From Pseudoalteromonas marina (lineage in GTDB: Bacteria; Pseudomonadota; Gammaproteobacteria; Enterobacterales; Alteromonadaceae): a stretch of DNA of 64,000 bases. Position numbers and translations under genes: made by a program. Below the pieces are notes generated by a model. The model did not search any database and was not told the DNA's origin. It saw only the letters and a list, made by a program, of their open reading frames with translations. The stretch spans positions 1,178,001-1,242,000 of the forward strand of contig NZ_AHCB03000005.1 of the NCBI RefSeq assembly GCF_000238335.3, in the 5' to 3' direction. The number at the start of each line of letters is the position of its first letter. Position 1 is the stretch's first letter. Positions 1 through 64,000 of the stretch are shown one piece after another.

Positions 1-1029
1 TGCTTACTTGTAAAAGTGAATAGTATTGCAAAACAAAATTTAGACGAGTTATATCACTCTTTAACTAGGCGAAAAATTCCGCCACCGTTAAAAGTTGGCC
101 AAAAAATTGATGACTTTACTGTTATCCGTGAATTACACGCTAGTAGCCGCTCGCACATTTATTTAGTGCAACAAACACCCGATATGCCGCCGGTTGTATT
201 AAAAGCGCCTTCGGTAAATTTTGAAGACGATGTGCACTACCTTCAAGGCTTTATAAGAGAAGGCTGGGTGGGGCAACGTATTAATCATCCCAATGTAATG
301 AAGGTTTTAAATACGCAATCGCAAAGCCGGTTTTTATATCATATTTGTGAATACATGGACGGGCAAACACTGAGTGATTGGAAGCATGATGTGCCGCTTC
401 CAGAAATTACCCAAGTGCGCAGTATTATTGAACAAATAGTACAAGCACTCAGAGCATTTCAGCGTTTGGATATGGTGCACCGCGATTTAAAACTCGATAA
501 CGTGATGATAGACGCTCACGGCAAAGTAACATTAATCGATTACGGCACGGTAAGTGTTGCGGCTATGGATGAGTCGGTAAAGCAAATTGCTGATGATTGC
601 CCGCAAGGTACGGTAGATTACACCGCACCAGAGACGCTTATCACTATGCACGCCGATTTTAAAAGTGATTTATTTTCGCTAGGCGTTGTTGCGTACGAAT
701 TATTATGTTCAAAATTGCCGTATCAGCCACTCGCGCATAATCATGTACCAAAAGATTACAGTCACTGGCAATACACTAGTATTCGTAAACACAGAGCAGA
801 TATCCCGTTTTGGTTAGATCAGGCTTTAATGAAAGCATTGGCTCCCAAACCTGAATTCAGATACCACGCATTTTCTGAATTTATAAGCGATATCAATAAA
901 CCTAATCCACATTTAAAAAGTACCGCCCCGAAAGAATCAATAATGAAACGCGATCCGGTTTTAGTCTGGAAAAGTATTTCGTTGTGTTTGTTTATAGCCT
1001 TGGTGTGTGTACTCATAATTAAAAATTAA
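1..1029 (+). CDS. Ser/Thr protein kinase (C-terminal part of a probable PP2C-kinase fusion, 5' end outside window)
   Basis: A Hanks-type protein kinase domain is followed by one C-terminal membrane helix (about 317-335, counted from a GTG at 16). Visible motifs are the VLK lysine (63), HRDLKLDN catalytic loop (155-162), DYG in place of DFG (175-177) and APE (204-206). The frame is open upstream of the GTG to the window edge, and those codons read CLLVKV, which resembles the last strand of a PP2C phosphatase domain. Bifunctional phosphatase/kinase proteins of this kind are common beside nitrate transporters in marine gammaproteobacteria, so I infer a fusion whose first half lies off the left edge. 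The porin gene starts 9 bases downstream, so the two are probably co-transcribed. Its target is unknown. Confidence 0.85.
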   Translation, partial: CLLVKVNSIAKQNLDELYHSLTRRKIPPPLKVGQKIDDFTVIRELHASSRSHIYLVQQTPDMPPVVLKAPSVNFEDDVHYLQGFIREGWVGQRINHPNVMKVLNTQSQSRFLYHICEYMDGQTLSDWKHDVPLPEITQVRSIIEQIVQALRAFQRLDMVHRDLKLDNVMIDAHGKVTLIDYGTVSVAAMDESVKQIADDCPQGTVDYTAPETLITMHADFKSDLFSLGVVAYELLCSKLPYQPLAHNHVPKDYSHWQYTSIRKHRADIPFWLDQALMKALAPKPEFRYHAFSEFISDINKPNPHLKSTAPKESIMKRDPVLVWKSISLCLFIALVCVLIIKN

Positions 1030-1038
1030 GAGATAAAC

Positions 1039-2232
1039 ATGTTAAATCATAAAAAAAACTTACCTATTATTTTTATACTGGGTAGCTTATCTGCGCCTTC
1101 AATTAGTGTTGCAGCGCAAACCGACCTTAACTTTAGACTGCGTTTTGAAAACGCAGAGCAAGATAACGCGTTAAAAGATGGAAGTAGCTTAACGCTGCGT
1201 ACACGCCTTACTCATAAAACAGATGAATTGAATGGTTTTTCTGCACTTATTGAAGTTGAAGACAGCCGAAGCCTGTTAGGTGTAGACGATTACAACAATA
1301 CACTGGGTAAAAATACTAATTACTCAGTAATTGCGGACCCAGAAACCACAGAAGTAGATCAAGGTTTTATAAAATACGTGAAAGATGCGTTATCAATTAA
1401 AGTGGGTAGGCAAGTAATAGCGCTTGATGGACAACGATTTGTGGGCCATGTTGGCTTTAGACAAGACAGGCAAACTTTTGATGCGGCAACAGTCAATTAC
1501 ACGTTTAATGATATTAATTTACACTATAGCTACATAAGCAAGCGCAACCGTATATTTGCCGAAAGCAAAGATATTGATTCATCCGATCACCTTATCAATG
1601 CAAGTTTTAAAACAAGCTTGGGTAAAGTGGTTTTATACAGTTATTTATTGAGTAACGACGCAGTAGATGATGACAGCTTAGATACTTATGGCGTTTCTTT
1701 TAGTGGGAATAAAACACTCAGCAATACTAAGGTTTACTATAAAGCAGAGTACGCCACGCAATCTGCATCAACGAGCATGAGTGATTTTGATGCTGATTAT
1801 TATGCATTTGAAGGCGGCGTTGATTTAGCCGGTTTAGGTATTAAAAACGTGAAACTAAAAGCCGGTATTGAGTCACTGGGCTCTGATGATGGCGATTATG
1901 GTTTTGCCACGCCGCTTGCCACTATGCATAAATTTAATGGCTGGGCTGATACGTTTTTAGCAACGCCTGCACAAGGGCTTGATGACACTTATGTAAGCTT
2001 AAATGGTAAAGCCTTTGACGGTAAATGGTTAGTGGCTTATCACAGCTTTGATGCAAACGATAATGCAAATGGCGTTGATGATTTAGGCTCAGAGCTAAAC
2101 GTGCAATACGTTAAGCCTATTAATAAAACCTATGCCGTTGGCGCTAAATATGCCGATTATTCAGCAGGCGATAGCGCTGCAGGCAAAGTTGATACCCAAA
2201 AACTATGGGTGTGGGTGAGCGCTAAATTTTAA
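1039..2232 (+). CDS. Outer-membrane porin, alginate-export-like family
   Basis: The 397-residue protein has an N-terminal signal peptide with likely cleavage after SVAA near residue 26. The rest is rich in alternating beta strands and ends in a C-terminal phenylalanine (VSAKF), the usual signature of an outer-membrane barrel. Its opening strand pattern (LNFRLRFENAEQDN) resembles the alginate-export porin family. In this position, between the kinase and the nitrate reductase operon, it probably provides an outer-membrane path for nitrate or another small anion; that role is inferred from context only. An inverted repeat just after the stop may end transcription. Confidence 0.75.
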   Translation: MLNHKKNLPIIFILGSLSAPSISVAAQTDLNFRLRFENAEQDNALKDGSSLTLRTRLTHKTDELNGFSALIEVEDSRSLLGVDDYNNTLGKNTNYSVIADPETTEVDQGFIKYVKDALSIKVGRQVIALDGQRFVGHVGFRQDRQTFDAATVNYTFNDINLHYSYISKRNRIFAESKDIDSSDHLINASFKTSLGKVVLYSYLLSNDAVDDDSLDTYGVSFSGNKTLSNTKVYYKAEYATQSASTSMSDFDADYYAFEGGVDLAGLGIKNVKLKAGIESLGSDDGDYGFATPLATMHKFNGWADTFLATPAQGLDDTYVSLNGKAFDGKWLVAYHSFDANDNANGVDDLGSELNVQYVKPINKTYAVGAKYADYSAGDSAAGKVDTQKLWVWVSAKF

Positions 2233-2237
2233 GTATT

Positions 2238-2263
2238 TAACCAGAACTCTGGTTATTTAATTT
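2238..2263 (+). terminator. Weak hairpin after the porin gene
   Basis: Inverted repeat TAACCAG-AACT-CTGGTTA directly after the porin stop, followed by an AT-rich stretch (ATTTAATTT) rather than a clean T run. It may act as a weak terminator. Confidence 0.4.
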
Positions 2264-2321
2264 GAAGCGTTACAAGTTGGTGCAATAGCGCCAGCTTGTG
2301 GTGCTTCCACTTCTTTTTTAC

Positions 2322-2337
2322 TGCACCAATTTGGTTA
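2322..2337 (+). promoter_or_regulatory. NtrC-like site upstream of the nasA operon
   Basis: TGCACCAATTTGGTTA matches the left half and centre of the NtrC consensus (TGCACCA-N3-TGGTGCA). It ends 29 bases upstream of the sigma-54 promoter. A second half-match lies at about 2269-2283 (reverse strand TGCACCAACTTGTAA). Confidence 0.5.
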
Positions 2338-2365
2338 AGTCACTGTAATATATTGATTATATATC

Positions 2366-2381
2366 TGGCTTGCATATTGCT
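2366..2381 (+). promoter_or_regulatory. Sigma-54 promoter of the nitrate reductase operon
   Basis: TGGCTTGCATATTGCT fits the -24/-12 consensus TGGCACG-N4-TTGCW, with exactly ten bases between the GG and GC pairs. Transcription would start near 2392, giving a leader of about 68 bases before the ATG at 2460. Confidence 0.8.
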
Positions 2382-2410
2382 ATAACAACTACATAACAAA
2401 TTATACGTTT

Positions 2411-2439
2411 AAAGTACTCATTTATGCATTGAGTACTTT
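2411..2439 (+). other. Perfect 10-bp hairpin in the nasA operon leader
   Basis: AAAGTACTCA and TGAGTACTTT form a perfect 10-bp stem around a 9-base loop, ending 20 bases before the start codon and just ahead of the ribosome binding site. No U run follows, so it is not an intrinsic terminator. A regulatory or mRNA-stabilising role is possible. Confidence 0.5.
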
Positions 2440-2459
2440 GAACAAAATAGGTGATTTTA

Positions 2460-3986
2460 ATGCCAAGCAAGCAGCGTGTTGTCGTCGTAGGAAACGGGAT
2501 GGTTGGGCATCATTTTGTACAGCAGCTAGTATCGCAGCAAGGTGATAACAAAAATGTTGATATTACCGTGCTCAGCGGTGAAGACCGCCTCGCTTATGAC
2601 CGCGTTCAGCTCTCGTCATTTTTTAACGGCAAAACCGAAGACGATTTAGCACTTACCTGCAGTAAAACCTATCAAGATTGGCAAGTTGGTTTTCATACTC
2701 ATTCTAAAGTGGTTGATATAAACCGAGATGCAAAAAAGGTTACTACTGCAAAAGGCGAGTCATTTGAATACGACAAGCTAATACTGGCAACGGGTTCGTT
2801 TGCATTTGTGCCACCCATTCCAGGTAAAGATCGTGATCATTGCCTCGTTTACAGAACCATTAACGATTTACACGCTATAAAAAAATCAGCACAAGGCAGT
2901 AAAGTCGGCGTTGTTATTGGTGGTGGTTTACTAGGGCTTGAAGCAGCCAACGCATTAAAGCAGCTTGGCTTGCAAACCCATGTAATAGAATTTGCACCTC
3001 AACTTATGGGCGTACAAATAGATGGGGCTGGTGGGCGATTACTAAAAAATAAAATTACCGAGCTAGGCGTTACAGTGCATACCTCAGTGGCGACAGAGCA
3101 AATTATAGAGGGTGAAAACAGCCGTTATAAAATGTGCTTTAAGGGTGGTCAAACCCTAGAAACCGACATGATAGTATTTTCGGCCGGTATTCGCCCATAC
3201 GATAACCTAGCTCGCGAGTTTAATTTAGAAATAGGTGAGCGCGGCGGCATCGTAATAAACAACCATTGCCAAACGAGTGATAAAAACATATACGCCATAG
3301 GCGAATGCGCCCTTTGGAATAACTTTATTTTTGGTCTTGTAGCACCGGGCTACGCGATGGCAAAAGTAGCGGCGGGGCATGTTTTAAAGCAGCTTTCTTC
3401 AAGTACAGCTTCAAACACACCTTTAAGCAACTATTCAAACAATACTGATGAATTTAGCGGCGCCGATATGAGCACCAAGCTTAAATTAATGGGTGTTGAA
3501 GTGGGCTCAATAGGTGATGCCCATGCACGCAGTGAAGGCGCAATTAGCTATTACTTTGAAGATCAACTAAGCGGTATTTACAAAAAAGTAGTCACTAATG
3601 AGCAAGGCAATAAGCTCATAGGTGCTGTACTGGTTGGCGATACCAGTGATTACGATAACTTATTGCAGTATCACTTAAATAGCATTGAGCTTAGTGTGCC
3701 CGCAGAGTCATTAATAATGCCGCTTGCAGGTGACGTGGGCGAGCTAAACGCTGATGATTTGCCACAAGATGCCATTATTTGTGCGTGCCACAAAGTCACA
3801 AAACACACTATTGAACAAGCGGTTATACAAGGTTGTAGCGATTTAAATAAAGTGCAGCAAGCCACTAAAGCAAGTACGGGTTGTGGAGGGTGTGAAAAAT
3901 TAGTACAAAGCGTTATTAGCAGTGCACTTAATAATAAAATAGCCACCCTTATCCCTGAAGATGAACCAGTATCACAGAGCGCTTAA
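2460..3986 (+). CDS. Assimilatory nitrate reductase electron-transfer subunit (NirB-like NAD(P)H/FAD oxidoreductase with BFD domain)
   Basis: This protein should pass electrons from NAD(P)H through FAD to nitrate reductase. It has an N-terminal FAD-binding GNGMVGHH motif, a central NAD(P)-binding GGGLLGLEAAN motif, and a C-terminal BFD-type [2Fe-2S] domain (CACHKV ... STGCGGCE). It closely resembles the N-terminal half of NirB at 13523-16096 but lacks the siroheme domains. An upstream GTG at 2451 overlaps the AGGTGA ribosome binding site, so I place the start at ATG 2460, which also aligns with the NirB N-terminus. nasA follows 21 bases later. Naming differs between species (nasB in Bacillus, nasC in Klebsiella), so no symbol is given. 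Confidence 0.85.
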   Translation: MPSKQRVVVVGNGMVGHHFVQQLVSQQGDNKNVDITVLSGEDRLAYDRVQLSSFFNGKTEDDLALTCSKTYQDWQVGFHTHSKVVDINRDAKKVTTAKGESFEYDKLILATGSFAFVPPIPGKDRDHCLVYRTINDLHAIKKSAQGSKVGVVIGGGLLGLEAANALKQLGLQTHVIEFAPQLMGVQIDGAGGRLLKNKITELGVTVHTSVATEQIIEGENSRYKMCFKGGQTLETDMIVFSAGIRPYDNLAREFNLEIGERGGIVINNHCQTSDKNIYAIGECALWNNFIFGLVAPGYAMAKVAAGHVLKQLSSSTASNTPLSNYSNNTDEFSGADMSTKLKLMGVEVGSIGDAHARSEGAISYYFEDQLSGIYKKVVTNEQGNKLIGAVLVGDTSDYDNLLQYHLNSIELSVPAESLIMPLAGDVGELNADDLPQDAIICACHKVTKHTIEQAVIQGCSDLNKVQQATKASTGCGGCEKLVQSVISSALNNKIATLIPEDEPVSQSA

Positions 3987-4007
3987 CGCAAATAATAAGA
4001 GAGCAGT

Positions 4008-6698
4008 ATGGAAACATTAAACACTTGTTCAAACACGCCTTTGCTTAAACAAACTACCTGCGCTTATTGTGGTGTAGGCTGTGGGGTTGATATTTCATTA
4101 TTAAATAATACCCCAACAAAGCTTGAAGGCACGCGCGAGCACCCCGCTAATTTTGGCCGTTTGTGTGTTAAAGGCACCCACCTGCTTGACACCACCGGCA
4201 GTGATAACCGCTTAACATCACCCCTTATTGATAACGAACCCGCCAGCTGGGATACGGCAACTGATTACGTTGCCAATAAATTTAACGCCATTATTAAAGA
4301 GCATGGGCCGGAATCTGTTGCGTTTTATGTATCGGGGCAGTTACTTACTGAAGATTACTACGTTGCCAATAAATTAATGAAAGGCTACATAGGCTCAGGC
4401 AATATAGATACAAACTCAAGGCTGTGTATGTCATCGGCGGTTGCCGGTTATAAACGTGCGTTTGGTGAGGACGTAGTACCATGTACCTACGACGATTTAG
4501 AGCAAACTGAGCTACTTATTTTAATTGGCTCAAATGCAGCTTGGACTCATCCGGTGCTTTACCAGCGTATGGAGCGCGCAAAAAAGCTTAATCCAAACAT
4601 GAAAGTAGTGGTTATCGACCCGCGAAAAACCGATACAGCCGAACTTGCCGATACCTTTTTAAATATAAAACCAGGCAGCGACGCAGCACTTTATAACGGC
4701 TTACTTACTTATTTAAGTGAACATAACTATTTAGATACACAATTTATAAACGCGCATACAAACGGCTTTGAAACAGCGCTTGTAGAGGCGAAAAAGTGGA
4801 GTGTAAAAGCGGTCAGTGACTTTTGTGATATTGATGCGCAGCTAGTCAGTGACTTTTACGCCTTATTTGCACAAAGCCCAACCACTATTAGTTTTTATTC
4901 AATGGGTATTAACCAATCAAGCTCAGGGGTTGATAAGTGTAATGCCATTATAAATGCGCATTTAGCGTCTGGTAAATTGTTAAAACCTGGATGTGGTCCG
5001 TTTTCAATAACTGGGCAACCTAATGCAATGGGTGGGCGTGAAGTAGGTGGCTTGGCAAATCAATTAGCAGCACATTTAGACATTGAAAACGACGCGCATC
5101 AACAGTTAGTGCAGCGTTTTTGGCAATCACCAACAATAGCTAAAAAAGCAGGGTGTAATGCGATTGATATGTTTGATGAAATCGCCAAAGGAAAAATAAA
5201 AGCTATTTGGGTAATGGCAACCAATCCAATGGTAAGCCTACCTAATAACGCAGCCATACAATATGCACTTGAGCAATGTGAGCTGGTGGTTGTGTCTGAC
5301 TGTATTGCCAAAAGTGATACGCTAAAATTTGCTAATGTGGCGTTTCCCTCAACAGGATGGGGCGAAAAAAACGGCACAGTAACTAACTCAGAGCGCAGAA
5401 TATCAAGGCAACGCCCGCTAGTTGAGCCTTTCTCAGGAGCTAAAAACGATTGGCAAATAATGTGCTTAGTTGCCAAAAAAATGGGCTTTGAAGGATTTGA
5501 TTTTACAGACCCAAGTGGCATTTTTGAAGAATGGGCACAACTGACTGATTTTGAAAATAACGGTGATAGGCTATTAAATTTATCAGCCTTGGTAGGGCTT
5601 TCGCAGCAGCAGTACGATAACTTAAAACCAGTTATGTGGCCGGCACTAAAAAATGAGCCATACAAAAACGGGCAGGTTTTTGTTAATAATCAATTTAGCA
5701 CCGCAGATAAAAAAGCCCGCTTTATACCTATAACGCCCAGACTTCCTGTGCAACAAACGTCAAGCGATTACCCGTTTGTAATGAACTCAGGGCGAATACG
5801 CGATCAGTGGCATACAATGAGTCGCACCGGAAAAAGTACAGCCCTTTCTACTCATATAACGCGCCCATATATTGAAATAAACCCCATAGATGCCAGCAAA
5901 TTAAACATAAAAGCAAACGATTTAATAACTGCCAATGCTAAAACTGGGCAGGTTACGGCTCATGCAAAAGTGACGGATGCTGTGCGTAAAGGCGAATGTT
6001 TTATGCCTATTCATTGGAACAAGCAATTTGCCTCATCCGCTACGGTAAGTGGGCTCTATCAATCGGTTGTTGACCCTATTTCGGGCCAGCCTGAATGTAA
6101 GCATGGTGCTGTTGATTTAGTTAAAGCGCAATTTGCTCAGTACATGCAAATTTTTAGCAAAGCAGAGCTTAAAATAACCAGTGATTTTTGGCTTAAAGTT
6201 AACGCAAGTAATTGTGTTAACTACCAGTTAGCGCTCAATGAGCCGCAAAATGATTTGCTTTATTATTGCCAAACACTGACAGGGTTACAAGGGCAGTGGT
6301 CGGCAATGGGCAGTGCAAAAGCCATGCATATTCAATGTATTCAAAACGAGCAGTTAGTGTTTGTTGTGGTTGTTTCGTTAGCTCAAAAAGACATATCACT
6401 TGAGTGGATAAATCATTTATTTGCAGAGCCTTTAATAACCTTTAGCCAATTACAGTCATTGTTGTATGCCATGCCCGATGAAGAATTTACCCAAGGCGCG
6501 CAAGTATGTAGTTGCTTTAAAGTTCGCGAGCAACCCATTATAAACGCCATTAAATGTGGTGAAAATACAGTAGAAAAATTGGGGTCTAAACTAAAGTGCG
6601 GCACTAACTGTGGTTCGTGTAAAACCCAGTTAAGCCAATTAATAAAGCAGCATACTACGCAAAACGCTAACAGTATTGATGTTGCAGTTGAAATGTAA
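4008..6698 (+). CDS. nasA: Assimilatory nitrate reductase catalytic subunit
   Basis: The 896-residue molybdopterin oxidoreductase reduces nitrate to nitrite in the cytoplasm. It has no signal peptide. Four cysteines for a [4Fe-4S] cluster lie at 18, 21, 25 and 53 (CxxCxxxC ... LCVKG), followed by the molybdopterin domain and the dinucleotide-binding domain near residues 580-700 (NSGRIRDQWHTMSRTGKS). A C-terminal BFD-type domain (CSCFKV ... CGTNCGSCK) adds a [2Fe-2S] centre, as in Klebsiella-type NasA. It is co-transcribed with the electron-transfer subunit upstream and leads into moaA 16 bases later, so the enzyme and its cofactor are made together. Confidence 0.95.
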   Translation: METLNTCSNTPLLKQTTCAYCGVGCGVDISLLNNTPTKLEGTREHPANFGRLCVKGTHLLDTTGSDNRLTSPLIDNEPASWDTATDYVANKFNAIIKEHGPESVAFYVSGQLLTEDYYVANKLMKGYIGSGNIDTNSRLCMSSAVAGYKRAFGEDVVPCTYDDLEQTELLILIGSNAAWTHPVLYQRMERAKKLNPNMKVVVIDPRKTDTAELADTFLNIKPGSDAALYNGLLTYLSEHNYLDTQFINAHTNGFETALVEAKKWSVKAVSDFCDIDAQLVSDFYALFAQSPTTISFYSMGINQSSSGVDKCNAIINAHLASGKLLKPGCGPFSITGQPNAMGGREVGGLANQLAAHLDIENDAHQQLVQRFWQSPTIAKKAGCNAIDMFDEIAKGKIKAIWVMATNPMVSLPNNAAIQYALEQCELVVVSDCIAKSDTLKFANVAFPSTGWGEKNGTVTNSERRISRQRPLVEPFSGAKNDWQIMCLVAKKMGFEGFDFTDPSGIFEEWAQLTDFENNGDRLLNLSALVGLSQQQYDNLKPVMWPALKNEPYKNGQVFVNNQFSTADKKARFIPITPRLPVQQTSSDYPFVMNSGRIRDQWHTMSRTGKSTALSTHITRPYIEINPIDASKLNIKANDLITANAKTGQVTAHAKVTDAVRKGECFMPIHWNKQFASSATVSGLYQSVVDPISGQPECKHGAVDLVKAQFAQYMQIFSKAELKITSDFWLKVNASNCVNYQLALNEPQNDLLYYCQTLTGLQGQWSAMGSAKAMHIQCIQNEQLVFVVVVSLAQKDISLEWINHLFAEPLITFSQLQSLLYAMPDEEFTQGAQVCSCFKVREQPIINAIKCGENTVEKLGSKLKCGTNCGSCKTQLSQLIKQHTTQNANSIDVAVEM

Positions 6699-6714
6699 AT
6701 TAACAAGGAAGCAT

Positions 6715-7686
6715 ATGCTTAATGATCAATTTGGTCGGCAGTTTAACTATTTGCGCCTCTCAATTACCGATGTGTGTAACTTTAGTTGCACCTATTGTTT
6801 ACCAAACGGGTATCAGTGCGATACCCCGCGTAACTTTTTAAATAAAAATGAAATAAACACCTTAGTAAATGCATTTGCTTCACTTGGCACAAAAAAAGTG
6901 CGCATTACGGGCGGTGAGCCGTGTTTACGCAGTGACGTAACCGATATTATAAAGCAGTGTAAAAACACCCCAGGCATAGAAAAAGTCGCCATAACAACCA
7001 ATGGTTTTAACTTATTTAATAAAATTGATGAGTTTTACAGCGCTGGCCTAGATGCGCTAAACATTAGTATAGATAGCTTAAACCCGAGCATGTTTAAATT
7101 AATTACAGGACACGACAAGCTAACCCATATTTTAAAAGGGATAGACCGGGCAATTGAGCTGGGCATAAAAGATATAAAAATAAATGCAGTGCTGGCTAAG
7201 CAATTTAATAAAAACCAATTAAATGATTTTTTAGACTGGGTAAAACATAAAAAAGTAACGGTACGCTTTATTGAATTAATGGAAACAGGTAATGGTGCCA
7301 CCTTTTTTGAACAAAACCATTTAAGCGGGCAAAGTGTTAAAACGCAGCTTTTAGCACAAGGTTGGTTACAGGTAGTAAGAGGTAAATTAAACGGCCCTGC
7401 AGAAGAGTTTTGTCATCCTGATTTTGAGGGGCGCATTGGCTTAATTATGCCCTACAGTAAAGACTTTTGTAAAAGCTGTAACCGATTAAGAGTATCGTCA
7501 TTAGGCAAATTGCATTTGTGCTTGTTTGCCGAGCAAGGGATAGATTTACGCCCGCATTTAAATGCGCAAGATATGCCAGCCACTGTAAATGCAATTCAAG
7601 CAGCAATGGGCAATAAAACCATTAGCCATGAGCTTGATAAGCGCTTAACGGGCGCCACAACCCATTTAGCAATGTTAGGCGGCTAA
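6715..7686 (+). CDS. moaA: GTP 3',8-cyclase, molybdenum cofactor synthesis step 1
   Basis: This radical-SAM enzyme starts molybdopterin synthesis from GTP together with MoaC. The N-terminal [4Fe-4S] motif is C21-x3-C25-x2-C28 (CNFSCTYC), a GGEP SAM-binding motif follows, and the second cluster is held by the C-terminal CKSCNRLR...C pattern. The last residues are Gly-Gly, which MoaA needs for activity. The frame extends further upstream, but the ATG at 6715 follows an AAGGA site at a good distance and gives 323 residues, the usual length. It continues the nasA operon, and mobA starts 1 base after its stop. Confidence 0.95.
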   Translation: MLNDQFGRQFNYLRLSITDVCNFSCTYCLPNGYQCDTPRNFLNKNEINTLVNAFASLGTKKVRITGGEPCLRSDVTDIIKQCKNTPGIEKVAITTNGFNLFNKIDEFYSAGLDALNISIDSLNPSMFKLITGHDKLTHILKGIDRAIELGIKDIKINAVLAKQFNKNQLNDFLDWVKHKKVTVRFIELMETGNGATFFEQNHLSGQSVKTQLLAQGWLQVVRGKLNGPAEEFCHPDFEGRIGLIMPYSKDFCKSCNRLRVSSLGKLHLCLFAEQGIDLRPHLNAQDMPATVNAIQAAMGNKTISHELDKRLTGATTHLAMLGG

Positions 7687-7687
7687 A

Positions 7688-8314
7688 ATGAGTGATAAGG
7701 CTGTATTCATGGGCGTTGTACTCGCTGGTGGGCAATCATCCAGAATGGGCAGCGATAAAGCCAACCTAATTTTAAAAAATAAAACATTACTGCAAAATGC
7801 ACGTGAGTTATTAACAGCAGCAGGAGCAAGTGATGTACTTATAAGCCGTAATGTACAAAGTGCTACTGCGCAATATATACCTGACATATACCCAGGCTCT
7901 GGCCCACTTGGAGGGATTTATTCAACTTTAATGGTGACAGAGCAAGATATACTTATAACCGCTGTTGATATGCCATTGCTTACTTGCACGTTATTATCGC
8001 AAATTGCATCTGCAGGAAGCGATAATTCCCACTTTCAAACAAATCAGCCACAAATACATGCGTGGCACTTTGAAAATGAACCGTTACCCCTGTATATTCG
8101 TAACACCCAAAGCGTTAAACGTCATTTAAAACAATTACTCATAAACGCAAATAGTCATAAATCAATTAAACAGTTTACCCGTAGTATTGGTGTGCAAACG
8201 CTAAAATGTAATAAAGCGCACGCACTTGTTAATACCAATACACCGGCGCAATTTAAAGCTGTTAACGAGCAATTTGACCAACACAAACCTAATTTATTGA
8301 GAAGAACCCTATGA
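7688..8314 (+). CDS. mobA: Molybdenum cofactor guanylyltransferase
   Basis: MobA joins GMP to molybdopterin to make the guanine dinucleotide cofactor used by nitrate reductases of the NasA type. The N-terminal signature VLAGGQSSRMGSDKANL binds GTP, and DMP (ITAVDMPLLT) follows near residue 98. At 208 residues the length is normal. The stop codon overlaps the moaB start (ATGA), showing tight translational coupling. The C-terminal third is poorly conserved, as is usual for this family. Confidence 0.93.
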   Translation: MSDKAVFMGVVLAGGQSSRMGSDKANLILKNKTLLQNARELLTAAGASDVLISRNVQSATAQYIPDIYPGSGPLGGIYSTLMVTEQDILITAVDMPLLTCTLLSQIASAGSDNSHFQTNQPQIHAWHFENEPLPLYIRNTQSVKRHLKQLLINANSHKSIKQFTRSIGVQTLKCNKAHALVNTNTPAQFKAVNEQFDQHKPNLLRRTL

Positions 8315-8850
8315 GCCACACAACTGAGTCACAAATTGCATTAAACATTGCCGTAATGACAGTAAGCGATACACGCGATGAAATTACGGATACTTCAGGC
8401 CATTATTTAATTAAAGCCCTTACTGAAGCAGGCCATCACTTAGCGGATAAAGACATAGTTAAAGATGATGTTTACCAAATGCGAGCAGTTGCATCGCAGT
8501 GGATTGCCGATGACACCATTCACGCTATTTTAGTAACCGGTGGTACGGGCTTTACCGAGCGCGACTCAACACCAGAGGCATTTGCACCGCTGTTTGATAA
8601 AAGCGTAGATGGATTTGGAGAGCTATTTAGACATATTTCGTACGGTGAAATTGGTAACTCAACTATTCAATCGCGTGCGTTGGCAGGCCTTGCCAATAAC
8701 ACCGTTATTTTTTGTATGCCAGGCTCTACGGGTGCATGTAAAACAGCCTGGACAGGTATTATAAAAGATCAATTAGACTCAATGCACAAGCCATGTAACT
8801 TTGCCCCGCATATTACTATTGGTAAGAAGTGCGAATCGCGAGAGCAATAA
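8311..8850 (+). CDS. moaB: Molybdenum cofactor biosynthesis protein B
   Basis: This 179-residue MoaB/Mog-fold protein acts in molybdopterin adenylylation, the step before molybdenum insertion. The family motifs [16 protein letters not shown] and [17 protein letters not shown] are both present, as is the MPGSTGACK loop. The start overlaps the mobA stop by 4 bases and moaC begins 1 base downstream, so it sits inside the cofactor operon. Confidence 0.93.
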
Positions 8851-8851
8851 T

Positions 8852-9322
8852 ATGCTGAGCCACGTAGATGAAAACGGCCAAGCAAACATGGTTGATGTAT
8901 CGCTAAAAGAGGTCACTCTACGCGATGCATCTGCCGAGGCCTACATTAAAATGAGCAAACAGGCTTTTGAGCAAGTGTTGCTTAATCAAAATAAAAAAGG
9001 TGACGTGCTAGGCGTAGCCCGAATCGCGGGTATTCAGGGCGCTAAAAAGTGCGCTGATTTAATTCCGCTTTGTCATCCGCTTGCACTGAGTAAAGTAGCC
9101 GTTGATTTTGAGCTTGATGAAGCACATAGCCAAATTAAAGCCACCAGTTACTGTAAATTAGCAGGTAAAACGGGCGTTGAAATGGAAGCACTCACCGCTG
9201 TATCTGTGGCGACCCTTACACTATTTGATATGTGTAAAGCCGCCGATCCGCTTATGGAAATACACGGTATGCGTGTAACGCAAAAAGCAGGGGGCAAGCA
9301 TGGCAGCTGGCAGCGAGACTAA
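8852..9322 (+). CDS. moaC: Cyclic pyranopterin monophosphate synthase
   Basis: MoaC converts the MoaA product into cyclic pyranopterin monophosphate. Family motifs [24 protein letters not shown] and [15 protein letters not shown], with the catalytic-site KAGGKHG near the C-terminus, are all visible. A longer frame overlaps moaB, but the ATG at 8852 gives 156 residues, close to the usual 158-161, and starts in the expected place ([13 protein letters not shown]). The end overlaps moaD by 23 bases. Confidence 0.94.
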
Positions 9323-9599
9323 TTTAAATGATACGAATGCAGCTGCAGGGCATGTTATCGTACTTTTTTTTGGCCAACTAAAAGAGCGGCTAAAGTGCGA
9401 CAAGTTAACCGTTGATATAGCGCATACCCTTAGCATTAAAGCGTTTAAACACATGTTGGTTGAGCAAAACCCACATTGGCAGGCATGGCTTGAAGAACGT
9501 GATGTATTGTGTGCGCTTAATCAAACTATGTCATCAAGCGATGAGCTTGTAAAAGCAGGGGATGAACTTGCTTTTTTCCCACCCGTTACAGGTGGCTAA
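9300..9599 (+). CDS. moaD: Molybdopterin synthase sulfur-carrier subunit
   Basis: This ubiquitin-like small subunit of molybdopterin synthase ends in the essential Gly-Gly (FFPPVTGG), which is thiocarboxylated to carry sulfur. The 99-residue length includes about 18 N-terminal residues beyond the usual 81; the only other likely start is further inside, so the exact start is uncertain. It overlaps moaC by 23 bases and its stop overlaps the moaE ATG by one base. Confidence 0.9.
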
Positions 9600-10078
9600 T
9601 GAGTATAAGCATTAACGTACAAACGCAGGATTTTTCAGTAGGCGAGCAACATGACGCACTTTGTAGCAATAACAAAAGTGATGGTGCCGTAGTGACGTTT
9701 ACAGGGCTGGTGCGAGAATTTAGCAGCGGCGATAACGTAATTGCCCTTGAGCTTGAACACTACCCAGGTATGACTGAGCAACTACTGCAATCGATAGCCG
9801 AGCAAGCACAAACACGCTGGCAACTTGCTCGCATAAGTATTATTCATCGAGTCGGTTATTTAGCCCTTGGTGAGCAAATTGTATTTGTTGGCGTAACCAG
9901 CCGCCACCGCCAAGCCGCGTTTGAAGGCGCACAATTCATAATGGATTACTTAAAAAACCACGCCACGTTTTGGAAAAAAGAGCATTTTAAAGACTCCTCA
10001 AACTGGGTTGAGTTTAAACAGAGCGACAAGCAAGCACTAAATAAATGGCAAAGTATCGAACAGGATGCAATTAAGTAA
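9599..10078 (+). CDS. moaE: Molybdopterin synthase catalytic subunit
   Basis: MoaE binds MoaD and transfers two sulfurs to the pyranopterin to form molybdopterin. Recognisable motifs are DGAVVTFTGLVRE, LELEHYPGMTE, IIHRVGYLALGEQIVFV and the C-terminal KNHATFWKKE, with conserved active-site lysines. The length (159) is typical. It is translationally coupled to moaD (TAATG) and is followed without a gap by the MOSC gene. Confidence 0.93.
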   Translation: MSISINVQTQDFSVGEQHDALCSNNKSDGAVVTFTGLVREFSSGDNVIALELEHYPGMTEQLLQSIAEQAQTRWQLARISIIHRVGYLALGEQIVFVGVTSRHRQAAFEGAQFIMDYLKNHATFWKKEHFKDSSNWVEFKQSDKQALNKWQSIEQDAIK

Positions 10079-10735
10079 ATGCATATAATCTCTACCAATA
10101 TCTCTAAAATAAAAACGGTTGTGCATAACGGCAAAGAGGTCAAAACCGGTATTTTTAAAACGCCAACCAATGAGCCGGTTGTTATTGAAAAACTAAACAT
10201 AATAGGTGATGAACAAGCCGATTTAGTTAATCACGGCGGTATTGATAAAGCGGTATATGCGTTTTCGCACAATCATTACGATTATTGGAAGCGCACCCTT
10301 AAAAATGATGATTTAGCTGTTGGTGCCTTTGGCGAAAACTTCACAATTTCAGAGCTTGATGAGAAAAATATTCATATAGGCGATCGTATTCGTGTAGGTA
10401 ATGCACTGCTTGAGGTAAGCCAGCCCCGTGTGCCGTGCTTTAAATTGGCTATTGCACTTAATAATAAACAAAGCCTAAAACTGTTTACCCAGTATTACCA
10501 CACGGGTGTTTATTTTAGAGTGCTTGAGCAAGGTGTTGCTAAAACAGGCGATGCCGTGACTATTGAACATAAAGCCAAACACAACATTTCGGTTAAAACG
10601 TTGTTTCAGGCGTTTTTTGATAAACACTACCCAGATTATGAAAGCGTATTATTAGCAGCACTTGAACTCCCCGAGCTTGCACTTGAGTGGCAAACTAAAA
10701 TTAAAAAGAAGCTTTCATTAGAACGTCACCAATAA
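10079..10735 (+). CDS. MOSC domain protein (YiiM-like)
   Basis: The 218-residue protein has an N-terminal MOSC domain with the conserved cysteine in SQPRVPCFKL and motifs NHGGIDKAVYAF and GAFGENFT, then a C-terminal three-helix domain as in E. coli YiiM. MOSC proteins bind molybdenum cofactor or act in reduction of N-hydroxylated compounds. Its place at the end of the cofactor operon, starting right after the moaE stop, suggests cofactor handling, but the substrate cannot be told from sequence. Confidence 0.85.
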   Translation: MHIISTNISKIKTVVHNGKEVKTGIFKTPTNEPVVIEKLNIIGDEQADLVNHGGIDKAVYAFSHNHYDYWKRTLKNDDLAVGAFGENFTISELDEKNIHIGDRIRVGNALLEVSQPRVPCFKLAIALNNKQSLKLFTQYYHTGVYFRVLEQGVAKTGDAVTIEHKAKHNISVKTLFQAFFDKHYPDYESVLLAALELPELALEWQTKIKKKLSLERHQ

Positions 10736-10760
10736 TTTATTTTAAAATTAAAAGGTGACT

Positions 10761-10841
10761 ATGCGTGTTTGGCTCATTAGCCTGTTATTTTTACTCACAC
10801 TCACTCAATTCAATTATTTTTTTAGCCACTGCATACAGTGA
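10761..10841 (+). pseudogene. Possible remnant of a secreted-protein gene start (26 codons)
   Basis: A good ribosome binding site (AAAGGTG, 10751-10757) is followed by an ATG at 10761 and a hydrophobic signal-peptide-like start, MRVWLISLLFLLTLTQ. The frame stops after 26 codons, inside the 3' end of nasR on the other strand. It looks like the surviving 5' end of a gene that once followed the MOSC gene. A molybdate-binding protein (modA) would fit this operon position, but the remnant is too short to show it. Confidence 0.35.
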
Positions 10842-12050
10842 ACTATGCGATTCCATTGCCTGTTTTTGAAGCTGTTTATGAGCGTGCTCTTCACTTATTT
10901 TTAACTGTTCTATTAAAATATATTTAGCTTGATGAATGACTTTTTGTTCGCTTATTAGCTGTTTGGCATCTAATAAAGCTTGGTTTATTTGTTTTATATG
11001 TTGTGCTTGCTCAAGTATTAAATCGTACATTGTTTTATTACTACTCAGCTTACTTACCGCCGAATTTGAAGGCTCACCTATTTTAAGAGCGAGTTGTCCA
11101 TCTGATACAGGAATATACTCTTGTTCTAGTGAGCTTAATATTTGCTTGTTTGAGTTAAGCTTTCGTTGAGCGCCAGCAATCCGCATCGCTGCGCTATCAA
11201 TTAAATGGTCGCTAATATTTTGCTCAATTTTATGCATTATATCGATGCGAGTAGTCGTTACCTCATACCACACTTCACTTAATTGAGATAAAGGTTGTGC
11301 ATTTTGGTCGTCTAGTTTTTGTAGCAGGCTTCTTAGTTGATCAACTTGTTTATTAACCGGGTGCTCTATAAGTGATGAGTAACATTTTAATAAATGATTG
11401 TCGGCGTATTCACTAAAGAAGGAAAAACGGTTTTCTTGTTCTTGCATAAAATGAGCAAGTTGCTGTTTTTGTTCGCATGAAAACTTACTTTCGGCAAAGG
11501 CTTGAGCGCCACAGGCTCGCTCTTGTCCTGCATACTCTTTGCCTTGCATAAAGTTAAAATAAGCCACTAAAAGGCGAATAACTTGCGGATCGTTTGCACC
11601 ATCGGCTGCTTCTAAAATTATATTTAACAAGCCGGCAATTAGGTTTGTAAATGACTGGGTAGCATGAACGGGTGTAATATTTTGATTCGCTATTTGATAA
11701 CGAAGCGAGGGTAATGCGTCGAGTGATTGCAAGCTATGAGAAATTAAATTATACAGCCTCGAATGACCATTCAAGGAGGTGTCGGTAATAAAAGTTGTTT
11801 TTAAAGAGTCATAAAAATAACGTTGGGTCGTTTGCGTTACCGTTATTTGCTCTTTAAGCTCGCAATTAAATTGTAGGCTTTTAGATGCTAAAAATATATT
11901 GCTCATAGCACGTTCTTTTTGCAATTGATGAACAAAGTCGCCTAATTTTGTTAACGACGCACAGCTATTTTGTAATTGTTTTAGCGCGTCTATTTCTTGA
12001 TATTTAGCCGCAAGTAAAAATTGTTTTGTGAGAGGGTTTGCTGTTTGCAT
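10791..12050 (-). CDS. nasR: Nitrate/nitrite-sensing transcription antiterminator, NasR-like
   Basis: The 419-residue cytoplasmic regulator has an N-terminal NIT (nitrate- and nitrite-sensing) all-helical domain over about residues 30-280 and a C-terminal ANTAR RNA-binding domain from about 368 (EQKVIHQAKYILIEQ ... KQAMESHSSLYAVAKKI). In Klebsiella, NasR binds a leader RNA when nitrate or nitrite is present and prevents early termination of the nas operon. Here a matching leader lies in front of nirB. The gene has its own sigma-54 promoter and stands alone, convergent with the cofactor operon. Confidence 0.9.
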   Translation of the reverse strand: MQTANPLTKQFLLAAKYQEIDALKQLQNSCASLTKLGDFVHQLQKERAMSNIFLASKSLQFNCELKEQITVTQTTQRYFYDSLKTTFITDTSLNGHSRLYNLISHSLQSLDALPSLRYQIANQNITPVHATQSFTNLIAGLLNIILEAADGANDPQVIRLLVAYFNFMQGKEYAGQERACGAQAFAESKFSCEQKQQLAHFMQEQENRFSFFSEYADNHLLKCYSSLIEHPVNKQVDQLRSLLQKLDDQNAQPLSQLSEVWYEVTTTRIDIMHKIEQNISDHLIDSAAMRIAGAQRKLNSNKQILSSLEQEYIPVSDGQLALKIGEPSNSAVSKLSSNKTMYDLILEQAQHIKQINQALLDAKQLISEQKVIHQAKYILIEQLKISEEHAHKQLQKQAMESHSSLYAVAKKIIELSECE

Positions 12051-12082
12051 GGAGTTATTTCCGCACTTTTTTGTTTATGAAG

Positions 12083-12098
12083 TGCAACCTCTATTCCA
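12083..12098 (-). promoter_or_regulatory. Sigma-54 promoter of nasR
   Basis: On the minus strand TGGAATAGAGGTTGCA has TGG and TTGCA at -24/-12 with ten bases between GG and GC. Transcription would start about 20 bases before the nasR ATG, after which the leader carries GCGGAAATAACTCC as ribosome binding site. Confidence 0.75.
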
Positions 12099-12205
12099 TA
12101 TATGTAAAGATTTTATTATTCAAATTAAAATCAATTTAAAACAGCTGCTTGTGTATTACTTTAAACTAATAAAGTAAAAACAGATTTATTTTAGCAACAC
12201 GAAAA

Positions 12206-12221
12206 GCCCCTTTTTGGTGCA
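12206..12221 (-). promoter_or_regulatory. NtrC-like site upstream of nasR
   Basis: Minus-strand TGCACCAAAAAGGGGC keeps the left half of the NtrC palindrome and a weak right half. It lies about 108 bases upstream of the nasR sigma-54 promoter, a typical enhancer distance. Confidence 0.45.
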
Positions 12222-12257
12222 TTAAAAAAGAGTTTTGCCACACGGTGTACCGGTATT

Positions 12258-12290
12258 AAAAAACGCGCTTATTCCTGGGGAAGAATAAGC
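12258..12290 (-). terminator. Intrinsic terminator of the nirB-nirD-cobA operon
   Basis: Minus strand: perfect 8-bp stem GCTTATTC / GAATAAGC around an 8-base loop, then GCG and six T residues. It begins 12 bases after the cobA stop. Confidence 0.85.
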
Positions 12291-12302
12291 ACGGATAGTG
12301 CG

Positions 12303-13172
12303 TTAAGCGTTAACATGTTGCACTAAAAGCGCTGGGTCAATATTCATTGTATGATTAACTACTTCACCAATGATAATGAGCGTTGGCCCCATTAACGTAG
12401 CTACTGATTCATTATTCGATATATCGTTAATAGACCCTGTTATTATTTTTTGGTTAGTTGTTGTTGCATTTTCTATTAAGGCAATAGAAGTGTTGTCGGG
12501 CCAACCTACTGATTTTAAGCCTTTACATAATTCGTTAAGCCTACTCAGCCCCATGTAAACAACAAGTGTTGGGTTGTTTTTACCTTGCATAAATGTGTAA
12601 TTTTGCCAATTAGGTAACTTTTTAGGATCGGCAAATTGAGCGGTTAAAAAAGTTACACTGCGAGCTACATCACGAGCAGTTAAGGGAATACCTGTATATG
12701 CCGATGCAGCGCAAGCGGTTGTCACACCAGGAACAATTGCAAAACTAATATTATTTTGTGTTAGCGCGTCAGCTTCTTCATTTATACGAGCAAAAATGCT
12801 CGGGTCGCCGCCTTTTAAGCGCACTACATTTAACCCTTGTTGAGCATACTTAACTAAAAGATCACAAATATTCGCTTGCGACATAGAGTGTTTACCAGCG
12901 CGTTTGCCTACGAATACTCGCTGTGCTTTTTTAGGTAATGTGTTTAGTAAATCTTCACTTACTAGCCAGTCATACAAAATAATATCGGCAGATTGAATTA
13001 ATCGCTGAGCTTTAACTGTAATTAGCTCGGCATCGCCTGGGCCCGCACCAATAATATAAACATGGCCATTTTTAGCCTTTTTGTCGGTAAACTTAACCCC
13101 ATTGGTTAGCTTGTTAATTACTTTGTTTAACCAGATGTTTTCAACACCTGAAAAATAAGAGAGCACACTCAT
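12303..13172 (-). CDS. cobA: Uroporphyrinogen-III C-methyltransferase (siroheme synthesis)
   Basis: This SAM-dependent enzyme methylates uroporphyrinogen III to precorrin-2, the first step to siroheme, the cofactor of NirB. The SUMT motifs GAGPGD (42-47), VRLKGGDPSIFAR and VPGVTTACAASAYTGIPLT are intact, and the product is the single-domain SUMT type without the CysG oxidase/chelatase part. About 35 extra residues precede the usual start. It is the last gene of the nirB operon, 10 bases after nirD, so cofactor and enzyme are made together. Confidence 0.93.
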   Translation of the reverse strand: MSVLSYFSGVENIWLNKVINKLTNGVKFTDKKAKNGHVYIIGAGPGDAELITVKAQRLIQSADIILYDWLVSEDLLNTLPKKAQRVFVGKRAGKHSMSQANICDLLVKYAQQGLNVVRLKGGDPSIFARINEEADALTQNNISFAIVPGVTTACAASAYTGIPLTARDVARSVTFLTAQFADPKKLPNWQNYTFMQGKNNPTLVVYMGLSRLNELCKGLKSVGWPDNTSIALIENATTTNQKIITGSINDISNNESVATLMGPTLIIIGEVVNHTMNIDPALLVQHVNA

Positions 13173-13182
13173 AATTATTCCT

Positions 13183-13536
13183 CTAAGCTACAGCTGCTAT
13201 TGCTTTAGGCTCAGCGTTTATAAATACGTTGCCGTCTTCAATTTTAATATCAAACACGGGGACTTGAATTGACTCATCTTCAAGACATTGGCCTGTTTCT
13301 AAACAGAAATGCTGTTTATATAAAGGTGAAGCCACAACAAATTTATTACTGAAAGAGCCAATAATTCCGCGCGATAACACATTCGCTTTGCCGATAGGAT
13401 CATAGTTACCGACTGCGAATAAAGGGCATTTATTTTGTGGTAGGTAAAAAATAGCCACTTGTTGGTTTTTAACTAGTGCGCATACGCCGCTGTTAGCAAC
13501 AAGGCAATCGGTTGTTCCAATATTATGCCAAGACAT
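13183..13536 (-). CDS. nirD: Nitrite reductase small subunit
   Basis: The 117-residue protein has the Rieske-like fold of NirD (LVKNQQVAIFYLP ... FAVGNYDPIGKANVLSRGIIG ... VASPLYKQHFCLETGQC). As in other NirD proteins the Rieske Cys/His cluster ligands are absent, so no iron-sulfur cluster is expected. It starts 14 bases inside the 3' end of nirB, and the pair should form the NADH-dependent assimilatory nitrite reductase. Confidence 0.93.
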   Translation of the reverse strand: MSWHNIGTTDCLVANSGVCALVKNQQVAIFYLPQNKCPLFAVGNYDPIGKANVLSRGIIGSFSNKFVVASPLYKQHFCLETGQCLEDESIQVPVFDIKIEDGNVFINAEPKAIAAVA

Positions 13537-16096
13537 CAGCTTGCTCCTCTTGTATTTCTGTTACCGCAATACGGTTTTGAGTTATCTGTTGTTCGCGTTT
13601 TTCAGCGTCTGTGGCTGGGCGAATTTGATTACGTTCTTGCACAAACAAAATGTTGTCATCGGTTTGTGGGCTATTAACAAATTGGCGAAAGCGTTTTGTT
13701 GCTTCTGGATTGTCTACTGTTTTTTTCCACTCACATGCGTATGTATTCGCTACCAAATCCATTTGTTCTTCAAGCTCTCGGCAAATACCTAAACTGTCGT
13801 CAATCACTACACTTTTGAGGTAATCAAGGCCGCCCTCTAAGTTCTCCATCCATACTGAAGTACGCTGTAACTTGTCGGCGGTTTTTATGTAAAACATCAA
13901 TACACGGTCAATGTATTTTATAAGCGTGGTTGTATCTAAGTCGGTAGCAAATAAGTCTGCATGGCGAGGGCGCATGCCACCGTTACCACACACGTATAAG
14001 TTCCAGCCATTTTCAGTTGCTATGATACCAATGTCTTTACTTTGTGCTTCAGCACATTCGCGGGTACAACCTGACACTGCCATTTTAATTTTATGAGGAG
14101 AGCGCAATCCTTTATAACGGTTTTCGATATCGATGGCATGACCTACACTGTCTTGTACGCCATAACGACACCATGTACTTCCTACGCACGACTTAACCGT
14201 TCTCAGAGACTTACCATAAGCGTGACCTGTCTCAAAGCCAGCTTCAATCAGTCTTTCCCAAATAACAGGCAGCTCTTCTAAACGAGCACCAAATAAATCG
14301 ATGCGTTGTCCGCCAGTCACTTTACAATAAAGATTAAAGTCTTTAGCTACTTGACCTATGACAATGAGTTTGTCGGGTGTAATTTCACCACCAGCAATAC
14401 GCGGTACAACAGAGTAAGAGCCGTCTTTTTGCATATTGGCAAGAAAGGTGTCGTTTGTATCTTGAAGACCTACATGTGTTGGCTCTAGGATAAAGTCGTT
14501 CCATGTTGAGGCTAAAATAGAGGCCACTGCGGGTTTACATATTTCACAGCCATGGCCGCTGCCATGTTTAGCTATTAAATCATCAAAAGTTTTGATGCTT
14601 TCTACTTTAACCACATGGAGTAATTCTTGACGCGAATACGCGAAGTGCTCACAGAGGTGATTATTTACTTCAACGCCTCGACTTGCCAGTTCGTCGTCTA
14701 CTACCGATTTAAGTAACGCTGCACAACCACCGCAACCGCTGGCAGCTTTGGTGCATGATTTAACTGAGGCTAAATCGCATGAGCCACCATCAATAGCTCC
14801 CACAATGTCGCCTTTACTCACGTTATGACACGAACAAATAGTGGCTGTATCGGGTAGGGCGCTGCCCGCAAGAGAAGGGGCGCCGGCGCTATCTGGTAAA
14901 ATTAAACATTCAGGGTGCTCTGGTAAGTCCATGTCGTTTAACATGTATTGAAGTAGCGTATCGTAATCACTGGTATCGCCAACAAGGACAGCGCCTAAAA
15001 GCTTATCGCCAGTTTCATTTAATATAATTTTTTTGTAGCAATCTCTAATTGGATCTTGATAAATGAGCTCTTTGCAGTTGGGCGTTTTTGCATGCGCATC
15101 ACCAATAGATCCTACTTCTACACCTAGTAGTTTTAATTTAGTGCTCATATCTGCACCTAAAAACTCAAGCTCGCCGCCACTTAGCTGGCTTGCTGCAACG
15201 CGAGCCATGTTGTAACCCGGCGCCACTAAGCCAAATAACTTTTTGTCCCATAGGGCACATTCGCCAATAGCCAAAATATCAGGGTCTGATGTTTGGCACT
15301 GGTTATTGATAACTATACCGCCACGCTCCCCAAGCTCTAGATCAGCCACTTTACCTAGCTGATCATAAGGACGAATACCGGCAGAGAATAAAATTAAGTC
15401 GGTTTCTAAATAAGTGTCGTCTGAAAAGTTTAATCTAAAGCGGCTAGTTTCACCTTTAACTATTTCGCTGGTCGCTTTTGATGTATGAACAGTCACACCC
15501 AGTTTTTCTATTTTATTTTTTAATAGCGTGCCGCCTTGCTCGTCTAGCTGGACAGCCATAAGCTGCGGCGCAAATTCAACAACATGTGTATCAAGTCCTA
15601 ATTGTTTAATGGCGTTCGCGGCTTCAAGTCCCAATAAACCACCACCAATAACTACACCACTTTTACTGGCTGCGGCACTGGCTTTTATTTGCTCTAAATC
15701 CTCTAGGGTGCGATAAACCAAACAATGTGGTTGATCGTTTCCCTTAATTGGCGGCACAAACGGGAACGAGCCCGTAGCAAGTACAAGCTTATCGTACGGG
15801 TATTGATCGCCTGTTTGGGTATTAACAACTTTGTTTACTCTATCTATGCCTTCAACCCATTGGTTAGTGAATACATTAATATTGAGTTGTTGATAATTTT
15901 CTAAAGTTGTTAGCGCTAAATCGTTTGCTGTTTTACCATCAAATACGCTTGATAAATAAACACGGTCGTAAGCTAAATTTGCTTCACCACACAAAACAGT
16001 GATGTTTGCGTTAGCATCGCTTTGGCGCATTTTTTCTACAAAATGATGTCCGACCATACCATTGCCAATTATTAGTATTTTTTGCGCGGTTTGCAT
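13523..16096 (-). CDS. nirB: Nitrite reductase [NAD(P)H] large subunit
   Basis: NirB reduces nitrite to ammonium with six electrons from NAD(P)H. Domains in order are FAD binding (IGNGMVGHHFVEKM), NAD(P) binding (VIGGGLLGLEAANAI), a BFD-like [2Fe-2S] domain (ICSCHNV ... ASGCGGC), a ferredoxin-like half domain, and the siroheme/[4Fe-4S] domain with CVGSTWC and SGCTRECAEA. The frame extends to a TTG further upstream, but ATG 16096 follows AAGGA and gives 857 residues, close to E. coli NirB (847). It heads the operon nirB-nirD-cobA under sigma-54 and leader control. Confidence 0.95.
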   Translation of the reverse strand: MQTAQKILIIGNGMVGHHFVEKMRQSDANANITVLCGEANLAYDRVYLSSVFDGKTANDLALTTLENYQQLNINVFTNQWVEGIDRVNKVVNTQTGDQYPYDKLVLATGSFPFVPPIKGNDQPHCLVYRTLEDLEQIKASAAASKSGVVIGGGLLGLEAANAIKQLGLDTHVVEFAPQLMAVQLDEQGGTLLKNKIEKLGVTVHTSKATSEIVKGETSRFRLNFSDDTYLETDLILFSAGIRPYDQLGKVADLELGERGGIVINNQCQTSDPDILAIGECALWDKKLFGLVAPGYNMARVAASQLSGGELEFLGADMSTKLKLLGVEVGSIGDAHAKTPNCKELIYQDPIRDCYKKIILNETGDKLLGAVLVGDTSDYDTLLQYMLNDMDLPEHPECLILPDSAGAPSLAGSALPDTATICSCHNVSKGDIVGAIDGGSCDLASVKSCTKAASGCGGCAALLKSVVDDELASRGVEVNNHLCEHFAYSRQELLHVVKVESIKTFDDLIAKHGSGHGCEICKPAVASILASTWNDFILEPTHVGLQDTNDTFLANMQKDGSYSVVPRIAGGEITPDKLIVIGQVAKDFNLYCKVTGGQRIDLFGARLEELPVIWERLIEAGFETGHAYGKSLRTVKSCVGSTWCRYGVQDSVGHAIDIENRYKGLRSPHKIKMAVSGCTRECAEAQSKDIGIIATENGWNLYVCGNGGMRPRHADLFATDLDTTTLIKYIDRVLMFYIKTADKLQRTSVWMENLEGGLDYLKSVVIDDSLGICRELEEQMDLVANTYACEWKKTVDNPEATKRFRQFVNSPQTDDNILFVQERNQIRPATDAEKREQQITQNRIAVTEIQEEQADVLA

Positions 16097-16133
16097 TAGG
16101 CATTCCTTCAGTGACGGTTTAAATTTTACACAC

Positions 16134-16178
16134 AAAAAAGCCCGTCACGATTGTAATTAAATACAATTGTGTACGGGC
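16134..16178 (-). terminator. Leader terminator (attenuator) upstream of nirB
   Basis: Minus strand: the arm GCCCGTACACAATTGTA pairs with TACAATCGTGACGGGC around a TTTAAT loop with one mismatch and one bulge, followed by six T residues. It lies 38 bases before the nirB ATG and inside the predicted transcript, so it must be bypassed for nirB expression. Confidence 0.85.
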
Positions 16179-16206
16179 CTCTTTGCCTCTGGTTGCTTTT
16201 TCAACC
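16176..16206 (-). promoter_or_regulatory. Tandem hexaloop hairpins, probable NasR (ANTAR) RNA target
   Basis: On the minus strand the first hairpin is GGTTG-AAAAAG-CAACC (16191-16206). After a 3-base spacer comes GGC-AAAGAG-GCC (16176-16187). The second hexaloop has A at position 1 and G at position 4, as reported for ANTAR targets; the first has A1 but not G4. The 3' side of the second hairpin (GCC) is also the first part of the terminator stem, so the two structures exclude each other. Confidence 0.75.
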
Positions 16207-16246
16207 AATATGTATGCCGTTAATTAACGTGCTTAGTGTTCAATAA

Positions 16247-16262
16247 AGCAATAACCTAGCCA
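16247..16262 (-). promoter_or_regulatory. Sigma-54 promoter of the nirB operon
   Basis: Minus-strand TGGCTAGGTTATTGCT matches TGGCACG-N4-TTGCW with ten bases between GG and GC. Transcription should begin near 16236, giving a leader of about 140 bases that contains the hexaloop hairpins and the terminator. Confidence 0.8.
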
Positions 16263-16285
16263 TAAGTTTAAGTGATTGATTAATA

Positions 16286-16361
16286 GTGACATTAATGTGC
16301 TTTTAGGATTTAGAGATTTAAAAACGAACACTTTAGGTGCAAGGTTAGTACTAATTAGTGC
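16286..16361 (-). promoter_or_regulatory. Cluster of NtrC-like dyads upstream of nirB
   Basis: Three imperfect dyads of the form GCAC-N5/6-GTNN lie 24-100 bases upstream of the promoter: 16286-16300 (GCACATTAATGTCAC on the minus strand), 16326-16341 (TGCACCTAAAGTGTTC) and 16348-16361 (GCACTAATTAGTAC). They fit an enhancer region for NtrC or a related activator. No gene is seen between 16263 and 16506. Confidence 0.4.
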
Positions 16362-16445
16362 AGTAAAAAATATATTTAATGTTTTGAAAATGAGTGAGAG
16401 TTATCCCCATTGTTTTGTTAAATTGTGGGAGATACTCATATGGGT

Positions 16446-16461
16446 ATGTTGCGTGCAACAT
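16446..16461. repeat. 16-bp palindrome
   Basis: ATGTTGC-GT-GCAACAT has perfect 7-bp arms. It lies next to an imperfect palindrome ATACTCAT/ATGGGTAT (16432-16447) in the gap downstream of the small membrane protein gene. Function not known; it is operator-like. Confidence 0.5.
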
Positions 16462-16506
16462 CCATTTAACCAGTGATAAGCGCTAACGTGTTTTTTAGCT
16501 ATGTAG

Positions 16507-16743
16507 TTAACTATTAATGAAAGCGAGCAGGGTAAACATAGTTATATAGAAGCCAACGCCTAGCGCAATAACCGGCACTACTTTTTTGGATTTCCTTTGT
16601 TTAAAACTAGCATAATCTTTAAATTCCATTTTATAGCTTCCAAACGTTGTAACTTTTAACAGCATACAACCTGTTGCATAAAACAAGAAACCGAAGGCTG
16701 TTTCAATTAAAAGCCATAAAAATATATCTGTAACAATGCTCAT
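16507..16743 (-). CDS. Small hypothetical membrane protein
   Basis: The 78-residue protein has two predicted membrane helices (about residues 6-28 and 54-75) with a basic loop between them (KQRKSKK). A strong ribosome binding site, AAGGGGG, precedes the ATG, which supports it as a real gene. I do not recognise a family. It stands alone between the nirB promoter region and the LruC operon. Confidence 0.6.
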   Translation of the reverse strand: MSIVTDIFLWLLIETAFGFLFYATGCMLLKVTTFGSYKMEFKDYASFKQRKSKKVVPVIALGVGFYITMFTLLAFINS

Positions 16744-16862
16744 TTTCCCCCTTAATCAAAAAGCTCAGCTGATTAGCGTAAACCAATAATAGTAAAGCAT
16801 AGTTATTGGTAAAAAATAATACTTAAATTGTAAGTAAACGTGCGAGTGTATTCTCTTACATT

Positions 16863-16896
16863 TTGCAAAATGCAAACTTGTCAGTTGCAAACTGCA
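16863..16896 (+). promoter_or_regulatory. Two SypG-enhancer-like palindromes upstream of the LruC operon
   Basis: TTGCA-AAA-TGCAA at 16863-16875 and TTGCA-AAC-TGCAT at 16885-16897 have starts 22 bases apart, about two helical turns. They lie 54-87 bases upstream of a sigma-54 promoter. The same element recurs before other units of the polysaccharide locus. Confidence 0.6.
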
Positions 16897-16949
16897 TTAG
16901 GATTATACTGAATTTATTTTATTTATAATGAATTCATAGAGTTAAGTTT

Positions 16950-16965
16950 TGGAATAGACCCTGCA
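16950..16965 (+). promoter_or_regulatory. Sigma-54 promoter of the LruC operon
   Basis: TGGAATAGACCCTGCA has GG and GC at -24/-12 with ten bases between. The expected start is near 16977, followed by the ribosome binding region and the ATG at 17001. The gap 16744-17000 holds this promoter and the two palindromes and no gene. Confidence 0.7.
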
Positions 16966-17000
16966 ACAGTTTAATTACTTAACTTTTTAAGGGCTAAATT

Positions 17001-19196
17001 ATGAAACTAAATAAACTTGCAACAGCATGCTTAGTTATATTTCCATGCGCTGTGCTCAGTCAACCATTCGAGTCGTGCCCCAGCCAGGCATTTTTAATGC
17101 AAGATGCTAACGCGCAACTATACGGAATAGATTTAGTTTCAGCTAAACCTACCGTTTTAGCATCGCAGCTAACGTTCGCTAACGAATTAAATACTAACAG
17201 CGTTAATGCAGTTGGTTTTAATTATAAAGATCAATACATGTACGGTTACAGTAAGCAAACGCCTGGTAGCGTAGTGCAGCTTGGCAGCAACTACGAAATG
17301 AAGCGGCTAAACGTACAAGGTTTACCTGCCACTAATTTTTACGTCGGTGATATACAAGTTGTAGGTGAGGGCAATGACCAACGAGCTACCTATTATGTTT
17401 ATCATCCTAACTTTGGCCTATATGGTATTAATTTAGATGGTGACTTAGATGCATCTATTACGGCAAGTTTGTTAACCAATACAAACACTTGGAAATTATC
17501 TATTTATGACTTTGCCTTTCACCCAACTAGTAACCTTTTATATGCGGTTGAGCCAAATGGCAATTTATACGAAATAGATATTGCAGCAAATACCCATACG
17601 TTAATTACTCAAGTTGATGTAGGCGATGATACTGGCGCATTTGGCGCGGCTTATTTTGATGTGAAGGGCCAGTTTTATTTTAGTAACAATAAAAGCGGTA
17701 AAATCCATAAAGTTGATTTAAGTGTTAGCCCAGTCGTTGGCTACACCCCGGTGGCAAATGTGTTTACATCGGGGCCTAAATCAAGTCAAAACGACGGTGC
17801 GCGCTGTGCCATTGCCGAAGTAAAAGTAACTGATAGCTCAATTGATTTTGGTGACGCGCCAGCGCCTTACAACACAAGCCTTGAGCAAAGTGGCGCAAGG
17901 CATTTATTTGACCCTAATAGTACCGGCTCAGATTTAATTTATTTGGGAAGCTCGGTGGGTGGTGAAAACATTAATACCAATGCCGATTTACTATTGTCTC
18001 CTATTGACGATTCAGACGATGGCGTAAGTTTTGTAACGGCGATTTCGGCAGGGCAAGACTCGCAAATTATTGTTAACGCGTCTACTTCTGGCTTTTTATA
18101 TGCGTGGTTTGATTGGGACCAAAATGGCCGTTTTACTGAAGACGAAAGAACAGTAACTAAACGTGCCATAAATGAAGGCGATAACAGCATCTTAATCACG
18201 GTGCCAAGTAACACTAAAGCGGGCCAAACATGGGCTCGATTCAGAGTCACCGATGGCACAGAGGCGTCGCTGATCACGGCAACAGGCGGTGTGCTGGGCG
18301 GCGAAGTAGAAGATTACGAAATTACCACTTATGCAAGCGCTGTTTACCCTGGCGAAAATGATTGGGTAACCCTTGCATTTGAGGATAGATGGCCGTTTGC
18401 AGGTGATTACGATTTTAATGATCTAGTACTCAATTACAGAACCACACAGCTTATGGAAGGGAGTAATGTGGTTGGCTATAAAATTGATGGTCAACTAATT
18501 GGTATTGGAGCCACATACCATAATGGCTTTGCTGTGAGATTAAAAGAAACCGTCAATAATACCACTCACACTATTTTACGAGATGAAGTAGATGAAGATG
18601 CAATTAGCTTTATTATTGACGGGCAACCGCAAACAGTGAGTCCTTTGGAGGCAGGTAGAAACGAAGCTATCCTCATTTTCATGCAAGATACTTGGGCCCA
18701 CGTTTCAAAAGAGTCGGGCTGTAGTTACTTTAGAACAGAAGATAATTGCGATGAAAACGTTAAAGTTACCTTTAGCATGAGTATTCCTTTAAAAGAACCA
18801 AAAGCGAAAAGTGCATCTCCCGGTACGCTACTTGACCCGTTTATTTTTGCAACTAATGGCTTTTACCACGGTGATTTTTTAGTCGGTAAAAACGCCCGAG
18901 GATGGGAAGTACACATTAAAAACCAGGCACCAACTGAAGCATTTGATACATCACTCTACAGCGTTACAAACGCAGATGATGCCAGCGTACAAAGTAATGG
19001 TTTGTATTTTCTTAACGAAAACGGTTTACCGTGGGCAATGGAGGTCGGTATGCAATGGCTGCATCCCCTTGAAGGGGTAGATATAACCGACGCTTACGGT
19101 AGTTTTGCTGACTTTGCTCAATCATCGGGTAAACAAAAGCCAACGTGGTTTTACGATTACAGTATTAGTAATGTTGTTGTAAGAGGGGAACAGTAA
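17001..19196 (+). CDS. Secreted LruC-domain protein with GEVED domain
   Basis: The 731-residue protein starts with a signal peptide (cleavage near AVLSQ, residue 20). An N-terminal repeat region (about 30-260) resembles a beta-propeller-like surface domain with SIYDFAFHPTSNLLYAV. A GEVED-type domain follows (DFGDAPAPYNT ... GEVEDYEI, about 283-446). The C-terminal LruC domain (about 450-730) is marked by LAFEDRWPFAGDYDFNDLVLNYR-like residues, with acidic positions that may bind calcium. Such proteins are exported and often associated with surfaces or matrix. It is first of a three-gene operon with a sigma-54 promoter shared in type with the polysaccharide locus, so a matrix role is inferred. 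Confidence 0.8.
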   Translation: MKLNKLATACLVIFPCAVLSQPFESCPSQAFLMQDANAQLYGIDLVSAKPTVLASQLTFANELNTNSVNAVGFNYKDQYMYGYSKQTPGSVVQLGSNYEMKRLNVQGLPATNFYVGDIQVVGEGNDQRATYYVYHPNFGLYGINLDGDLDASITASLLTNTNTWKLSIYDFAFHPTSNLLYAVEPNGNLYEIDIAANTHTLITQVDVGDDTGAFGAAYFDVKGQFYFSNNKSGKIHKVDLSVSPVVGYTPVANVFTSGPKSSQNDGARCAIAEVKVTDSSIDFGDAPAPYNTSLEQSGARHLFDPNSTGSDLIYLGSSVGGENINTNADLLLSPIDDSDDGVSFVTAISAGQDSQIIVNASTSGFLYAWFDWDQNGRFTEDERTVTKRAINEGDNSILITVPSNTKAGQTWARFRVTDGTEASLITATGGVLGGEVEDYEITTYASAVYPGENDWVTLAFEDRWPFAGDYDFNDLVLNYRTTQLMEGSNVVGYKIDGQLIGIGATYHNGFAVRLKETVNNTTHTILRDEVDEDAISFIIDGQPQTVSPLEAGRNEAILIFMQDTWAHVSKESGCSYFRTEDNCDENVKVTFSMSIPLKEPKAKSASPGTLLDPFIFATNGFYHGDFLVGKNARGWEVHIKNQAPTEAFDTSLYSVTNADDASVQSNGLYFLNENGLPWAMEVGMQWLHPLEGVDITDAYGSFADFAQSSGKQKPTWFYDYSISNVVVRGEQ

Positions 19197-19651
19197 TGAA
19201 AAAAGCACTATTAATTTTATCACTATCAATAGGGTTAACAGCATGTGGCGGCGGTGGTTCAGAAGAGACAAAAGCACCAGCAGTCGCGACGGTATCTTCT
19301 ACCTCTACTCCAGCAAATAATCCAACAGGGATTAACGCAATCACAGTTGATAACGAATTTAATTTATCTACTAAGTATTCACTTGATGTTGATGTTGACC
19401 TAGGGATGGGCGATGTAAGAGCCTACTTAAATGTGTGCCAAAAAAAGGTGGCATCTCAACGAGCAGATTATAACAACTGTATTTACAGAGGGCCTCTTAG
19501 TAATACCGCTCTCGATACGCAATTAGTGTTAAGCAATCAAGATATTGAACTGATTGCTGAAATTTGGTTTTACGATGAGTCGACCGAACCGCTTTTATTC
19601 ACTTGGCAGTACGAACCTGCTCAAGCACAACAACAGTTTGTTATCAGATAA
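19196..19651 (+). CDS. Hypothetical lipoprotein
   Basis: The 151-residue protein has a lipoprotein signal with lipobox LTAC (lipidated Cys17) followed by GGGG and a Ser/Thr/Pro-rich linker to about residue 45. The remainder is a small beta-rich domain (STKYSLDVDVDLGMGDVRAYLNVCQKK) with two cysteines that could pair. The start overlaps the LruC gene stop by one base (TAATG). I recognise no family; a membrane-anchored partner of the LruC protein is a reasonable guess. Confidence 0.7.
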   Translation: MKKALLILSLSIGLTACGGGGSEETKAPAVATVSSTSTPANNPTGINAITVDNEFNLSTKYSLDVDVDLGMGDVRAYLNVCQKKVASQRADYNNCIYRGPLSNTALDTQLVLSNQDIELIAEIWFYDESTEPLLFTWQYEPAQAQQQFVIR

Positions 19652-19682
19652 TAGTTATTAAAATGGTTAGGTTTAAAAAGTA

Positions 19683-20630
19683 ATGTCAAATATCCCAGAA
19701 AGTAATAATCCGCACTATTTAGTTTTGCGGATTATTTTTATATGTGCAGCAGTCGTATTTATCTTACTCGCGTTTAATCCCTTAACTAGCTTTTATGCCG
19801 ATGTATTTTCATCTTTACGAATACAGATGTTAATTGCGGCGTTGATGTGCGGGGGCGCACTTATGTTGTTAAAACTGTACAAATTATCTGCAGTGGTGTT
19901 CCTACTTTGCGCGCTGGGGCTAGGCCCTATTTTGGTGTCTTTTCCTGTAACATCGCCTGTTAATTCAGAGGCTTTATCAATCAAGCAAATTAATGTTAAT
20001 TATAGTAATAAATACCTTTCAACACATTTACTGAGTTTGCTTGATGAAAGTTGGGATGTGCTTATTTTACAAGAGTTTAGTGACAAAAATCGCCACCTGT
20101 TAACTCAATTTATAACCACTACCGACATGTTTGGCTATGAGGAGGTTGAAGGAATACCCTATGGTATGGTTGTTTTATCGCGAATACCTATGGTTTATAA
20201 GCAACAAGTTAAATTAGATGGCGATAAGTTAGGGTATTTAAAACTAAAGTTTATGGTGGGTAATAAGCTGTTGACCACGTTTATTGCGCACCCACCTTCA
20301 CCGCGCTCTAAACGTCATTGGCAAAATAGAAATACGCTATTAGCGGCTTTAAAGCTTTCAACACAAAATGAAAAGGGCGCATGGCTCGTTGCAGGGGATT
20401 TAAATGTAGTACCTTGGTCTTCATATTTTGAGTGGCAGCAAGATCAAACTTGCTTTGGGCAACATCGATACTCAAGCTTTATGCCTTTTAAAAAAGGACA
20501 CTCTATTTTGACTGGCTTACCTATTGATCACTGTGTAATTAGCGAACAAGTTTTATTACAAAGCCTAGTGGTCACGGACTTTAAAGGCAGTGATCACAAA
20601 ATGTTAAGCTATAAAATAAGTCTAAAATAA
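19683..20630 (+). CDS. Membrane-anchored endonuclease/exonuclease/phosphatase family protein
   Basis: The 315-residue protein has three N-terminal membrane helices (about 13-35, 42-60, 65-92) and then an EEP-fold domain. Motifs seen are LILQEF (metal-binding Glu), the HPPSPRS region with catalytic His, AGDLNVVPWSS and the C-terminal GSDHKML, so the active site looks complete and probably faces the periplasm. Substrates in this fold range from DNA to phospholipids and sugar phosphates and cannot be chosen here. It is the last gene of the LruC operon, before a strong terminator. Confidence 0.75.
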   Translation: MSNIPESNNPHYLVLRIIFICAAVVFILLAFNPLTSFYADVFSSLRIQMLIAALMCGGALMLLKLYKLSAVVFLLCALGLGPILVSFPVTSPVNSEALSIKQINVNYSNKYLSTHLLSLLDESWDVLILQEFSDKNRHLLTQFITTTDMFGYEEVEGIPYGMVVLSRIPMVYKQQVKLDGDKLGYLKLKFMVGNKLLTTFIAHPPSPRSKRHWQNRNTLLAALKLSTQNEKGAWLVAGDLNVVPWSSYFEWQQDQTCFGQHRYSSFMPFKKGHSILTGLPIDHCVISEQVLLQSLVVTDFKGSDHKMLSYKISLK

Positions 20631-20660
20631 AAGGCGCTCAATATAATAAGCGCCTTTTTA
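20631..20660. terminator. Bidirectional terminator
   Basis: AAGGCGCT and AGCGCCTT pair around a 10-base loop, followed by a T run on the plus strand and preceded by an A run, between convergent genes. Confidence 0.85.
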
Positions 20661-20688
20661 ACCTTAGTGTTTTACATGTATTTTAAAT

Positions 20689-21603
20689 TTATTTAATAGA
20701 CTGTTTTATGTCATGTACTAAGTGTTGAAGATTTCGCCTATGGGGAAACAATAAGAATGCAGCAGTGGCTAAGCAAAAAGCTTTAAACTTATAACCTATT
20801 TCTCGGTAGTATTCGCTATAACATTCGAGCATTCTGGCTTTGGCTTTAAACCTAGAAACCACGCCAATATCGTTTTTACAGCGATCTATTATTATTTGCA
20901 TCGCAGTTAAACGGTTTTGTCTGTTGGCAGTAATAGAGCCTGCTCTCATTAAATAGCCCATTGATACCTGATTCGAAAAAGCCACATTACCAATACGTGC
21001 TAATTTAAGCCAACAATCCCAATCGCTTGCGCTATTGAGTGATTGATCAAACTTACCTACATAACAAATGGCTGATTTTTTCACCACAACAGACGAGGTA
21101 CCTATAACGTTTGCAAACAGCAGTAAATCCATTGGTGATTTAAGGTTTTGGTAACCCTCAGTGTTCCAATTAATAAATTTTGTAAACTCAGGCCAATAGG
21201 AAAAACAATCAATAATGGGTTCGTACTGCTCATTAACATGCATGTAATTGGTAAAGCTCAGCACACAATCACGATTATTTTGCATGTAGGTAACCTGGTT
21301 AAATAATTTATCTTCAGTCCAGTAATCGTCAGCATCTAAAAAAGCAATATAGTCGCCTTTGGCAAGTTCAATGGCTTTATTTCTGACACTAACAACCCCG
21401 CAGTTTTGCTGCTTTATAACACGCATATTAGGAAGTGATTGTTGTAACTTATTTAACCATTCAACGCTTCCATCAGTTGACCCATCATCAATAATAAGTA
21501 TTTCACACTCAATATTATGCTGCCTAACAACGCTTGAAATAGCCTTTGCCAAATACTGCTTACAGTTAAAGTTAGGAATAATAACGCTTACCTGAATACT
21601 CAT
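20689..21603 (-). CDS. Family 2 glycosyltransferase
   Basis: A GT-A fold glycosyltransferase of 304 residues has the N-terminal VSVIIPNFNCKQYLAKAI motif, DDGSTDGSVEWL and the metal-binding DADD (FLDADDYWTED). It has no membrane helix and probably adds one sugar to the lipid-linked polysaccharide unit in the cytoplasm. A GTG at 21612 lies inside the AAAGGTGAG ribosome binding site, so ATG 21603 is preferred. It diverges from the main glycosyltransferase operon and has its own sigma-54 promoter, which places it in the same regulon. It could fill the SypI slot missing from the main operon. Confidence 0.88.
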   Translation of the reverse strand: MSIQVSVIIPNFNCKQYLAKAISSVVRQHNIECEILIIDDGSTDGSVEWLNKLQQSLPNMRVIKQQNCGVVSVRNKAIELAKGDYIAFLDADDYWTEDKLFNQVTYMQNNRDCVLSFTNYMHVNEQYEPIIDCFSYWPEFTKFINWNTEGYQNLKSPMDLLLFANVIGTSSVVVKKSAICYVGKFDQSLNSASDWDCWLKLARIGNVAFSNQVSMGYLMRAGSITANRQNRLTAMQIIIDRCKNDIGVVSRFKAKARMLECYSEYYREIGYKFKAFCLATAAFLLFPHRRNLQHLVHDIKQSIK

Positions 21604-21640
21604 AGTACTCACCTTTTGTGTTTTTCATTAACGTTAACTA

Positions 21641-21656
21641 CGCAAGATAAGCGCCA
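21641..21656 (-). promoter_or_regulatory. Sigma-54 promoter of the minus-strand glycosyltransferase gene
   Basis: Minus-strand TGGCGCTTATCTTGCG has TGGC and TTGC with the ten-base GG to GC spacing. The expected start is near 21630, about 27 bases before the ATG. Confidence 0.7.
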
Positions 21657-21697
21657 ACCATTAATAGGCATTTGCGGGCTGTTTTTTGTTTTATGAT

Positions 21698-21729
21698 TTG
21701 CAAATTGCGATAAGCCTTCGCAAATTGAC
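21698..21729. promoter_or_regulatory. Two SypG-enhancer-like sites between divergent sigma-54 promoters
   Basis: TTGCA-AAT-TGCGA (21698-21710) and TCGCA-AAT-TGACT (21718-21730) lie 20 bases apart between the divergent promoters at 21641-21656 and 21761-21776. Shared control of both directions is plausible. Confidence 0.5.
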
Positions 21730-21760
21730 TTTTTATAGGGGGTTTTTAGCGTTTTATGCC

Positions 21761-21776
21761 GGGCACAGATTTTGCG
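21761..21776 (+). promoter_or_regulatory. Sigma-54 promoter of the sypJ-N-like operon
   Basis: GGGCACAGATTTTGCG matches GGCAC and TTGC of the -24/-12 consensus with ten bases between GG and GC. The start would be near 21788, with AGGAG ahead of the ATG at 21810. Confidence 0.72.
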
Positions 21777-21809
21777 ATGTAACCAATAAGTTTATTAGGA
21801 GTTTTAACT

Positions 21810-22961
21810 ATGAAACATATTGGTATCGTTGTACCTAGCTTTCACATACCTTCAGAAACGTTTGTTGTAACTGAAATTAACGCGCTGGTGAATGCAGGGC
21901 ATAGAGTGACCGTACTGACGTTTGAAAATTTAAATTACTGTGTTCATTTAAATAAAAATGTGCAGGTGATTGTTATTAAAAAATCAACACCATCGGCAGT
22001 TAACACACTACTCAAAAGCCCACTAATGGCAGTAAAAGGCGGTGTTATTGCAAGTCGCTTTAAGTCTATTTCGGTCATGTCTTTAATGGGCTACGGGTTA
22101 AATATTGCTGAAATCATTCGTGCAAAAAAAATCTCTCATATCCATTGTCATTTTATGCATGCACCACTGGCTTACTCCATTATCGCTAGCAAAATAGCCG
22201 GCGTGAGTGTGTCATCTATTGGCCACGGTCACGATGTTTATGTGAATGATGATGATTTAAAGCTTAAATTATCGTTGTGCGACTTTTCAGTTGCGGTATG
22301 TAAAGACATGGCTGTAAAACTCAGTAAATACAGCGCAGGAAAAATACAGCTACTGCATTGTGGTATTGATTTGAGCTTGTTTAATAATAAACCAAATCGA
22401 TTAACAGAATCGGTTAACCTTATTTTTGTTGGTCGGTTAATTGAAAAAAAGGGGTTGCAATTTTTACTTCCGGCAATCAAAAAAATTAGCAAAAAACATT
22501 CAATCACACTAGATATAGTAGGCGATGGCCCTTTACTAAATGACCTAAAATATTTTTGCGAACAGCTAGGCATTACGAATGAGGTCAACTTTTTAGGTTC
22601 AAAAAGTCCACAGTGGTTAGCAATAAACACCAGCAATTATTCGGCTTTAATTGCGCCGTTTTGCGTGTCTAAAAATGGCGATCGCGACACGGGGCCGGTT
22701 GTACTTAAAGAAGCCATGGCCAGCGGTATACCTGTTTTAACTACTGAGCTAATGGGTGCAAAAGAAATTGTAAATGACGATGTTGGCGCTAAATGTGCGC
22801 CCTCAAGTATTACTGGTATTGAGCAAATGCTTAATGACTTTTGTGCACTAACGCCTTACCAGCGCTACGAAAAAGGGCTAAATGCAAAAAGGTTAGCGAC
22901 AAAACGCTTTAATGCAAATTCGCAAGCCAAAAAGTTATCTCACTGGGTTCAAGGGATATAG
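21810..22961 (+). CDS. Family 4 glycosyltransferase (SypJ-like)
   Basis: The 383-residue GT-B enzyme has the C-terminal GT4 signature: LIFVGRLIEKKGLQFLL, VGDGPLLNDL and a donor-binding E-x7-E (GPVVLKEAMASGIPVLTTE). The N-terminal half has the expected GHGHDVYVNDDD acceptor loop. It is cytoplasmic and would transfer a sugar from a nucleotide donor onto the growing lipid-linked unit. It opens a run of five closely spaced genes (to 27574), the first after the sigma-54 promoter. In the V. fischeri syp locus, SypJ holds the equivalent place before SypK; donor and linkage are unknown. Confidence 0.88.
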   Translation: MKHIGIVVPSFHIPSETFVVTEINALVNAGHRVTVLTFENLNYCVHLNKNVQVIVIKKSTPSAVNTLLKSPLMAVKGGVIASRFKSISVMSLMGYGLNIAEIIRAKKISHIHCHFMHAPLAYSIIASKIAGVSVSSIGHGHDVYVNDDDLKLKLSLCDFSVAVCKDMAVKLSKYSAGKIQLLHCGIDLSLFNNKPNRLTESVNLIFVGRLIEKKGLQFLLPAIKKISKKHSITLDIVGDGPLLNDLKYFCEQLGITNEVNFLGSKSPQWLAINTSNYSALIAPFCVSKNGDRDTGPVVLKEAMASGIPVLTTELMGAKEIVNDDVGAKCAPSSITGIEQMLNDFCALTPYQRYEKGLNAKRLATKRFNANSQAKKLSHWVQGI

Positions 22962-22969
22962 GTGTTGCT

Positions 22970-24382
22970 ATGAATGGGATTAAGCAAATTGCATACTTTG
23001 GTATTTCCACTTTATTTCTTAAAGTATTAGGGTTTGCTTTATTACCTATAACTACGCGTATTTTAAGTCAGGCAGAATTTGGTGAGCTAAATTTTTTGGT
23101 GTCTATTTCGGCAGTTATGTCGTTGTTATTGTGTTTAGGTTTACCCGATTTATTGTTTAAGCAACAAATGAACAACCCACAACATAAACGTGTATTATTC
23201 AGAGATGCATTACTAGTGTGTGCCATTGTTAGTAGTGTATTTGTGTGCTTGGTTTTTTACTGTATTGATTATTTAAGCGCGTTATTACCTGTAACGCTAA
23301 ATGCACTAGATATTAAACTGTTAGCTATTAACTTAGCGCTTTCATCTCTACTTTCTATTTTATTTTGTTATTTTAGATATTACGAAATGGCAAAACAATT
23401 TTGTATTTTGGCTGTGCTTCAAGGTATGGGGCAAACACTTCTAACCATTGTTTTACTATACTTAGGCCATGGTGTTACTGGGGTAATGGCATCGGGTGTG
23501 GTGTCGAGCGCTTTAGTGTTATGCATTGCTCTAGTTTTGGTATTGAAGCCGCTGGGTATCAGTTTTAAACGTGTTTCATGGAAAATAAGTTATAAAAACG
23601 GACTTTTTTTAATCAGTATTGTTACCTCGTCTTTATTTGTGTATGCAAATAATGGGGCCGAAAATTGGTTTATAGTTGCCAGTGAGGGCAAAGAAAAACT
23701 GGCTCAATATTATGTCGCTTTACAGTTTGCCGTTATGACCTCGTTCGCTTTTGAACCTATTAGAATGTGGTGGTTCTCACGTCGTTTTGATGAATTGGCT
23801 AAAAACCGAGAACGTTATGTCGAGCTGTGTACGCTGTGTTTAGATTCGGCCATTTTACTGTGCGCGTTAATGCTTATCATCACCCCGTCTATTTTTAGTT
23901 TAGTGTTACCACAAAATTATCAGTTGCATACTTGGTTGCTACCAAGCCTTATTTTTATTGTGGTTATTAAGCACCATAGTGATTTACTCAATATAGGGTG
24001 TTACATCCATTACAATGGTGCATTTGTTACTGTGGTAAATGCAATTAGCGCATTTGCTGTGCTGGCTTTGTTAGCCGTTTTAGTTCCTCGATATAACGTA
24101 TATGGCGTAGTGGTTGCACTTTGCATTGCGCAGTTAATTAAAACCAGTTTACTTATTGTTATTAGCCAACAATTAGAAAGTTTAACGTTTAGTATTACGC
24201 GTTTGCTGCCCAGCTGGGTGTGTTTTTCTTTAATATACTTTTTAAGCATTACACAAACTGCCTATTTTGAGCTTATTCAATGCATTGTTTTTATCTGCTT
24301 TTTAATTGCTTTGTTTTATAAATACAAACACGCAATTTTAGCACTTACCCAGCAAACAATGCGGGGTAAAGTGTATGATTAG
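22970..24382 (+). CDS. Polysaccharide flippase, Wzx-like (SypK-like)
   Basis: The 470-residue protein is almost entirely hydrophobic with about 12-14 membrane helices and begins GIKQIAYFGISTLFLKVLGFALLPITTRILSQAEFGELNF, the usual opening of oligosaccharide flippases of the MOP superfamily. It should move the lipid-linked repeat unit across the inner membrane. It starts 8 bases after the glycosyltransferase and overlaps the next gene by 8 bases. The position matches SypK in the V. fischeri locus. Confidence 0.88.
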   Translation: MNGIKQIAYFGISTLFLKVLGFALLPITTRILSQAEFGELNFLVSISAVMSLLLCLGLPDLLFKQQMNNPQHKRVLFRDALLVCAIVSSVFVCLVFYCIDYLSALLPVTLNALDIKLLAINLALSSLLSILFCYFRYYEMAKQFCILAVLQGMGQTLLTIVLLYLGHGVTGVMASGVVSSALVLCIALVLVLKPLGISFKRVSWKISYKNGLFLISIVTSSLFVYANNGAENWFIVASEGKEKLAQYYVALQFAVMTSFAFEPIRMWWFSRRFDELAKNRERYVELCTLCLDSAILLCALMLIITPSIFSLVLPQNYQLHTWLLPSLIFIVVIKHHSDLLNIGCYIHYNGAFVTVVNAISAFAVLALLAVLVPRYNVYGVVVALCIAQLIKTSLLIVISQQLESLTFSITRLLPSWVCFSLIYFLSITQTAYFELIQCIVFICFLIALFYKYKHAILALTQQTMRGKVYD

Positions 24383-25727
24383 TTGGTATAAAAAATATTG
24401 TCTGATGATCAACGGCTTATTTGTAATGACATTAACATTAATGCTTTACATGCGCTTTGGTCCCATTGCAGCCTTTGCTTTATTATTGTTACCTTTTGCA
24501 GGGTTTTTAGCCGTTAAAATAAGCACGGTATTTATTATTCTTTTTATACTGTTTAGCTACTTTAGGCTACATGAAGTCTTTGTTGTATTAATGCCCCTTA
24601 AAATTCCTAAAATGTTGGCCTTAGCTTCATTACTGGCTATTGCATGGCATTTATTCATTTCAAAATCGTTAAAGCCTCATTGGAGTTCAACACACTTGGT
24701 GTTTGTAATTTGGTTTGTTTGGCTCACTGTTTGCGTATTTAGTGCATCCAATAAAGGTATGGCAATAGAGTATTGGACTGGTGTGCTAGTGAAGGTTTTC
24801 ATTATGGTATTTGCCATTAGCTGGTGGTTAACCCGATTTTCGCATTTTAGTTTAGTACGAATGGGCATAATGATTTCGGGTATTTCGGTGGCGTTGGTTG
24901 CACTAAGTAACAAAATGAATGGTATTGGCTTGGTTGAGGGCACGCGTGTCACTATTTCTCGTGAGTACCGCTCGCAATTAGGAGACCCTAACGATCTATC
25001 GTTAGTGTTGATGTTTCCGGTGTCTTTTTTGGCTGCAGAGTTATTTGATAAAAGTGCGAATAAATATCGTCGTCTATTTGCAGCCGTAGGATTGTTGTTA
25101 GCTATTTCTGGCGTAATAGCCACACAGAGCCGAGGTGGCCTACTGGGTATTGCTGCTATTTTAAGTTTCTTTTTGTATCAAAAAGTAAAAAACCCAATTG
25201 TAGTAGGAATGTGTGCAGCTGTTGCCATGCTAGCAATGATGGTGTTTGCAGGCATTGGTGATAGGCAAAGTGGAGGCGCAGCAGAAGACGGGGTTGATGC
25301 GTCTGCAATGGGTCGAATATATGCATGGCAAGCGGCAATTAATATGGCGCTTTCTAACCCGCTAACAGGTGTGGGAGTCGATAACTTTTACGTAAATTAT
25401 TATTTTTACAGTCCGCATTGGGATGGCAAGAATCATGCAGTACACAGTACATGGTTTCAGGTGTTAGGCGAAACAGGCTTTGTAGGTATAGGTATATTTG
25501 TATTATTAATTGCCAGTATATATCGCAGCTTATCACGCGTGTATTGCATCAATGCGCTTAACCATAACGACCAAGTTGCAGTGAATGCAAATGCATTAAA
25601 AGCAGGTTTAATAGGCTTTATGGTTGCAGGTACTTTCCTAACACAAGCTTTTACTTGGCCGCTTTACATTATTTTAGCGCTAACAATCGCACTCGAAAAA
25701 ATCACTGTTGAGAGCAATAAGGAATAA
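24375..25727 (+). CDS. O-antigen ligase/polymerase family protein (SypL-like)
   Basis: This 450-residue membrane protein has about 11-12 helices and the Wzy_C/O-antigen ligase pattern: a large loop with GDPNDLSLVLMFPVS, SRGGLLGIAAIL, and GVGVDNFYVNYYFYSPHWDGKNHAVHST followed by GETGFVGIGIFVLL. The conserved Arg and His positions of the periplasmic loop are present. It probably polymerises the repeat units; a ligase role is possible. Its start overlaps the flippase gene by 8 bases. Confidence 0.85.
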   Translation: MISWYKKYCLMINGLFVMTLTLMLYMRFGPIAAFALLLLPFAGFLAVKISTVFIILFILFSYFRLHEVFVVLMPLKIPKMLALASLLAIAWHLFISKSLKPHWSSTHLVFVIWFVWLTVCVFSASNKGMAIEYWTGVLVKVFIMVFAISWWLTRFSHFSLVRMGIMISGISVALVALSNKMNGIGLVEGTRVTISREYRSQLGDPNDLSLVLMFPVSFLAAELFDKSANKYRRLFAAVGLLLAISGVIATQSRGGLLGIAAILSFFLYQKVKNPIVVGMCAAVAMLAMMVFAGIGDRQSGGAAEDGVDASAMGRIYAWQAAINMALSNPLTGVGVDNFYVNYYFYSPHWDGKNHAVHSTWFQVLGETGFVGIGIFVLLIASIYRSLSRVYCINALNHNDQVAVNANALKAGLIGFMVAGTFLTQAFTWPLYIILALTIALEKITVESNKE

Positions 25728-25731
25728 AACT

Positions 25732-26439
25732 ATGATCATACACATTAAACATTGGCTTAAATGTAGCCCTCATCCTTTTGCAAAATCACTTTTTCAATTT
25801 GCAAAAACGATTCGCAATCCACAAATGATTGTTATCCCGTTTTTTCATTCATCGCTTTATTTTGTTCATCAATTTTTAAAACAATTTATACATGAATTTT
25901 TACGTATCACTTATTTTACGCCCCTTTTCAAAAGCCAAATTAAAGGCAGTAAAAAGCAGCTTTATTTATATTCAGGTATGCCGCAAGTGCTGGGTGAGCT
26001 TAATGTTGTGTGTAAAAACAACGTGAGAATGTCGGGTATTTCTACCTTTTGCGGGCGGGTAGGAGGGCAAACAACACCCACACTAACCATTGGTAACAAT
26101 GTGGATATTGGTTGGCAAAATGCGTTTTCGGTAGGACGTACCATAACCCTTGAAGACGACGTTAGGTTAGCAGGGCGTGTATTTTTAGCGGGTTTTCCAG
26201 GGCACCCAGTTGATTGTGAACGAAGAGCCCAGGGGCAAAGTGATGATGAAAACCAAATTGGCGATATTATTATAAAGCGCGGGGCATGGCTTGGCACCGG
26301 AGTAACAGTGCTTGGGGGCGTTACCATAGGTGAAGGGGCGATTATTGGCGCAGGTAGTGTTGTGACTAAAAACATACCCGCCTTTAGTATTGCTGCGGGC
26401 AATCCAGCGAAAGTAGTTAAATACATAAAGGAATCATAA
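25732..26439 (+). CDS. Hexapeptide-repeat acyltransferase (SypM-like)
   Basis: The 235-residue protein has a left-handed beta-helix made of hexapeptide repeats from about residue 95, ending with GTGVTVLGGVTIGEGAIIGAGSVVTKNIPAFSIAAG-type turns and NPAKVVKYI, typical of acetyltransferases that use acetyl-CoA. It probably O-acetylates the polysaccharide or its precursor. The frame extends upstream into the previous gene, but ATG 25732 follows AAGGA 4 bases after the previous stop. SypM in the V. fischeri locus is also an acetyltransferase at this place. Confidence 0.87.
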   Translation: MIIHIKHWLKCSPHPFAKSLFQFAKTIRNPQMIVIPFFHSSLYFVHQFLKQFIHEFLRITYFTPLFKSQIKGSKKQLYLYSGMPQVLGELNVVCKNNVRMSGISTFCGRVGGQTTPTLTIGNNVDIGWQNAFSVGRTITLEDDVRLAGRVFLAGFPGHPVDCERRAQGQSDDENQIGDIIIKRGAWLGTGVTVLGGVTIGEGAIIGAGSVVTKNIPAFSIAAGNPAKVVKYIKES

Positions 26440-26440
26440 T

Positions 26441-27574
26441 ATGAGATTTGTTGTTTTTGCAGAGGATTGGGCAAGCCACCCCAGTAGCACTCAGCACCTA
26501 TTTGCTGAACTGGCTAAAAATCATGAAGTACATTGGGTCAATTCAATTGGTATGCGAAAGCCAAGCCTTAAATTAAACGATTTAAAACGTGTATTTAATA
26601 AGTTAAAACAATTATTTAGCGAATTAAATAGCGCAACCATTGAAACGCCAGAAGCACTGCACGTTTACAAGCTCCCCGTATTGCCTTGGCATGACAACGC
26701 ATTAGTAAAACGTTTCAATAAGTGGGTGTATTCTCAATACTTTAAAAATATTGATGATGAGCCTATTATTTACTGGTTAAGCGTGCCCACAGCCGAATAT
26801 TTAATTACAAAACAAAAACGCGATAGGTTAATTTATTACTGCGGTGACGATTTTAGTGCATTGGCCGGCGTTGATGCGTCACTTGTTGCCCCTTGTGAAA
26901 ATAGCTTGATACGAAACGCTGATTTAATTTATGTCATCAGTGCGTTTTTAATGAACAAAATGCCTAAGCACAAAACAAAAATGTTAAGCCATGGTGTTAG
27001 TTACGATTTGTTCACCTCTAAAAGTGAAATTGCACCAGAGATAAGCCACTTAGATGGCCCCATTATTGGTTTCTATGGCAGCATCAATGCGTGGTTAGAT
27101 ATTGCATTACTCACTGCTTTAGTCGCGCAGCGACCCAGTTATCAGTTAGTGCTTGTTGGCGATATTGTGGGGCCTACTGCGCAGTTGTTGCAATTTAAAA
27201 ATGTAACGCACATTCCTGCAATTGAGCATGCTCGGTTAGCGAGTTTTTCCACACATTGGAACGTGTCTGTTTTACCGTTTGTTAATAACGAGCAAATTAG
27301 AGCGTGTGACCCATTAAAGCTTAAAGAATATTTAGCGGCAGGAAAGCCTATTGTTGCTACCGATTTTCCCGCAGTAAAACAATATAAAACAGAAATTTTT
27401 ATTGGCAAAACGCATGATCAATTTATTAATAAAATTGATGAAGCCGTTAGTTTAAACACCATTGAGCGCAGCACCCTAAAATTATCGCAACAACAATTAG
27501 CAAAGAACCACAGTTGGGAGTCAAAAGCGCTAAAAGTGCAACAAGACTTATTTATTTTAAATCACGCTGTGTAG
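26441..27574 (+). CDS. GT-B glycosyltransferase (SypN-like)
   Basis: The 377-residue protein has an N-terminal domain beginning FVVFAEDWASHPSSTQHLFAELAKNHEVHWVNSIG and a C-terminal donor domain with IIGFYGSINAWLDIALL, LVGDIVGPT and DPLKLKEYLAAGKPIVATDFPAV, as in GT1/GT4-type enzymes. It has no membrane helix. It starts one base after the acyltransferase stop and ends within a terminator, closing this operon. Confidence 0.85.
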   Translation: MRFVVFAEDWASHPSSTQHLFAELAKNHEVHWVNSIGMRKPSLKLNDLKRVFNKLKQLFSELNSATIETPEALHVYKLPVLPWHDNALVKRFNKWVYSQYFKNIDDEPIIYWLSVPTAEYLITKQKRDRLIYYCGDDFSALAGVDASLVAPCENSLIRNADLIYVISAFLMNKMPKHKTKMLSHGVSYDLFTSKSEIAPEISHLDGPIIGFYGSINAWLDIALLTALVAQRPSYQLVLVGDIVGPTAQLLQFKNVTHIPAIEHARLASFSTHWNVSVLPFVNNEQIRACDPLKLKEYLAAGKPIVATDFPAVKQYKTEIFIGKTHDQFINKIDEAVSLNTIERSTLKLSQQQLAKNHSWESKALKVQQDLFILNHAV

Positions 27575-27586
27575 CGTGATTTTTTA
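27560..27586 (+). terminator. Intrinsic terminator overlapping the end of the SypN-like gene
   Basis: AATCACGCT-GTGT-AGCGTGATT forms a perfect 9-bp stem followed by TTTT. The gene's stop codon lies within the hairpin. Confidence 0.85.
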
Positions 27587-27616
27587 AACCAAAACCCTCT
27601 AACATGTCATTTAATT

Positions 27617-27646
27617 AGGCCTTTGAGAGCTGAGTCTCAAAAGCCT
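27617..27646. repeat. Long inverted repeat upstream of the chain-length gene
   Basis: AGGCCTTTGAGA and TCTCAAAAGCCT form a 12-bp arm pair with one mismatch around GCTGAG. There is no T run. It lies 46-75 bases upstream of a sigma-54 candidate and could be an activator site or an RNA hairpin. Confidence 0.5.
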
Positions 27647-27691
27647 GATCCCCGCTAATAAACTGCTTATTTTTATTAAATTCACAACAGT

Positions 27692-27707
27692 TGGCGCACC
27701 CTGTGCA
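27692..27707 (+). promoter_or_regulatory. Candidate sigma-54 promoter of the sypO-R-like operon
   Basis: TGGCGCACCCTGTGCA has GG and GC spaced by ten bases, with TGC at -12. It lies 99 bases before the ATG at 27806. Confidence 0.55.
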
Positions 27708-27750
27708 ACACCTTATGTATAGCGCGATATTTGCAGTTTAAATTATTAAT

Positions 27751-27788
27751 TTGCAAACAAACGCCACATTTCGCATAGCAATATGCAA
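27751..27788 (-). promoter_or_regulatory. SypG-enhancer-like elements between promoter and chain-length gene
   Basis: Minus-strand TTGCA-TAT-TGCTA (27776-27788) fits the palindrome of the other units, and plus-strand TTGCAAAC at 27751 is a half site. Unlike the other cases they lie downstream of the promoter candidate. Confidence 0.4.
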
Positions 27789-27805
27789 ATAGATAGGTAG
27801 GGATT

Positions 27806-29299
27806 ATGTTAGTTAGAGAGCAAATAAAACGATTACTTTACTTAACCTTGTACGCTGTATACACACGTGCAAAGTTATTTGTGATCCCACTTTTAGTGGT
27901 GCCTTTTGTCATTATATTGCTCACAGTGACTGCACAAAAAAAATATATCAATCATGCCACTATTTTAATAGAGGAGTCAGCATTACTTAACCCGTATCTT
28001 GATGATTTATCTTTTTCATTTGATTTATCTAATCGGATGGCAGCACTTCGTACACTCGTTATAAGCAGGAAGGTACTTATTGCAGTAGCAAAAGAAACGC
28101 AATTAGTGCCAGAAAATGCGACGCCTGCGCAAATAGAAAAAATTCACCAAGAGTTATCTCAGGCATTGTCTTTGTCGTTGGTAGGGGATGAGCTGGTACG
28201 GGTTAATTTTATATGGCATGAGCAAAGTAAAATGAAACTGGTGCTTGAAAAAGTAGTCGAGAAGTTTATAGAACGTTTACTTGCGCCCACCCGAGCATCG
28301 CTTGATAGCTCTGAGCAGTTTTTTTATCAGCAGCTGAACAGCATTCGTGATGAGCTTGAATTATCTGAAGAGGCACTTGCTGCCTTTAAATCAACAAACA
28401 GCAATACCTTGCCGGCTGTGCTGCACAGTAACCGTCAAACGTTTGATAAATTATTGAGCGATCAACAACAAAAAACAATTGTACTGTCGGGTGCGCAAGC
28501 AAAATTAAAAGCACTGGCTACTAAAATGGGCCAAGCAAACCCAATTTTAGGGCGTATTGAAGAAAAAATTATTGTTGCGGAGTCAGAGTTAAGCTTTTTA
28601 AAAACACGTTATACCGAAAAACACAGTAAGGTTACTTCAAAAAAACGAGAGCTACAAAGTATACGTAATCGCCAGCAATCACTATTAGAGAGCGCAGAAG
28701 ACTTAGACCCCACCAATATTGAACAGCTATGGCAAATGGCAAACACACTGCCTAGTGGTAAAGACAATGAAAGCAGTGTTCTGGTTTCGCAAATTCTAAA
28801 ATTAGAAGAGGCCAAAAATGAAGTAGCTCAACACCAACAAGAGTACGACATGCTAGAGCAACAAGTAAAACTCGTTGGTGAAAGGCTATTAGTAACCAGT
28901 GATGTAGAAAAGCAGTTAAGAAAACTAGAGCGAGATTACGATGTTAAACAATCGCTTTATAAAGATATGTTAAGCCGTTATGAAATGGCAAAAGTGACAG
29001 GCAAATTGGTTAAGTACGAAGGGCCAGATAAAGTAAAAACCATTGAACGCGCCTACAGTCCAACGCAGCCAATTAATACGTCGATAGTCGCATCCATTAT
29101 TGTGGGTATTATTTTAGGTGTGTTTACAAGTAGCACAATTGTGTTTGTAGCGACCTTATTTGACAGCCACTTAAAAGATATTCAAACCATAGAAAAACTA
29201 TCTTCTTTAGAGGTAGTTACCATTTTACCTATTGTTAAAAATACACCTGTAGATTTGGTGTTTAGCTCAGCGATTAACTCTATTGAACAGGGGAAATAA
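27806..29299 (+). CDS. Polysaccharide chain-length determinant, Wzz/GumC type (SypO-like)
   Basis: The 497-residue inner-membrane protein has one helix near residues 23-43 and another near 425-450 with a long coiled periplasmic part between them (about 140-400, rich in Glu, Gln and Lys heptads). The PTQPINTS motif just before the second helix is typical of Wzz proteins. No kinase domain is attached; the separate SypD-like protein may be its partner. It should set polymer length together with the SLBB export protein. It starts a new operon after the terminator at 27560, and the next gene follows 1 base after its stop. Confidence 0.87.
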   Translation: MLVREQIKRLLYLTLYAVYTRAKLFVIPLLVVPFVIILLTVTAQKKYINHATILIEESALLNPYLDDLSFSFDLSNRMAALRTLVISRKVLIAVAKETQLVPENATPAQIEKIHQELSQALSLSLVGDELVRVNFIWHEQSKMKLVLEKVVEKFIERLLAPTRASLDSSEQFFYQQLNSIRDELELSEEALAAFKSTNSNTLPAVLHSNRQTFDKLLSDQQQKTIVLSGAQAKLKALATKMGQANPILGRIEEKIIVAESELSFLKTRYTEKHSKVTSKKRELQSIRNRQQSLLESAEDLDPTNIEQLWQMANTLPSGKDNESSVLVSQILKLEEAKNEVAQHQQEYDMLEQQVKLVGERLLVTSDVEKQLRKLERDYDVKQSLYKDMLSRYEMAKVTGKLVKYEGPDKVKTIERAYSPTQPINTSIVASIIVGIILGVFTSSTIVFVATLFDSHLKDIQTIEKLSSLEVVTILPIVKNTPVDLVFSSAINSIEQGK

Positions 29300-29300
29300 T

Positions 29301-30377
29301 ATGAACGTTTTACATCTAGTTCAGCACTTTAAAATAGGTGGCCTTGAAAAAATGGCCGTCACGCTAATGCAAAAAAGCCAATTTGCAGACTCAAGTGTGG
29401 TTGTATCACTTGAAGGAACGTTGGGCGAGGCTGTTGAAGGTTGGCCACAATTAGCATCGTTTGAAGGGCGGTTAATTTGTCTAAATAAGCCTGCAAAGTT
29501 TGATATGAATACGGTAAGCAAACTTACCGAGGTTATTAAAAAGTTCAATATTGATGTAATACACAGCCATCACATAGGGCCAATGTTTTATGCAAGTATG
29601 GCATGTATACGCAATAGACGAGTTAAGCATGTATCGACTATTCATGACGCTTGGTATTTAAAAAGTTTTAAGCAGCGTTTAATTACTAAAGTGCTTAACA
29701 AATTGACAAAAATTAGTTGGGTTGCTGATGCGCAGGTAGTCGCTAACGATTTTTATAATGAAACAGCTATTCAAACCGATAAAACAATACTCAATGGTAT
29801 CGATTTTAAACAATTTGTTTGCGGGGATGAACCAAACGCCCGTAAGGAACTGCATTTACCGCAAGATATTAACTTAATTGGCTGTTCAGCGCGGTTAGAG
29901 CCAGGGAAAGGGCATTTTGCATTATTAAGAATTCTTAATTCATTGCCCATTTATACAGAACTTGTATTTGCTGGTAGCGGTAGTTTACATGCTGAATTGG
30001 TGGAGTATGCCACAAAGCTTGGCATTAAAGATCGCGTTCATTTTTTAGGTAATGTACAAAATATGCCGCTATTTTATTCAGCAATTAATGTGATGTGTCT
30101 GTATTCGCAGCGTGAAGGGTTACCGCTATCTATTTTGGAATCAATGGCGTGCGGAAAAAGCATTGTTGCTACCGATGTAGGCGGAATTAAAGAGGTACTA
30201 ACCAGCGAGCAAGGCGTGCTCGTAAAGCCTGGTGATGAGGTTGGGCTCAAAAAAGCGCTGATTGAAGCCATTTATATAAAACATGGAGAGTGCATTCGTC
30301 AGCACGTATTTTCAATCGCAAGTGCTACAAAAATGAGTGCAGAGTACGACCACTTTTACAACGGTATTACATCGTGA
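29301..30377 (+). CDS. Family 4 glycosyltransferase (SypP-like)
   Basis: The 358-residue GT-B enzyme starts NVLHLVQHFKIGGLEKMAVTL and has the GT4 donor motif with VFAGSGSLHAELVEYA and REGLPLSILESMACGKSIVATDVGGIKE (E-x7-E). It has no membrane helix. The ATG at 29301 follows AGGGGAA and is preferred over an upstream in-frame start inside the previous gene. It sits between the chain-length gene and the fused transferase gene, as SypP does in V. fischeri. Confidence 0.88.
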   Translation: MNVLHLVQHFKIGGLEKMAVTLMQKSQFADSSVVVSLEGTLGEAVEGWPQLASFEGRLICLNKPAKFDMNTVSKLTEVIKKFNIDVIHSHHIGPMFYASMACIRNRRVKHVSTIHDAWYLKSFKQRLITKVLNKLTKISWVADAQVVANDFYNETAIQTDKTILNGIDFKQFVCGDEPNARKELHLPQDINLIGCSARLEPGKGHFALLRILNSLPIYTELVFAGSGSLHAELVEYATKLGIKDRVHFLGNVQNMPLFYSAINVMCLYSQREGLPLSILESMACGKSIVATDVGGIKEVLTSEQGVLVKPGDEVGLKKALIEAIYIKHGECIRQHVFSIASATKMSAEYDHFYNGITS

Positions 30378-30387
30378 GGAAAATATA

Positions 30388-32193
30388 ATGACTTATTTAT
30401 TAATAATATTAGCGGTGTTAATTGCGTTAGTTATATACCACCACGTGGGCTATGTAGCACTTTTAAAGTTATTTAGTCATGGTAAGCGTAAGCGATTAAT
30501 TAGTGCAAAAAATACCAAAGCAACCACCCATTTTGGTATTTTGATTTGTGCCTACAATGAGCAAGATCACATTAAAGAAAAGTTACATAATTTGGGCGCC
30601 ATGCTTTACAACACAGATATGTATGCGATTCATGTATACCTTGATGGTTGTACAGACAAAACATACGAAGAAGCGATGCTTGCCCAGGCTCATTTAGCAA
30701 CACAACACGTTGAGTGCCATTTGCACTTTAATAAGCATAATCGTGGAAAGGCACATGGTATTAACGAATTAATTAAGCTAACCAAAACGAATTACGATGT
30801 TTTATTGTTTACTGATGTAAGCGCGTTATTAAGTATTGATGTACTGAATAATATTGATGCTGATTTTAAAGATAAAAAAATTAATGTTATTACCGGGGTG
30901 TATGTTTTAGATGAACAAGCCACACAAGAGCAAAAGCATTACTGGCAATATCAAAACAACGTTAAAAGTATGGAGTCATCTTTAGGGGCGGTGATTGGTG
31001 TGCCAGGTGCGATGTTTGCCATTCGTTCACAGTACACAGATTTACTGGATGAAAGTGCCATTAACGACGACTTTATTTTATCAATGAACGCATTAAAAAA
31101 TGGCGGTAAAGCAATTGTAGATAAAAACATTAATATTGTTGAAAGAGAGTGTGATGAACAAAGTCACGACTATGCAAGACGCGTAAGGTTAGGCGCAGGT
31201 AATTGGCAGCAAATAAAAGTGCTGTTAACGCTTTTTAACCCTAGGTTGGGCTGGGTGAGTTTTAACTTTATTTCGCACAAAGTACTACGGGGTATTATGC
31301 CGTTGTTGCTGGCTTTAATTTATGTTTTGCTTTTTTCAATGGCGCTGTTTTCAAATGTTATGCTGGCAAAGTTAGGTTGTGGGGCTATTGCGTTACTTCA
31401 TGGTATTGAACTGACTAAAAGGGTTTTTAGTATCACGACTAAAATACCTGTTGTAGATAAGGTTAACTATATTCTTAATGCCTATTTTTTAGCGTTATGG
31501 GGCATTATTAAATATGAAAAAGGCGATTACAAAAGCCACTGGCAGCGTGTGCATACAGGCAATAGCGAACAAAACGGTGCCATTAAGTGTGTTAAACGCG
31601 GTATTGATATATTTGGCTCCGCTTTAGGTTTAATTGTGTTGTCGCCTGTTATGTTATTGGTTGCACTAACAATAAAGCTAACTTCACGCGGGCCTGTGTT
31701 ATTTAATCAGCTAAGAGTGGGTGAGAGCAGTGACAGCTTTGTTGCATTGTTTAATGTGCTTAAATTTCGTTCTATGGTTGTAGATGCTGAAGTAAAAAGC
31801 GGTGCAGTATGGGCATCTAAGGACGATCCTAGAATAACGCCAGTGGGTAGGTTTATTCGTAAAACACGGCTAGATGAATTACCGCAGCTGTGGAATGTGT
31901 TAGTAGGGGATATGTCATTGATTGGGCCGCGCCCAGAACGCCCCATATTTTATTCAAAACTAGAAAAAGATATTCCTTATTTTTCACAACGCACTTATGG
32001 CATAAAACCGGGTATTTCAGGGCTTGCACAAGTAATGAATGGTTACGATGAAAGCATTGATGATGCAAGAAACAAAATAGGCTGGGATTATGCCTATATG
32101 CTAAGTACGTCATCACCTCGTAGCTGGTGTTACATGGAATTGACCATACTATTTAAAACCCTTGTTGTTATTTTTACTGGTAAAGGCCAGTAA
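30388..32193 (+). CDS. Fusion of family 2 glycosyltransferase and initiating sugar-phosphate transferase (SypQ-SypR fusion)
   Basis: The 601-residue protein joins two enzymes. The N-terminal part (about 1-370) has one membrane helix and a GT2 domain (ILICAYNEQDH ... LDGCTDKTYEEA ... NRGKAHGINEL ... NDDFILSMNA) plus C-terminal helices. The second part (about 395-601) is a polyisoprenyl-phosphate sugar transferase with one helix, KFRSMVVDAE, DPRITPVGRFIRKTRLDELPQLWNVL and IGPRPERP. The latter starts repeat-unit synthesis on undecaprenyl phosphate. In V. fischeri these are separate genes, sypQ and sypR. ATG 30388 follows GAGGA; a longer frame overlaps the previous gene. Confidence 0.88.
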   Translation: MTYLLIILAVLIALVIYHHVGYVALLKLFSHGKRKRLISAKNTKATTHFGILICAYNEQDHIKEKLHNLGAMLYNTDMYAIHVYLDGCTDKTYEEAMLAQAHLATQHVECHLHFNKHNRGKAHGINELIKLTKTNYDVLLFTDVSALLSIDVLNNIDADFKDKKINVITGVYVLDEQATQEQKHYWQYQNNVKSMESSLGAVIGVPGAMFAIRSQYTDLLDESAINDDFILSMNALKNGGKAIVDKNINIVERECDEQSHDYARRVRLGAGNWQQIKVLLTLFNPRLGWVSFNFISHKVLRGIMPLLLALIYVLLFSMALFSNVMLAKLGCGAIALLHGIELTKRVFSITTKIPVVDKVNYILNAYFLALWGIIKYEKGDYKSHWQRVHTGNSEQNGAIKCVKRGIDIFGSALGLIVLSPVMLLVALTIKLTSRGPVLFNQLRVGESSDSFVALFNVLKFRSMVVDAEVKSGAVWASKDDPRITPVGRFIRKTRLDELPQLWNVLVGDMSLIGPRPERPIFYSKLEKDIPYFSQRTYGIKPGISGLAQVMNGYDESIDDARNKIGWDYAYMLSTSSPRSWCYMELTILFKTLVVIFTGKGQ

Positions 32194-32200
32194 TCAAGCA

Positions 32201-32244
32201 TTGCATAATGCAATAGGATGTTTCAGTCTTAATTGCATTATGCT
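32201..32244 (+). promoter_or_regulatory. Two SypG-enhancer-like palindromes upstream of the STAS gene
   Basis: TTGCA-TAA-TGCAA (32201-32213) is a perfect palindrome and TTGCA-TTA-TGCTC (32233-32245) a partial one, 32 bases apart (three helical turns). They lie 63-106 bases upstream of the weak sigma-54 box at 32307. Confidence 0.6.
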
Positions 32245-32306
32245 CTAACTTCCCTTTCAACTATATACCCTCCATTAAAACCTATTAATTATCAGTGATT
32301 TAAAGT

Positions 32307-32322
32307 TGGTTCGTTTCTTGTA
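32307..32322 (+). promoter_or_regulatory. Weak sigma-54 promoter candidate of the sypA-E-like operon
   Basis: TGGTTCGTTTCTTGTA keeps TGG and TTG at the right spacing but has GT instead of GC at -12. The expected start is near 32333, 29 bases before the ATG. The strong palindromes upstream support it. Confidence 0.45.
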
Positions 32323-32361
32323 TTAGTAATAGAGAACTTTACTCACTAATAGGTAACTACC

Positions 32362-32670
32362 ATGACTAATTTAGCCAATTCACAAGAACAAACCGTAATT
32401 TCGCTTCCTGCTGATTTTTCAGGCTTTACCGTAGACGGATTTAAAGATGAATTTGAAGGGTTAGTGGGAACAGACACTAATTTTATTATTTTAGACTTTT
32501 CAAAAACAGAGTTTATAGATTCGTCTGGTATTGGCGCAATTGTGTTTTTATACAAACGAATTGAAAAGAAAAACCACCAACTTTCTTTACTTAATGTGAC
32601 GGGTCAGCCTTTCAAGTTAATGAACTTGTTAAGAGTAGATAAAACAATTCCATTTATTGATTCAATCTAA
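32362..32670 (+). CDS. STAS-domain anti-sigma-factor-antagonist-like protein (SypA-like)
   Basis: The 102-residue protein is a single STAS domain with the phosphorylation motif DSSG at 53-56 in EFIDSSGIGAIVFLYK. In V. fischeri, SypA is switched off by serine phosphorylation and on by dephosphorylation through SypE, and is needed for biofilm formation downstream of transcription. The presence of a SypE-like kinase/phosphatase four genes on (36337-37797) makes the same switch likely. It is first in an operon running to 37797. Confidence 0.85.
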   Translation: MTNLANSQEQTVISLPADFSGFTVDGFKDEFEGLVGTDTNFIILDFSKTEFIDSSGIGAIVFLYKRIEKKNHQLSLLNVTGQPFKLMNLLRVDKTIPFIDSI

Positions 32671-32688
32671 CAGTTTAAGGAGAGGGAT

Positions 32689-33543
32689 ATGAAAGCACAC
32701 ATTTTTATTATCATTACTTTATTTTTAAGTGGGTGTGCTTCTTGGCCTGATGAAGGACAAGGAGGTTGGGCAGAAAAGTACCAAAACTACCCGTTAGATG
32801 ATGAGCAAAAAGATTTAAATTACACACAGCCCGAAGAGGTGGTTCGCAGTGAATTTGAACACTTAGTGCTAAAGCTTGAGCTGTTAAAGTCTCAAGACAT
32901 TAAAGCCTGTATGCCAGCACAATTGTTAAAAGCACAAATATACGAAAACCGTATACGCAGACTTATTGCAGCTCAAATGTGGGAAGATGCAGAGCACGAC
33001 TTACTTATTCATTATCATGGGCTTAACCAGTTAACGCAGCATTTTGATACTGTACAAAAGTTAACTCAATGTGCGGTGGTTAAAGAGAATAAACCTGCTT
33101 TATTTAGCGTTAAAAAGCAAATTACCGATTTACTCAATAGTGATAATCAATTTGCGTTCAAGGCGTTTGAGATCACACCTAAATACGCAGTCAGGCTTGC
33201 TCAAGCAGCTGATTTAGTTAAAGAGCTTGAAAGCATTTCTATATTGCTAGTCGGTCATACCGACTCGATGGGAGAAATGGCCATCAACTATGAACTTGCG
33301 TTAAAACGCGCTGAAACGGTTAAGCATTGGTTAGTGGTTTATGGTGTGCCAGTGCAAAGTATTACAACGCTTACTCAGGGCAGCTTAAAACCTTACAGCG
33401 ATGAGCCACAAACCGACTCAGTGCGTCATTCAGACCGCCGTGTAGAGGCCATAGTACTTGACGCCAACACCAATAATTTACAGGACAATAAAGCTAAATC
33501 GTTAGTGAGTTGGACCAAAATTATTAAAAGTAAGCAGGAGTAG
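32689..33543 (+). CDS. OmpA-family outer-membrane lipoprotein (SypB-like)
   Basis: The 284-residue protein begins with a lipoprotein signal (lipobox LSGC, Cys16) and ends in an OmpA/MotB-like peptidoglycan-binding domain (ISILLVGHTDSMGEMAINYELALKRAETVKHWL ... SDRRVEAIV, about 175-265). The middle is helical. It is probably anchored in the outer membrane and holds the export machinery to peptidoglycan. AAGGAGAGG precedes the ATG, and the export gene follows by 3 bases, matching the sypB-sypC order. Confidence 0.85.
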   Translation: MKAHIFIIITLFLSGCASWPDEGQGGWAEKYQNYPLDDEQKDLNYTQPEEVVRSEFEHLVLKLELLKSQDIKACMPAQLLKAQIYENRIRRLIAAQMWEDAEHDLLIHYHGLNQLTQHFDTVQKLTQCAVVKENKPALFSVKKQITDLLNSDNQFAFKAFEITPKYAVRLAQAADLVKELESISILLVGHTDSMGEMAINYELALKRAETVKHWLVVYGVPVQSITTLTQGSLKPYSDEPQTDSVRHSDRRVEAIVLDANTNNLQDNKAKSLVSWTKIIKSKQE

Positions 33544-33546
33544 GTT

Positions 33547-35628
33547 ATGAGATATTTACTAACAATCGCATTATTACTTTTTTCTTTTCATGCTTTCGCA
33601 GCGACTAACGCTGATGACGATACGGTGCAGGTAGGCAATAAATTATTTTTGTATATTCCTGGAGAAGTCGATTTTGATAAAACCTTTGAAGTTGACAACA
33701 AAGGGCAAATTAATTTGCCCGAGGTTGGGCAATTTGTTGTAGCTAACAAAACTATTTCACAAGTTGAGCTAGAGCTTACTCCAGTGTTAGGTGGCTTATT
33801 TGTAGCAATGGATGACTTTTATGTAGAGATACGTAGCAGAGATATTTTTATTAATGTTATGGGCTACGTTAATACGCCATCGCAAGTGAGCATTCCTGCA
33901 GAAGGTAATATCCAAATGGTGATTTCGAAAGCAGACGGTTTAAGACCCGGGGCTCAGCTAGATAGATTGCAAATAAGACGTGGCGAAGAAATTATTGAGT
34001 TTGATTACAAAGCGTACCTAGATTCGGGCAATATTAGCTTATTACCTGCGCTTAAAAGCCAAGATACCGTATTTGTGCCCGTTTCACCGTTACTGGGTAA
34101 TGTGCAAATAGACTTTGATGCCCAAACACTCAGTGCAACTGGAGATGCCAACGACGGTAATGCAGTGACTATTTTAGGCGAAGTACATAACCCGGGAAGT
34201 TTTTCATACAAAGAAGAAATGACTATTTTAGATGCACTTATGCGCGCTGAAGGGGTTACGCGTTATGCCGATGTTACTAAAATTAGGGTGATTGTAGATA
34301 AATCGCCGGTTATTTTTGATTTAAAAGCGTATTTAGATAAACCATCAGGTAGCACTATGCAGTTATTGCAGCCGGGTTCGACAGTATATGTGCCTATTAT
34401 GGTTGATGATGTAAACACGACTTCTCGTACCGTTTATATTATGGGTGAGGTTCAAAAACCAGGTGCTTATGAAGCAGCAGACAGTACCAACTTTTTGGAT
34501 ATTTTAGCGAATGCTGGTGGCCCAACTCGATTTGCTGAAACCCGCCATATAAAAATACTAACGCCAGAAGGGGAAAGCATTTTATTTGATTTACAAGGCT
34601 ACAGTGAAGGCATGGTAACCACAAAAGTGCCCGACTTAAACCCAGGCGATGTTATTTTTGTTCCAGAAAAAACAGACGTCAATGAAAAAAGCTGGCTTAA
34701 AATTCCGACCAAACGCGCCATTAAAATAATTGGTGCTATTACTTCTCCGGGCAGGTATGAGTGGAGTGATGAAATGGACTTTACCGATTTATTAGCACAC
34801 GCGGGCGGACCTACCAAAGGCGCTAATATCAACGATATAAAAATACTTAGAAACGGTGATGTAACCCAGCGTTTCGACCTTGAAAAATACACCATAACAG
34901 ACGGTGAAACACCATTGCCAAACCTAGTGGCCGGAGACACTGTCATTGTAGAGGAACTCCCCGTTGACCCTGCTGATAATAAATCGCAGTGGATACGTCA
35001 AGAGTCAAGCAAGTCTATTTATATTATGGGGCAGGTTGGTTCACCTGGGCGTTATTCGTTCAACGAAAACATGCATTTTATCGATATTTTAGCGGCTGCT
35101 GATGGCCCAACAGGGACTGCAGATATTCGTAATATTAGAGTAACTCACAGAAACGGTAATAGAGCTAAAGTGAGTAAGTTAGATTTAGCGATGTACTTTG
35201 AAACCGGTGACGAAACATTATTTCCTAATGTATTACCAGGAGACACTATTTTTGTTCCAGAAAAAAATAAAGACTGGCTACGCACACCTAAAGAACGCGT
35301 AGTACGCATTATGGGGGCGGTGCAAAAGCCTGGTAGATATAACTTTGACGACACAATGAGCATTTTAGATGTATTAGCTGAGGCCGGCGGCCCTTCAAAC
35401 TCTGCACTCATTGATAAAATAGTTGTGGTTAATCATTCTTGTTGTAAAGAGCAATCAAGAGTGTTTGATTTAGAAGCCTTTATTAAATCGCCAAACTCAG
35501 CAAATATTCCAGTACTTAGAGCAGGGGATACATTATATGTTCCTGACAAAGGGCAAGATTTACTAAGCCAGTTTAAAGAAAATTTCCTCGATGTAATTAC
35601 CATACTTGCGTTAGTGGTGGGCTTATGA
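33547..35628 (+). CDS. SLBB-repeat polysaccharide export protein (SypC-like)
   Basis: The 693-residue protein has a signal peptide (AFAATN near 20), an N-terminal polysaccharide-export domain, then about six SLBB repeats spaced roughly 90-98 residues. Each has the pattern IMGxVxxPGxYxxxxxMxxxDxLAxAGGPT. It ends with a hydrophobic stretch (FLDVITILALVVGL) that could be an outer-membrane or amphipathic helix. It has no lipobox, unlike Wza. It should form the outer-membrane exit for the polymer. Its stop overlaps the next ATG (ATGA). Confidence 0.87.
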   Translation: MRYLLTIALLLFSFHAFAATNADDDTVQVGNKLFLYIPGEVDFDKTFEVDNKGQINLPEVGQFVVANKTISQVELELTPVLGGLFVAMDDFYVEIRSRDIFINVMGYVNTPSQVSIPAEGNIQMVISKADGLRPGAQLDRLQIRRGEEIIEFDYKAYLDSGNISLLPALKSQDTVFVPVSPLLGNVQIDFDAQTLSATGDANDGNAVTILGEVHNPGSFSYKEEMTILDALMRAEGVTRYADVTKIRVIVDKSPVIFDLKAYLDKPSGSTMQLLQPGSTVYVPIMVDDVNTTSRTVYIMGEVQKPGAYEAADSTNFLDILANAGGPTRFAETRHIKILTPEGESILFDLQGYSEGMVTTKVPDLNPGDVIFVPEKTDVNEKSWLKIPTKRAIKIIGAITSPGRYEWSDEMDFTDLLAHAGGPTKGANINDIKILRNGDVTQRFDLEKYTITDGETPLPNLVAGDTVIVEELPVDPADNKSQWIRQESSKSIYIMGQVGSPGRYSFNENMHFIDILAAADGPTGTADIRNIRVTHRNGNRAKVSKLDLAMYFETGDETLFPNVLPGDTIFVPEKNKDWLRTPKERVVRIMGAVQKPGRYNFDDTMSILDVLAEAGGPSNSALIDKIVVVNHSCCKEQSRVFDLEAFIKSPNSANIPVLRAGDTLYVPDKGQDLLSQFKENFLDVITILALVVGL

Positions 35629-36329
35629 AATTAATACCAAGTCAATATCATGAGTTAGAAGTGATATGTAATACCATGATTGATAACGATGCGCGATGCG
35701 TTACATTTATATCTTTATGTGGGGCTGAGGGGGCATCTACCGCATGTGTGAGCGTTGCAAAACGCTTACAAAGCCAAAATAAGTCGGTGCTTATCATTGA
35801 TTTAAACCCAATTAATACATTTAACCCAGATGATAAGTTACCCGACACGTGCAGCCCGTGGCGCTTTGATGATATTTCGTGCCAGTTAGGTGTTACCAAT
35901 TACCAAGAAGTAAATTTGCTCACTATTAAGCATTTAGCAGCTATTGAGCCTGCTAAAAACAAGCATGTGTTAAATGACGCGATAGCTCGCTTAAAACAAG
36001 AGTATGACTATATTTTAATAGATATGTCGCCGGCATTAAAACTAAACAGAAACAATGTACCGCTTCATTCACTAAGTTTGTGTAGTGAATTAACCTTTGT
36101 AGCCGTGGCACTTGGTGTAAATGACGAGGAGTCATTATGTAAAGGTATAAAAGAGCTAAAGCAAGCCGGTCATAGCAATATTAAATTACTAATAAGCCAA
36201 CATAACTTTGCTCCACTGGGGGAGCGTATTATTAGTGTTTTAAATAAGCATAAAAACAAATGGCCTAAATTATGTAACAACCTTAAGTCGAAAATTAATA
36301 AACAAAGGTGGTTGTTCGAACACCATTGA
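35625..36329 (+). CDS. CpsD/CapB-like ATPase with degenerate P-loop (SypD-like)
   Basis: The 234-residue protein has the BY-kinase/MinD-like fold: a P-loop region SLCGAEGASTACVSVAKRL, the Walker A' strand VLIIDLNP and YDYILIDMSPALKL. The lysine of the P-loop (GKS/T) is replaced: the residues read EGAST. There is no tyrosine-rich C-terminal tail (the end is NKQRWLFEHH). It may be a catalytically weak or inactive co-polymerase partner of the Wzz-like protein. It is cytoplasmic, and sits exactly where sypD stands in V. fischeri. Confidence 0.8.
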   Translation: MKLIPSQYHELEVICNTMIDNDARCVTFISLCGAEGASTACVSVAKRLQSQNKSVLIIDLNPINTFNPDDKLPDTCSPWRFDDISCQLGVTNYQEVNLLTIKHLAAIEPAKNKHVLNDAIARLKQEYDYILIDMSPALKLNRNNVPLHSLSLCSELTFVAVALGVNDEESLCKGIKELKQAGHSNIKLLISQHNFAPLGERIISVLNKHKNKWPKLCNNLKSKINKQRWLFEHH

Positions 36330-36336
36330 GGGCAAT

Positions 36337-37797
36337 ATGGATATTTTATTTGAAAGACGTTTTGAATTGCTTTGGCCAACGCTTAGCGAGATCAGATTGG
36401 TTCTTAAGCATGTTTTAAGAGCACTTAACGTAAAAAAAGATGAAGTAGATGCTGCGGGTTTAGTTGCAACTGAATATTTAACTAATTTGATAAGGCACAA
36501 CGAGGGATCAGAACAGCATATTTTTTTGCGCATAAGCCAAGCGCATAACGATGGTTATACACTCACATTTATTGATGAGCTTACGCCTTACAATTTATTT
36601 GAAAAAAATAACTCTCAGTGGAAACTAGGCTCAGGTAATTTGGTTGAAGGTGGTATGGGAGTTGAACTGATTCGCCACTACTTCAAAGAGGCCGAGTACG
36701 TATCAGATAAAGGTAAAAACTATTTTACTTTCCCACTAGAGCACATAGATAAACGACCCACAGTTATATACGTTGACGATGATGTTACCCAGCTCGCACT
36801 TATGAGCGCCTATTTAAAAGATCACTTTCAAGTTGTTCCTTGCGAAAGTATTGAAGCCGGCTGGCAAGCAATTTTAACTGCCGATGCACGAATATTGCTG
36901 CTGGACCACAAGCTAAAAAACGGAACGTGTGAGCCACTTTTAGAAAAGCTCAATCAGTCGAATTTAAAGTCACAGTTATCGGTTGTTATGCTAACAGGTG
37001 ACGATAGCGAAGAAGTAATAAGTAAAATTAATCGGTTAGGTGTAGATGACTATTTAATTAAGCCAGTTAAAAAAAATAAACTGCTGCAGAGCATTGAACG
37101 AGTAACACACCGTTTTGCTTACTTATCGTATCAAACAACTTTTGAATCTACACCGTCTAAAATTCATTTACAAAATGATAAAAGCGCGCATCTTTTTGGG
37201 TCTATTAGCTTGGGAAACGGTGGTGACTTTTTTATGCCCATTAATGATGAGTGCAGTGCATTTGTGCTTGGCGATATGATGGGGCATGGCTTGCAAGCGC
37301 TTAAAGAAAGTTTTGCGATTAAAGGGTTTATAAGTGGTTTTTTGGCCACCGGTTTGCCTTATCAAAATATGTTAGCGGCGCTTAATAACGCTTTGTATAA
37401 GCAGCAACTTTGTAAGTCTAGTTTAGTCACGCTTGTTATTTGTTTTATTGAGAACAATAAACTATTTTGGTTAAATGCCGGGCACCCGCCGCCAGTTGTA
37501 ATACTCAATAATGGCAAAGTACACCAATTAACAGGCACAGGACCACTGTTGGGCCTGTCAAAAGAGCATAACTACACACTATACGAAGCAGGGCTTGACG
37601 ATGTTGAACATATTTTGTTGTACACCGATGGCTGGACTGAAAATCGTTTCACCGATAAAGATGAGATAGGTGAACTAACTAAAATTATTCCTCAAGATTG
37701 CAAAACGTCTGAAGAGTTTGCACATTGCTTGTGGAAAAACTCACAAGTTACCCTTTCTAAAGAAATTGACGACGCATCATTAATTATAATTAACTGA
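36337..37797 (+). CDS. Serine kinase - receiver - PP2C phosphatase regulator (SypE-like)
   Basis: The 486-residue protein has three domains. First is an RsbW-type HATPase (about 1-135; N-box EYLTNLIRH, G-box VEGGMGVELI). Second is a response-regulator receiver (about 144-265; VDDD at 146-149, phospho-Asp190, LIKPVKK). Third is a SpoIIE/PP2C phosphatase (about 285-486; GNGGDFFMPI, GDMMGHGLQALK, LNAGHPPPVV, YTDGWTENR). This exact order is that of V. fischeri SypE, which phosphorylates and dephosphorylates SypA according to its receiver state. It closes the sypA-E-like operon. Confidence 0.88.
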   Translation: MDILFERRFELLWPTLSEIRLVLKHVLRALNVKKDEVDAAGLVATEYLTNLIRHNEGSEQHIFLRISQAHNDGYTLTFIDELTPYNLFEKNNSQWKLGSGNLVEGGMGVELIRHYFKEAEYVSDKGKNYFTFPLEHIDKRPTVIYVDDDVTQLALMSAYLKDHFQVVPCESIEAGWQAILTADARILLLDHKLKNGTCEPLLEKLNQSNLKSQLSVVMLTGDDSEEVISKINRLGVDDYLIKPVKKNKLLQSIERVTHRFAYLSYQTTFESTPSKIHLQNDKSAHLFGSISLGNGGDFFMPINDECSAFVLGDMMGHGLQALKESFAIKGFISGFLATGLPYQNMLAALNNALYKQQLCKSSLVTLVICFIENNKLFWLNAGHPPPVVILNNGKVHQLTGTGPLLGLSKEHNYTLYEAGLDDVEHILLYTDGWTENRFTDKDEIGELTKIIPQDCKTSEEFAHCLWKNSQVTLSKEIDDASLIIIN

Positions 37798-37886
37798 GTT
37801 TGCATTACTTGACACTTTATAGCTATATTAAAGGCATATATTCTATCTGTTTGAATTTATGGCAACTTGCCAACTGAGACGACTTT

Positions 37887-39290
37887 ATGCCACCTACAGT
37901 TCTAATCGTTGAAGATACGCAGTCTTTAGCAATGATGTACCAATCCTACTTATTACCAACGGGTGTTAATACACTTGTGGCAAGTGATGGCCAAACGGCC
38001 ATGGATATAATTAATAAGGTTCCCCCCGATTTAATTGTACTTGATGTTATGCTGCCAGATATGAATGGACTTGATATTTTAGCGACATTAGAACCCGATA
38101 ACTCGCCTCAAGTGGTTGTATTAACTGGTCATGCAACAAAAGAAATGGCTATTCAGGCAATAAAACTAGGCGCGAGCGACTTTTTAGAAAAGCCAATAGA
38201 AGCAGACCGCTTTAGAATAACGGTTAACAACGCGCTTAAAATTAAAAACTTAAAGCAAACCGTTACTCAATACAAAAACAAATACGAAAACGGAAAGTAC
38301 TTTGATTTGATTGGCAGCTCAAAGCAAATGCAGTCTGTTTATCAAATTATAAGTTCGGCGTCTGCCAGTAAGGCCACTGTTTTTATAACAGGTGAAAGTG
38401 GCACGGGTAAAGAGTTGTGCGCACGAGCTGTTCATCAAGCGTCTAATAGAGCGAATAAGCCTTTTGTAGCCTTAAATTGTGCAGCAATACCAAAGGATTT
38501 AATTGAAAGTGAAATTTTTGGGCATTTAAAAGGGGCGTTTACTGGCGCCATTGCTAATAGAGTAGGTGCTGCAGGGCAGGCTAACGGCGGGACGCTGTTT
38601 TTAGATGAATTGTGTGAGATGGACATTAATTTGCAAAGTAAACTTCTGCGATTTATTCAAACAGGGAGCTACCAGCAAGTGGGTAGTGAAAAAGAAGTAA
38701 AAGTTGATGTTAGATTTGTTTGTGCAACTAATAAAGACCCGCTTATTGAAGTTGAAAACGGCCGTTTTAGAGAAGATTTATATTACCGACTCCATGTTAT
38801 TCCTATCGAGCTGCCACCTCTAAGAGCGCGCGGAACAGATATTATTGAAATTGCCGAAGCCTTATTTGTAAAATTAGCGTTAGAAGAAAATCATCCTTAT
38901 AAAAGTATTTCAGAAGGCGTAAAACAGTTGCTTATGCAGTACAGTTGGCCAGGCAATGTAAGGCAGCTCGAAAATGTGATCCGTAATGTATTGGTACTTC
39001 ATCCTGAACAATATATTGATACCGATATGATCCCCGCATTACCGGTCAGTACAAAAACGCAGGCGCAACACACGCCAATTATTACTGAGCAGCCAGTAAG
39101 TACTGAAACACCCGCCTTTGATATGGCAACATCACAAAGCGAAGTTAAACCCCTATGGCTTGCAGAAAAAGAATACATTGAGCACGTTATAAAAATATGC
39201 GTGTCGAATGTGCCTAAGGCTGCATCACTGCTCGATGTCAGCCCTTCTACACTTTACAGAAAAATTAAAAGCTGGGAAGAGCTCGAGTAA
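37887..39290 (+). CDS. Sigma-54-dependent response regulator (SypG-like)
   Basis: The 467-residue regulator has a receiver (phospho-Asp53 in LIVLDVMLPDMNG), an AAA+ domain with Walker A GESGTGKE and the sigma-54-contacting GAFTGA loop, and a Fis-type helix-turn-helix at the end (VPKAASLLDVSPSTLYRKIKSWEELE). In V. fischeri, SypG activates the syp promoters with sigma-54. Here five sigma-54 promoter candidates lie in the same locus, so this protein is their likely activator. The 89-base gap before it shows no clear promoter, and it may be read from the upstream operon. Confidence 0.9.
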   Translation: MPPTVLIVEDTQSLAMMYQSYLLPTGVNTLVASDGQTAMDIINKVPPDLIVLDVMLPDMNGLDILATLEPDNSPQVVVLTGHATKEMAIQAIKLGASDFLEKPIEADRFRITVNNALKIKNLKQTVTQYKNKYENGKYFDLIGSSKQMQSVYQIISSASASKATVFITGESGTGKELCARAVHQASNRANKPFVALNCAAIPKDLIESEIFGHLKGAFTGAIANRVGAAGQANGGTLFLDELCEMDINLQSKLLRFIQTGSYQQVGSEKEVKVDVRFVCATNKDPLIEVENGRFREDLYYRLHVIPIELPPLRARGTDIIEIAEALFVKLALEENHPYKSISEGVKQLLMQYSWPGNVRQLENVIRNVLVLHPEQYIDTDMIPALPVSTKTQAQHTPIITEQPVSTETPAFDMATSQSEVKPLWLAEKEYIEHVIKICVSNVPKAASLLDVSPSTLYRKIKSWEELE

Positions 39291-39292
39291 CT

Positions 39293-40309
39293 TTATGTAC
39301 CTGTGTAAGCTTTTTGCAAGAGCAAAAATTGTTGTTTTCCCGAAAATCGCTCCTCAAGGATGTTATACGCGTTATTGATAATTCTTTTAGTCTGTTCTTC
39401 AGGAAGTAAAAGCAGCTTTTCGACCTGATATTGGCAGTGCTGTGCATTAGCTTCTAACATTAAAAAACCTGTTTCATCGTGTTTGATAATGCTAGGAATG
39501 GCACCAACAGCACTGCTAATTATAAACTTTTGCTCAGAAATAGCCTCAAGCAATGCCATGGGAAGTCCTTCTTCCCTAGAGCAAATGAGCAACACATCAA
39601 TTTTGCTCCATATATCATTACGTTCAACAAGGCCATGATACTGAAGATTGCGTAAGTTCGGTACCTCACCTTTTAATGGTCCATCTCCAAAAATATGAAA
39701 CTTAATGTCTAAATCTTGCTGCATGTTTTCAGCTAATCTACAAAATATATCCGGTCCTTTTTCAAAAGATAGTCGCCCCACAAAACCAATATTTAAGGTT
39801 TTATTATCACACCGATTAAAGTGACTGTTAGAAGAGTTTATTGCGATGAAGTTTTCGAGCAAAGTGGCGTTTCTTAATGATGCTTTTATTTGCTCTGATA
39901 CGGCAAAATTGGTCGATAATGGAGAAAGTAATTTATCTAGCTTATTGTAAATTTTTAACTTACCGGTACCCGCTTCGCCAGCATGATAGGTACTAATACA
40001 GCGATGCTTTGTTACTTTACATGCTAAACGGCCAAATATTCCTGCTTTGTAGCCGTGGGTGTGAACAACCGTTTTTGAGTCAAACGTTTTTAACTTTTTA
40101 AGTAAGCTGCTTAAGTTTCCTTTTAAAAATTCATACCTTATATTTTCTTTATTAAGCAGAGCATAAAATGCTTGATTTTTATGATCCTCATAAAACATAA
40201 TGTTATTGCTAATGCGGTTTTGAGTAAGAAGCTTTGAAAGTTCAACGAGGTGTGTTTCTATACCACCGAGCATCGAAGAGTCGACAAATAAAACAACGTT
40301 GTAATCCAT
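39293..40309 (-). CDS. Family 4 glycosyltransferase (SypH-like)
   Basis: The 338-residue GT-B enzyme begins VVLFVDSSMLGGIETHLVELSKLL and has the GT4 donor site (IGFVGRLSFEKGPDIFCRL, IFGDGPLKGEV, REEGLPMALLEAISEQKFIISSAVG). A TTG at 40321 also opens the frame, but ATG 40309 is preferred. It is convergent with the sypG-like gene, ending 2 bases from it, and diverges from the Hpt gene. In V. fischeri sypH follows sypG on the same strand; here the gene is inverted. Confidence 0.85.
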   Translation of the reverse strand: MDYNVVLFVDSSMLGGIETHLVELSKLLTQNRISNNIMFYEDHKNQAFYALLNKENIRYEFLKGNLSSLLKKLKTFDSKTVVHTHGYKAGIFGRLACKVTKHRCISTYHAGEAGTGKLKIYNKLDKLLSPLSTNFAVSEQIKASLRNATLLENFIAINSSNSHFNRCDNKTLNIGFVGRLSFEKGPDIFCRLAENMQQDLDIKFHIFGDGPLKGEVPNLRNLQYHGLVERNDIWSKIDVLLICSREEGLPMALLEAISEQKFIISSAVGAIPSIIKHDETGFLMLEANAQHCQYQVEKLLLLPEEQTKRIINNAYNILEERFSGKQQFLLLQKAYTGT

Positions 40310-40330
40310 AACTGACCCCAAAAGATATAT

Positions 40331-40663
40331 ATGATTAATTACTCAACAATTGAACAGCTCAAAAGTGATGTAGGCAACGAGTTAGCAGTAGAGCTGCTAA
40401 AAACGTTTATAAACGAATCTAAAAAAACAATTGATATTTTGATCAATACACAAAACCTCAGTGAAATTGAAATTAGTGCGCATAGTCTTAAAAGCAGCGC
40501 GTACAGTTTTGGCGCTTCGGGTCTTGGAGACACGTGTAATTCAATCGAGTCCATTGTAAAAATTGAGCATAGCGCTGAGGAGCTCAACAGTTTGTTAAAA
40601 ATAGCTGATGAGCAAAGCGCAGAGACGTTTAAACAGCTAGAATCCATTATCCAAAATATTTAA
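40331..40663 (+). CDS. Stand-alone histidine phosphotransfer (Hpt) protein
   Basis: The 110-residue helical protein is an Hpt domain with phospho-His51 in AHSLKSSAYSFGASGLGDTC. It can carry a phosphoryl group from the receiver of the hybrid kinase (41703-43724), which has no Hpt of its own, to the receivers of the SypG- and SypE-like proteins. In V. fischeri the equivalent Hpt is a domain of SypF. The ATG follows the divergent glycosyltransferase start by about 20 bases. Its stop overlaps the end of the convergent YvcK-like gene by 4 bases. Confidence 0.88.
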   Translation: MINYSTIEQLKSDVGNELAVELLKTFINESKKTIDILINTQNLSEIEISAHSLKSSAYSFGASGLGDTCNSIESIVKIEHSAEELNSLLKIADEQSAETFKQLESIIQNI

Positions 40664-41532
40664 AAATGATTACTCAATTGAATGGGCATTTTTAGTAATC
40701 CAGAAAACACATTGTTTAGCTCATCTATGTCATGCAAATGAGCCCTGTTCTTAATGATGTTTTTGCTGCCCTGTAATATTTCTTCAATTGCAGAAGGCGG
40801 AATGCTCAAGTCGTACAACTTAAATCCTAGTTGCTCTGCAAGCCAATCCACACCAGCGGTTTGGGTGTTTTTCATTACGCTTTTTTCTTCTTTTGAGTTT
40901 TCAATAAAAATACGACACGCCGATGTTTTTTGAATAGCTGCCGCTATATCATTAACTAAAAATGCGGGTAAAATACTTGTGATAATGCTGCCTGGGCCAA
41001 TAATAATTAAGTCGGCTTCTAAAATGGCGTTTACACAGCCCGGACCTGCAGGAACATTTTTTGATAGTGATACACTTTTAGGTAAAGAAGTCAGTGAATC
41101 AATTTCACATTCGCCCATTACTTTTTCATTGTTATTCAATTCAGCAACAAGGTCAGTGGGTACTTCTGTCATGGGTAAAACGGTTTCTGTATTGCCAAGC
41201 ATAATATTAAAATGCGCAATGGCTTTGGTTGCAGATCCGGTCAGCTCCATTAAACCAAGTAGTGTTAAATTACCTAAACAATGATCAGCAAGTTGCCCTT
41301 GTGTAAATCTATGTTCGTAAATTGCGTTGAACGTAGATTTTTTACCTGCAAGCTGCAAGCAGCAACGGCGTATATCTCCAAGCGCAATGGTTTCTTGTGA
41401 AGCTCTAATTTTACCTGTGCTACCACCATTGTCAGTGGTTGCGACAATAGCGGTTATATTACTACTCATTGGCTTAATTGCGCTTAAAACCTGAGCTAAT
41501 CCGTGTCCGCCACCAATACACACTATTTTCAT
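40660..41532 (-). CDS. YvcK/CofD-like protein
   Basis: The 290-residue protein has the YvcK/CofD Rossmann-like fold: IGGGHGLAQVLSAIK at the start, TTDNGGSTGKIR, GDIRRC and IIIGPGSIITSILP. YvcK relatives bind UDP-sugars such as UDP-GlcNAc and influence cell-envelope growth and carbon use. That would suit a polysaccharide locus, but a housekeeping gene is as likely. It stands on the opposite strand between the Hpt and hybrid kinase genes. Confidence 0.82.
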   Translation of the reverse strand: MKIVCIGGGHGLAQVLSAIKPMSSNITAIVATTDNGGSTGKIRASQETIALGDIRRCCLQLAGKKSTFNAIYEHRFTQGQLADHCLGNLTLLGLMELTGSATKAIAHFNIMLGNTETVLPMTEVPTDLVAELNNNEKVMGECEIDSLTSLPKSVSLSKNVPAGPGCVNAILEADLIIIGPGSIITSILPAFLVNDIAAAIQKTSACRIFIENSKEEKSVMKNTQTAGVDWLAEQLGFKLYDLSIPPSAIEEILQGSKNIIKNRAHLHDIDELNNVFSGLLKMPIQLSNHF

Positions 41533-41702
41533 TTTTGAGCCTTTGTATTTTTATTTATTTCACATGTAAGCTGCATTTATTATTCCAAAAGTTTTATAAC
41601 AATTAACATGATGATTTATATTGTTTTTTAATCTATATTTAATTGAGCAAGGCCCGTTTAAAATTTCTCTTTTGCAAAACGCGATGCATATTGATGAGGA
41701 AA

Positions 41703-43724
41703 ATGAGTGTGAATAAAACAGAACATCTGTGTGTATCTGAATTACAAAAACATTTAATAGATTTAGCTAATTGTGAGTACGGCGCTGATTTGTTGAATCT
41801 GTTGAGATCGGTATTTGAGTCAAGGCTTAAATATACTGACTGTATAATCATCAATAGTTACAAATATAGGTATTACGAGACAATAGCGACCACGAATGAC
41901 CAGTTTAGTGACAAAATGTGGTCTGAGTGTTCTTTGTTTACACAAACAGCTGAGCACGGTTATGTTATATGCCAATACCCTCAACAAATTGAAGAGCTCG
42001 AGTTTTCGATTTTATATTCAATTCAAACATTAAAACTAAAAAATTCTTTATTGTTTAGTGTGAACACACAATTTGATAAAGGCATATTTATTTTTACAAA
42101 TGTAGATGCACAGCAGTGCGAACAACTTGTTAATTCAGACACAATAAAAATATTGTTGCAGCAGGCGTTTTTTACGTTAATAAGTCAAATTAAGTTAGCT
42201 AAACAAACGGACAAAGCTTTATCGCTTATACATAAATTTACGACACTCTCTAGCCTATTTAAAGAGTATGGGTCAGAGTGGTTTTGGCGATTAAACCCGC
42301 TAATGGTATTTGAAAGTATTAATAATATTGAAACTATAGGGAATGTGTACGATCAGCTTTTTATTGGTCATAAAATTGAACACATCATTACAGATAATGA
42401 AAAGCAAAATACAGAAAAATGGCAGCAATTTAACCAGCTAATTGATGACCGTGACGATTTTCATAATTTTGAATTTGAGATTGAAGCCGATAAAAATTTT
42501 TGGGTCATATTAAGCGGTAAACCTCTTTATAATAAGTTAGGACACTTTTTGGGTTACATGGGGCTTGCAAAAAATATTACTACTTCTAAACAGCGCGAGT
42601 TTGAACTTCAGGCACAAACCTTAAAGGCAGAAGAAGCAAGCCAAACAAAATCTAAATTTTTGAGTGTGATGTCTCATGAAATTAGAACACCTATTCATGC
42701 CGTTATGGGTATGATTGAGTTACTACTTGATACAGAGCTTAGCCCCGAGCAACAGCAACTTGTTAATTATGCTAACTCTAGCACTGAGATCTTATATGGT
42801 CTAATAACTGATGTGCTCGATTTTTCAAAAATCGAATCAGGCACGGTTTCATGTCTAAAAAAACCATTTGATATAAAGCTACTAACTGAAAATATAGTAG
42901 GGCAGTTTAATATTATTGAAAAGTCAGATGATATTCTTTTTACAACGCACATCGATGAAAGCATCCCACAATACGTTGTTGGAGATCAGTACCGATTAGG
43001 ACAAGTATTATTTAACATAATGAGTAACGCGTTTAAGTACACAACACATGGTCAAATAAATTTAAATGTAGTTTTACAAAATGAGCAGCTCGTTATTGAA
43101 GTGAAAGACTCGGGTATTGGTATAGCTAAAAAGCATTTAGATTTAATTTTTAAGCCATTTAGCCAAGTGAATGACAGCATAAACCGCAAAAGTGAAGGGG
43201 TTGGTTTAGGGTTAAGTATTTCAAAAAATTTATTGGGCATAATGGGAGGAGACATAACAGTAGATACCCAGCTTGGCTTAGGTAGTACGTTTACTATTTC
43301 TATTCCATTTGAAGAGGCCCACACAAGCGATATTGTTGATAATGTAATTTATACACAATCGGCACTGGCTATTTTAGTCGCTGAGGATAACAAAACAAAT
43401 CAAGTCCTTATTAAGGCGTATTTAGAAAAGCTAAATCATAAAGTTACGCTTGCTAATCATGGGCGTGAAGCGATTGACTTATTTTCGCGTAAAAAGTTTG
43501 ATTTAGTATTAATGGATATCATGATGCCTGAAATGGATGGTTTAACAGCAGCAGAATATATAAGAGATGAATTAGTCAGCGATGTACCAATTTACGCATT
43601 AACCGCTAATGCAGAAAAAGATAATAAAGCATCCTGTTTTAAGGTGGGAATGAATAAGGTGCTTACTAAACCAATTAAATTTCAAGAACTCGAAGCTGCT
43701 TTAAAAGGGGTATTTCCACGTTGA
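41703..43724 (+). CDS. Cytoplasmic hybrid sensor histidine kinase (SypF-like)
   Basis: The 674-residue protein has an N-terminal region of unknown type (about 1-190), a PAS domain (about 195-310), a HisKA domain with phospho-His in FLSVMSHEIRTPIHAVMG, an HATPase domain (VGDQYRLGQVLFNIMSNAFKYT, GLGLSISKNLL) and a C-terminal receiver (VAEDNKTNQ, LVLMDIMMPEMDG). No membrane helix is seen, so it should sense a cytoplasmic signal or a partner kinase. The start is uncertain: ATG 41703 and ATG 41694 are both possible, and the frame reaches a TTG at 41643. The receiver probably passes phosphate to the separate Hpt protein. Confidence 0.87.
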   Translation: MSVNKTEHLCVSELQKHLIDLANCEYGADLLNLLRSVFESRLKYTDCIIINSYKYRYYETIATTNDQFSDKMWSECSLFTQTAEHGYVICQYPQQIEELEFSILYSIQTLKLKNSLLFSVNTQFDKGIFIFTNVDAQQCEQLVNSDTIKILLQQAFFTLISQIKLAKQTDKALSLIHKFTTLSSLFKEYGSEWFWRLNPLMVFESINNIETIGNVYDQLFIGHKIEHIITDNEKQNTEKWQQFNQLIDDRDDFHNFEFEIEADKNFWVILSGKPLYNKLGHFLGYMGLAKNITTSKQREFELQAQTLKAEEASQTKSKFLSVMSHEIRTPIHAVMGMIELLLDTELSPEQQQLVNYANSSTEILYGLITDVLDFSKIESGTVSCLKKPFDIKLLTENIVGQFNIIEKSDDILFTTHIDESIPQYVVGDQYRLGQVLFNIMSNAFKYTTHGQINLNVVLQNEQLVIEVKDSGIGIAKKHLDLIFKPFSQVNDSINRKSEGVGLGLSISKNLLGIMGGDITVDTQLGLGSTFTISIPFEEAHTSDIVDNVIYTQSALAILVAEDNKTNQVLIKAYLEKLNHKVTLANHGREAIDLFSRKKFDLVLMDIMMPEMDGLTAAEYIRDELVSDVPIYALTANAEKDNKASCFKVGMNKVLTKPIKFQELEAALKGVFPR

Positions 43725-43874
43725 AATAACGTAATTGATGTGTAGACACTATAAAAAATAGAACTTAGGATAAGTTAAATTTTATAGTTTACGATGATTT
43801 GTATTTTTAGCTTTAGCCCAACCCACTATTTAATTATTAACTTGCTGTTTGCTAATAAATTTATAAGGAATATT

Positions 43875-44687
43875 ATGTTTTTTGCCTTTTTCAGAGTTTT
43901 TATTTCAGCCCTTGTTATACCAGTTATACTCATCTTAACTGCAACCAAAAGCTATGGGGTGGGATTTGAAACGTTGCCTAAGAAACAATTTAATGTCCTT
44001 TTATTCACAAAAAACGAAGGGTGGCATCATAAGTCTAAAACTAACGCCGTTAAAGCAATTGAAGGTTTAGCTAACAAACATCATTTTAATTTAGTTTGGC
44101 ACGAAGAAAGTCATTATTTTAATGACAAATATTTAGCTAATGTTGATGTCGTGATCTTTTTATTAACCACGGGAGATATTTTAAACACTCAAGAGCAAAA
44201 AGCATTTGAGCGATTTATAAAATCTGGAAAGGGGTTTGTTGGAGTTCATAGTGCGTCTGATACTGAGTACGATTGGCCGTGGTATCAAAGATTAGTAGGG
44301 CGCTCTTTTAGTTTTCACCCAGTTATTCAAACTGCAGTTTTAAGTAAAGTGGCCAATACTAGCTTTATTGGTTTAAATCATATGCCACAGCAAATGTTAT
44401 GGACTGACGAATGGTACGAATTTGGTCCAGAGCTGAGTAAATTAAACTATTTACTAACGGTAGATGAGCAAAGTTATAATCCACATGTTGACTGGGGCAA
44501 TAATAAAATAGGTAAAGGTATGGGGGCGTTTCATCCAATTTCGTGGTACCAAAACTATGACGGTGGCCGCTCATTTTATACGGCTCTTGGGCATACAAGC
44601 GCGGTTTAGAACAGTGAGTTTTTGACCGAACATATTTTTGGTGGCATATACTGGGCTGCAACGGGGAAAGGCTTAAATAAGAAGTAA
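43875..44687 (+). pseudogene. ThuA-domain secreted protein gene interrupted by an amber codon
   Basis: A signal peptide is followed by a ThuA-like glutamine-amidotransferase-fold domain (VLLFTKNEGWHHKSKTNAV, GFVGVHSASDTEYDWPWYQRLVG, MGAFHPISWYQNYDGGRSFYTALGHTSAV). At 44607-44609 a TAG stops the frame. The same frame then reads NSEFLTEHIFGGIYWAATGKGL for 25 more codons to TAA at 44685, exactly the conserved family C-terminus, where a tyrosine codon is normal at the TAG. One base change (TAT/TAC to TAG) explains it. Either the gene is recently inactivated, or the protein is 244 residues and lacks its last strand and helix. ATG 43875 follows AAGGA. Confidence 0.8.
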
Positions 44688-45133
44688 TTATCTCACGTTT
44701 GAAAGTTTGATGAGCTTCTTTGGCTGTTTATCCTTACAGCAGTTTGATTATTGCTTTAGTTTGGCGAAGTTAAATATGTATGCGGTTTTTATTTATTAGC
44801 TTATAAACATTAAACGATGATTTATGCTCTCACTCAATGCTTTGCTGCCGCCTGATAACGTACATATCTGTTCATGGGCTATTTTCAGTATTTTATAACC
44901 AAAGCTCCTTGTTCAAATCTAAAGTAATCTATAGCAAAAAACCTCAACGTTACTGTGTGTATTTTGGTGATTTTGCAATTGTGCATTCATAATAACGTAA
45001 TTTTTTTAGATTATATGAACAACCAAAATTTAATTATTATCAACAGGTTAGGGTTTTTGGCAGCTGAAAAACGCCCGTCTCAATAACTATTGTGAATATT
45101 TCTGATCTGTGTGATTAGTTCTTAATAAAGTTT
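44688..45133. other. Intergenic region without recognisable genes
   Basis: No convincing coding frame or RNA gene was seen here. The sequence is AT-rich and separates the ThuA remnant from the xylose operon. Confidence 0.5.
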
Positions 45134-45155
45134 GCCTCGGTTATAAAACCGAGGC
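45134..45155 (-). terminator. Hairpin after xylA
   Basis: GCCTCGGTT-ATAA-AACCGAGGC (plus strand) is a perfect 9-bp stem 8 bases after the xylA stop. The following minus-strand sequence AAACTTTATT has only a weak T run, but the stem is strong enough for a terminator. Confidence 0.7.
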
Positions 45156-45162
45156 TATGTCC

Positions 45163-46482
45163 TTATACGTAGCGGTTAACAATATTCTCAAGCAGTTCTT
45201 GGCGTCCTGATACCTGCTCTGGGTTGATATTTTGTCCATGTACTAAGGCTGAAAGGCTCTCAAGTGATTGCTCACCATTAAGAATGCTTTGACCTAGCTC
45301 TTCTTTCCAGCCAGCGTAACGTTTTTCAACAAAGTCAGACAGCTCGCCACCTTCAATCATTGCTGCTGCATTGAGTAATGCTTTAGCCATTGTATCCATA
45401 CCGCCAATGTGACCGATGAATAAGTCATCGCGTTCACATGATTGACGACGAAGCTTAGTATCAAAGTTAAAGCCACCTGTTGTAAAACCGCCATTTTTTA
45501 AAATTTCATACATGATGAGTGTGCACTCGGCTACATCGTTAGGGAATTGGTCTGTATCCCATCCGTTTTGCATATCGCCACGGTTAGCATCAATACTACC
45601 CATAATGCCTTCTGCGCAAGCAACGGCAATTTCGTGATGAAAGCTATGACCTGCAAGTGTTGCGTGGTTCGCTTCAATGTTTACTTTAATTTCGTTTTGT
45701 AAGCCATGCTTATGTAAAAAGCCTGCCACTGTTGCTGTATCGTAATCGTACTGATGTTTAGTTGGCTCTTGTGGTTTTGGCTCAATTAATAATGTGCCTT
45801 TAAAGCCAATTTTTTTCTTATGATCTACCACCATTTTTAAAAAGCGTGCGTACTGTTCGCTTTCTTGTGCAAGGTCTGTATTTAGTAGTGTATCGTAACC
45901 TTCACGGCCGCCCCAAAGTACGTAGTTTTCACCGCCTAAACGATGTGTAATTTCCATTGCATGTTTAACTTGCGCTGCTGCATATGCATACGTATTAGGA
46001 TTAGGGTTTGTTGCACCACCTGCACAAAAACGTTTGTTTGAGAATAAGTTAGCAGTACCCCACAGTAATTTTACACCTGTACGCTGCATTTCTTTTTCGA
46101 TAATGTTTGCTATGTGCGTTACGTTATCGTGACTTTCTTGAAGTGTTTTACCCTCAGGGGCAATATCAACATCATGAAAACAAAAGTAGGGAACGCCTAG
46201 CTTTTCGAAAAATTCAAAGGCTACTTTTACTTTTTGTTCCGCAAGTTCTAATTGGTTGCCGACAGGTTGGATCCAAGGACGGTCAAACGTACCTTCACCA
46301 AAAATATCAAACCCTGTAGAACAAAAATTATGCCAATAACACGCTGCAAAACGAAGGTGCTCTTTCATTGTTTTACCAAGAACGACTTTATTTTCGTCGT
46401 AGTAACGAAATGCAAATGGGTTTTTAGAGTTTTCACCCTCAAATTTAATTTTTTCTACGTTTTTAAAAAATTGCTCACTCAT
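45163..46482 (-). CDS. xylA: Xylose isomerase
   Basis: XylA converts D-xylose to D-xylulose. The 439-residue length matches E. coli XylA (440). Metal and substrate motifs are present: [13 protein letters not shown] (catalytic His-Asp), [33 protein letters not shown] and [17 protein letters not shown]. An ATG 12 bases upstream also exists, but ATG 46482 has GGAG at the right distance. It is the second gene of the xylBA operon, 30 bases after xylB. Confidence 0.96.
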
Positions 46483-46512
46483 GATGTGCTCCATTAATCT
46501 TATAATCGTGTA

Positions 46513-47970
46513 TTAAAAGTATGTTTTTAGGCTGTGGTAAAGTGCTTTGTATGTCGTGTATTGCTGTGCGTAAAAGTCTTGCATGATTGGATCTGGATCA
46601 ATTATTTGCGTTACTTTGCCGTTAACACACACTTGTTGTGCTGGGAGTTGTGTTACTGCTATTCGGGCAAGTCTTGCAGCGCCAAATGCGGGACCAACTT
46701 CTGAGCCTTCTCGGTAAATAAGGGGACGATTAAGTACACTTGCGATGATTTTCCCCCATAGCGGGCTTTTAGCGCCACCACCAATGACGGTTACATCGTC
46801 AATTTGCGCACCAGCATCAAGCAGTACTTGTTGGCCATCGGCAAAGGCAAAAGCAACGCCCTCCAGTACTGCACGGCCAAGGGCAGCTGCATCGGTGTCG
46901 CTGTCTAAACCAAAAAAAACGCCTTTGGCATCGGGGTTATTGTGCGGTGTACGTTCGCCAGTTATATAAGGCAAAAATATTACTGAGCTTGGTTTGCTAA
47001 AATCGCATTTGCTTACTTGTTCGAGCAAGGCACCTTCGTTTTCAAAACCAGTTAATTGAGTAGCCCAGGTTAAACAGCTTGCTGCGCTTAATACCACTGA
47101 CATTTGGTGCCAGGTGTTTTCAATACAATGACAAAAAGTATGTACAGCACCTTCAGGGTTGGGTAGGTATTTTTCGTTGGCAACAAAGTAAACGCCAGAC
47201 GTTCCTAACGATAAAAACGCTTGTTTAGGTTTTACTACGCCAACACCGGCAGCGCCTGCGGCATTATCGCCACCCCCTGCAACAACGGGTACTTGCTCCA
47301 TTCCCCATTTAGTAGCAACTTGGGCTGTTAATTTGCCTGTAATTTGTGTGCCCTCATATAGGGTAGGCATGTGTTGCTCTGTTAAGTCGCAAGCACTGAG
47401 CATTTTTTGAGACCATGTTCTTTTTTCTACGTCTAGCCACATTGTGCCTGCTGAGTCAGACATGTCTGATGCAAAATCACCGGTCATTAAAAAGCGTAGG
47501 TAGTCTTTTGGTAATAATACTTTGGCAACTTTTGCAAAGTTTTCTGGTTCAAGCTCTTTTAGCCACACCAATTTAGGGGCAGTAAAACCCGGCATTGCTA
47601 TGTTGCCGGTAATATTACGAGAATTAGGTTCGCGTTTTTCAAGCTCTACACATTGCGCGGCACTGCGCCCGTCGTTCCATAAAATGGCGGGGCGAATAAT
47701 ATTATTGTTTTTATCAAGCAGCGTAGCGCCATGCATTTGCCCAGATAGACCCACAGCCTTTACCAATTTTAGTAATGCAGGGTGAGTATTTTTAAGCTCC
47801 TCCATTGCACTACATGTTGCAAGCCACCAATCTGTAGGGTTTTGCTCAGAAAAAAGTGGTGCAGGGCGTGAAACGCTCAAAGATCGACTTGCTTGAGCAA
47901 GCAATTGATCTTGCTCGTCTAAAATAATTACTTTTACACCTGAAGTGCCTAAATCGATACCAAGTAACAT
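46513..47970 (-). CDS. xylB: Xylulokinase
   Basis: XylB phosphorylates D-xylulose to xylulose 5-phosphate. FGGY-kinase motifs are MLLGIDLGTSGVKVII at the start, SGQMHGA, ILWNDGRS, the PGFTAPKLVWL region, and GGGAKSPLWGKIIASVLNRP near the end. The frame opens further upstream, but ATG 47970 gives 486 residues, like E. coli XylB (484), and the longer version would include the operator and promoter. It is the first gene of xylB-xylA, the reverse of the E. coli order. Confidence 0.95.
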   Translation of the reverse strand: MLLGIDLGTSGVKVIILDEQDQLLAQASRSLSVSRPAPLFSEQNPTDWWLATCSAMEELKNTHPALLKLVKAVGLSGQMHGATLLDKNNNIIRPAILWNDGRSAAQCVELEKREPNSRNITGNIAMPGFTAPKLVWLKELEPENFAKVAKVLLPKDYLRFLMTGDFASDMSDSAGTMWLDVEKRTWSQKMLSACDLTEQHMPTLYEGTQITGKLTAQVATKWGMEQVPVVAGGGDNAAGAAGVGVVKPKQAFLSLGTSGVYFVANEKYLPNPEGAVHTFCHCIENTWHQMSVVLSAASCLTWATQLTGFENEGALLEQVSKCDFSKPSSVIFLPYITGERTPHNNPDAKGVFFGLDSDTDAAALGRAVLEGVAFAFADGQQVLLDAGAQIDDVTVIGGGAKSPLWGKIIASVLNRPLIYREGSEVGPAFGAARLARIAVTQLPAQQVCVNGKVTQIIDPDPIMQDFYAQQYTTYKALYHSLKTYF

Positions 47971-47997
47971 AATTGATGTACTTAAATGTTGTTTTAG

Positions 47998-48011
47998 TGT
48001 TAGCGCTAACA
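47998..48011. promoter_or_regulatory. Palindromic LacI-type operator in front of xylB
   Basis: TGTTAGCGCTAACA is a perfect 14-bp palindrome with the central CG typical of LacI-family operators. It overlaps the -10 box of the xylB promoter, so the bound repressor would block transcription. Confidence 0.8.
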
Positions 48012-48037
48012 TAGTTGATTTTATATTGTTAAGTCAA
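48008..48037 (-). promoter_or_regulatory. Sigma-70 promoter of xylBA
   Basis: Minus strand: TTGACT (-35), 18 bases, TATGTT (-10). The -10 box shares bases with the operator at 47998-48011. Confidence 0.7.
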
Positions 48038-48290
48038 GCTAGTTTTTAAAGTATGCTTTATAATCAACATTTAAATTTGTTACATAGTTAGTAGTGATGA
48101 ATTTCAGAATTCAAAAAATAAATTAAGGGAATAAATTTAAATTATTGGCTAAAGACGATCTAAACTCATTATATTTTCAAGGGGCTAGAGCAAAAGGCTA
48201 TTAATTTATTCAAAATTAAATGTAATATTCTGTTCGGGTTTATTTTTAAGTGTGTTAATGAAAAGGTATTTGTTGTATTTTTACTGACTT

Positions 48291-48304
48291 TGTTGGCGCT
48301 AACA
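48291..48304. promoter_or_regulatory. Second LacI-type operator in the xylB-regulator gap
   Basis: TGTTGGCGCTAACA differs from the first operator at one base and lies 293 bases away, 137 bases before the regulator gene. It could serve autoregulation or looping. The rest of the gap (48038-48440) is AT-rich and holds no gene. Confidence 0.65.
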
Positions 48305-48440
48305 TCTGTTTTTATTTTGATTCTGTATTAATAGTAATTATTTAAAACACAATGCAAACAATATTAGACTTCGCCATTATGTATAATAAAAAATTAAAGT
48401 TAATTATAATAACCGATTGATTGTGAGTAGGTAATAAGAA

Positions 48441-49481
48441 ATGGCCGACCTTAAAAGAGCAAGAATACAAGATGTAGCTGAAAAGGCGGGCGTATCAATG
48501 ATGACGGTTTCGCGCGTGCTCAACCAAGACAAAAAAGTAAGCGACAAAACCCGCGAAAAAGTAATGGCGGTTGTTGAGCAATTGAACTATAGACCTAATG
48601 TGTCAGCTAGGCGCCTTGCTAGCACTAAGTCATTCTTTTTAGGACTGTTGTACGATAACCCAAGTGACTCTTACATAAGCCAGTTTTTATTGGCTGCGCT
48701 TAAAAAATGCCGCGCATTGGGCTACCACCTTGTTGTTGACGAAGCGCATAGCGATATTGACAAAACAATTGAATCGGTAAAGCAACTTATTGATGTTACA
48801 CAGGTTGATGGCATGATTTTACTGCCTCCTATGTGCGACAACGAACAGGTTTTAGATGTGCTTACTAAAGCACAAGTACCATTTGTAAGAATAACGCCAG
48901 ATACAAAATTAAATCGCTCCCCTTATATATGCATGGACGATTACCAAGCAGCGTTTGATGTTACAGAGCATATAATAAATCAAGGGCATAGCAAAATTGC
49001 ACATATTATTGGCGACACTAAACAAGGTGTAAGCCGTTTGCGTTACCAAGGTTATTTAGATGCACTGCGCTCTAATAAAATAATAACGCCTCCTGAGTAT
49101 ATAGAGCAGGGCAGCTTTACTTATCAATCGGGTATGGAAGCGGCAATGAATTTACTTTCGCTTGATGATAAACCTACAGCTATTTTTGCTGCAAACGATG
49201 ATATGGCAGCGGCCGTGATCTCAATAGCTCAAAAACAAGGTATTAATATTCCAAGCGAACTGTCGGTTGTTGGTTTTGATGACACGCAACTTGCAACCAT
49301 AGTGTGGCCAAATATTTCTACGGTAAAACAGCCCATTAATGAAATGGCTGAGCTTGCCATTACTTTACTTGCATCGGGTCAGTATAACGATTTAAGCAAT
49401 GTAAAAAGCGTAGACTTAAGGCATATTTTAGATTTTGAATTAATAGAAAGAGAATCAAGCTCAGCCAATAAAAACAACTAA
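48441..49481 (+). CDS. LacI-family regulator of xylose use (XylR-type)
   Basis: The 346-residue repressor has a LacI helix-turn-helix (IQDVAEKAGVSMMTVSRVLNQDKKVSDKTREKV, residues about 7-40), the hinge helix RPNVSARRLAST and a periplasmic-binding-like sugar domain (GLLYDNPSD, GFDDTQLATIVWPNISTV). It is divergent from xylBA with two matching operators between, so it very probably represses xylBA in the absence of xylose. It is unrelated to the AraC-type XylR of E. coli. Confidence 0.9.
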   Translation: MADLKRARIQDVAEKAGVSMMTVSRVLNQDKKVSDKTREKVMAVVEQLNYRPNVSARRLASTKSFFLGLLYDNPSDSYISQFLLAALKKCRALGYHLVVDEAHSDIDKTIESVKQLIDVTQVDGMILLPPMCDNEQVLDVLTKAQVPFVRITPDTKLNRSPYICMDDYQAAFDVTEHIINQGHSKIAHIIGDTKQGVSRLRYQGYLDALRSNKIITPPEYIEQGSFTYQSGMEAAMNLLSLDDKPTAIFAANDDMAAAVISIAQKQGINIPSELSVVGFDDTQLATIVWPNISTVKQPINEMAELAITLLASGQYNDLSNVKSVDLRHILDFELIERESSSANKNN

Positions 49482-49578
49482 ACAAGCGACTATTCAGCGT
49501 TATGTTGGCGATTTAGAAAAGTTGCTTAAAGTTAGTATTAATACTTTTTTTATGAGGCTCAACCAGAAAGAAGGCAAT

Positions 49579-49606
49579 GCGTCTAATCAATTAACAGAAT
49601 AGACGC
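49579..49606. terminator. Hairpin between convergent genes
   Basis: GCGTCTA and TAGACGC pair around a 14-base loop between the converging regulator and transporter genes. T runs are weak on both strands. Confidence 0.4.
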
Positions 49607-49648
49607 AAAGGGTTGTAGTTCTAAGTTAAATAATTCATGACGGTAAAA

Positions 49649-51091
49649 TTATACGTTTTCTAGTTTCGTTCCTTTGGTTTCTGTTACTAAATAAATAACA
49701 AAAAGTACTGATATAAAAGCAAAAAAAGCATATAGCGAATACGCAAGTGCAAGCCCTCCGCCAGCTAGCAGTATCGGAAAGGTCATGGTGACTAAAAAGT
49801 TAGCGAGCCATTGAGCAAGTCCTGCAACCCCTAAGCCTAATCCCCTTATGTTATTTGGAAATATCTCGCCGAGCATTACCCACATTACTGGACCCCATGA
49901 AAGATTAAAAAAGAATACATATAAGTTGGCCTGTACAAGTGCGGTAAAGCCCCAGTCGCCAAGTTGTAATTGTCCTTGAGGGTCTATAGTGCCGTTAGAA
50001 AATGCAACAACTAAACCGACAAGTGAGAAGGTCATGCCTAGTGATCCAATTAGTAAAAATGGCTTTCTGCCTATTTTATCTATAAGCGATAAGGTAATGA
50101 AACAGGCTACCAAGCTGATTACGCCACTAATAATATTGATAAAAAGCGCATCTGATTCTGAAAAGCCAACTGCTTGCCAGAGTACTGCTCCGTAATAAAA
50201 CACCACATTAATACCGACTAGTTGCTGTAGTATGGCAAGCCCAATTGAAATATAAACTACAGGTTTTAGGCTAAAAGTACCTGCCTGAAATAAGTTAGTT
50301 ATTTTTGTTTTTTCGCTGTTACCTAATGACTGCCTAATTTCTTCCCACATTGACTTGGCGTTTTTAGCACCAAATAACTGTGATAAAGTTTTTAAGCCTG
50401 CTTGTTGTTTGTTTTTCATTGCTAAAAAACGCGGGCTTTCTGGAATAAAAAGTAAAGTGACTAAGAACATAGTTGCAGGAACTAGCTCTATCCAAAACAT
50501 CCATCGCCACGTATCAAAGCCAAACCAAAGTACGTCGGTGGAGTTACCAGATATTTGTACTAATGAATAGTTACTTAAAAAAGAGAAAAATAGTCCTAGA
50601 ATAATAGCAATTTGCTGAATAGAAGTAAGCGTGCCACGTAAACGTGCTGGGGCAATTTCGCTTATATAAGCAGGTGTTATTATAGAGGCTGCACCTACTG
50701 CTAACCCACCAATTAAGCGATAAATTATAAACTCTCCCGACGCCCCTGCAATGCCTGAACCCCATGCACTGATAATAAAAAGAACAGCGGTCGCAAGTAA
50801 TACCTTTTTACGACCAAAATGGTCGGCACTCTTACCTGCTATTAATGCACCAATAGCACAGCCTAAAAGCATACTTGCTACATTAAATCCTGTTACTACA
50901 TTGTCTGAGTTAAAAGCACCTATAAGCCCATCAACTGTGCCATTAATTACACCGCTATCAAAGCCAAATAAAAAACCACCAATCGCAGCTACGCACGCAA
51001 TAAAAAATATACGTAGCAAATTCTCATTTTCATTATTTGCTAATTTAATAGATGCACCACTGAGTGTGGGATCTGTTGCTGTATTTTCCAT
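49649..51091 (-). CDS. Sugar/H+ symporter of the MFS sugar-porter family (XylE-like)
   Basis: The 480-residue transporter has 12 predicted membrane helices and the sugar-porter signatures GGFLFGFDSGVINGT, KSADHFGRKKVLL, RLIGGLAVGAASIITPAYISEIAPARLRG, PESPRFL and DKIGRKP. It probably imports D-xylose released by the beta-xylosidase encoded 27 bases upstream, with which it forms an operon. Glucose is an alternative substrate that sequence alone cannot exclude. Confidence 0.9.
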   Translation of the reverse strand: MENTATDPTLSGASIKLANNENENLLRIFFIACVAAIGGFLFGFDSGVINGTVDGLIGAFNSDNVVTGFNVASMLLGCAIGALIAGKSADHFGRKKVLLATAVLFIISAWGSGIAGASGEFIIYRLIGGLAVGAASIITPAYISEIAPARLRGTLTSIQQIAIILGLFFSFLSNYSLVQISGNSTDVLWFGFDTWRWMFWIELVPATMFLVTLLFIPESPRFLAMKNKQQAGLKTLSQLFGAKNAKSMWEEIRQSLGNSEKTKITNLFQAGTFSLKPVVYISIGLAILQQLVGINVVFYYGAVLWQAVGFSESDALFINIISGVISLVACFITLSLIDKIGRKPFLLIGSLGMTFSLVGLVVAFSNGTIDPQGQLQLGDWGFTALVQANLYVFFFNLSWGPVMWVMLGEIFPNNIRGLGLGVAGLAQWLANFLVTMTFPILLAGGGLALAYSLYAFFAFISVLFVIYLVTETKGTKLENV

Positions 51092-51118
51092 TTTATATTT
51101 CCTAAATTTTTATTATTT

Positions 51119-53731
51119 TTATAAAACAATGTTAGTCACTGTAAATTTATCTTTTGGTATTTTAATACCCTGTCCAGAGCCTACTGTTATAATTAAACGT
51201 CCTTTGTAGGCAACGGCAATGCCTTGCTCATTAATATAAGAGAGTTTATTTTTAGGAATAGTAAATTTAATATCGTTTTTCGATTCGTTTTTTAGGGTAA
51301 TGTGTTTAAAGCCCACTAATTGCTTATTTGGTGTTTTTATCGGCGCATCAGGCATAGAGACATAAACTTGAACAACATCGTCAGCTGAAAAACTACTTTG
51401 GTTAGTAATTGTTGTTGTTAGGTTTAAATCTCCTGAGCCTGCATCTATTGAATGACGTGTGTTTTTGTATTTAAAGTCAGCATAACTTAAGCCAAAACCA
51501 AACGGGTAAAGTACCTCACCTTCATAGTACTTATAGGTACGGTTTTTCATTGAATAATCTTTGAAATCAGGTAGATCAGATACAGACTTGTAAAATGTAA
51601 TGGGCAATTTACCTGATGGGCTATACTCGCCGTAAAGTAGGCTTACTAGCGCACTTCCGGCTGCTTCACCTGGGTAGAACCCTTGGATAATTGCGTCAAT
51701 ATTTTCATTTTCCCAATTTAATGCCATTGCACTACCGCTCATATTTACAAGTACAATAGGTTTTCCTGTTTGCTTTAGTTTTTTAAGCAAATTAAGTTGG
51801 CTTTTAGGTAAATTAATATTGGTGCGATCTCCATGAGAAAACCCGTCTATTTGCAGTGGCATTTCTTCACCTTCAAGATTGGCACTAATGCCACCTACAA
51901 ATACAATTACATCCGCTTCATTGGCATTATTTAGTGCTTGTTGTGTAAGGCTTTGAGGGTTTTTCAACCATGTAAGACTCGCCGTTGGATTAATAACATT
52001 ACTATGCCAAAAGTGGTTAAATTTAGATTCAGCGTTTAGCTGGTAACTTTGATTTTTTTCAAGTGTTATAGCGCCATTAACGCTCTGCCCATTAAGTGTG
52101 AAATCAACGTTGTTTGATTTAAAATGGTACTCAGCAGTTTCTTGGGGTTTAATGATTCCGGTCCATTTTACAGCAAATTCTTGTTCTATAGAGTTATCAA
52201 TAGGGGAGCGCTCCCAGCTAAAATCTAGATTTTTTTCTATTTCACGCTTTACAGGTTGGCGGTCAAAATTACTTGAAGGATAGTATTGTGCAATTAATCC
52301 CGGTTGCATTTGATTATTATGATCTAGATGAAAAAAATGCTTTGCTTTAATAGGTTGGTAATGTGTATAAACTTCACCGGTAATACTTGAGCCTGCAGTA
52401 TATGTAAGGTTATTTTTACCCAAACGTTGTTCAAGTGCTAGTTTTGGTGTTATTGGAACTATTGGCATACCATTGTAGTTGCCTAATAAGATAGCTTCGT
52501 TATCAGCATTTGGACCTATAAGGGCTACTTTTTCATTTCCCTTTAATGGTAATACTTGCTCATTTTTTAAAAGTACTAAAGATTTTTTAGCTGCTTCTTG
52601 TGTTAAAGCTAAATGCTTATTAGAGCCTACAATATCTATAGAAGTGTCTGAATAAGGCACATTTTCGGGATTGTCAAACATGCCAAGTTTAAAACGGGCA
52701 TACATCAACCTTTTTAAGGCTTTATCAACATCTTTTTCCTCTACTAAACCTTCTTTTACTGCTTGCGATAAGTAACTGTATGTATTGCCATGATGGTCGC
52801 CGCAATTTAAGTCAGTACCGGTTTTAAGTGCCATTGCAGCTGCTTTAGCCTCAGTATTTACGATGTTATGTGACTTTACATCGTAAAAATCTGCAATAGC
52901 ACCACAGTCCGATACAATATAGCCATCAAAATTAAATTCATCCCTTAGTTTATTTTGAATAAGCTCGTCGTTTCCACAAGCCGGCGTGCCATTTACGCTA
53001 TTGTAAGCACACATTACAGATGCAACTTTTGTTTGTGCAATGACATCTTTGAATGCAGGGAGGTAGGTTTCAGCTAAGTCTTTCTTGGATGCTGTATAGT
53101 CGTCGCTATGCCTTGAAACTTCTGGGCCGCTATGTACAGCATAGTGCTTAAGTGTTGCAACTGATTTTAAATATTCAGTATTGTCGCCTTGCAAACCATT
53201 TATAAAATTAACTGCAATACGCGTTGTTAAGTATGGGTCTTCACCGTAAGTTTCTTGCCCGCGTCCCCATCGTGGATCTCTAAATATATTAATATTTGGC
53301 GACCAATAGGTAAGGCCTGTGTACATAGAACGGTTATTTTCGGCTAAAAAAGCATGATGTTTCGCTCTGCCTTCATCAGAAATTGCGGTACCAACTCTTA
53401 ACATCAAGTCTTCATCAAATGTAGCAGCAAGACCAATTGCTTGCGGGAAAACTGTTGCTTTCCCCGCTCTTGCAACACCATGCAGCGCCTCGTTCCACCA
53501 ATTGTATTCTGGTATGTTTAAGCGCTCAATTGCTGGGGATTTATCAAATAGTTGAGCAACTTTCTCCTCTAATGTAAGCCTTGTTACTAAATCGTTTACG
53601 CGCTCATCAATAGAGGCTGATTCGTTTAAATACAGTGGAGGGGGCTGCATCGATTGTTCATCGTTATCGCAACCTACTAATACAGCAAATGCTGTAAGTA
53701 CAAAAAGACTTTTTATATTTTTATTAACCAT
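51119..53731 (-). CDS. GH3 beta-xylosidase-like lipoprotein with PA14 insert
   Basis: The 870-residue glycoside hydrolase of family 3 starts with a lipoprotein signal (lipobox VLVGC). Domain order is the GH3 N-terminal barrel (WWNEALHGVARAG, NINIFRDPRWGRGQETYGEDPYLT), the nucleophile Asp275 in IVSDCGAIADF (a form typical of beta-xylosidases), a GH3 C-terminal domain interrupted by a PA14 domain (about 470-590), and a fibronectin-like domain at the end. It should release xylose from xylo-oligosaccharides at the cell envelope. A TTG three codons upstream opens the frame too, but ATG 53731 is preferred. Confidence 0.88.
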   Translation of the reverse strand: MVNKNIKSLFVLTAFAVLVGCDNDEQSMQPPPLYLNESASIDERVNDLVTRLTLEEKVAQLFDKSPAIERLNIPEYNWWNEALHGVARAGKATVFPQAIGLAATFDEDLMLRVGTAISDEGRAKHHAFLAENNRSMYTGLTYWSPNINIFRDPRWGRGQETYGEDPYLTTRIAVNFINGLQGDNTEYLKSVATLKHYAVHSGPEVSRHSDDYTASKKDLAETYLPAFKDVIAQTKVASVMCAYNSVNGTPACGNDELIQNKLRDEFNFDGYIVSDCGAIADFYDVKSHNIVNTEAKAAAMALKTGTDLNCGDHHGNTYSYLSQAVKEGLVEEKDVDKALKRLMYARFKLGMFDNPENVPYSDTSIDIVGSNKHLALTQEAAKKSLVLLKNEQVLPLKGNEKVALIGPNADNEAILLGNYNGMPIVPITPKLALEQRLGKNNLTYTAGSSITGEVYTHYQPIKAKHFFHLDHNNQMQPGLIAQYYPSSNFDRQPVKREIEKNLDFSWERSPIDNSIEQEFAVKWTGIIKPQETAEYHFKSNNVDFTLNGQSVNGAITLEKNQSYQLNAESKFNHFWHSNVINPTASLTWLKNPQSLTQQALNNANEADVIVFVGGISANLEGEEMPLQIDGFSHGDRTNINLPKSQLNLLKKLKQTGKPIVLVNMSGSAMALNWENENIDAIIQGFYPGEAAGSALVSLLYGEYSPSGKLPITFYKSVSDLPDFKDYSMKNRTYKYYEGEVLYPFGFGLSYADFKYKNTRHSIDAGSGDLNLTTTITNQSSFSADDVVQVYVSMPDAPIKTPNKQLVGFKHITLKNESKNDIKFTIPKNKLSYINEQGIAVAYKGRLIITVGSGQGIKIPKDKFTVTNIVL

Positions 53732-53976
53732 TGTTATCAACTCTTTATTTGTGTGTGATAAAAATAAATTAACAAAGGAAATTATTAACGTCGTCTAAGT
53801 GTAAGTTAAATATGAATTTGAACGTATAGATACACGTATTAACGTAAATTTATACATCTCTTAAAGATAAAAACAGTTAATTTTGTTAATATATTGTTTA
53901 TTTTAAGCTTTACTTTGTAAGCTATTGATTTTCATGGTTAATATATCAAGATGACAGTATTTAAACTCAGCGTCAT

Positions 53977-54011
53977 GTTCAAATAAAAACTAATTTTGGC
54001 GTTCAAATAGA
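53977..54011 (+). promoter_or_regulatory. Repeated GTTCAAATA sites upstream of the TonB receptor operon
   Basis: GTTCAAATA at 53977-53985 and GGCGTTCAAATAGA at 53998-54011 are direct repeats 24 bases apart. The second is shared with the site before the GH3 glucanase gene at 60011-60025. The gap 53732-54147 also carries the start region of the minus-strand GH3 gene; no other gene is seen. Confidence 0.6.
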
Positions 54012-54147
54012 TGTATTTGTGGTTAGTTAGGCGATTTTACCCGCTATTTATCTGATTCTAGCTTTGCATGATAACCACACACACTAAAAGGGTTGAAATT
54101 TAAAAAATACGATCAGTACTTTTTGAACTTCAATGAGGGAAATTAGA

Positions 54148-57100
54148 ATGATAAAAAAACAGAACAGTACATTTAAGCTGTCCGTAATTGCATCTGCGAT
54201 TATTGCAACGTCTTTATCCGGCAACCTATATGCAGCTCAAGAAGATGACAAAAAAAAACAACAAGACGAAGATATTGAAGTAGTAATAGTTCAAGGAACA
54301 CGTTCAAATTTAATCAATGCACAGAATATGAAACGTGAAGCTGAAACCGTTCTTGATGCTATATCTGCAAAAGATATTGGGTCTCTACCGGATAGAAGCG
54401 TCCTTGAGGCAATAACCCGTTTACCGGGTGTTTCTATTGAACGATTTGCTGCTGCAAACGATCCTGATCACTACGGCGTTGAGGGAAGCGGTGTTGTTGT
54501 TAGGGGATTAACGCACACACGAAGCGAGTTTAACGGTCGTGATACGTTTACTGCCGATTCAGGGCGAGGGTTAAGTTTCCAGGATGTTCCACCTGAATTA
54601 ATGGGTTCTGTTGAGCTGTTTAAAAATCAGTCGGCAGATATGATAGAGGGCGGCATTGCAGGCACGGTGAATCTAGTGACGCGAAAACCTTTTGATGCAG
54701 AAGGGCGTGTAGTTGCTTTTACACTAGATGCTAGTTACAGCGAATTTGCAGACGAAACAACGCCGTCATTTTCTGGCTTATACAGCGATATATTTGATTT
54801 AGACTCTGGCAGGCTCGGCGTACTTGTCAATTATTCGAACTCAGAGTTAAAAGCTCAATCAGACGGTGCACAAATAGGCCGGTACGAGCCACAAAATGAA
54901 CTGGTCAATGGGCAGGCAGTGTTTGTTCCGCGAACAACACGTTTAACCAGAAAAGAAGATGATAGAAAAAGGGAAGGTTTTGCGGGTGCGCTCCAGTTTG
55001 AAAACGAAAGCAGAACGTTACTAGCAACAGCTCAATTTATACGTTCTGATTCGTCATTAGCATGGACTGAGCATGCGATTGAAATGGCAGATGATGCTGT
55101 AATCAACGATTTAGTTGCTCTTGAAGGAACCGAATTTGAAGTAACAGAACAAGGTTTGTTTGAGTCAGGTTTTATCACATCTAACGCAGGTTGGCGCGGA
55201 AATGATGCAGAGCGTCAACCATCTGGCGAGTTTGGTGCTCAGCATGCCATGGTTACCCGCTTTAGAGATCAAGATAATTTAGTTGACGATTATGGCTTTA
55301 ATCTCAAATATCGACCAAACGATACATGGTCGTTTAATTTTGATGCCCAATATGTTGAATCCACTTCTGAAATTTTTGACTTTTCAATCATGGGAGCAAC
55401 AAGAGCTGTAGTAGGCATAGAACAAAATGGTAATAATTTACCAGATATCACATTGCTAGATCCGGCTAATAATGACGACGCTGGTTTTTTTACTGACCCA
55501 AATAATTATTTTTGGCGCAGTGCTATGGATCATATCTCTGATAATGAAGGTGACGAAGTTGCTTTTGCAGCTGACACACAATATACATTTGATAGTGGCT
55601 TTTTTACCAGTGTTAAAGTAGGCGCTCGTTATGCTAAACGCGACCAAACAACACGCCAGTCTACTTATAACTGGGGCTGGTTATCAGAAGCATGGGCAGG
55701 TAATGGTAATGCATGGTTTGATGCCGAAGGTGATGAACTTGGTGCAAGCTTAAACAATAGCTATGAGCAAATTACATTCGATAATTTTGCTAGAGGTGGT
55801 GTGCTAAACGTAGCATCTGAAGGTGCCTTTTTGTTTCCTAGTGAATCTTTAGCTAAAGATTACGCTAATGCTGAATCAGCGTTTGCATCTTTGTCGCCAA
55901 ATTGGCAGCGTTTATCAAGCCGCGGTGACACAATAGGTAACTTTTTAAATAACGAGATTAATGAAACCTCTGAAGTTAATAATGCTTTTTACATCAAGGG
56001 TAATTTTGAGGGTGAATTAGGCAGCATGTTTTACAGCGGTAATGTAGGACTTCGTTATGTAAAAATTAAAAATGAAACTGATGGTTTTTTAACATTTCCA
56101 GATACAGTGGGTGACGTTAATGACCCTTCGGATCCCGATAACTTTTTACCATCTGAACAAGCCGCCTTTGGTAATGCTGGATTTACTGAGCAAACAGCAA
56201 GCAGTGAATATACTAATATTTTGCCAAGCTTAAACGTTAAACTTAATTTAAAAGACGATTTAATTTTGCGATTTGGTTTTTCAGAAGCCATTGCATTACC
56301 TGATTTAGGAAACTTAAGAAACTTTGTAAGCATAACACCGGAAGATTTGGTGATTACTTATGATGAAAGCTCAAGTGATAGACAAATTACAGACGCTCGT
56401 TATTCTCGTTATACGGCAAATTCAGGCAATCCATTCTTAAAACCAATGGAGTCGTATAACTACGACTTAGCGCTTGAATGGTATTTTTCTGAGGGAGTGG
56501 GGTCACTTACAACATCTTTTTTCTATAAAGACATGAGTAACTACTTTATTAATGGTTCAGTGGATAGAGAATTTACTAATAATGGCGCAACACAGGTGGT
56601 ACAAGTAAACGGTGCTACCAATGGTGATGAAGGTTCTGTGCAAGGGTTTGAACTGGCTTACCAGCAGTTTTACGACTTTTTACCTGGTGCCTTTAGTGGC
56701 ATTGGTATGCAATTTAACTATACCTATATCGAGGAAGAAGGATCGCCAAATGCAGGGCTATCGCCAGATAAACCTGACTCAACAGAAGGCGATAATGTGG
56801 CATTTGAAGGATTACCTCTTGAAGGGCTTTCTAAGGATAATATCAATTTAGTCGCTATGTATGAAAAGTACGGTGTTAATGCGCGTTTGGCATACAATTG
56901 GCGTTCTGAATATTTATTAACAAGTAAAGACGTTATAACGCAGCTTCCCATTTATAATGAGGCAGGAGGCCAACTTGATGGGTCTGTCTTTTATAATATC
57001 ACTGAATCGTTTCAATTAGGTCTTCAAGCCACTAACCTAACTAACGAGGTTGCTCGAACTTCAATGCAAATAGACAATGATAATAATCGAGTGTCTCGCT

Positions 57101-57153
57101 CTTGGTTTGCCAATGAGCGAAGGTTTAGCATTATTTTGAAAGGTAATTTTTAA
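54148..57153 (+). CDS. TonB-dependent receptor for oligosaccharides
   Basis: The 1001-residue outer-membrane receptor has a signal peptide (SLSGNLYA near 29), a TonB box-like EDIEVVIVQG, a plug domain (AKDIGSLPDRSVLEAITRLPGVSIERF ... GSGVVVRGL) and a 22-strand barrel with C-terminal Phe. It is of the large Alteromonadales/Xanthomonad type that takes up plant or algal oligosaccharides. GAGGGA supports ATG 54148 over the ATG at 54133. The neighbours (GH3, GH9, flavoprotein) suggest a beta-glucan or xylan-derived ligand. A terminator follows. Confidence 0.92.
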   Translation: MIKKQNSTFKLSVIASAIIATSLSGNLYAAQEDDKKKQQDEDIEVVIVQGTRSNLINAQNMKREAETVLDAISAKDIGSLPDRSVLEAITRLPGVSIERFAAANDPDHYGVEGSGVVVRGLTHTRSEFNGRDTFTADSGRGLSFQDVPPELMGSVELFKNQSADMIEGGIAGTVNLVTRKPFDAEGRVVAFTLDASYSEFADETTPSFSGLYSDIFDLDSGRLGVLVNYSNSELKAQSDGAQIGRYEPQNELVNGQAVFVPRTTRLTRKEDDRKREGFAGALQFENESRTLLATAQFIRSDSSLAWTEHAIEMADDAVINDLVALEGTEFEVTEQGLFESGFITSNAGWRGNDAERQPSGEFGAQHAMVTRFRDQDNLVDDYGFNLKYRPNDTWSFNFDAQYVESTSEIFDFSIMGATRAVVGIEQNGNNLPDITLLDPANNDDAGFFTDPNNYFWRSAMDHISDNEGDEVAFAADTQYTFDSGFFTSVKVGARYAKRDQTTRQSTYNWGWLSEAWAGNGNAWFDAEGDELGASLNNSYEQITFDNFARGGVLNVASEGAFLFPSESLAKDYANAESAFASLSPNWQRLSSRGDTIGNFLNNEINETSEVNNAFYIKGNFEGELGSMFYSGNVGLRYVKIKNETDGFLTFPDTVGDVNDPSDPDNFLPSEQAAFGNAGFTEQTASSEYTNILPSLNVKLNLKDDLILRFGFSEAIALPDLGNLRNFVSITPEDLVITYDESSSDRQITDARYSRYTANSGNPFLKPMESYNYDLALEWYFSEGVGSLTTSFFYKDMSNYFINGSVDREFTNNGATQVVQVNGATNGDEGSVQGFELAYQQFYDFLPGAFSGIGMQFNYTYIEEEGSPNAGLSPDKPDSTEGDNVAFEGLPLEGLSKDNINLVAMYEKYGVNARLAYNWRSEYLLTSKDVITQLPIYNEAGGQLDGSVFYNITESFQLGLQATNLTNEVARTSMQIDNDNNRVSRSWFANERRFSIILKGNF

Positions 57154-57164
57154 CCCTCTTAATA

Positions 57165-57206
57165 AAAGCACGCGTTATTTTTTATTTCGCGTGCTTTATT
57201 TTTTTT
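57165..57206 (+). terminator. Intrinsic terminator after the TonB receptor gene
   Basis: AAAGCACGCG and CGCGTGCTTT form a perfect 10-bp stem followed by ATTTTTTTT. It would lower expression of the flavoprotein gene relative to the receptor. Confidence 0.9.
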
Positions 57207-57217
57207 AGGTAAACATT

Positions 57218-58723
57218 ATGAATGATTCAAATAATATAAAATCGATTGTTATTGTAGGTGGTGGTTCAGCAGGTTGGATGACCGCCTCTGCATTAGCTAA
57301 GGTAATTGGCTGCGATAATTGTCAAATCACTTTAGTGGAGTCTGCAGACATAGGAACTGTATCTGTGGGTGAAGCTACGATCCCACAAATTCAATTATTT
57401 AATACCATACTTGATATAGATGAAGCTGAGTTTATACGTTTTACTAATGCGACGTTTAAATTGGGTATAGAATTTATAGATTGGAAAGAAAAAGGACACC
57501 GTTATTTTCACCCATTTGGAAATTATGGCACTAATATGGAGGCACTGCCTTTTCATCACTTTTGGTTGAAAATGCAAAATGATCCTGAATTTTCCGACTT
57601 ATCTAGCTACTCTCTTGCATCGGTTGGTGCGTATGCAAATAAATTTATGCATCCGTCAACTCAGCAAAACAGCGCGTTAGCAGGTATTAATTATGCTTAT
57701 CATTTTGACGCAACACTTTATGCTAAATTTTTAAGAAATTATGCCACAAGCAGAGGAGTGTGTCGTATTGAGGGTAAGGTTGACGAGGTAAACCTAAACC
57801 CAGTTTCAGGGGAAATTGAATCGTTAGTTCTTAATGATAATACGGTATTAGATGGTGATTTATTTATCGATTGCTCTGGTTTCAAGGGCTTATTAATTGA
57901 GCAGGCTCTGAAAACTGGATACGAGGATTGGACTCATTTATTACCGTGTAATAAAGCGATTGCAACGCCGTGTTTATCAAAAAAGGCACTTAACCCTTAT
58001 ACTCAGTCTACAGCACAAAGTGCAGGTTGGACGTGGCGAATACCACTGCAAAACCGAGTAGGTAATGGGTATGTATATTCAAGTGAATTTATGAGCGATG
58101 ATAAAGCACAGGCTTTACTTTTAAATACAATCGAATCTGAAGCTTTAGCAGATATTAACCAGCTGCAATGGGTAACGGGTATGCGCAAAAAGAGTTGGAA
58201 TAAAAACTGTATCGCTATTGGTTTATCAGCAGGTTTTGTAGAACCGTTAGAATCAACCGGTCTGCATTTGATTCAATCGGCGATAGCGAAATTAATGACA
58301 TTATTCCCTAGTAAAGATTTTACACAGTGTGATATTGATTTATTTAATCAGCAAACTGAGACGGAATATCATCGTATACGTGATTTTATTATTTTACATT
58401 ATAAACTAACAAATAGAGATGACAGTGAGTTTTGGCGTTATTGCAAAAACATAGAAATGCCTGATTCGTTGAAGCAAAAAATAGAGATGTTTAGTGAAAA
58501 TGGTCGTATTTTTAGACATGATAACGAGCTATTTAACGAAACATCTTGGCTTGCAGTTATGCACGGTCAAGGGATTAAACCTAAAAGCTATCATCCATTG
58601 GTTGATAGGCTATCCCGAGATGAAATAAAGCGTAGGCTTAAAAATATAGAGTCGGTTATTAGCCGCTCTGCTGATGTTATGCCTGATCATGAGGCGTATA
58701 TTTTAAAAAACTACACGCGCTAG
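57218..58723 (+). CDS. Tryptophan-halogenase-family flavoprotein
   Basis: The 501-residue FAD protein has the GGGSAGWMTA dinucleotide motif at the start, VGEATIP and the WxWxIP motif (GWTWRIPLQNR) of flavin-dependent halogenases. Close relatives stand next to TonB-dependent receptors in many marine and plant-degrading bacteria, where no halogenation has been shown and a role in sugar uptake or regulation is only guessed. It starts 11 bases after the receptor terminator and is probably reached by read-through, as no separate promoter is seen. Confidence 0.87.
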   Translation: MNDSNNIKSIVIVGGGSAGWMTASALAKVIGCDNCQITLVESADIGTVSVGEATIPQIQLFNTILDIDEAEFIRFTNATFKLGIEFIDWKEKGHRYFHPFGNYGTNMEALPFHHFWLKMQNDPEFSDLSSYSLASVGAYANKFMHPSTQQNSALAGINYAYHFDATLYAKFLRNYATSRGVCRIEGKVDEVNLNPVSGEIESLVLNDNTVLDGDLFIDCSGFKGLLIEQALKTGYEDWTHLLPCNKAIATPCLSKKALNPYTQSTAQSAGWTWRIPLQNRVGNGYVYSSEFMSDDKAQALLLNTIESEALADINQLQWVTGMRKKSWNKNCIAIGLSAGFVEPLESTGLHLIQSAIAKLMTLFPSKDFTQCDIDLFNQQTETEYHRIRDFIILHYKLTNRDDSEFWRYCKNIEMPDSLKQKIEMFSENGRIFRHDNELFNETSWLAVMHGQGIKPKSYHPLVDRLSRDEIKRRLKNIESVISRSADVMPDHEAYILKNYTR

Positions 58724-58733
58724 CTTTAGGGAT

Positions 58734-59915
58734 TTAACTCGAATTTTTGTTTTGGCTTTCCCAATATTCTTTTCTAAATTGAGTGGGTGTTACGCCCACA
58801 AGTTTTTTAAAAAATGTATTGAAAGTTGCTTTGCTGTTAAATCCTGCTTTATCCATAATGTCTAACATGGTCACTGTTTTATTTTCTTCTAAAAGTAACA
58901 GCCGTTTACTTTCTTCAACTCTGTAATAATTTATAAACTCAAAAAAGTTTTTACCAAAGTGCCTATTAATTATAGATGACAAGTTTCTTGACCCCATACT
59001 TAACTGACTTGCTAGGTTATCAAGTGTGAGTAAATGGTTTAAATAAGGCTTATTTTGTAGCAAATAGCTTTCGATTTTTTGTATTTTTTCGGGTTCAAAC
59101 GAATCTGGAGCTTTATGTTGTTCAGCTGTTAGTTCATCGTCAATACCCTGAAATATTCTTGAATTACCAGCACTAAAGTAGATTAAACTTGTGATTAATA
59201 AAAGAATTGCATAATTAGCTGTAAGCCCAAGTAATTCATGGTCAACTAGAATACCTATCTCGTAAGACATAATAATACCCAAAGAGACAAATATTGAATT
59301 TAGGTGTACTACTAAAAAACCAATCACAAGGAATTTAAGCCAAGTTAGGTCGACACTCTCAAGCTCTGCAAACTCATTTTTAATGTTTTTTTGGTATTTT
59401 TGTAACTCTAAAAAACATAAAACGCTAATTGAAAATCGAAAGCACTCCCGAAAAAAATAAATAGTACGGTCAATAAATGCTGTGGTTTCAATTGTGTCAT
59501 TTTTAAGTACATCTAATTTGATGCTATTTTCTATCATAAGCCAATCAACAGTGAAATAAGCGGCATAAAAAATGAACGGTATGAATAATAGCGAATCGCG
59601 TTTTTTTAGCTGATAGTTTTTGTTAACTAACGATTTGATATAAAGCAGAAGCAAAGGGACTTCCAACCAAAAAGCTAATCCAAATGTGTAAAATAGATTT
59701 GGGGATAAACTCAACGCAAACGCTCGGAATGCCTCACCAAAGTTAATAAGGTTATCCGTAGGAATTGCAGCTTGAGTTAATAAAAAGCAAGCAAGTAAAT
59801 AGTTACTAAGTTTATTACCCTTTTTTAATGTTACTAAAAATACACTAAATGATAAGCATATAAAAATGGTAAAAATTAAAGCGAGATCGTGAGTGTTAAA
59901 AAGTACTTCTTTCAC
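58734..59915 (-). CDS. Membrane-bound AraC-family regulator
   Basis: The 393-residue protein has about seven membrane helices in its first 240 residues and a C-terminal AraC DNA-binding domain (about 285-390; LDNLASQLSMGSRNLSSIINRHFGKNFFEFINYYRVEESKRLL, GFNSKATFNTFFKKLVGVTPTQFRKEYW). Such regulators sense a signal at the inner membrane. The start is GTG after AAAGGTG; no earlier ATG exists. It sits between the receptor and glucanase genes, both preceded by GTTCAAATA repeats, so it is the likely activator of both. Confidence 0.87.
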   Translation of the reverse strand: MKEVLFNTHDLALIFTIFICLSFSVFLVTLKKGNKLSNYLLACFLLTQAAIPTDNLINFGEAFRAFALSLSPNLFYTFGLAFWLEVPLLLLYIKSLVNKNYQLKKRDSLLFIPFIFYAAYFTVDWLMIENSIKLDVLKNDTIETTAFIDRTIYFFRECFRFSISVLCFLELQKYQKNIKNEFAELESVDLTWLKFLVIGFLVVHLNSIFVSLGIIMSYEIGILVDHELLGLTANYAILLLITSLIYFSAGNSRIFQGIDDELTAEQHKAPDSFEPEKIQKIESYLLQNKPYLNHLLTLDNLASQLSMGSRNLSSIINRHFGKNFFEFINYYRVEESKRLLLLEENKTVTMLDIMDKAGFNSKATFNTFFKKLVGVTPTQFRKEYWESQNKNSS

Positions 59916-60013
59916 AATTTAATACACCTTTATTAAAATTTTTGTTAGGTACACGTGTGTTCTCATTGTCGTTGTATGTTATCTAATAATCTCTAATATT
60001 TAAAATAGCCGGG

Positions 60014-60068
60014 CGTTCAAATAGAGTAAATTGCGTGCATTTATACGCTTAAAACCTCTATTTGAACG
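60014..60068. promoter_or_regulatory. Inverted repeat for the AraC-type regulator upstream of the GH3 glucanase
   Basis: CGTTCAAATAGAG (60014-60026) and its exact inverse CTCTATTTGAACG (60056-60068) are separated by 29 bases. The right arm overlaps the -35 box of the glucanase promoter. Confidence 0.7.
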
Positions 60069-60091
60069 ACATTATGCCGCGTTTGTTATAA
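60062..60091 (+). promoter_or_regulatory. Promoter of the GH3 glucanase gene
   Basis: TTGAAC (-35), 18 bases, TTATAA (-10). The -35 box lies inside the right arm of the inverted repeat, as expected for activation by contact with RNA polymerase. Confidence 0.6.
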
Positions 60092-60132
60092 AACTGTTTG
60101 CCACACTAACAAAGTATCAGGTTATTAGATTA

Positions 60133-62646
60133 ATGAAATTAACTTATTCTTCATTTTTACTTGGCTCTTTTATGAGCTTTGCGTCTGTTAACACAGTTGC
60201 TAAAAACGATATAACACTTTGGCCAACTCTTGAACCAGCAATAAAAAAAAATGCAGAGTTGGAAACACGTATTACCCATTTAATAAGCCAAATGTCACTA
60301 GAACAAAAAGTGGGTCAAATGGTACAAGCAGAAATAACCTGGGTAACGCCTCAAGATGTAAAAAAATATCATTTAGGATCGGTTTTGAATGGTGGTGGAA
60401 CATTTTTACACAATAACCGTAATGCGAGTGTATCTGATTGGGTGTCTTTTATGGACGAGCTTTATTTAGCCTCAATGGATACATCACAAGGCGGTTTAGC
60501 TATTCCCGTTACATATGGCATTGATGCAGTACACGGCAATAACAAATTTATTGGTGCTACTTTATATCCACATAACATTGGATTAGGTGCAACACGTAAC
60601 CCAGATTTAATTTATAAAATTGGAGAAGCCACAGCGAAAGAAGTTTTACTTGCAGGTATAGACTGGACATTTGCCCCAACACTTGCCGTTGCAAGGGATG
60701 ATCGATGGGGGAGAACCTACGAAAGTTATTCTGAAGACCCTGAAATAGTTGCCAGCTATGCTAAAGAGATGATTGAAGGCCTTCAGGGGAAAGTAAACAC
60801 AGCTAACTTTTTAGATGACGATCATATTTACTCTACCGCAAAGCATTGGGTTGGTGACGGAGGCACTTATCAGGGCATTGACCAAGGTGACAACCAAGAA
60901 AGTGAAAGTGATTTAATTAAAAATCATGCGGCGGCATATTTGCCAGCTCTTAAAGCCGGTGTGCAAAGTATAATGGCCTCTCATAATATGTGGAATGGCT
61001 TGCGCTTACACGGCAGCAAATATCTCCTTACCGATGTTTTGAAAACGCGACTTGGTTTTGATGGTTTTATAGTGGGTGATTGGAATTCGCACAGTAAAAT
61101 ACCCGGATGTAGCAATGATAGCTGTCCGCAGGCTGTTAATGCCGGACTAGACATGTTTATGGTTGTAGAAGATTGGAAGGCTTTTATAGGTAATACAGTA
61201 GACCAGGTTAAAGATGGAATTATCCCTGTTGAACGTATAGACGATGCAGTTAGGCGTATTTTACGCGTTAAAATACGTTCGGGGCTATTCGATAAAGGGC
61301 TTCCATCAACACGTAAATATGCTAACCAAAAACAATTATTAGGTGCTCCTGAGCACAAAGCAATTGCTAGGCAAGCAGTTAGAGAATCGTTAGTGTTGTT
61401 GAAAAATAATAATAACCTTTTACCACTTAACCCAAATAGTGAGGTATTAATTGCGGGTGATGGTGCTGAAAATATGAGTAAGCAAACGGGTGGTTGGACA
61501 ATTAACTGGACAGGCGAAGGTAATATTAAATCTGATTTTCCAGGGGGAACGTCAATTTTTGATGGTATAAAGCAAGCGGTAAACAAAGCGGGCGGCAATG
61601 CGGTGCTAAGCCCTGATGGTAGTTTTGATGTAAAACCAGATGTTGCCATTGTTGTGTTTGGTGAAAATCCGTATGCAGAGTGGATTGGCGATCTAAAATC
61701 AATTGCTTATCAGGCTCATTCTCACCGTGACGCCAAATTAATCGAGTCATTAAAATCACAAGGTATAAAAGTTGTATCGGTGTTTTTATCGGGCAGACCT
61801 TTATGGGTAAACAGAGAAATCAATGCATCAGATTCGTTTGTAGCAGCTTGGCTACCTGGTAGTGAAGGTGTTGGTGTAGCTGATGTTTTGTTTAAAGATA
61901 ATGAGGGCAATATTCAATTTGATTTTAAAGGTAAGCTTTCCTTTTCATGGCCTAAATATGCATCACAAGTTGTATTAAATCGTTACGATGAAAACTATGA
62001 TCCACTTTTTGCGTATGGATTTGGGTTAACCTATAAAGATAATGTGATGCTTAATAAATTAAGTACAAAGAATGACTTTATTTTTGAAACACCTGTCAAC
62101 ACCCCTTATCAAATAATGCAAGGAAGAGCGAAAGGGGACTGGAATTATCAATTGCAGTCGGGTGGACAAACAAAAGACATCCACACGCCATCAGGAAATA
62201 TTAAAGGCTTAACGATGATTGAAGCCGATAAAAATATTCAAGGTGATGCAAAAGAATTTACGTGGAGTGGTGCTAATAATGCTTCTGTACTAATTACCTC
62301 ATCATGGTACCGAGAAGATCTATCTCAATATTTGATCAATAAAAGCGCGCTAACCTTTGATGTGAGAGTCGAAACCCCTCCTAGAAATGAACTTTATGTT
62401 CAAATGGGATGCGCAAAAGGTAAATGTGCAGAGCTGAATATTTCGCCCATGCTAAAAGAGTTTAAATTGAACACCTGGAATACCGTTTCTATAGATTTAT
62501 TATGCTTTGCTAAAAGTGGAGTAGAGTTTGAACGTTCGAGTGCCCCCTTTGTGTTAACAAGCGAAGGCGCAGCTAAAATACGAGTTGCTAATATTCAATT
62601 TGAACCCAATGCACAAAAAATGGCCACTTTAAAGTGCAGTGAATAA
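60133..62646 (+). CDS. GH3 exo-beta-glucanase (ExoP-like)
   Basis: The 837-residue secreted enzyme has a signal peptide (SFASVNTVAKN near 22) and a family 3 barrel (GLAIPVTYGIDAVHGNNKFIGAT, nucleophile Asp316 in GFIVGDWNSH, DRWGRTYESYSEDPEI). The GH3 C-terminal domain follows, then a carbohydrate-binding-like beta domain (about 680-837). The layout and length match exo-1,3/1,4-beta-glucanase ExoP of Pseudoalteromonas. It should release glucose from beta-glucans. The frame opens at a TTG upstream, but ATG 60133 gives the signal peptide. Confidence 0.9.
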   Translation: MKLTYSSFLLGSFMSFASVNTVAKNDITLWPTLEPAIKKNAELETRITHLISQMSLEQKVGQMVQAEITWVTPQDVKKYHLGSVLNGGGTFLHNNRNASVSDWVSFMDELYLASMDTSQGGLAIPVTYGIDAVHGNNKFIGATLYPHNIGLGATRNPDLIYKIGEATAKEVLLAGIDWTFAPTLAVARDDRWGRTYESYSEDPEIVASYAKEMIEGLQGKVNTANFLDDDHIYSTAKHWVGDGGTYQGIDQGDNQESESDLIKNHAAAYLPALKAGVQSIMASHNMWNGLRLHGSKYLLTDVLKTRLGFDGFIVGDWNSHSKIPGCSNDSCPQAVNAGLDMFMVVEDWKAFIGNTVDQVKDGIIPVERIDDAVRRILRVKIRSGLFDKGLPSTRKYANQKQLLGAPEHKAIARQAVRESLVLLKNNNNLLPLNPNSEVLIAGDGAENMSKQTGGWTINWTGEGNIKSDFPGGTSIFDGIKQAVNKAGGNAVLSPDGSFDVKPDVAIVVFGENPYAEWIGDLKSIAYQAHSHRDAKLIESLKSQGIKVVSVFLSGRPLWVNREINASDSFVAAWLPGSEGVGVADVLFKDNEGNIQFDFKGKLSFSWPKYASQVVLNRYDENYDPLFAYGFGLTYKDNVMLNKLSTKNDFIFETPVNTPYQIMQGRAKGDWNYQLQSGGQTKDIHTPSGNIKGLTMIEADKNIQGDAKEFTWSGANNASVLITSSWYREDLSQYLINKSALTFDVRVETPPRNELYVQMGCAKGKCAELNISPMLKEFKLNTWNTVSIDLLCFAKSGVEFERSSAPFVLTSEGAAKIRVANIQFEPNAQKMATLKCSE

Positions 62647-62652
62647 TAAACA

Positions 62653-62694
62653 AGAGCACTTATTATATCTCAATAGTAAGTGCTCTATTTTTTT
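62653..62694 (+). terminator. Intrinsic terminator between the GH3 and GH9 genes
   Basis: AGAGCACTTA and TAAGTGCTCT form a perfect 10-bp stem followed by ATTTTTTT. Confidence 0.9.
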
Positions 62695-62724
62695 GCTTCG
62701 ACATTATTTATACGAAAGGGTCAT

Positions 62725-64000
62725 ATGAAACATATTATTTTATCATTACTGCTACTGAATGTGCTTGCTCTGACCTCTTGCTCGGTATTAGTAAAAAAAA
62801 ATCCTAGTAAATTAAGTAAGTTATCCTCAAATCAGCAAATTGCAATTAATCAATTAGGCTACCTAAATAAAAGTGAAAAAATTGCTGCAATACCGAACGT
62901 AACAGCTTCGCAATTTGATGTAATTAATGCGAAAACGAACAAGGTGGTTTATACCGCTCAGTTGAGCGCAGCTAAAATATGGACTCTTTCTGGCAATGAT
63001 GGTCACAAGCTTGCCGATTTTTCTGAAGTTGTCACTTCGGGTCACTATTTTTTGCGTGTCAAGGGTGTTGCAGATTCTTCATTATTTCGAATTAGTGATG
63101 ATGTTTATGATTCACTTAGTAAAGCCGCTTTAAGATATTATTATTTGAACCGCTCTAGTACTCCTATTGAAGAGAAGTTCGCGGGAATTTATGCAAGACC
63201 AATGGGTCATAAAGATGACATTATTGGTTATCATCCTTCTGCTGAGCCAAGGTACAAAGGCAAACGAATAGACTCACAAAAAGGATGGTATGATGCAGGC
63301 GACTATGGCAAGTATGTTGTTAACTCAGGTATTAGCACTTATACACTGCTTGCAGCGTTTGAACATTACCCTGATGTTTATAAAAAACAAACCCTAAACA
63401 TACCTGAATCTGAAGATAACGTTCCTGATATTATAAACGAAGCCCTATGGAATCTTGAATGGCTGATCACTATGCAAAGCGATGATGGGGGTGTATATCA
63501 TAAGCTAACAACTCGTGAATGGCCAGGGAATGAAATGCCACATGAAGATCAACGCCTACGCTTAATAATAGGGAAATCAACAGCAGCAAGCCTTAATTTT
63601 GCAGCTACGCTTTCGATGGCTAGCCGGGTGATTGAACCTTACTACCCCAATAAGAGTAAGCAATATTCAAATGCAGCCATAAAAGCATGGCGTTGGGCGC
63701 TTTTAAACCAAACACAATATTATGAGCAACCAAGTGATATTAAAAGCGGTGAATATGGAGATCATTATTTAAAGGATGAATTTGCTTGGGCCGCTGCAGA
63801 GTTATTTATAACCACTAAAAATAAAAACTTTTACACTATTTATAAAGAGATAAATATTGATTACGTGGCTCCAGCGTGGCGAAATGTATCGTACCTTTCT
63901 TTGAGTAGTTTGCTGTTCAAAGCAAAGGACTTATTATCTAAACAAGAATATGAAGCCCTTAAAATAAAGCAAAATGACTTAGCTGATATATATTTAAACC
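62725..64000 (+). CDS. GH9 lipoprotein cellulase/beta-glucanase (3' end outside window)
   Basis: The frame is open to the right edge and codes for at least 425 residues. It starts with a lipoprotein signal (LTSC lipobox near residue 19), then an N-terminal Ig-like CelD-type domain (IAINQLGYLNKSEKIAAI ... about 35-130), then the GH9 catalytic domain with GWYDAGDYGKYVVNSG (catalytic Asp pair DAGD). The enzyme should be an envelope-anchored endo- or exo-acting beta-1,4-glucanase that complements the GH3 exo-glucanase upstream. AAAGGG precedes the ATG. Confidence 0.88.
   Translation, partial: MKHIILSLLLLNVLALTSCSVLVKKNPSKLSKLSSNQQIAINQLGYLNKSEKIAAIPNVTASQFDVINAKTNKVVYTAQLSAAKIWTLSGNDGHKLADFSEVVTSGHYFLRVKGVADSSLFRISDDVYDSLSKAALRYYYLNRSSTPIEEKFAGIYARPMGHKDDIIGYHPSAEPRYKGKRIDSQKGWYDAGDYGKYVVNSGISTYTLLAAFEHYPDVYKKQTLNIPESEDNVPDIINEALWNLEWLITMQSDDGGVYHKLTTREWPGNEMPHEDQRLRLIIGKSTAASLNFAATLSMASRVIEPYYPNKSKQYSNAAIKAWRWALLNQTQYYEQPSDIKSGEYGDHYLKDEFAWAAAELFITTKNKNFYTIYKEINIDYVAPAWRNVSYLSLSSLLFKAKDLLSKQEYEALKIKQNDLADIYLN

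Follow-up and report, generated by a model that had tools for sequence, protein, structure and literature searches.

The window analysed here, a stretch of 64,000 nucleotides from Pseudoalteromonas marina (contig NZ_AHCB03000005.1), carries a syp-type polysaccharide cluster with its companion genes (forward strand unless marked -). At the left are the genes for a syp companion and predicted matrix/surface protein with LruC, GEVED and DUF6923 domains and a signal-like N-terminus (17001..19196; Pfam, TIGR04456 LruC above cut-off), for its partner lip, a small predicted lipoprotein with a predicted beta-sandwich (19196..19651; homology, AF2), and for eep, a conserved neighbour of the endonuclease/exonuclease/phosphatase family (19683..20630). 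A divergent GT2 glycosyltransferase gene (20689..21612, -) is followed by a GT4 glycosyltransferase (21810..22961), SypK-like Wzx flippase (22970..24382; 25% identity over 419 aa, 8e-44), SypL-like Wzy polymerase (24375..25727; 46%), SypM-like hexapeptide transferase (25708..26439; 42%), SypN-like glycosyltransferase (26441..27574; 37%), SypO-like GNVR chain-length protein (27806..29299; 33% over 467 aa), SypP-like glycosyltransferase (29283..30377; 37%), and SypQ and SypR fused in one gene as GT2 plus initiating sugar transferase (30337..32193; domains, BLASTP). Next come a SypA-like STAS protein (32362..32670; 34% over 86 aa), SypB-like OmpA protein (32689..33543; 34%), SypC-like SLBB export protein (33547..35628; 48% over 696 aa), SypD-like AAA/BcsQ-type protein (35625..36329; 25%, 5e-9), SypE-like HATPase-REC-PP2C protein (36337..37797; 26% over 447 aa, 8e-32), sigma-54 response regulator (37887..39290), SypH-like glycosyltransferase (39293..40321, -; 37%), free-standing Hpt of 110 aa (40331..40663), CofD/YvcK-family protein (40660..41532, -; TIGR01826 241 bits, cut-off 196), and HisKA-HATPase-REC hybrid kinase (41643..43724). 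Pfam placed STAS, OmpA, SLBB export, AAA/BcsQ-like, HATPase_c_2-REC-SpoIIE (PP2C), sigma-54 response regulator, hybrid kinase, Wzx, Wzy, hexapeptide transferase, GNVR chain-length, GT4 and fused GT2 and Bac_transf domains at these coordinates, confirming the HATPase-receiver-PP2C build originally predicted for SypE.

Clusters of the syp type provide the sticky coat needed by the squid symbiont Vibrio fischeri. With the A. fischeri emors.2.1 syp locus as BLASTP reference, 15 of its 18 Syp proteins had clear counterparts (A, B, C, D, E, G, H, K, L, M, N, O, P, Q, R; 25-54% identity), SypF was only partly matched, SypI had only a weak match, to the GT4 protein (21810; 22%, 1.6e-6), and SypJ had no counterpart in the window. 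The original prediction of a syp-type locus outside Vibrio is thus borne out; its claim of the same content as in V. fischeri holds for most genes, with SypJ absent and SypF and SypG replaced, and its series SypJ to SypR holds from K to R. The gene order is permuted relative to A. fischeri (gt-K-L-M-N-O-P-QR-A-B-C-D-E-G-H, with H on the reverse strand), and the synteny comparison across Pseudoalteromonas found the order K-L-M-N-O-P-QR-A-B-C-D-E-G complete in 29 of 36 loci, the window counted; the other seven have one label missing (5), a contig or region edge (1) or a decayed locus (1). This near-constant order is more than chance. A SypE-like gene was present in 34 of 108 Pseudoalteromonas genomes. 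Of two outcomes named in advance as speaking against a syp locus, one was found, namely that SypE and SypA are not closest to Vibrio (in the sample of non-Pseudoalteromonas proteins, A. fischeri ranked 29th of 75 for SypA, 25th of 56 for SypE and 63rd of 83 for SypC), and the other was not, the closest relatives being syp proteins of Motilimonas, Aeromonas, Hahella and others and not those of unrelated capsule clusters.

Syp-like 'scv' loci were reported in 2022 from 148 species of 28 genera, Pseudoalteromonas among them, and the SypQ-SypR fusion in Pseudoalteromonas has already been described (PMC8941931). Its queries SypC, SypO and SypR, which by our own mapping are equivalent to ScvC, ScvL and ScvO, have orthologues here at 48%, 33% and 54% to A. 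fischeri, all in one cluster. Of the other features that mark syp/scv loci, the window has a SypE of the HATPase-REC-PP2C build and a SypA keeping the phosphorylatable serine (DSSGI), and it lacks a SypF hybrid kinase with a C-terminal Hpt, its kinase ending in REC, and an activator inside the SypG clade; SypF is also missing from some accepted scv loci (PMC8941931). The syp locus outside Vibrio is already published and the control wiring is the new part. The available portions of PMC8941931 contain no discussion of kinship between activator and LuxO, of enhancers, of cofD and a free-standing Hpt, or of the LruC pair.

The activator, originally assigned to SypG, had a better score with A. fischeri LuxO (531 bits) than with SypG (444 bits). 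In the tree of 73 rows it was sister to six Vibrionaceae LuxO with support 97/91, and the placement was obtained again with 61 rows (96/97) and on REC+AAA columns alone (58 rows, 99/97); in all three trees it lies beside the LuxO group and not within it. AU tests against its joining SypG gave p values of 0.039 (26 SypG rows), 0.011 (23) and 0.013 (20), with all AU groups defined only after a first tree had been seen. Its best PDB match was LuxO (5ep0, 5.5e-145), with the best non-LuxO match at 5.5e-92 and SypG having no entry there, and its NCBIfam LuxO score of 637.9 bits was below the equivalog cut-off of 800 (A. fischeri LuxO 828, SypG 604). Judged by sequence, the 'SypG' of the window is thus closest to LuxO, as a sister and not a SypG. 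Since LuxO is the quorum-sensing switch of Vibrio, the syp and quorum-sensing control circuits likely share a root.

The kinase, too, appears closer to another type than to SypF, its original assignment, which overlooked the lack of an Hpt domain. It has no Hpt and no HAMP domain by Pfam. In A. fischeri the protein that it matches best, over nearly the full length, is a FIST-linked kinase of 694 aa (331 bits, SypF 241), and it groups with this VpsS-type kinase in two trees (98/94 and 96/96), although a grouping with SypF survives the AU tests. Its hydrophobicity maximum is 1.19, versus 2.53 in SypF, and we predict a cytoplasmic, VpsS-like kinase, although the FIST partner (VpsV) is not next to it in the window, where cofD and a ThuA gene adjoin.

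The separate 110-aa Hpt gene converging on cofD was missed by the original prediction. It has LuxU-like size and layout; this convergence was present in 29 of 36 Pseudoalteromonas loci (24 with overlap), and luxU converges on cofD in all six Vibrionaceae LuxO loci examined. NCBIfam LuxU was the only match of the Hpt at E<=1e-5, with 41.7 bits against a cut-off of 140, under which genuine A. fischeri LuxU also falls (100.6 bits). In the Hpt tree the Pseudoalteromonas proteins stand on the SypF side (96/81), not joined to LuxU, but forcing them to join LuxU costs little (AU 0.158); 4 of 26 SypF tails also carry near-matches to the LuxU-like motif HxLKSSxxS[FY]GA. The cofD gene, which by its model name belongs to a UDP-GlcNAc-binding family, is the only CofD-family match in its genome. 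Of the 37 genus genomes in which the regulator has a strong match, 36 also have CofD (E<=1e-30), against only 3 of the 71 others, and CofD therefore travels with this regulator in Pseudoalteromonas.

Candidate LuxO-type enhancers (TTGCA-N3-TGCAA; no strand assigned) are concentrated at operon starts, as expected of such sites. Upstream of the LruC gene there is an exact site (16863..16875), a second copy with one mismatch (16885-16897) and a sigma-54 -24/-12-like element (16950..16965, +), which has four mismatches to the consensus; a similar element was seen at the LruC gene in 8 of 9 other loci displayed. Between the divergent glycosyltransferase genes lie a one-mismatch enhancer (21698..21710) and, before the GT4 gene, the -24/-12-like element GGGCACAGATTTTGCG (21761..21776, +). 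A sigma-54-like element upstream of sypO (27692..27707, +) is followed downstream by a one-mismatch site (27776-27788), and an exact enhancer stands upstream of sypA (32201..32213), followed about 30 bp further along by another, imperfect site and then by a conserved TGGCA...TTGT element, the predicted promoter having GT in place of the usual -12 GC. Across Pseudoalteromonas the exact enhancer precedes sypA in 27 of 35 loci and internal genes in 0 of 493 (34 of 35 and 15 of 493 with <=1 mismatch); it precedes the GT4 gene in 20 of 34 loci and LruC in 10 of 18 hits (16 with <=1 mismatch), and a <=1-mismatch site precedes sypO in 31 of 35. In the 1,238,295 bp of the 36 loci there were 100 exact sites, and the next best of 60 same-letter palindromes reached 17. 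Genome-wide, the exact count equalled that of the backward control (6 and 6), so only placement supports the enhancer role; the two exact sites in the window were reproduced in 5 of 100 shuffles. Among 50 named non-Vibrionaceae loci, 23 have a <=1-mismatch LuxO-type site before sypA and none has a TTCTCA-type site (<=2 mismatches), which 17 of 23 Vibrionaceae loci have there. LuxO-type sites also occur at loci with SypG-clade regulators; therefore the sites alone do not identify LuxO.

In several genera the syp locus comes with an LruC/lipoprotein pair, and A. fischeri is among the carriers. The LruC protein is 39% identical over 738 aa to the product of an A. fischeri gene that diverges from sypA, and the nearest relatives of this syp companion, among sampled non-Pseudoalteromonas proteins, are from Aliivibrio. 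LruC has a lip homologue as its partner in A. fischeri as well as in loci of Colwellia, Ferrimonas and Alginatibacterium, and residues 61-151 of lip have AF2 pLDDT of about 90 or more. Our literature search on LruC with syp found no paper linking the two. In the model squid symbiont, the pair adds two genes next to sypA as candidates for a matrix or coat function.

In a locus of this content and order, with the activator beside LuxO and enhancers at operon starts, the syp-type cluster is probably switched on directly by a VpsS-like kinase-Hpt-LuxO-like relay acting at the LuxO-type enhancers. The cytoplasmic kinase would sense some signal, its receiver domain handing phosphate to the separate Hpt, which may pass it to the activator and to SypE. 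Once phosphorylated, the activator would turn on the LruC pair, the GT-Wzx-Wzy operon, sypO-QR and sypA-G from their sigma-54 promoters; SypE and SypA, by analogy with V. fischeri, may gate polymer output post-transcriptionally, with export via SypC, SypO and SypB, and the LruC protein and lipoprotein could serve as coat or matrix proteins. Such a design would work without any Qrr sRNA, and the cluster may act in host or surface attachment.

A takeover, in which a syp cluster without its own regulators joined an ancestral luxO-luxU-cofD locus and LuxO took control because the syp enhancers were already LuxO-like, appears rather doubtful. It accounts for hpt-cofD without syp in one Pseudoalteromonas (G012, L294), for a second one (G040, L296) in which hpt-cofD, together with H and F, lies about 33 kb away from sypE, for the luxU-cofD layout common to Vibrio and for LuxO-type syp enhancers in other families, but within the genus CofD tracks the regulator, and cofD adjoins sypA in Colwellia and Shewanella corallii as well. 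We regard it as unlikely that this is an ordinary syp locus whose SypG has diverged and whose SypF has split into kinase and Hpt, the likeness to LuxO reflecting slow-evolving ancestral residues that Pseudoalteromonas kept and Vibrionaceae SypG changed: the regulator lies within the syp locus, the Hpt proteins fall toward SypF in their tree, a kinase-SypF grouping survives the AU test (0.159 and 0.183) and SypG-clade regulators too have LuxO-type enhancers, but non-Vibrionaceae and Vibrionaceae SypG form one clade that leaves out Pseudoalteromonas (23 rows, 96/93), joining the regulator to SypG is disfavoured (AU 0.011-0.039), the hpt/cofD convergence mirrors luxU/cofD and the kinase matches a FIST-linked kinase over near full length. 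Action chiefly through an sRNA, with the syp enhancers secondary, is very improbable: LuxO in Vibrio works through Qrr (PMC10162802) and Rfam is blind to unknown sRNAs, but no Rfam match at gathering scores was found in the window and no Qrr at the genome's other four exact enhancer sites, which together made up the scanned part of the genome (those four all lie inside mechanically predicted ORFs, one near an ORF start), and the A. fischeri control Qrr was detected at 107 bits.

Beyond the direct relay, we tentatively suggest, as a possibility only, that the LuxU-LuxO quorum-sensing relay descends from a dedicated regulator of syp-type loci. LuxO/SypG-family activators outside Vibrionaceae would still switch syp directly via TTGCA-N3-TGCAA, and Vibrionaceae, holding both LuxO and SypG, would have changed their syp enhancers to TTCTCA-N3-TGAGAA, insulating the polysaccharide from quorum sensing. 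Two questions left open in work on V. fischeri become testable, and the enhancer contrast before sypA, LuxO-type outside Vibrionaceae and TTCTCA-type within, offers a sequence answer to one of them. LuxU can drive SypG-dependent biofilm, a link named as an area for future research (PMC12369376); an Hpt of LuxU size and layout inside a syp locus with a LuxO-like activator looks as if LuxU-SypG cross-talk were the original wiring.

Compared with V. fischeri syp, the window shares 15 of 18 proteins, the SypE/SypA pair, Wzx/Wzy-type polymer genes, an in-locus sigma-54 activator and a nearby LruC-lipoprotein pair (beside sypA in A. fischeri), but differs in its permuted order, fused Q-R and missing SypJ, in a VpsS-like kinase and separate Hpt for SypF, in its LuxO-sister activator and in enhancers of the LuxO type instead of the TTCTCA type. 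The scv loci described from V. parahaemolyticus and from other genera (PMC8941931) belong to the same cluster family. The LuxU-LuxO relay of Vibrionaceae, which takes VpsS as an input (PMC4398556), likewise has a kinase, an Hpt and a sigma-54 regulator, the last being sister to that of the window, an Hpt gene convergent with cofD and the same enhancer sequence, whereas the window has its enhancers directly at exopolysaccharide genes, with no Qrr found where searched. The luxU-luxO operons elsewhere in Pseudoalteromonas (L281-L283, L288, L289) likewise combine an Hpt and a LuxO-family regulator with hybrid kinases, but they have no syp linkage in the stretches examined, and their regulators form a separate clade (100/100) from the syp-locus regulator, one genome (G068) carrying both types.

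The Syp-type domains on which the original prediction rested were present in the window (Pfam), and the products of the locus (~16863..43724) were compared by BLASTP with the syp locus of Aliivibrio fischeri emors.2.1, which was taken in full. Counterparts of SypA-E, SypG, SypH and SypK-R were found inside that locus, with identities of 34% for SypA, 34% for SypB, 48% for SypC, 25% for SypD, 26% for SypE (over 447 aa, 8e-32), 47% for SypG, 37% for SypH, 25% for SypK, 46% for SypL, 42% for SypM, 37% for SypN, 33% for SypO, 37% for SypP, 32% for SypQ and 54% for SypR, the last two being a single fused 618-aa protein in the window. The predicted correspondence did not extend to SypJ, which had no counterpart in the window against the A. 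fischeri locus; SypI was weakly matched by the first glycosyltransferase (22%, 1.6e-6), and the SypF correspondence was partial, the counterpart being a kinase (41643..43724, +) that, unlike V. fischeri SypF, has no Hpt domain. Relative to V. fischeri, the genes stand in permuted order. In PMC8941931, loci resembling syp are reported from 148 species in 28 genera, and Pseudoalteromonas is named among the genera with a SypQ-SypR (scvN-scvO) fusion; the locus itself is not new, and the idea of a first syp locus outside Vibrio is ruled out by those published loci.

The named loci of other genera used for comparison were the best 80 of 280 against non-Pseudoalteromonas SypC, taken with 10-kb flanks that hide more distant genes, and counts over them are not frequencies. 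Among their proteins the window Syp proteins had been expected to lie nearest to Vibrio; instead A. fischeri, which was entered twice, ranked 29 of 75 for SypA, 63 of 83 for SypC and 25 of 56 for SypE. In the synteny comparison, the run K-L-M-N-O-P-QR-A-B-C-D-E-G was complete and in order in 29 of 36 Pseudoalteromonas loci (window included), which are related, so that their sites and gene orders are not independent, and at least one labelled gene was missing from the run in the remaining 7. SypE was detected in 34 of 108 Pseudoalteromonas genomes (E<=1e-40) and in 4 of 369 genomes across the class (E<=1e-15), each count including the genome itself, and SypC (E<=1e-60) occurred in the same 4 class genomes. 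Just upstream of the locus (10791-16135) are genes of nitrite reductase type together with a NIT-ANTAR regulator. Many Pseudoalteromonas loci have a response regulator with a single domain and some 138 aa (at 745-1161 of one fetched locus, L192), which sits between the endonuclease/exonuclease/phosphatase-family gene eep (19683..20630, + in the window), or the left genes, and a divergent GT2; it is absent from the window.

The SypG counterpart of the window (37887..39290, +) scored 531 bits against the A. fischeri gene beside luxU and 444 bits against sypG. A. fischeri luxO, whose identity was confirmed above the NCBIfam cut-off, forms with luxU a pair converging on cofD (L205). In a hand-thinned tree of 73 rows (of 80 locus regulator rows, 14 from Pseudoalteromonas were kept and 16 named ones dropped), 17 Pseudoalteromonas regulators and 6 Vibrionaceae LuxO proteins grouped at a support of 97/91. 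The grouping reached 96/97 in 61 rows, after removal of 7 outgroups and 5 further long, alphaproteobacterial or duplicate rows, and 99/97 on the receiver and AAA columns only, with 3 more long rows removed (58 rows). Forcing the Pseudoalteromonas regulators together with SypG cost 12-24 log units, with AU p values of 0.039 (26 SypG rows), 0.011 (23) and 0.013 (20, receiver and AAA), which are optimistic because the groups were chosen after the first tree. A recent duplication giving rise to LuxO and Vibrionaceae SypG was rejected (p 0.003). Against the NCBIfam LuxO model the window regulator scored 638 bits; A. fischeri SypG scored lower (604), and the cut-off is 800. Because the trees join it to LuxO but this score is under the cut-off, the activator, judged by its sequence, is a LuxO sister and not LuxO.

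Second-class regulator matches numbered 35, of which 9 had their genomic context fetched. Separate luxU-luxO operons, accompanied by hybrid kinases, occur in other Pseudoalteromonas (L281-L283, L288, L289); their regulators form a clade of their own, and one genome (G068) carries both types. A different, exopolysaccharide-like Pseudoalteromonas locus (L284-L287) has an LruC-domain protein paired with an activator of the LuxO/SypG family (41-45%). Our search, which covered few subscription journals, found no paper whose title or abstract describes an activator of LuxO type within a syp locus; LuxO in Pseudoalteromonas is named by family match in PMC6275029, in whose main text the term "syp" is absent.

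In A. fischeri, the window kinase was matched best by a kinase of 694 aa whose gene follows a FIST-domain gene (331 bits; 33% over residues 38-684), and SypF was matched in its core only (241 bits). As excerpted from PMC4398556, VpsS is a cytoplasmic kinase with a FIST gene upstream that feeds LuxO through LuxU; since the layout fits this description, the FIST-linked A. fischeri kinase is probably VpsS. It grouped with the Pseudoalteromonas kinases at 98/94 in 58 rows and at 96/96 in 43 rows (15 rows fewer, several of them long), and the kinase-SypF grouping gave AU p values of 0.159 and 0.183. Having a kinase that resembles VpsS is no proof of quorum sensing.

For the 110-aa Hpt protein (40331..40663, +), LuxU was the sole NCBIfam match (42 bits, under the cut-off) and the best PDB match (1y6d, 4e-5). 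The Hpt tree, sought as support for kinship with LuxU, gave none: the Pseudoalteromonas Hpts fell on the SypF side (96/81), and joining them to LuxU gave an AU p of 0.158. The Hpt gene converges on cofD (40660..41532, - in the window) in 29 of the 36 Pseudoalteromonas loci, overlapping it in 24 and separated by 3-61 bp in 5. CofD/YvcK is often regarded as a housekeeping gene. Of the 37 genus genomes in which the regulator was strongly matched, 36 had CofD (E<=1e-30), as did 3 of the 71 others, the lists being compared by eye. In Colwellia loci and Shewanella corallii, cofD stands beside sypA. In a close relative the locus has decayed (L292, G064:C43:30000-49999): of LruC, Wzy, glycosyltransferase and CofD only short pieces are left, but the kinase, the Hpt and the regulator (93%) are intact, as if the relay had outlived its polymer genes.

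The enhancer patterns given in PMC10162802 are TTGCAWWWTGCAA for LuxO and TTCTCANNNTGMDWN for SypG. As a control, 40 kb of A. fischeri were scanned, in which the exact SypG pattern occurred only just upstream of sypA, sypI, sypM (where it overlaps the last part of sypL) and sypP; two exact copies of the LuxO pattern lie beside Qrr. The SypG pattern had no exact match in window positions 13001-50000, and two exact TTGCANNNTGCAA sites were located in the window, before LruC and before sypA (expected 0.34; two were reached in 5 of 100 shuffles). The whole genome has six exact TTGCANNNTGCAA sites, no more than the backward control, and the four outside the window lie within mechanically predicted ORFs. 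Across the 36 Pseudoalteromonas loci (1,238,295 bp) there were 100 exact sites, and the runner-up among 60 same-letter palindromes had 17. Counting a site as preceding a gene within 350 bp before its start, exact LuxO-type sites were found before sypA in 27 of 35 loci (34 with at most one mismatch), the glycosyltransferase operon in 20 of 34 (24), LruC in 10 of 18 (16), sypO in 11 of 35 (31) and the kinase in 6 of 34 (14), and before internal genes in 0 of 493 (15). Symmetrical SypG-type sites (at most two mismatches) preceded sypA in none of 35 Pseudoalteromonas loci and stood before a few other genes. In the alignment, the conserved features upstream of sypA were a pair of LuxO-type sites and, after them, a TGGCA...TTGT element; two scans gave no sigma-54 element at sypA, and the alignment consensus was used instead.

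Among the named loci (best 80 of 280; 7 without a located sypA excluded), a LuxO-type site preceded sypA exactly in 12 and with at most one mismatch in 23 of 50 non-Vibrionaceae loci, and in 0 and 1 of 23 Vibrionaceae loci, respectively. SypG-type sites preceded sypA in 17 of 23 Vibrionaceae loci with at most two mismatches (6 with at most one) and, at two mismatches, in none of the 50 others. Slightly more than half of the non-Vibrionaceae named loci had neither site type, so the enhancer split is a trend. Six loci from Hahella, Pseudomonadales, Elstera and Beijerinckiaceae (L098, L099, L094, L101, L106, L120) had neither enhancer exactly before sypA. Photobacterium galatheae (L054) has syp genes, in a locus that contains the exact LuxO-type site twice, and its genome gave no SypG/LuxO match at E<=1e-95. 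The LuxO-type pattern without TTCTCA persists with SypG-clade regulators, e.g. in Psychromonas, Agarivorans and Motilimonas; because it accompanies such regulators outside Vibrionaceae, the older enhancer of syp would seem to be the LuxO-type site, with TTCTCA as a change within Vibrionaceae.

In A. fischeri, homologues of the LruC/GEVED protein (17001; 39% over 738 aa) and of the small lipoprotein (19196; 34% over 59 aa) lie next to sypA in divergent orientation. LruC of at least 670 aa was present in 15 of the 36 Pseudoalteromonas loci, upstream of eep or within the polymer operon before sypO, and a match of at least 330 aa in 16 of the 80 named loci (best 80 of 280), including Aliivibrio, Colwellia, Ferrimonas and Alginatibacterium. 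That unlabelled genes upstream of eep in other loci are hidden LruC pairs seems unlikely, the ORFs inspected from four loci being unlike LruC by eye. The lipoprotein is predicted to form a good beta-sandwich, with no PDB match below E 0.04; the LruC fold prediction was too weak to use (pLDDT 63), and its sequence had one weak PDB match (3oqq). Our search found no paper linking LruC to syp.

With the parts, gene order, kinship and enhancer placement established, we propose that the kinase would signal through Hpt to the LuxO-like protein, which would directly activate the polymer and LruC genes through sigma-54. SypE and SypA may form a second gate, SypA being controlled by SypE according to an excerpt of PMC10120452, and the locus may serve in biofilm or at surfaces. 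In V. fischeri, the syp biofilm can be fed by LuxU (excerpt of PMC12369376), and the convergence of luxU and cofD in the Vibrionaceae LuxO loci (6/6) is the layout of the Pseudoalteromonas Hpt and cofD genes.
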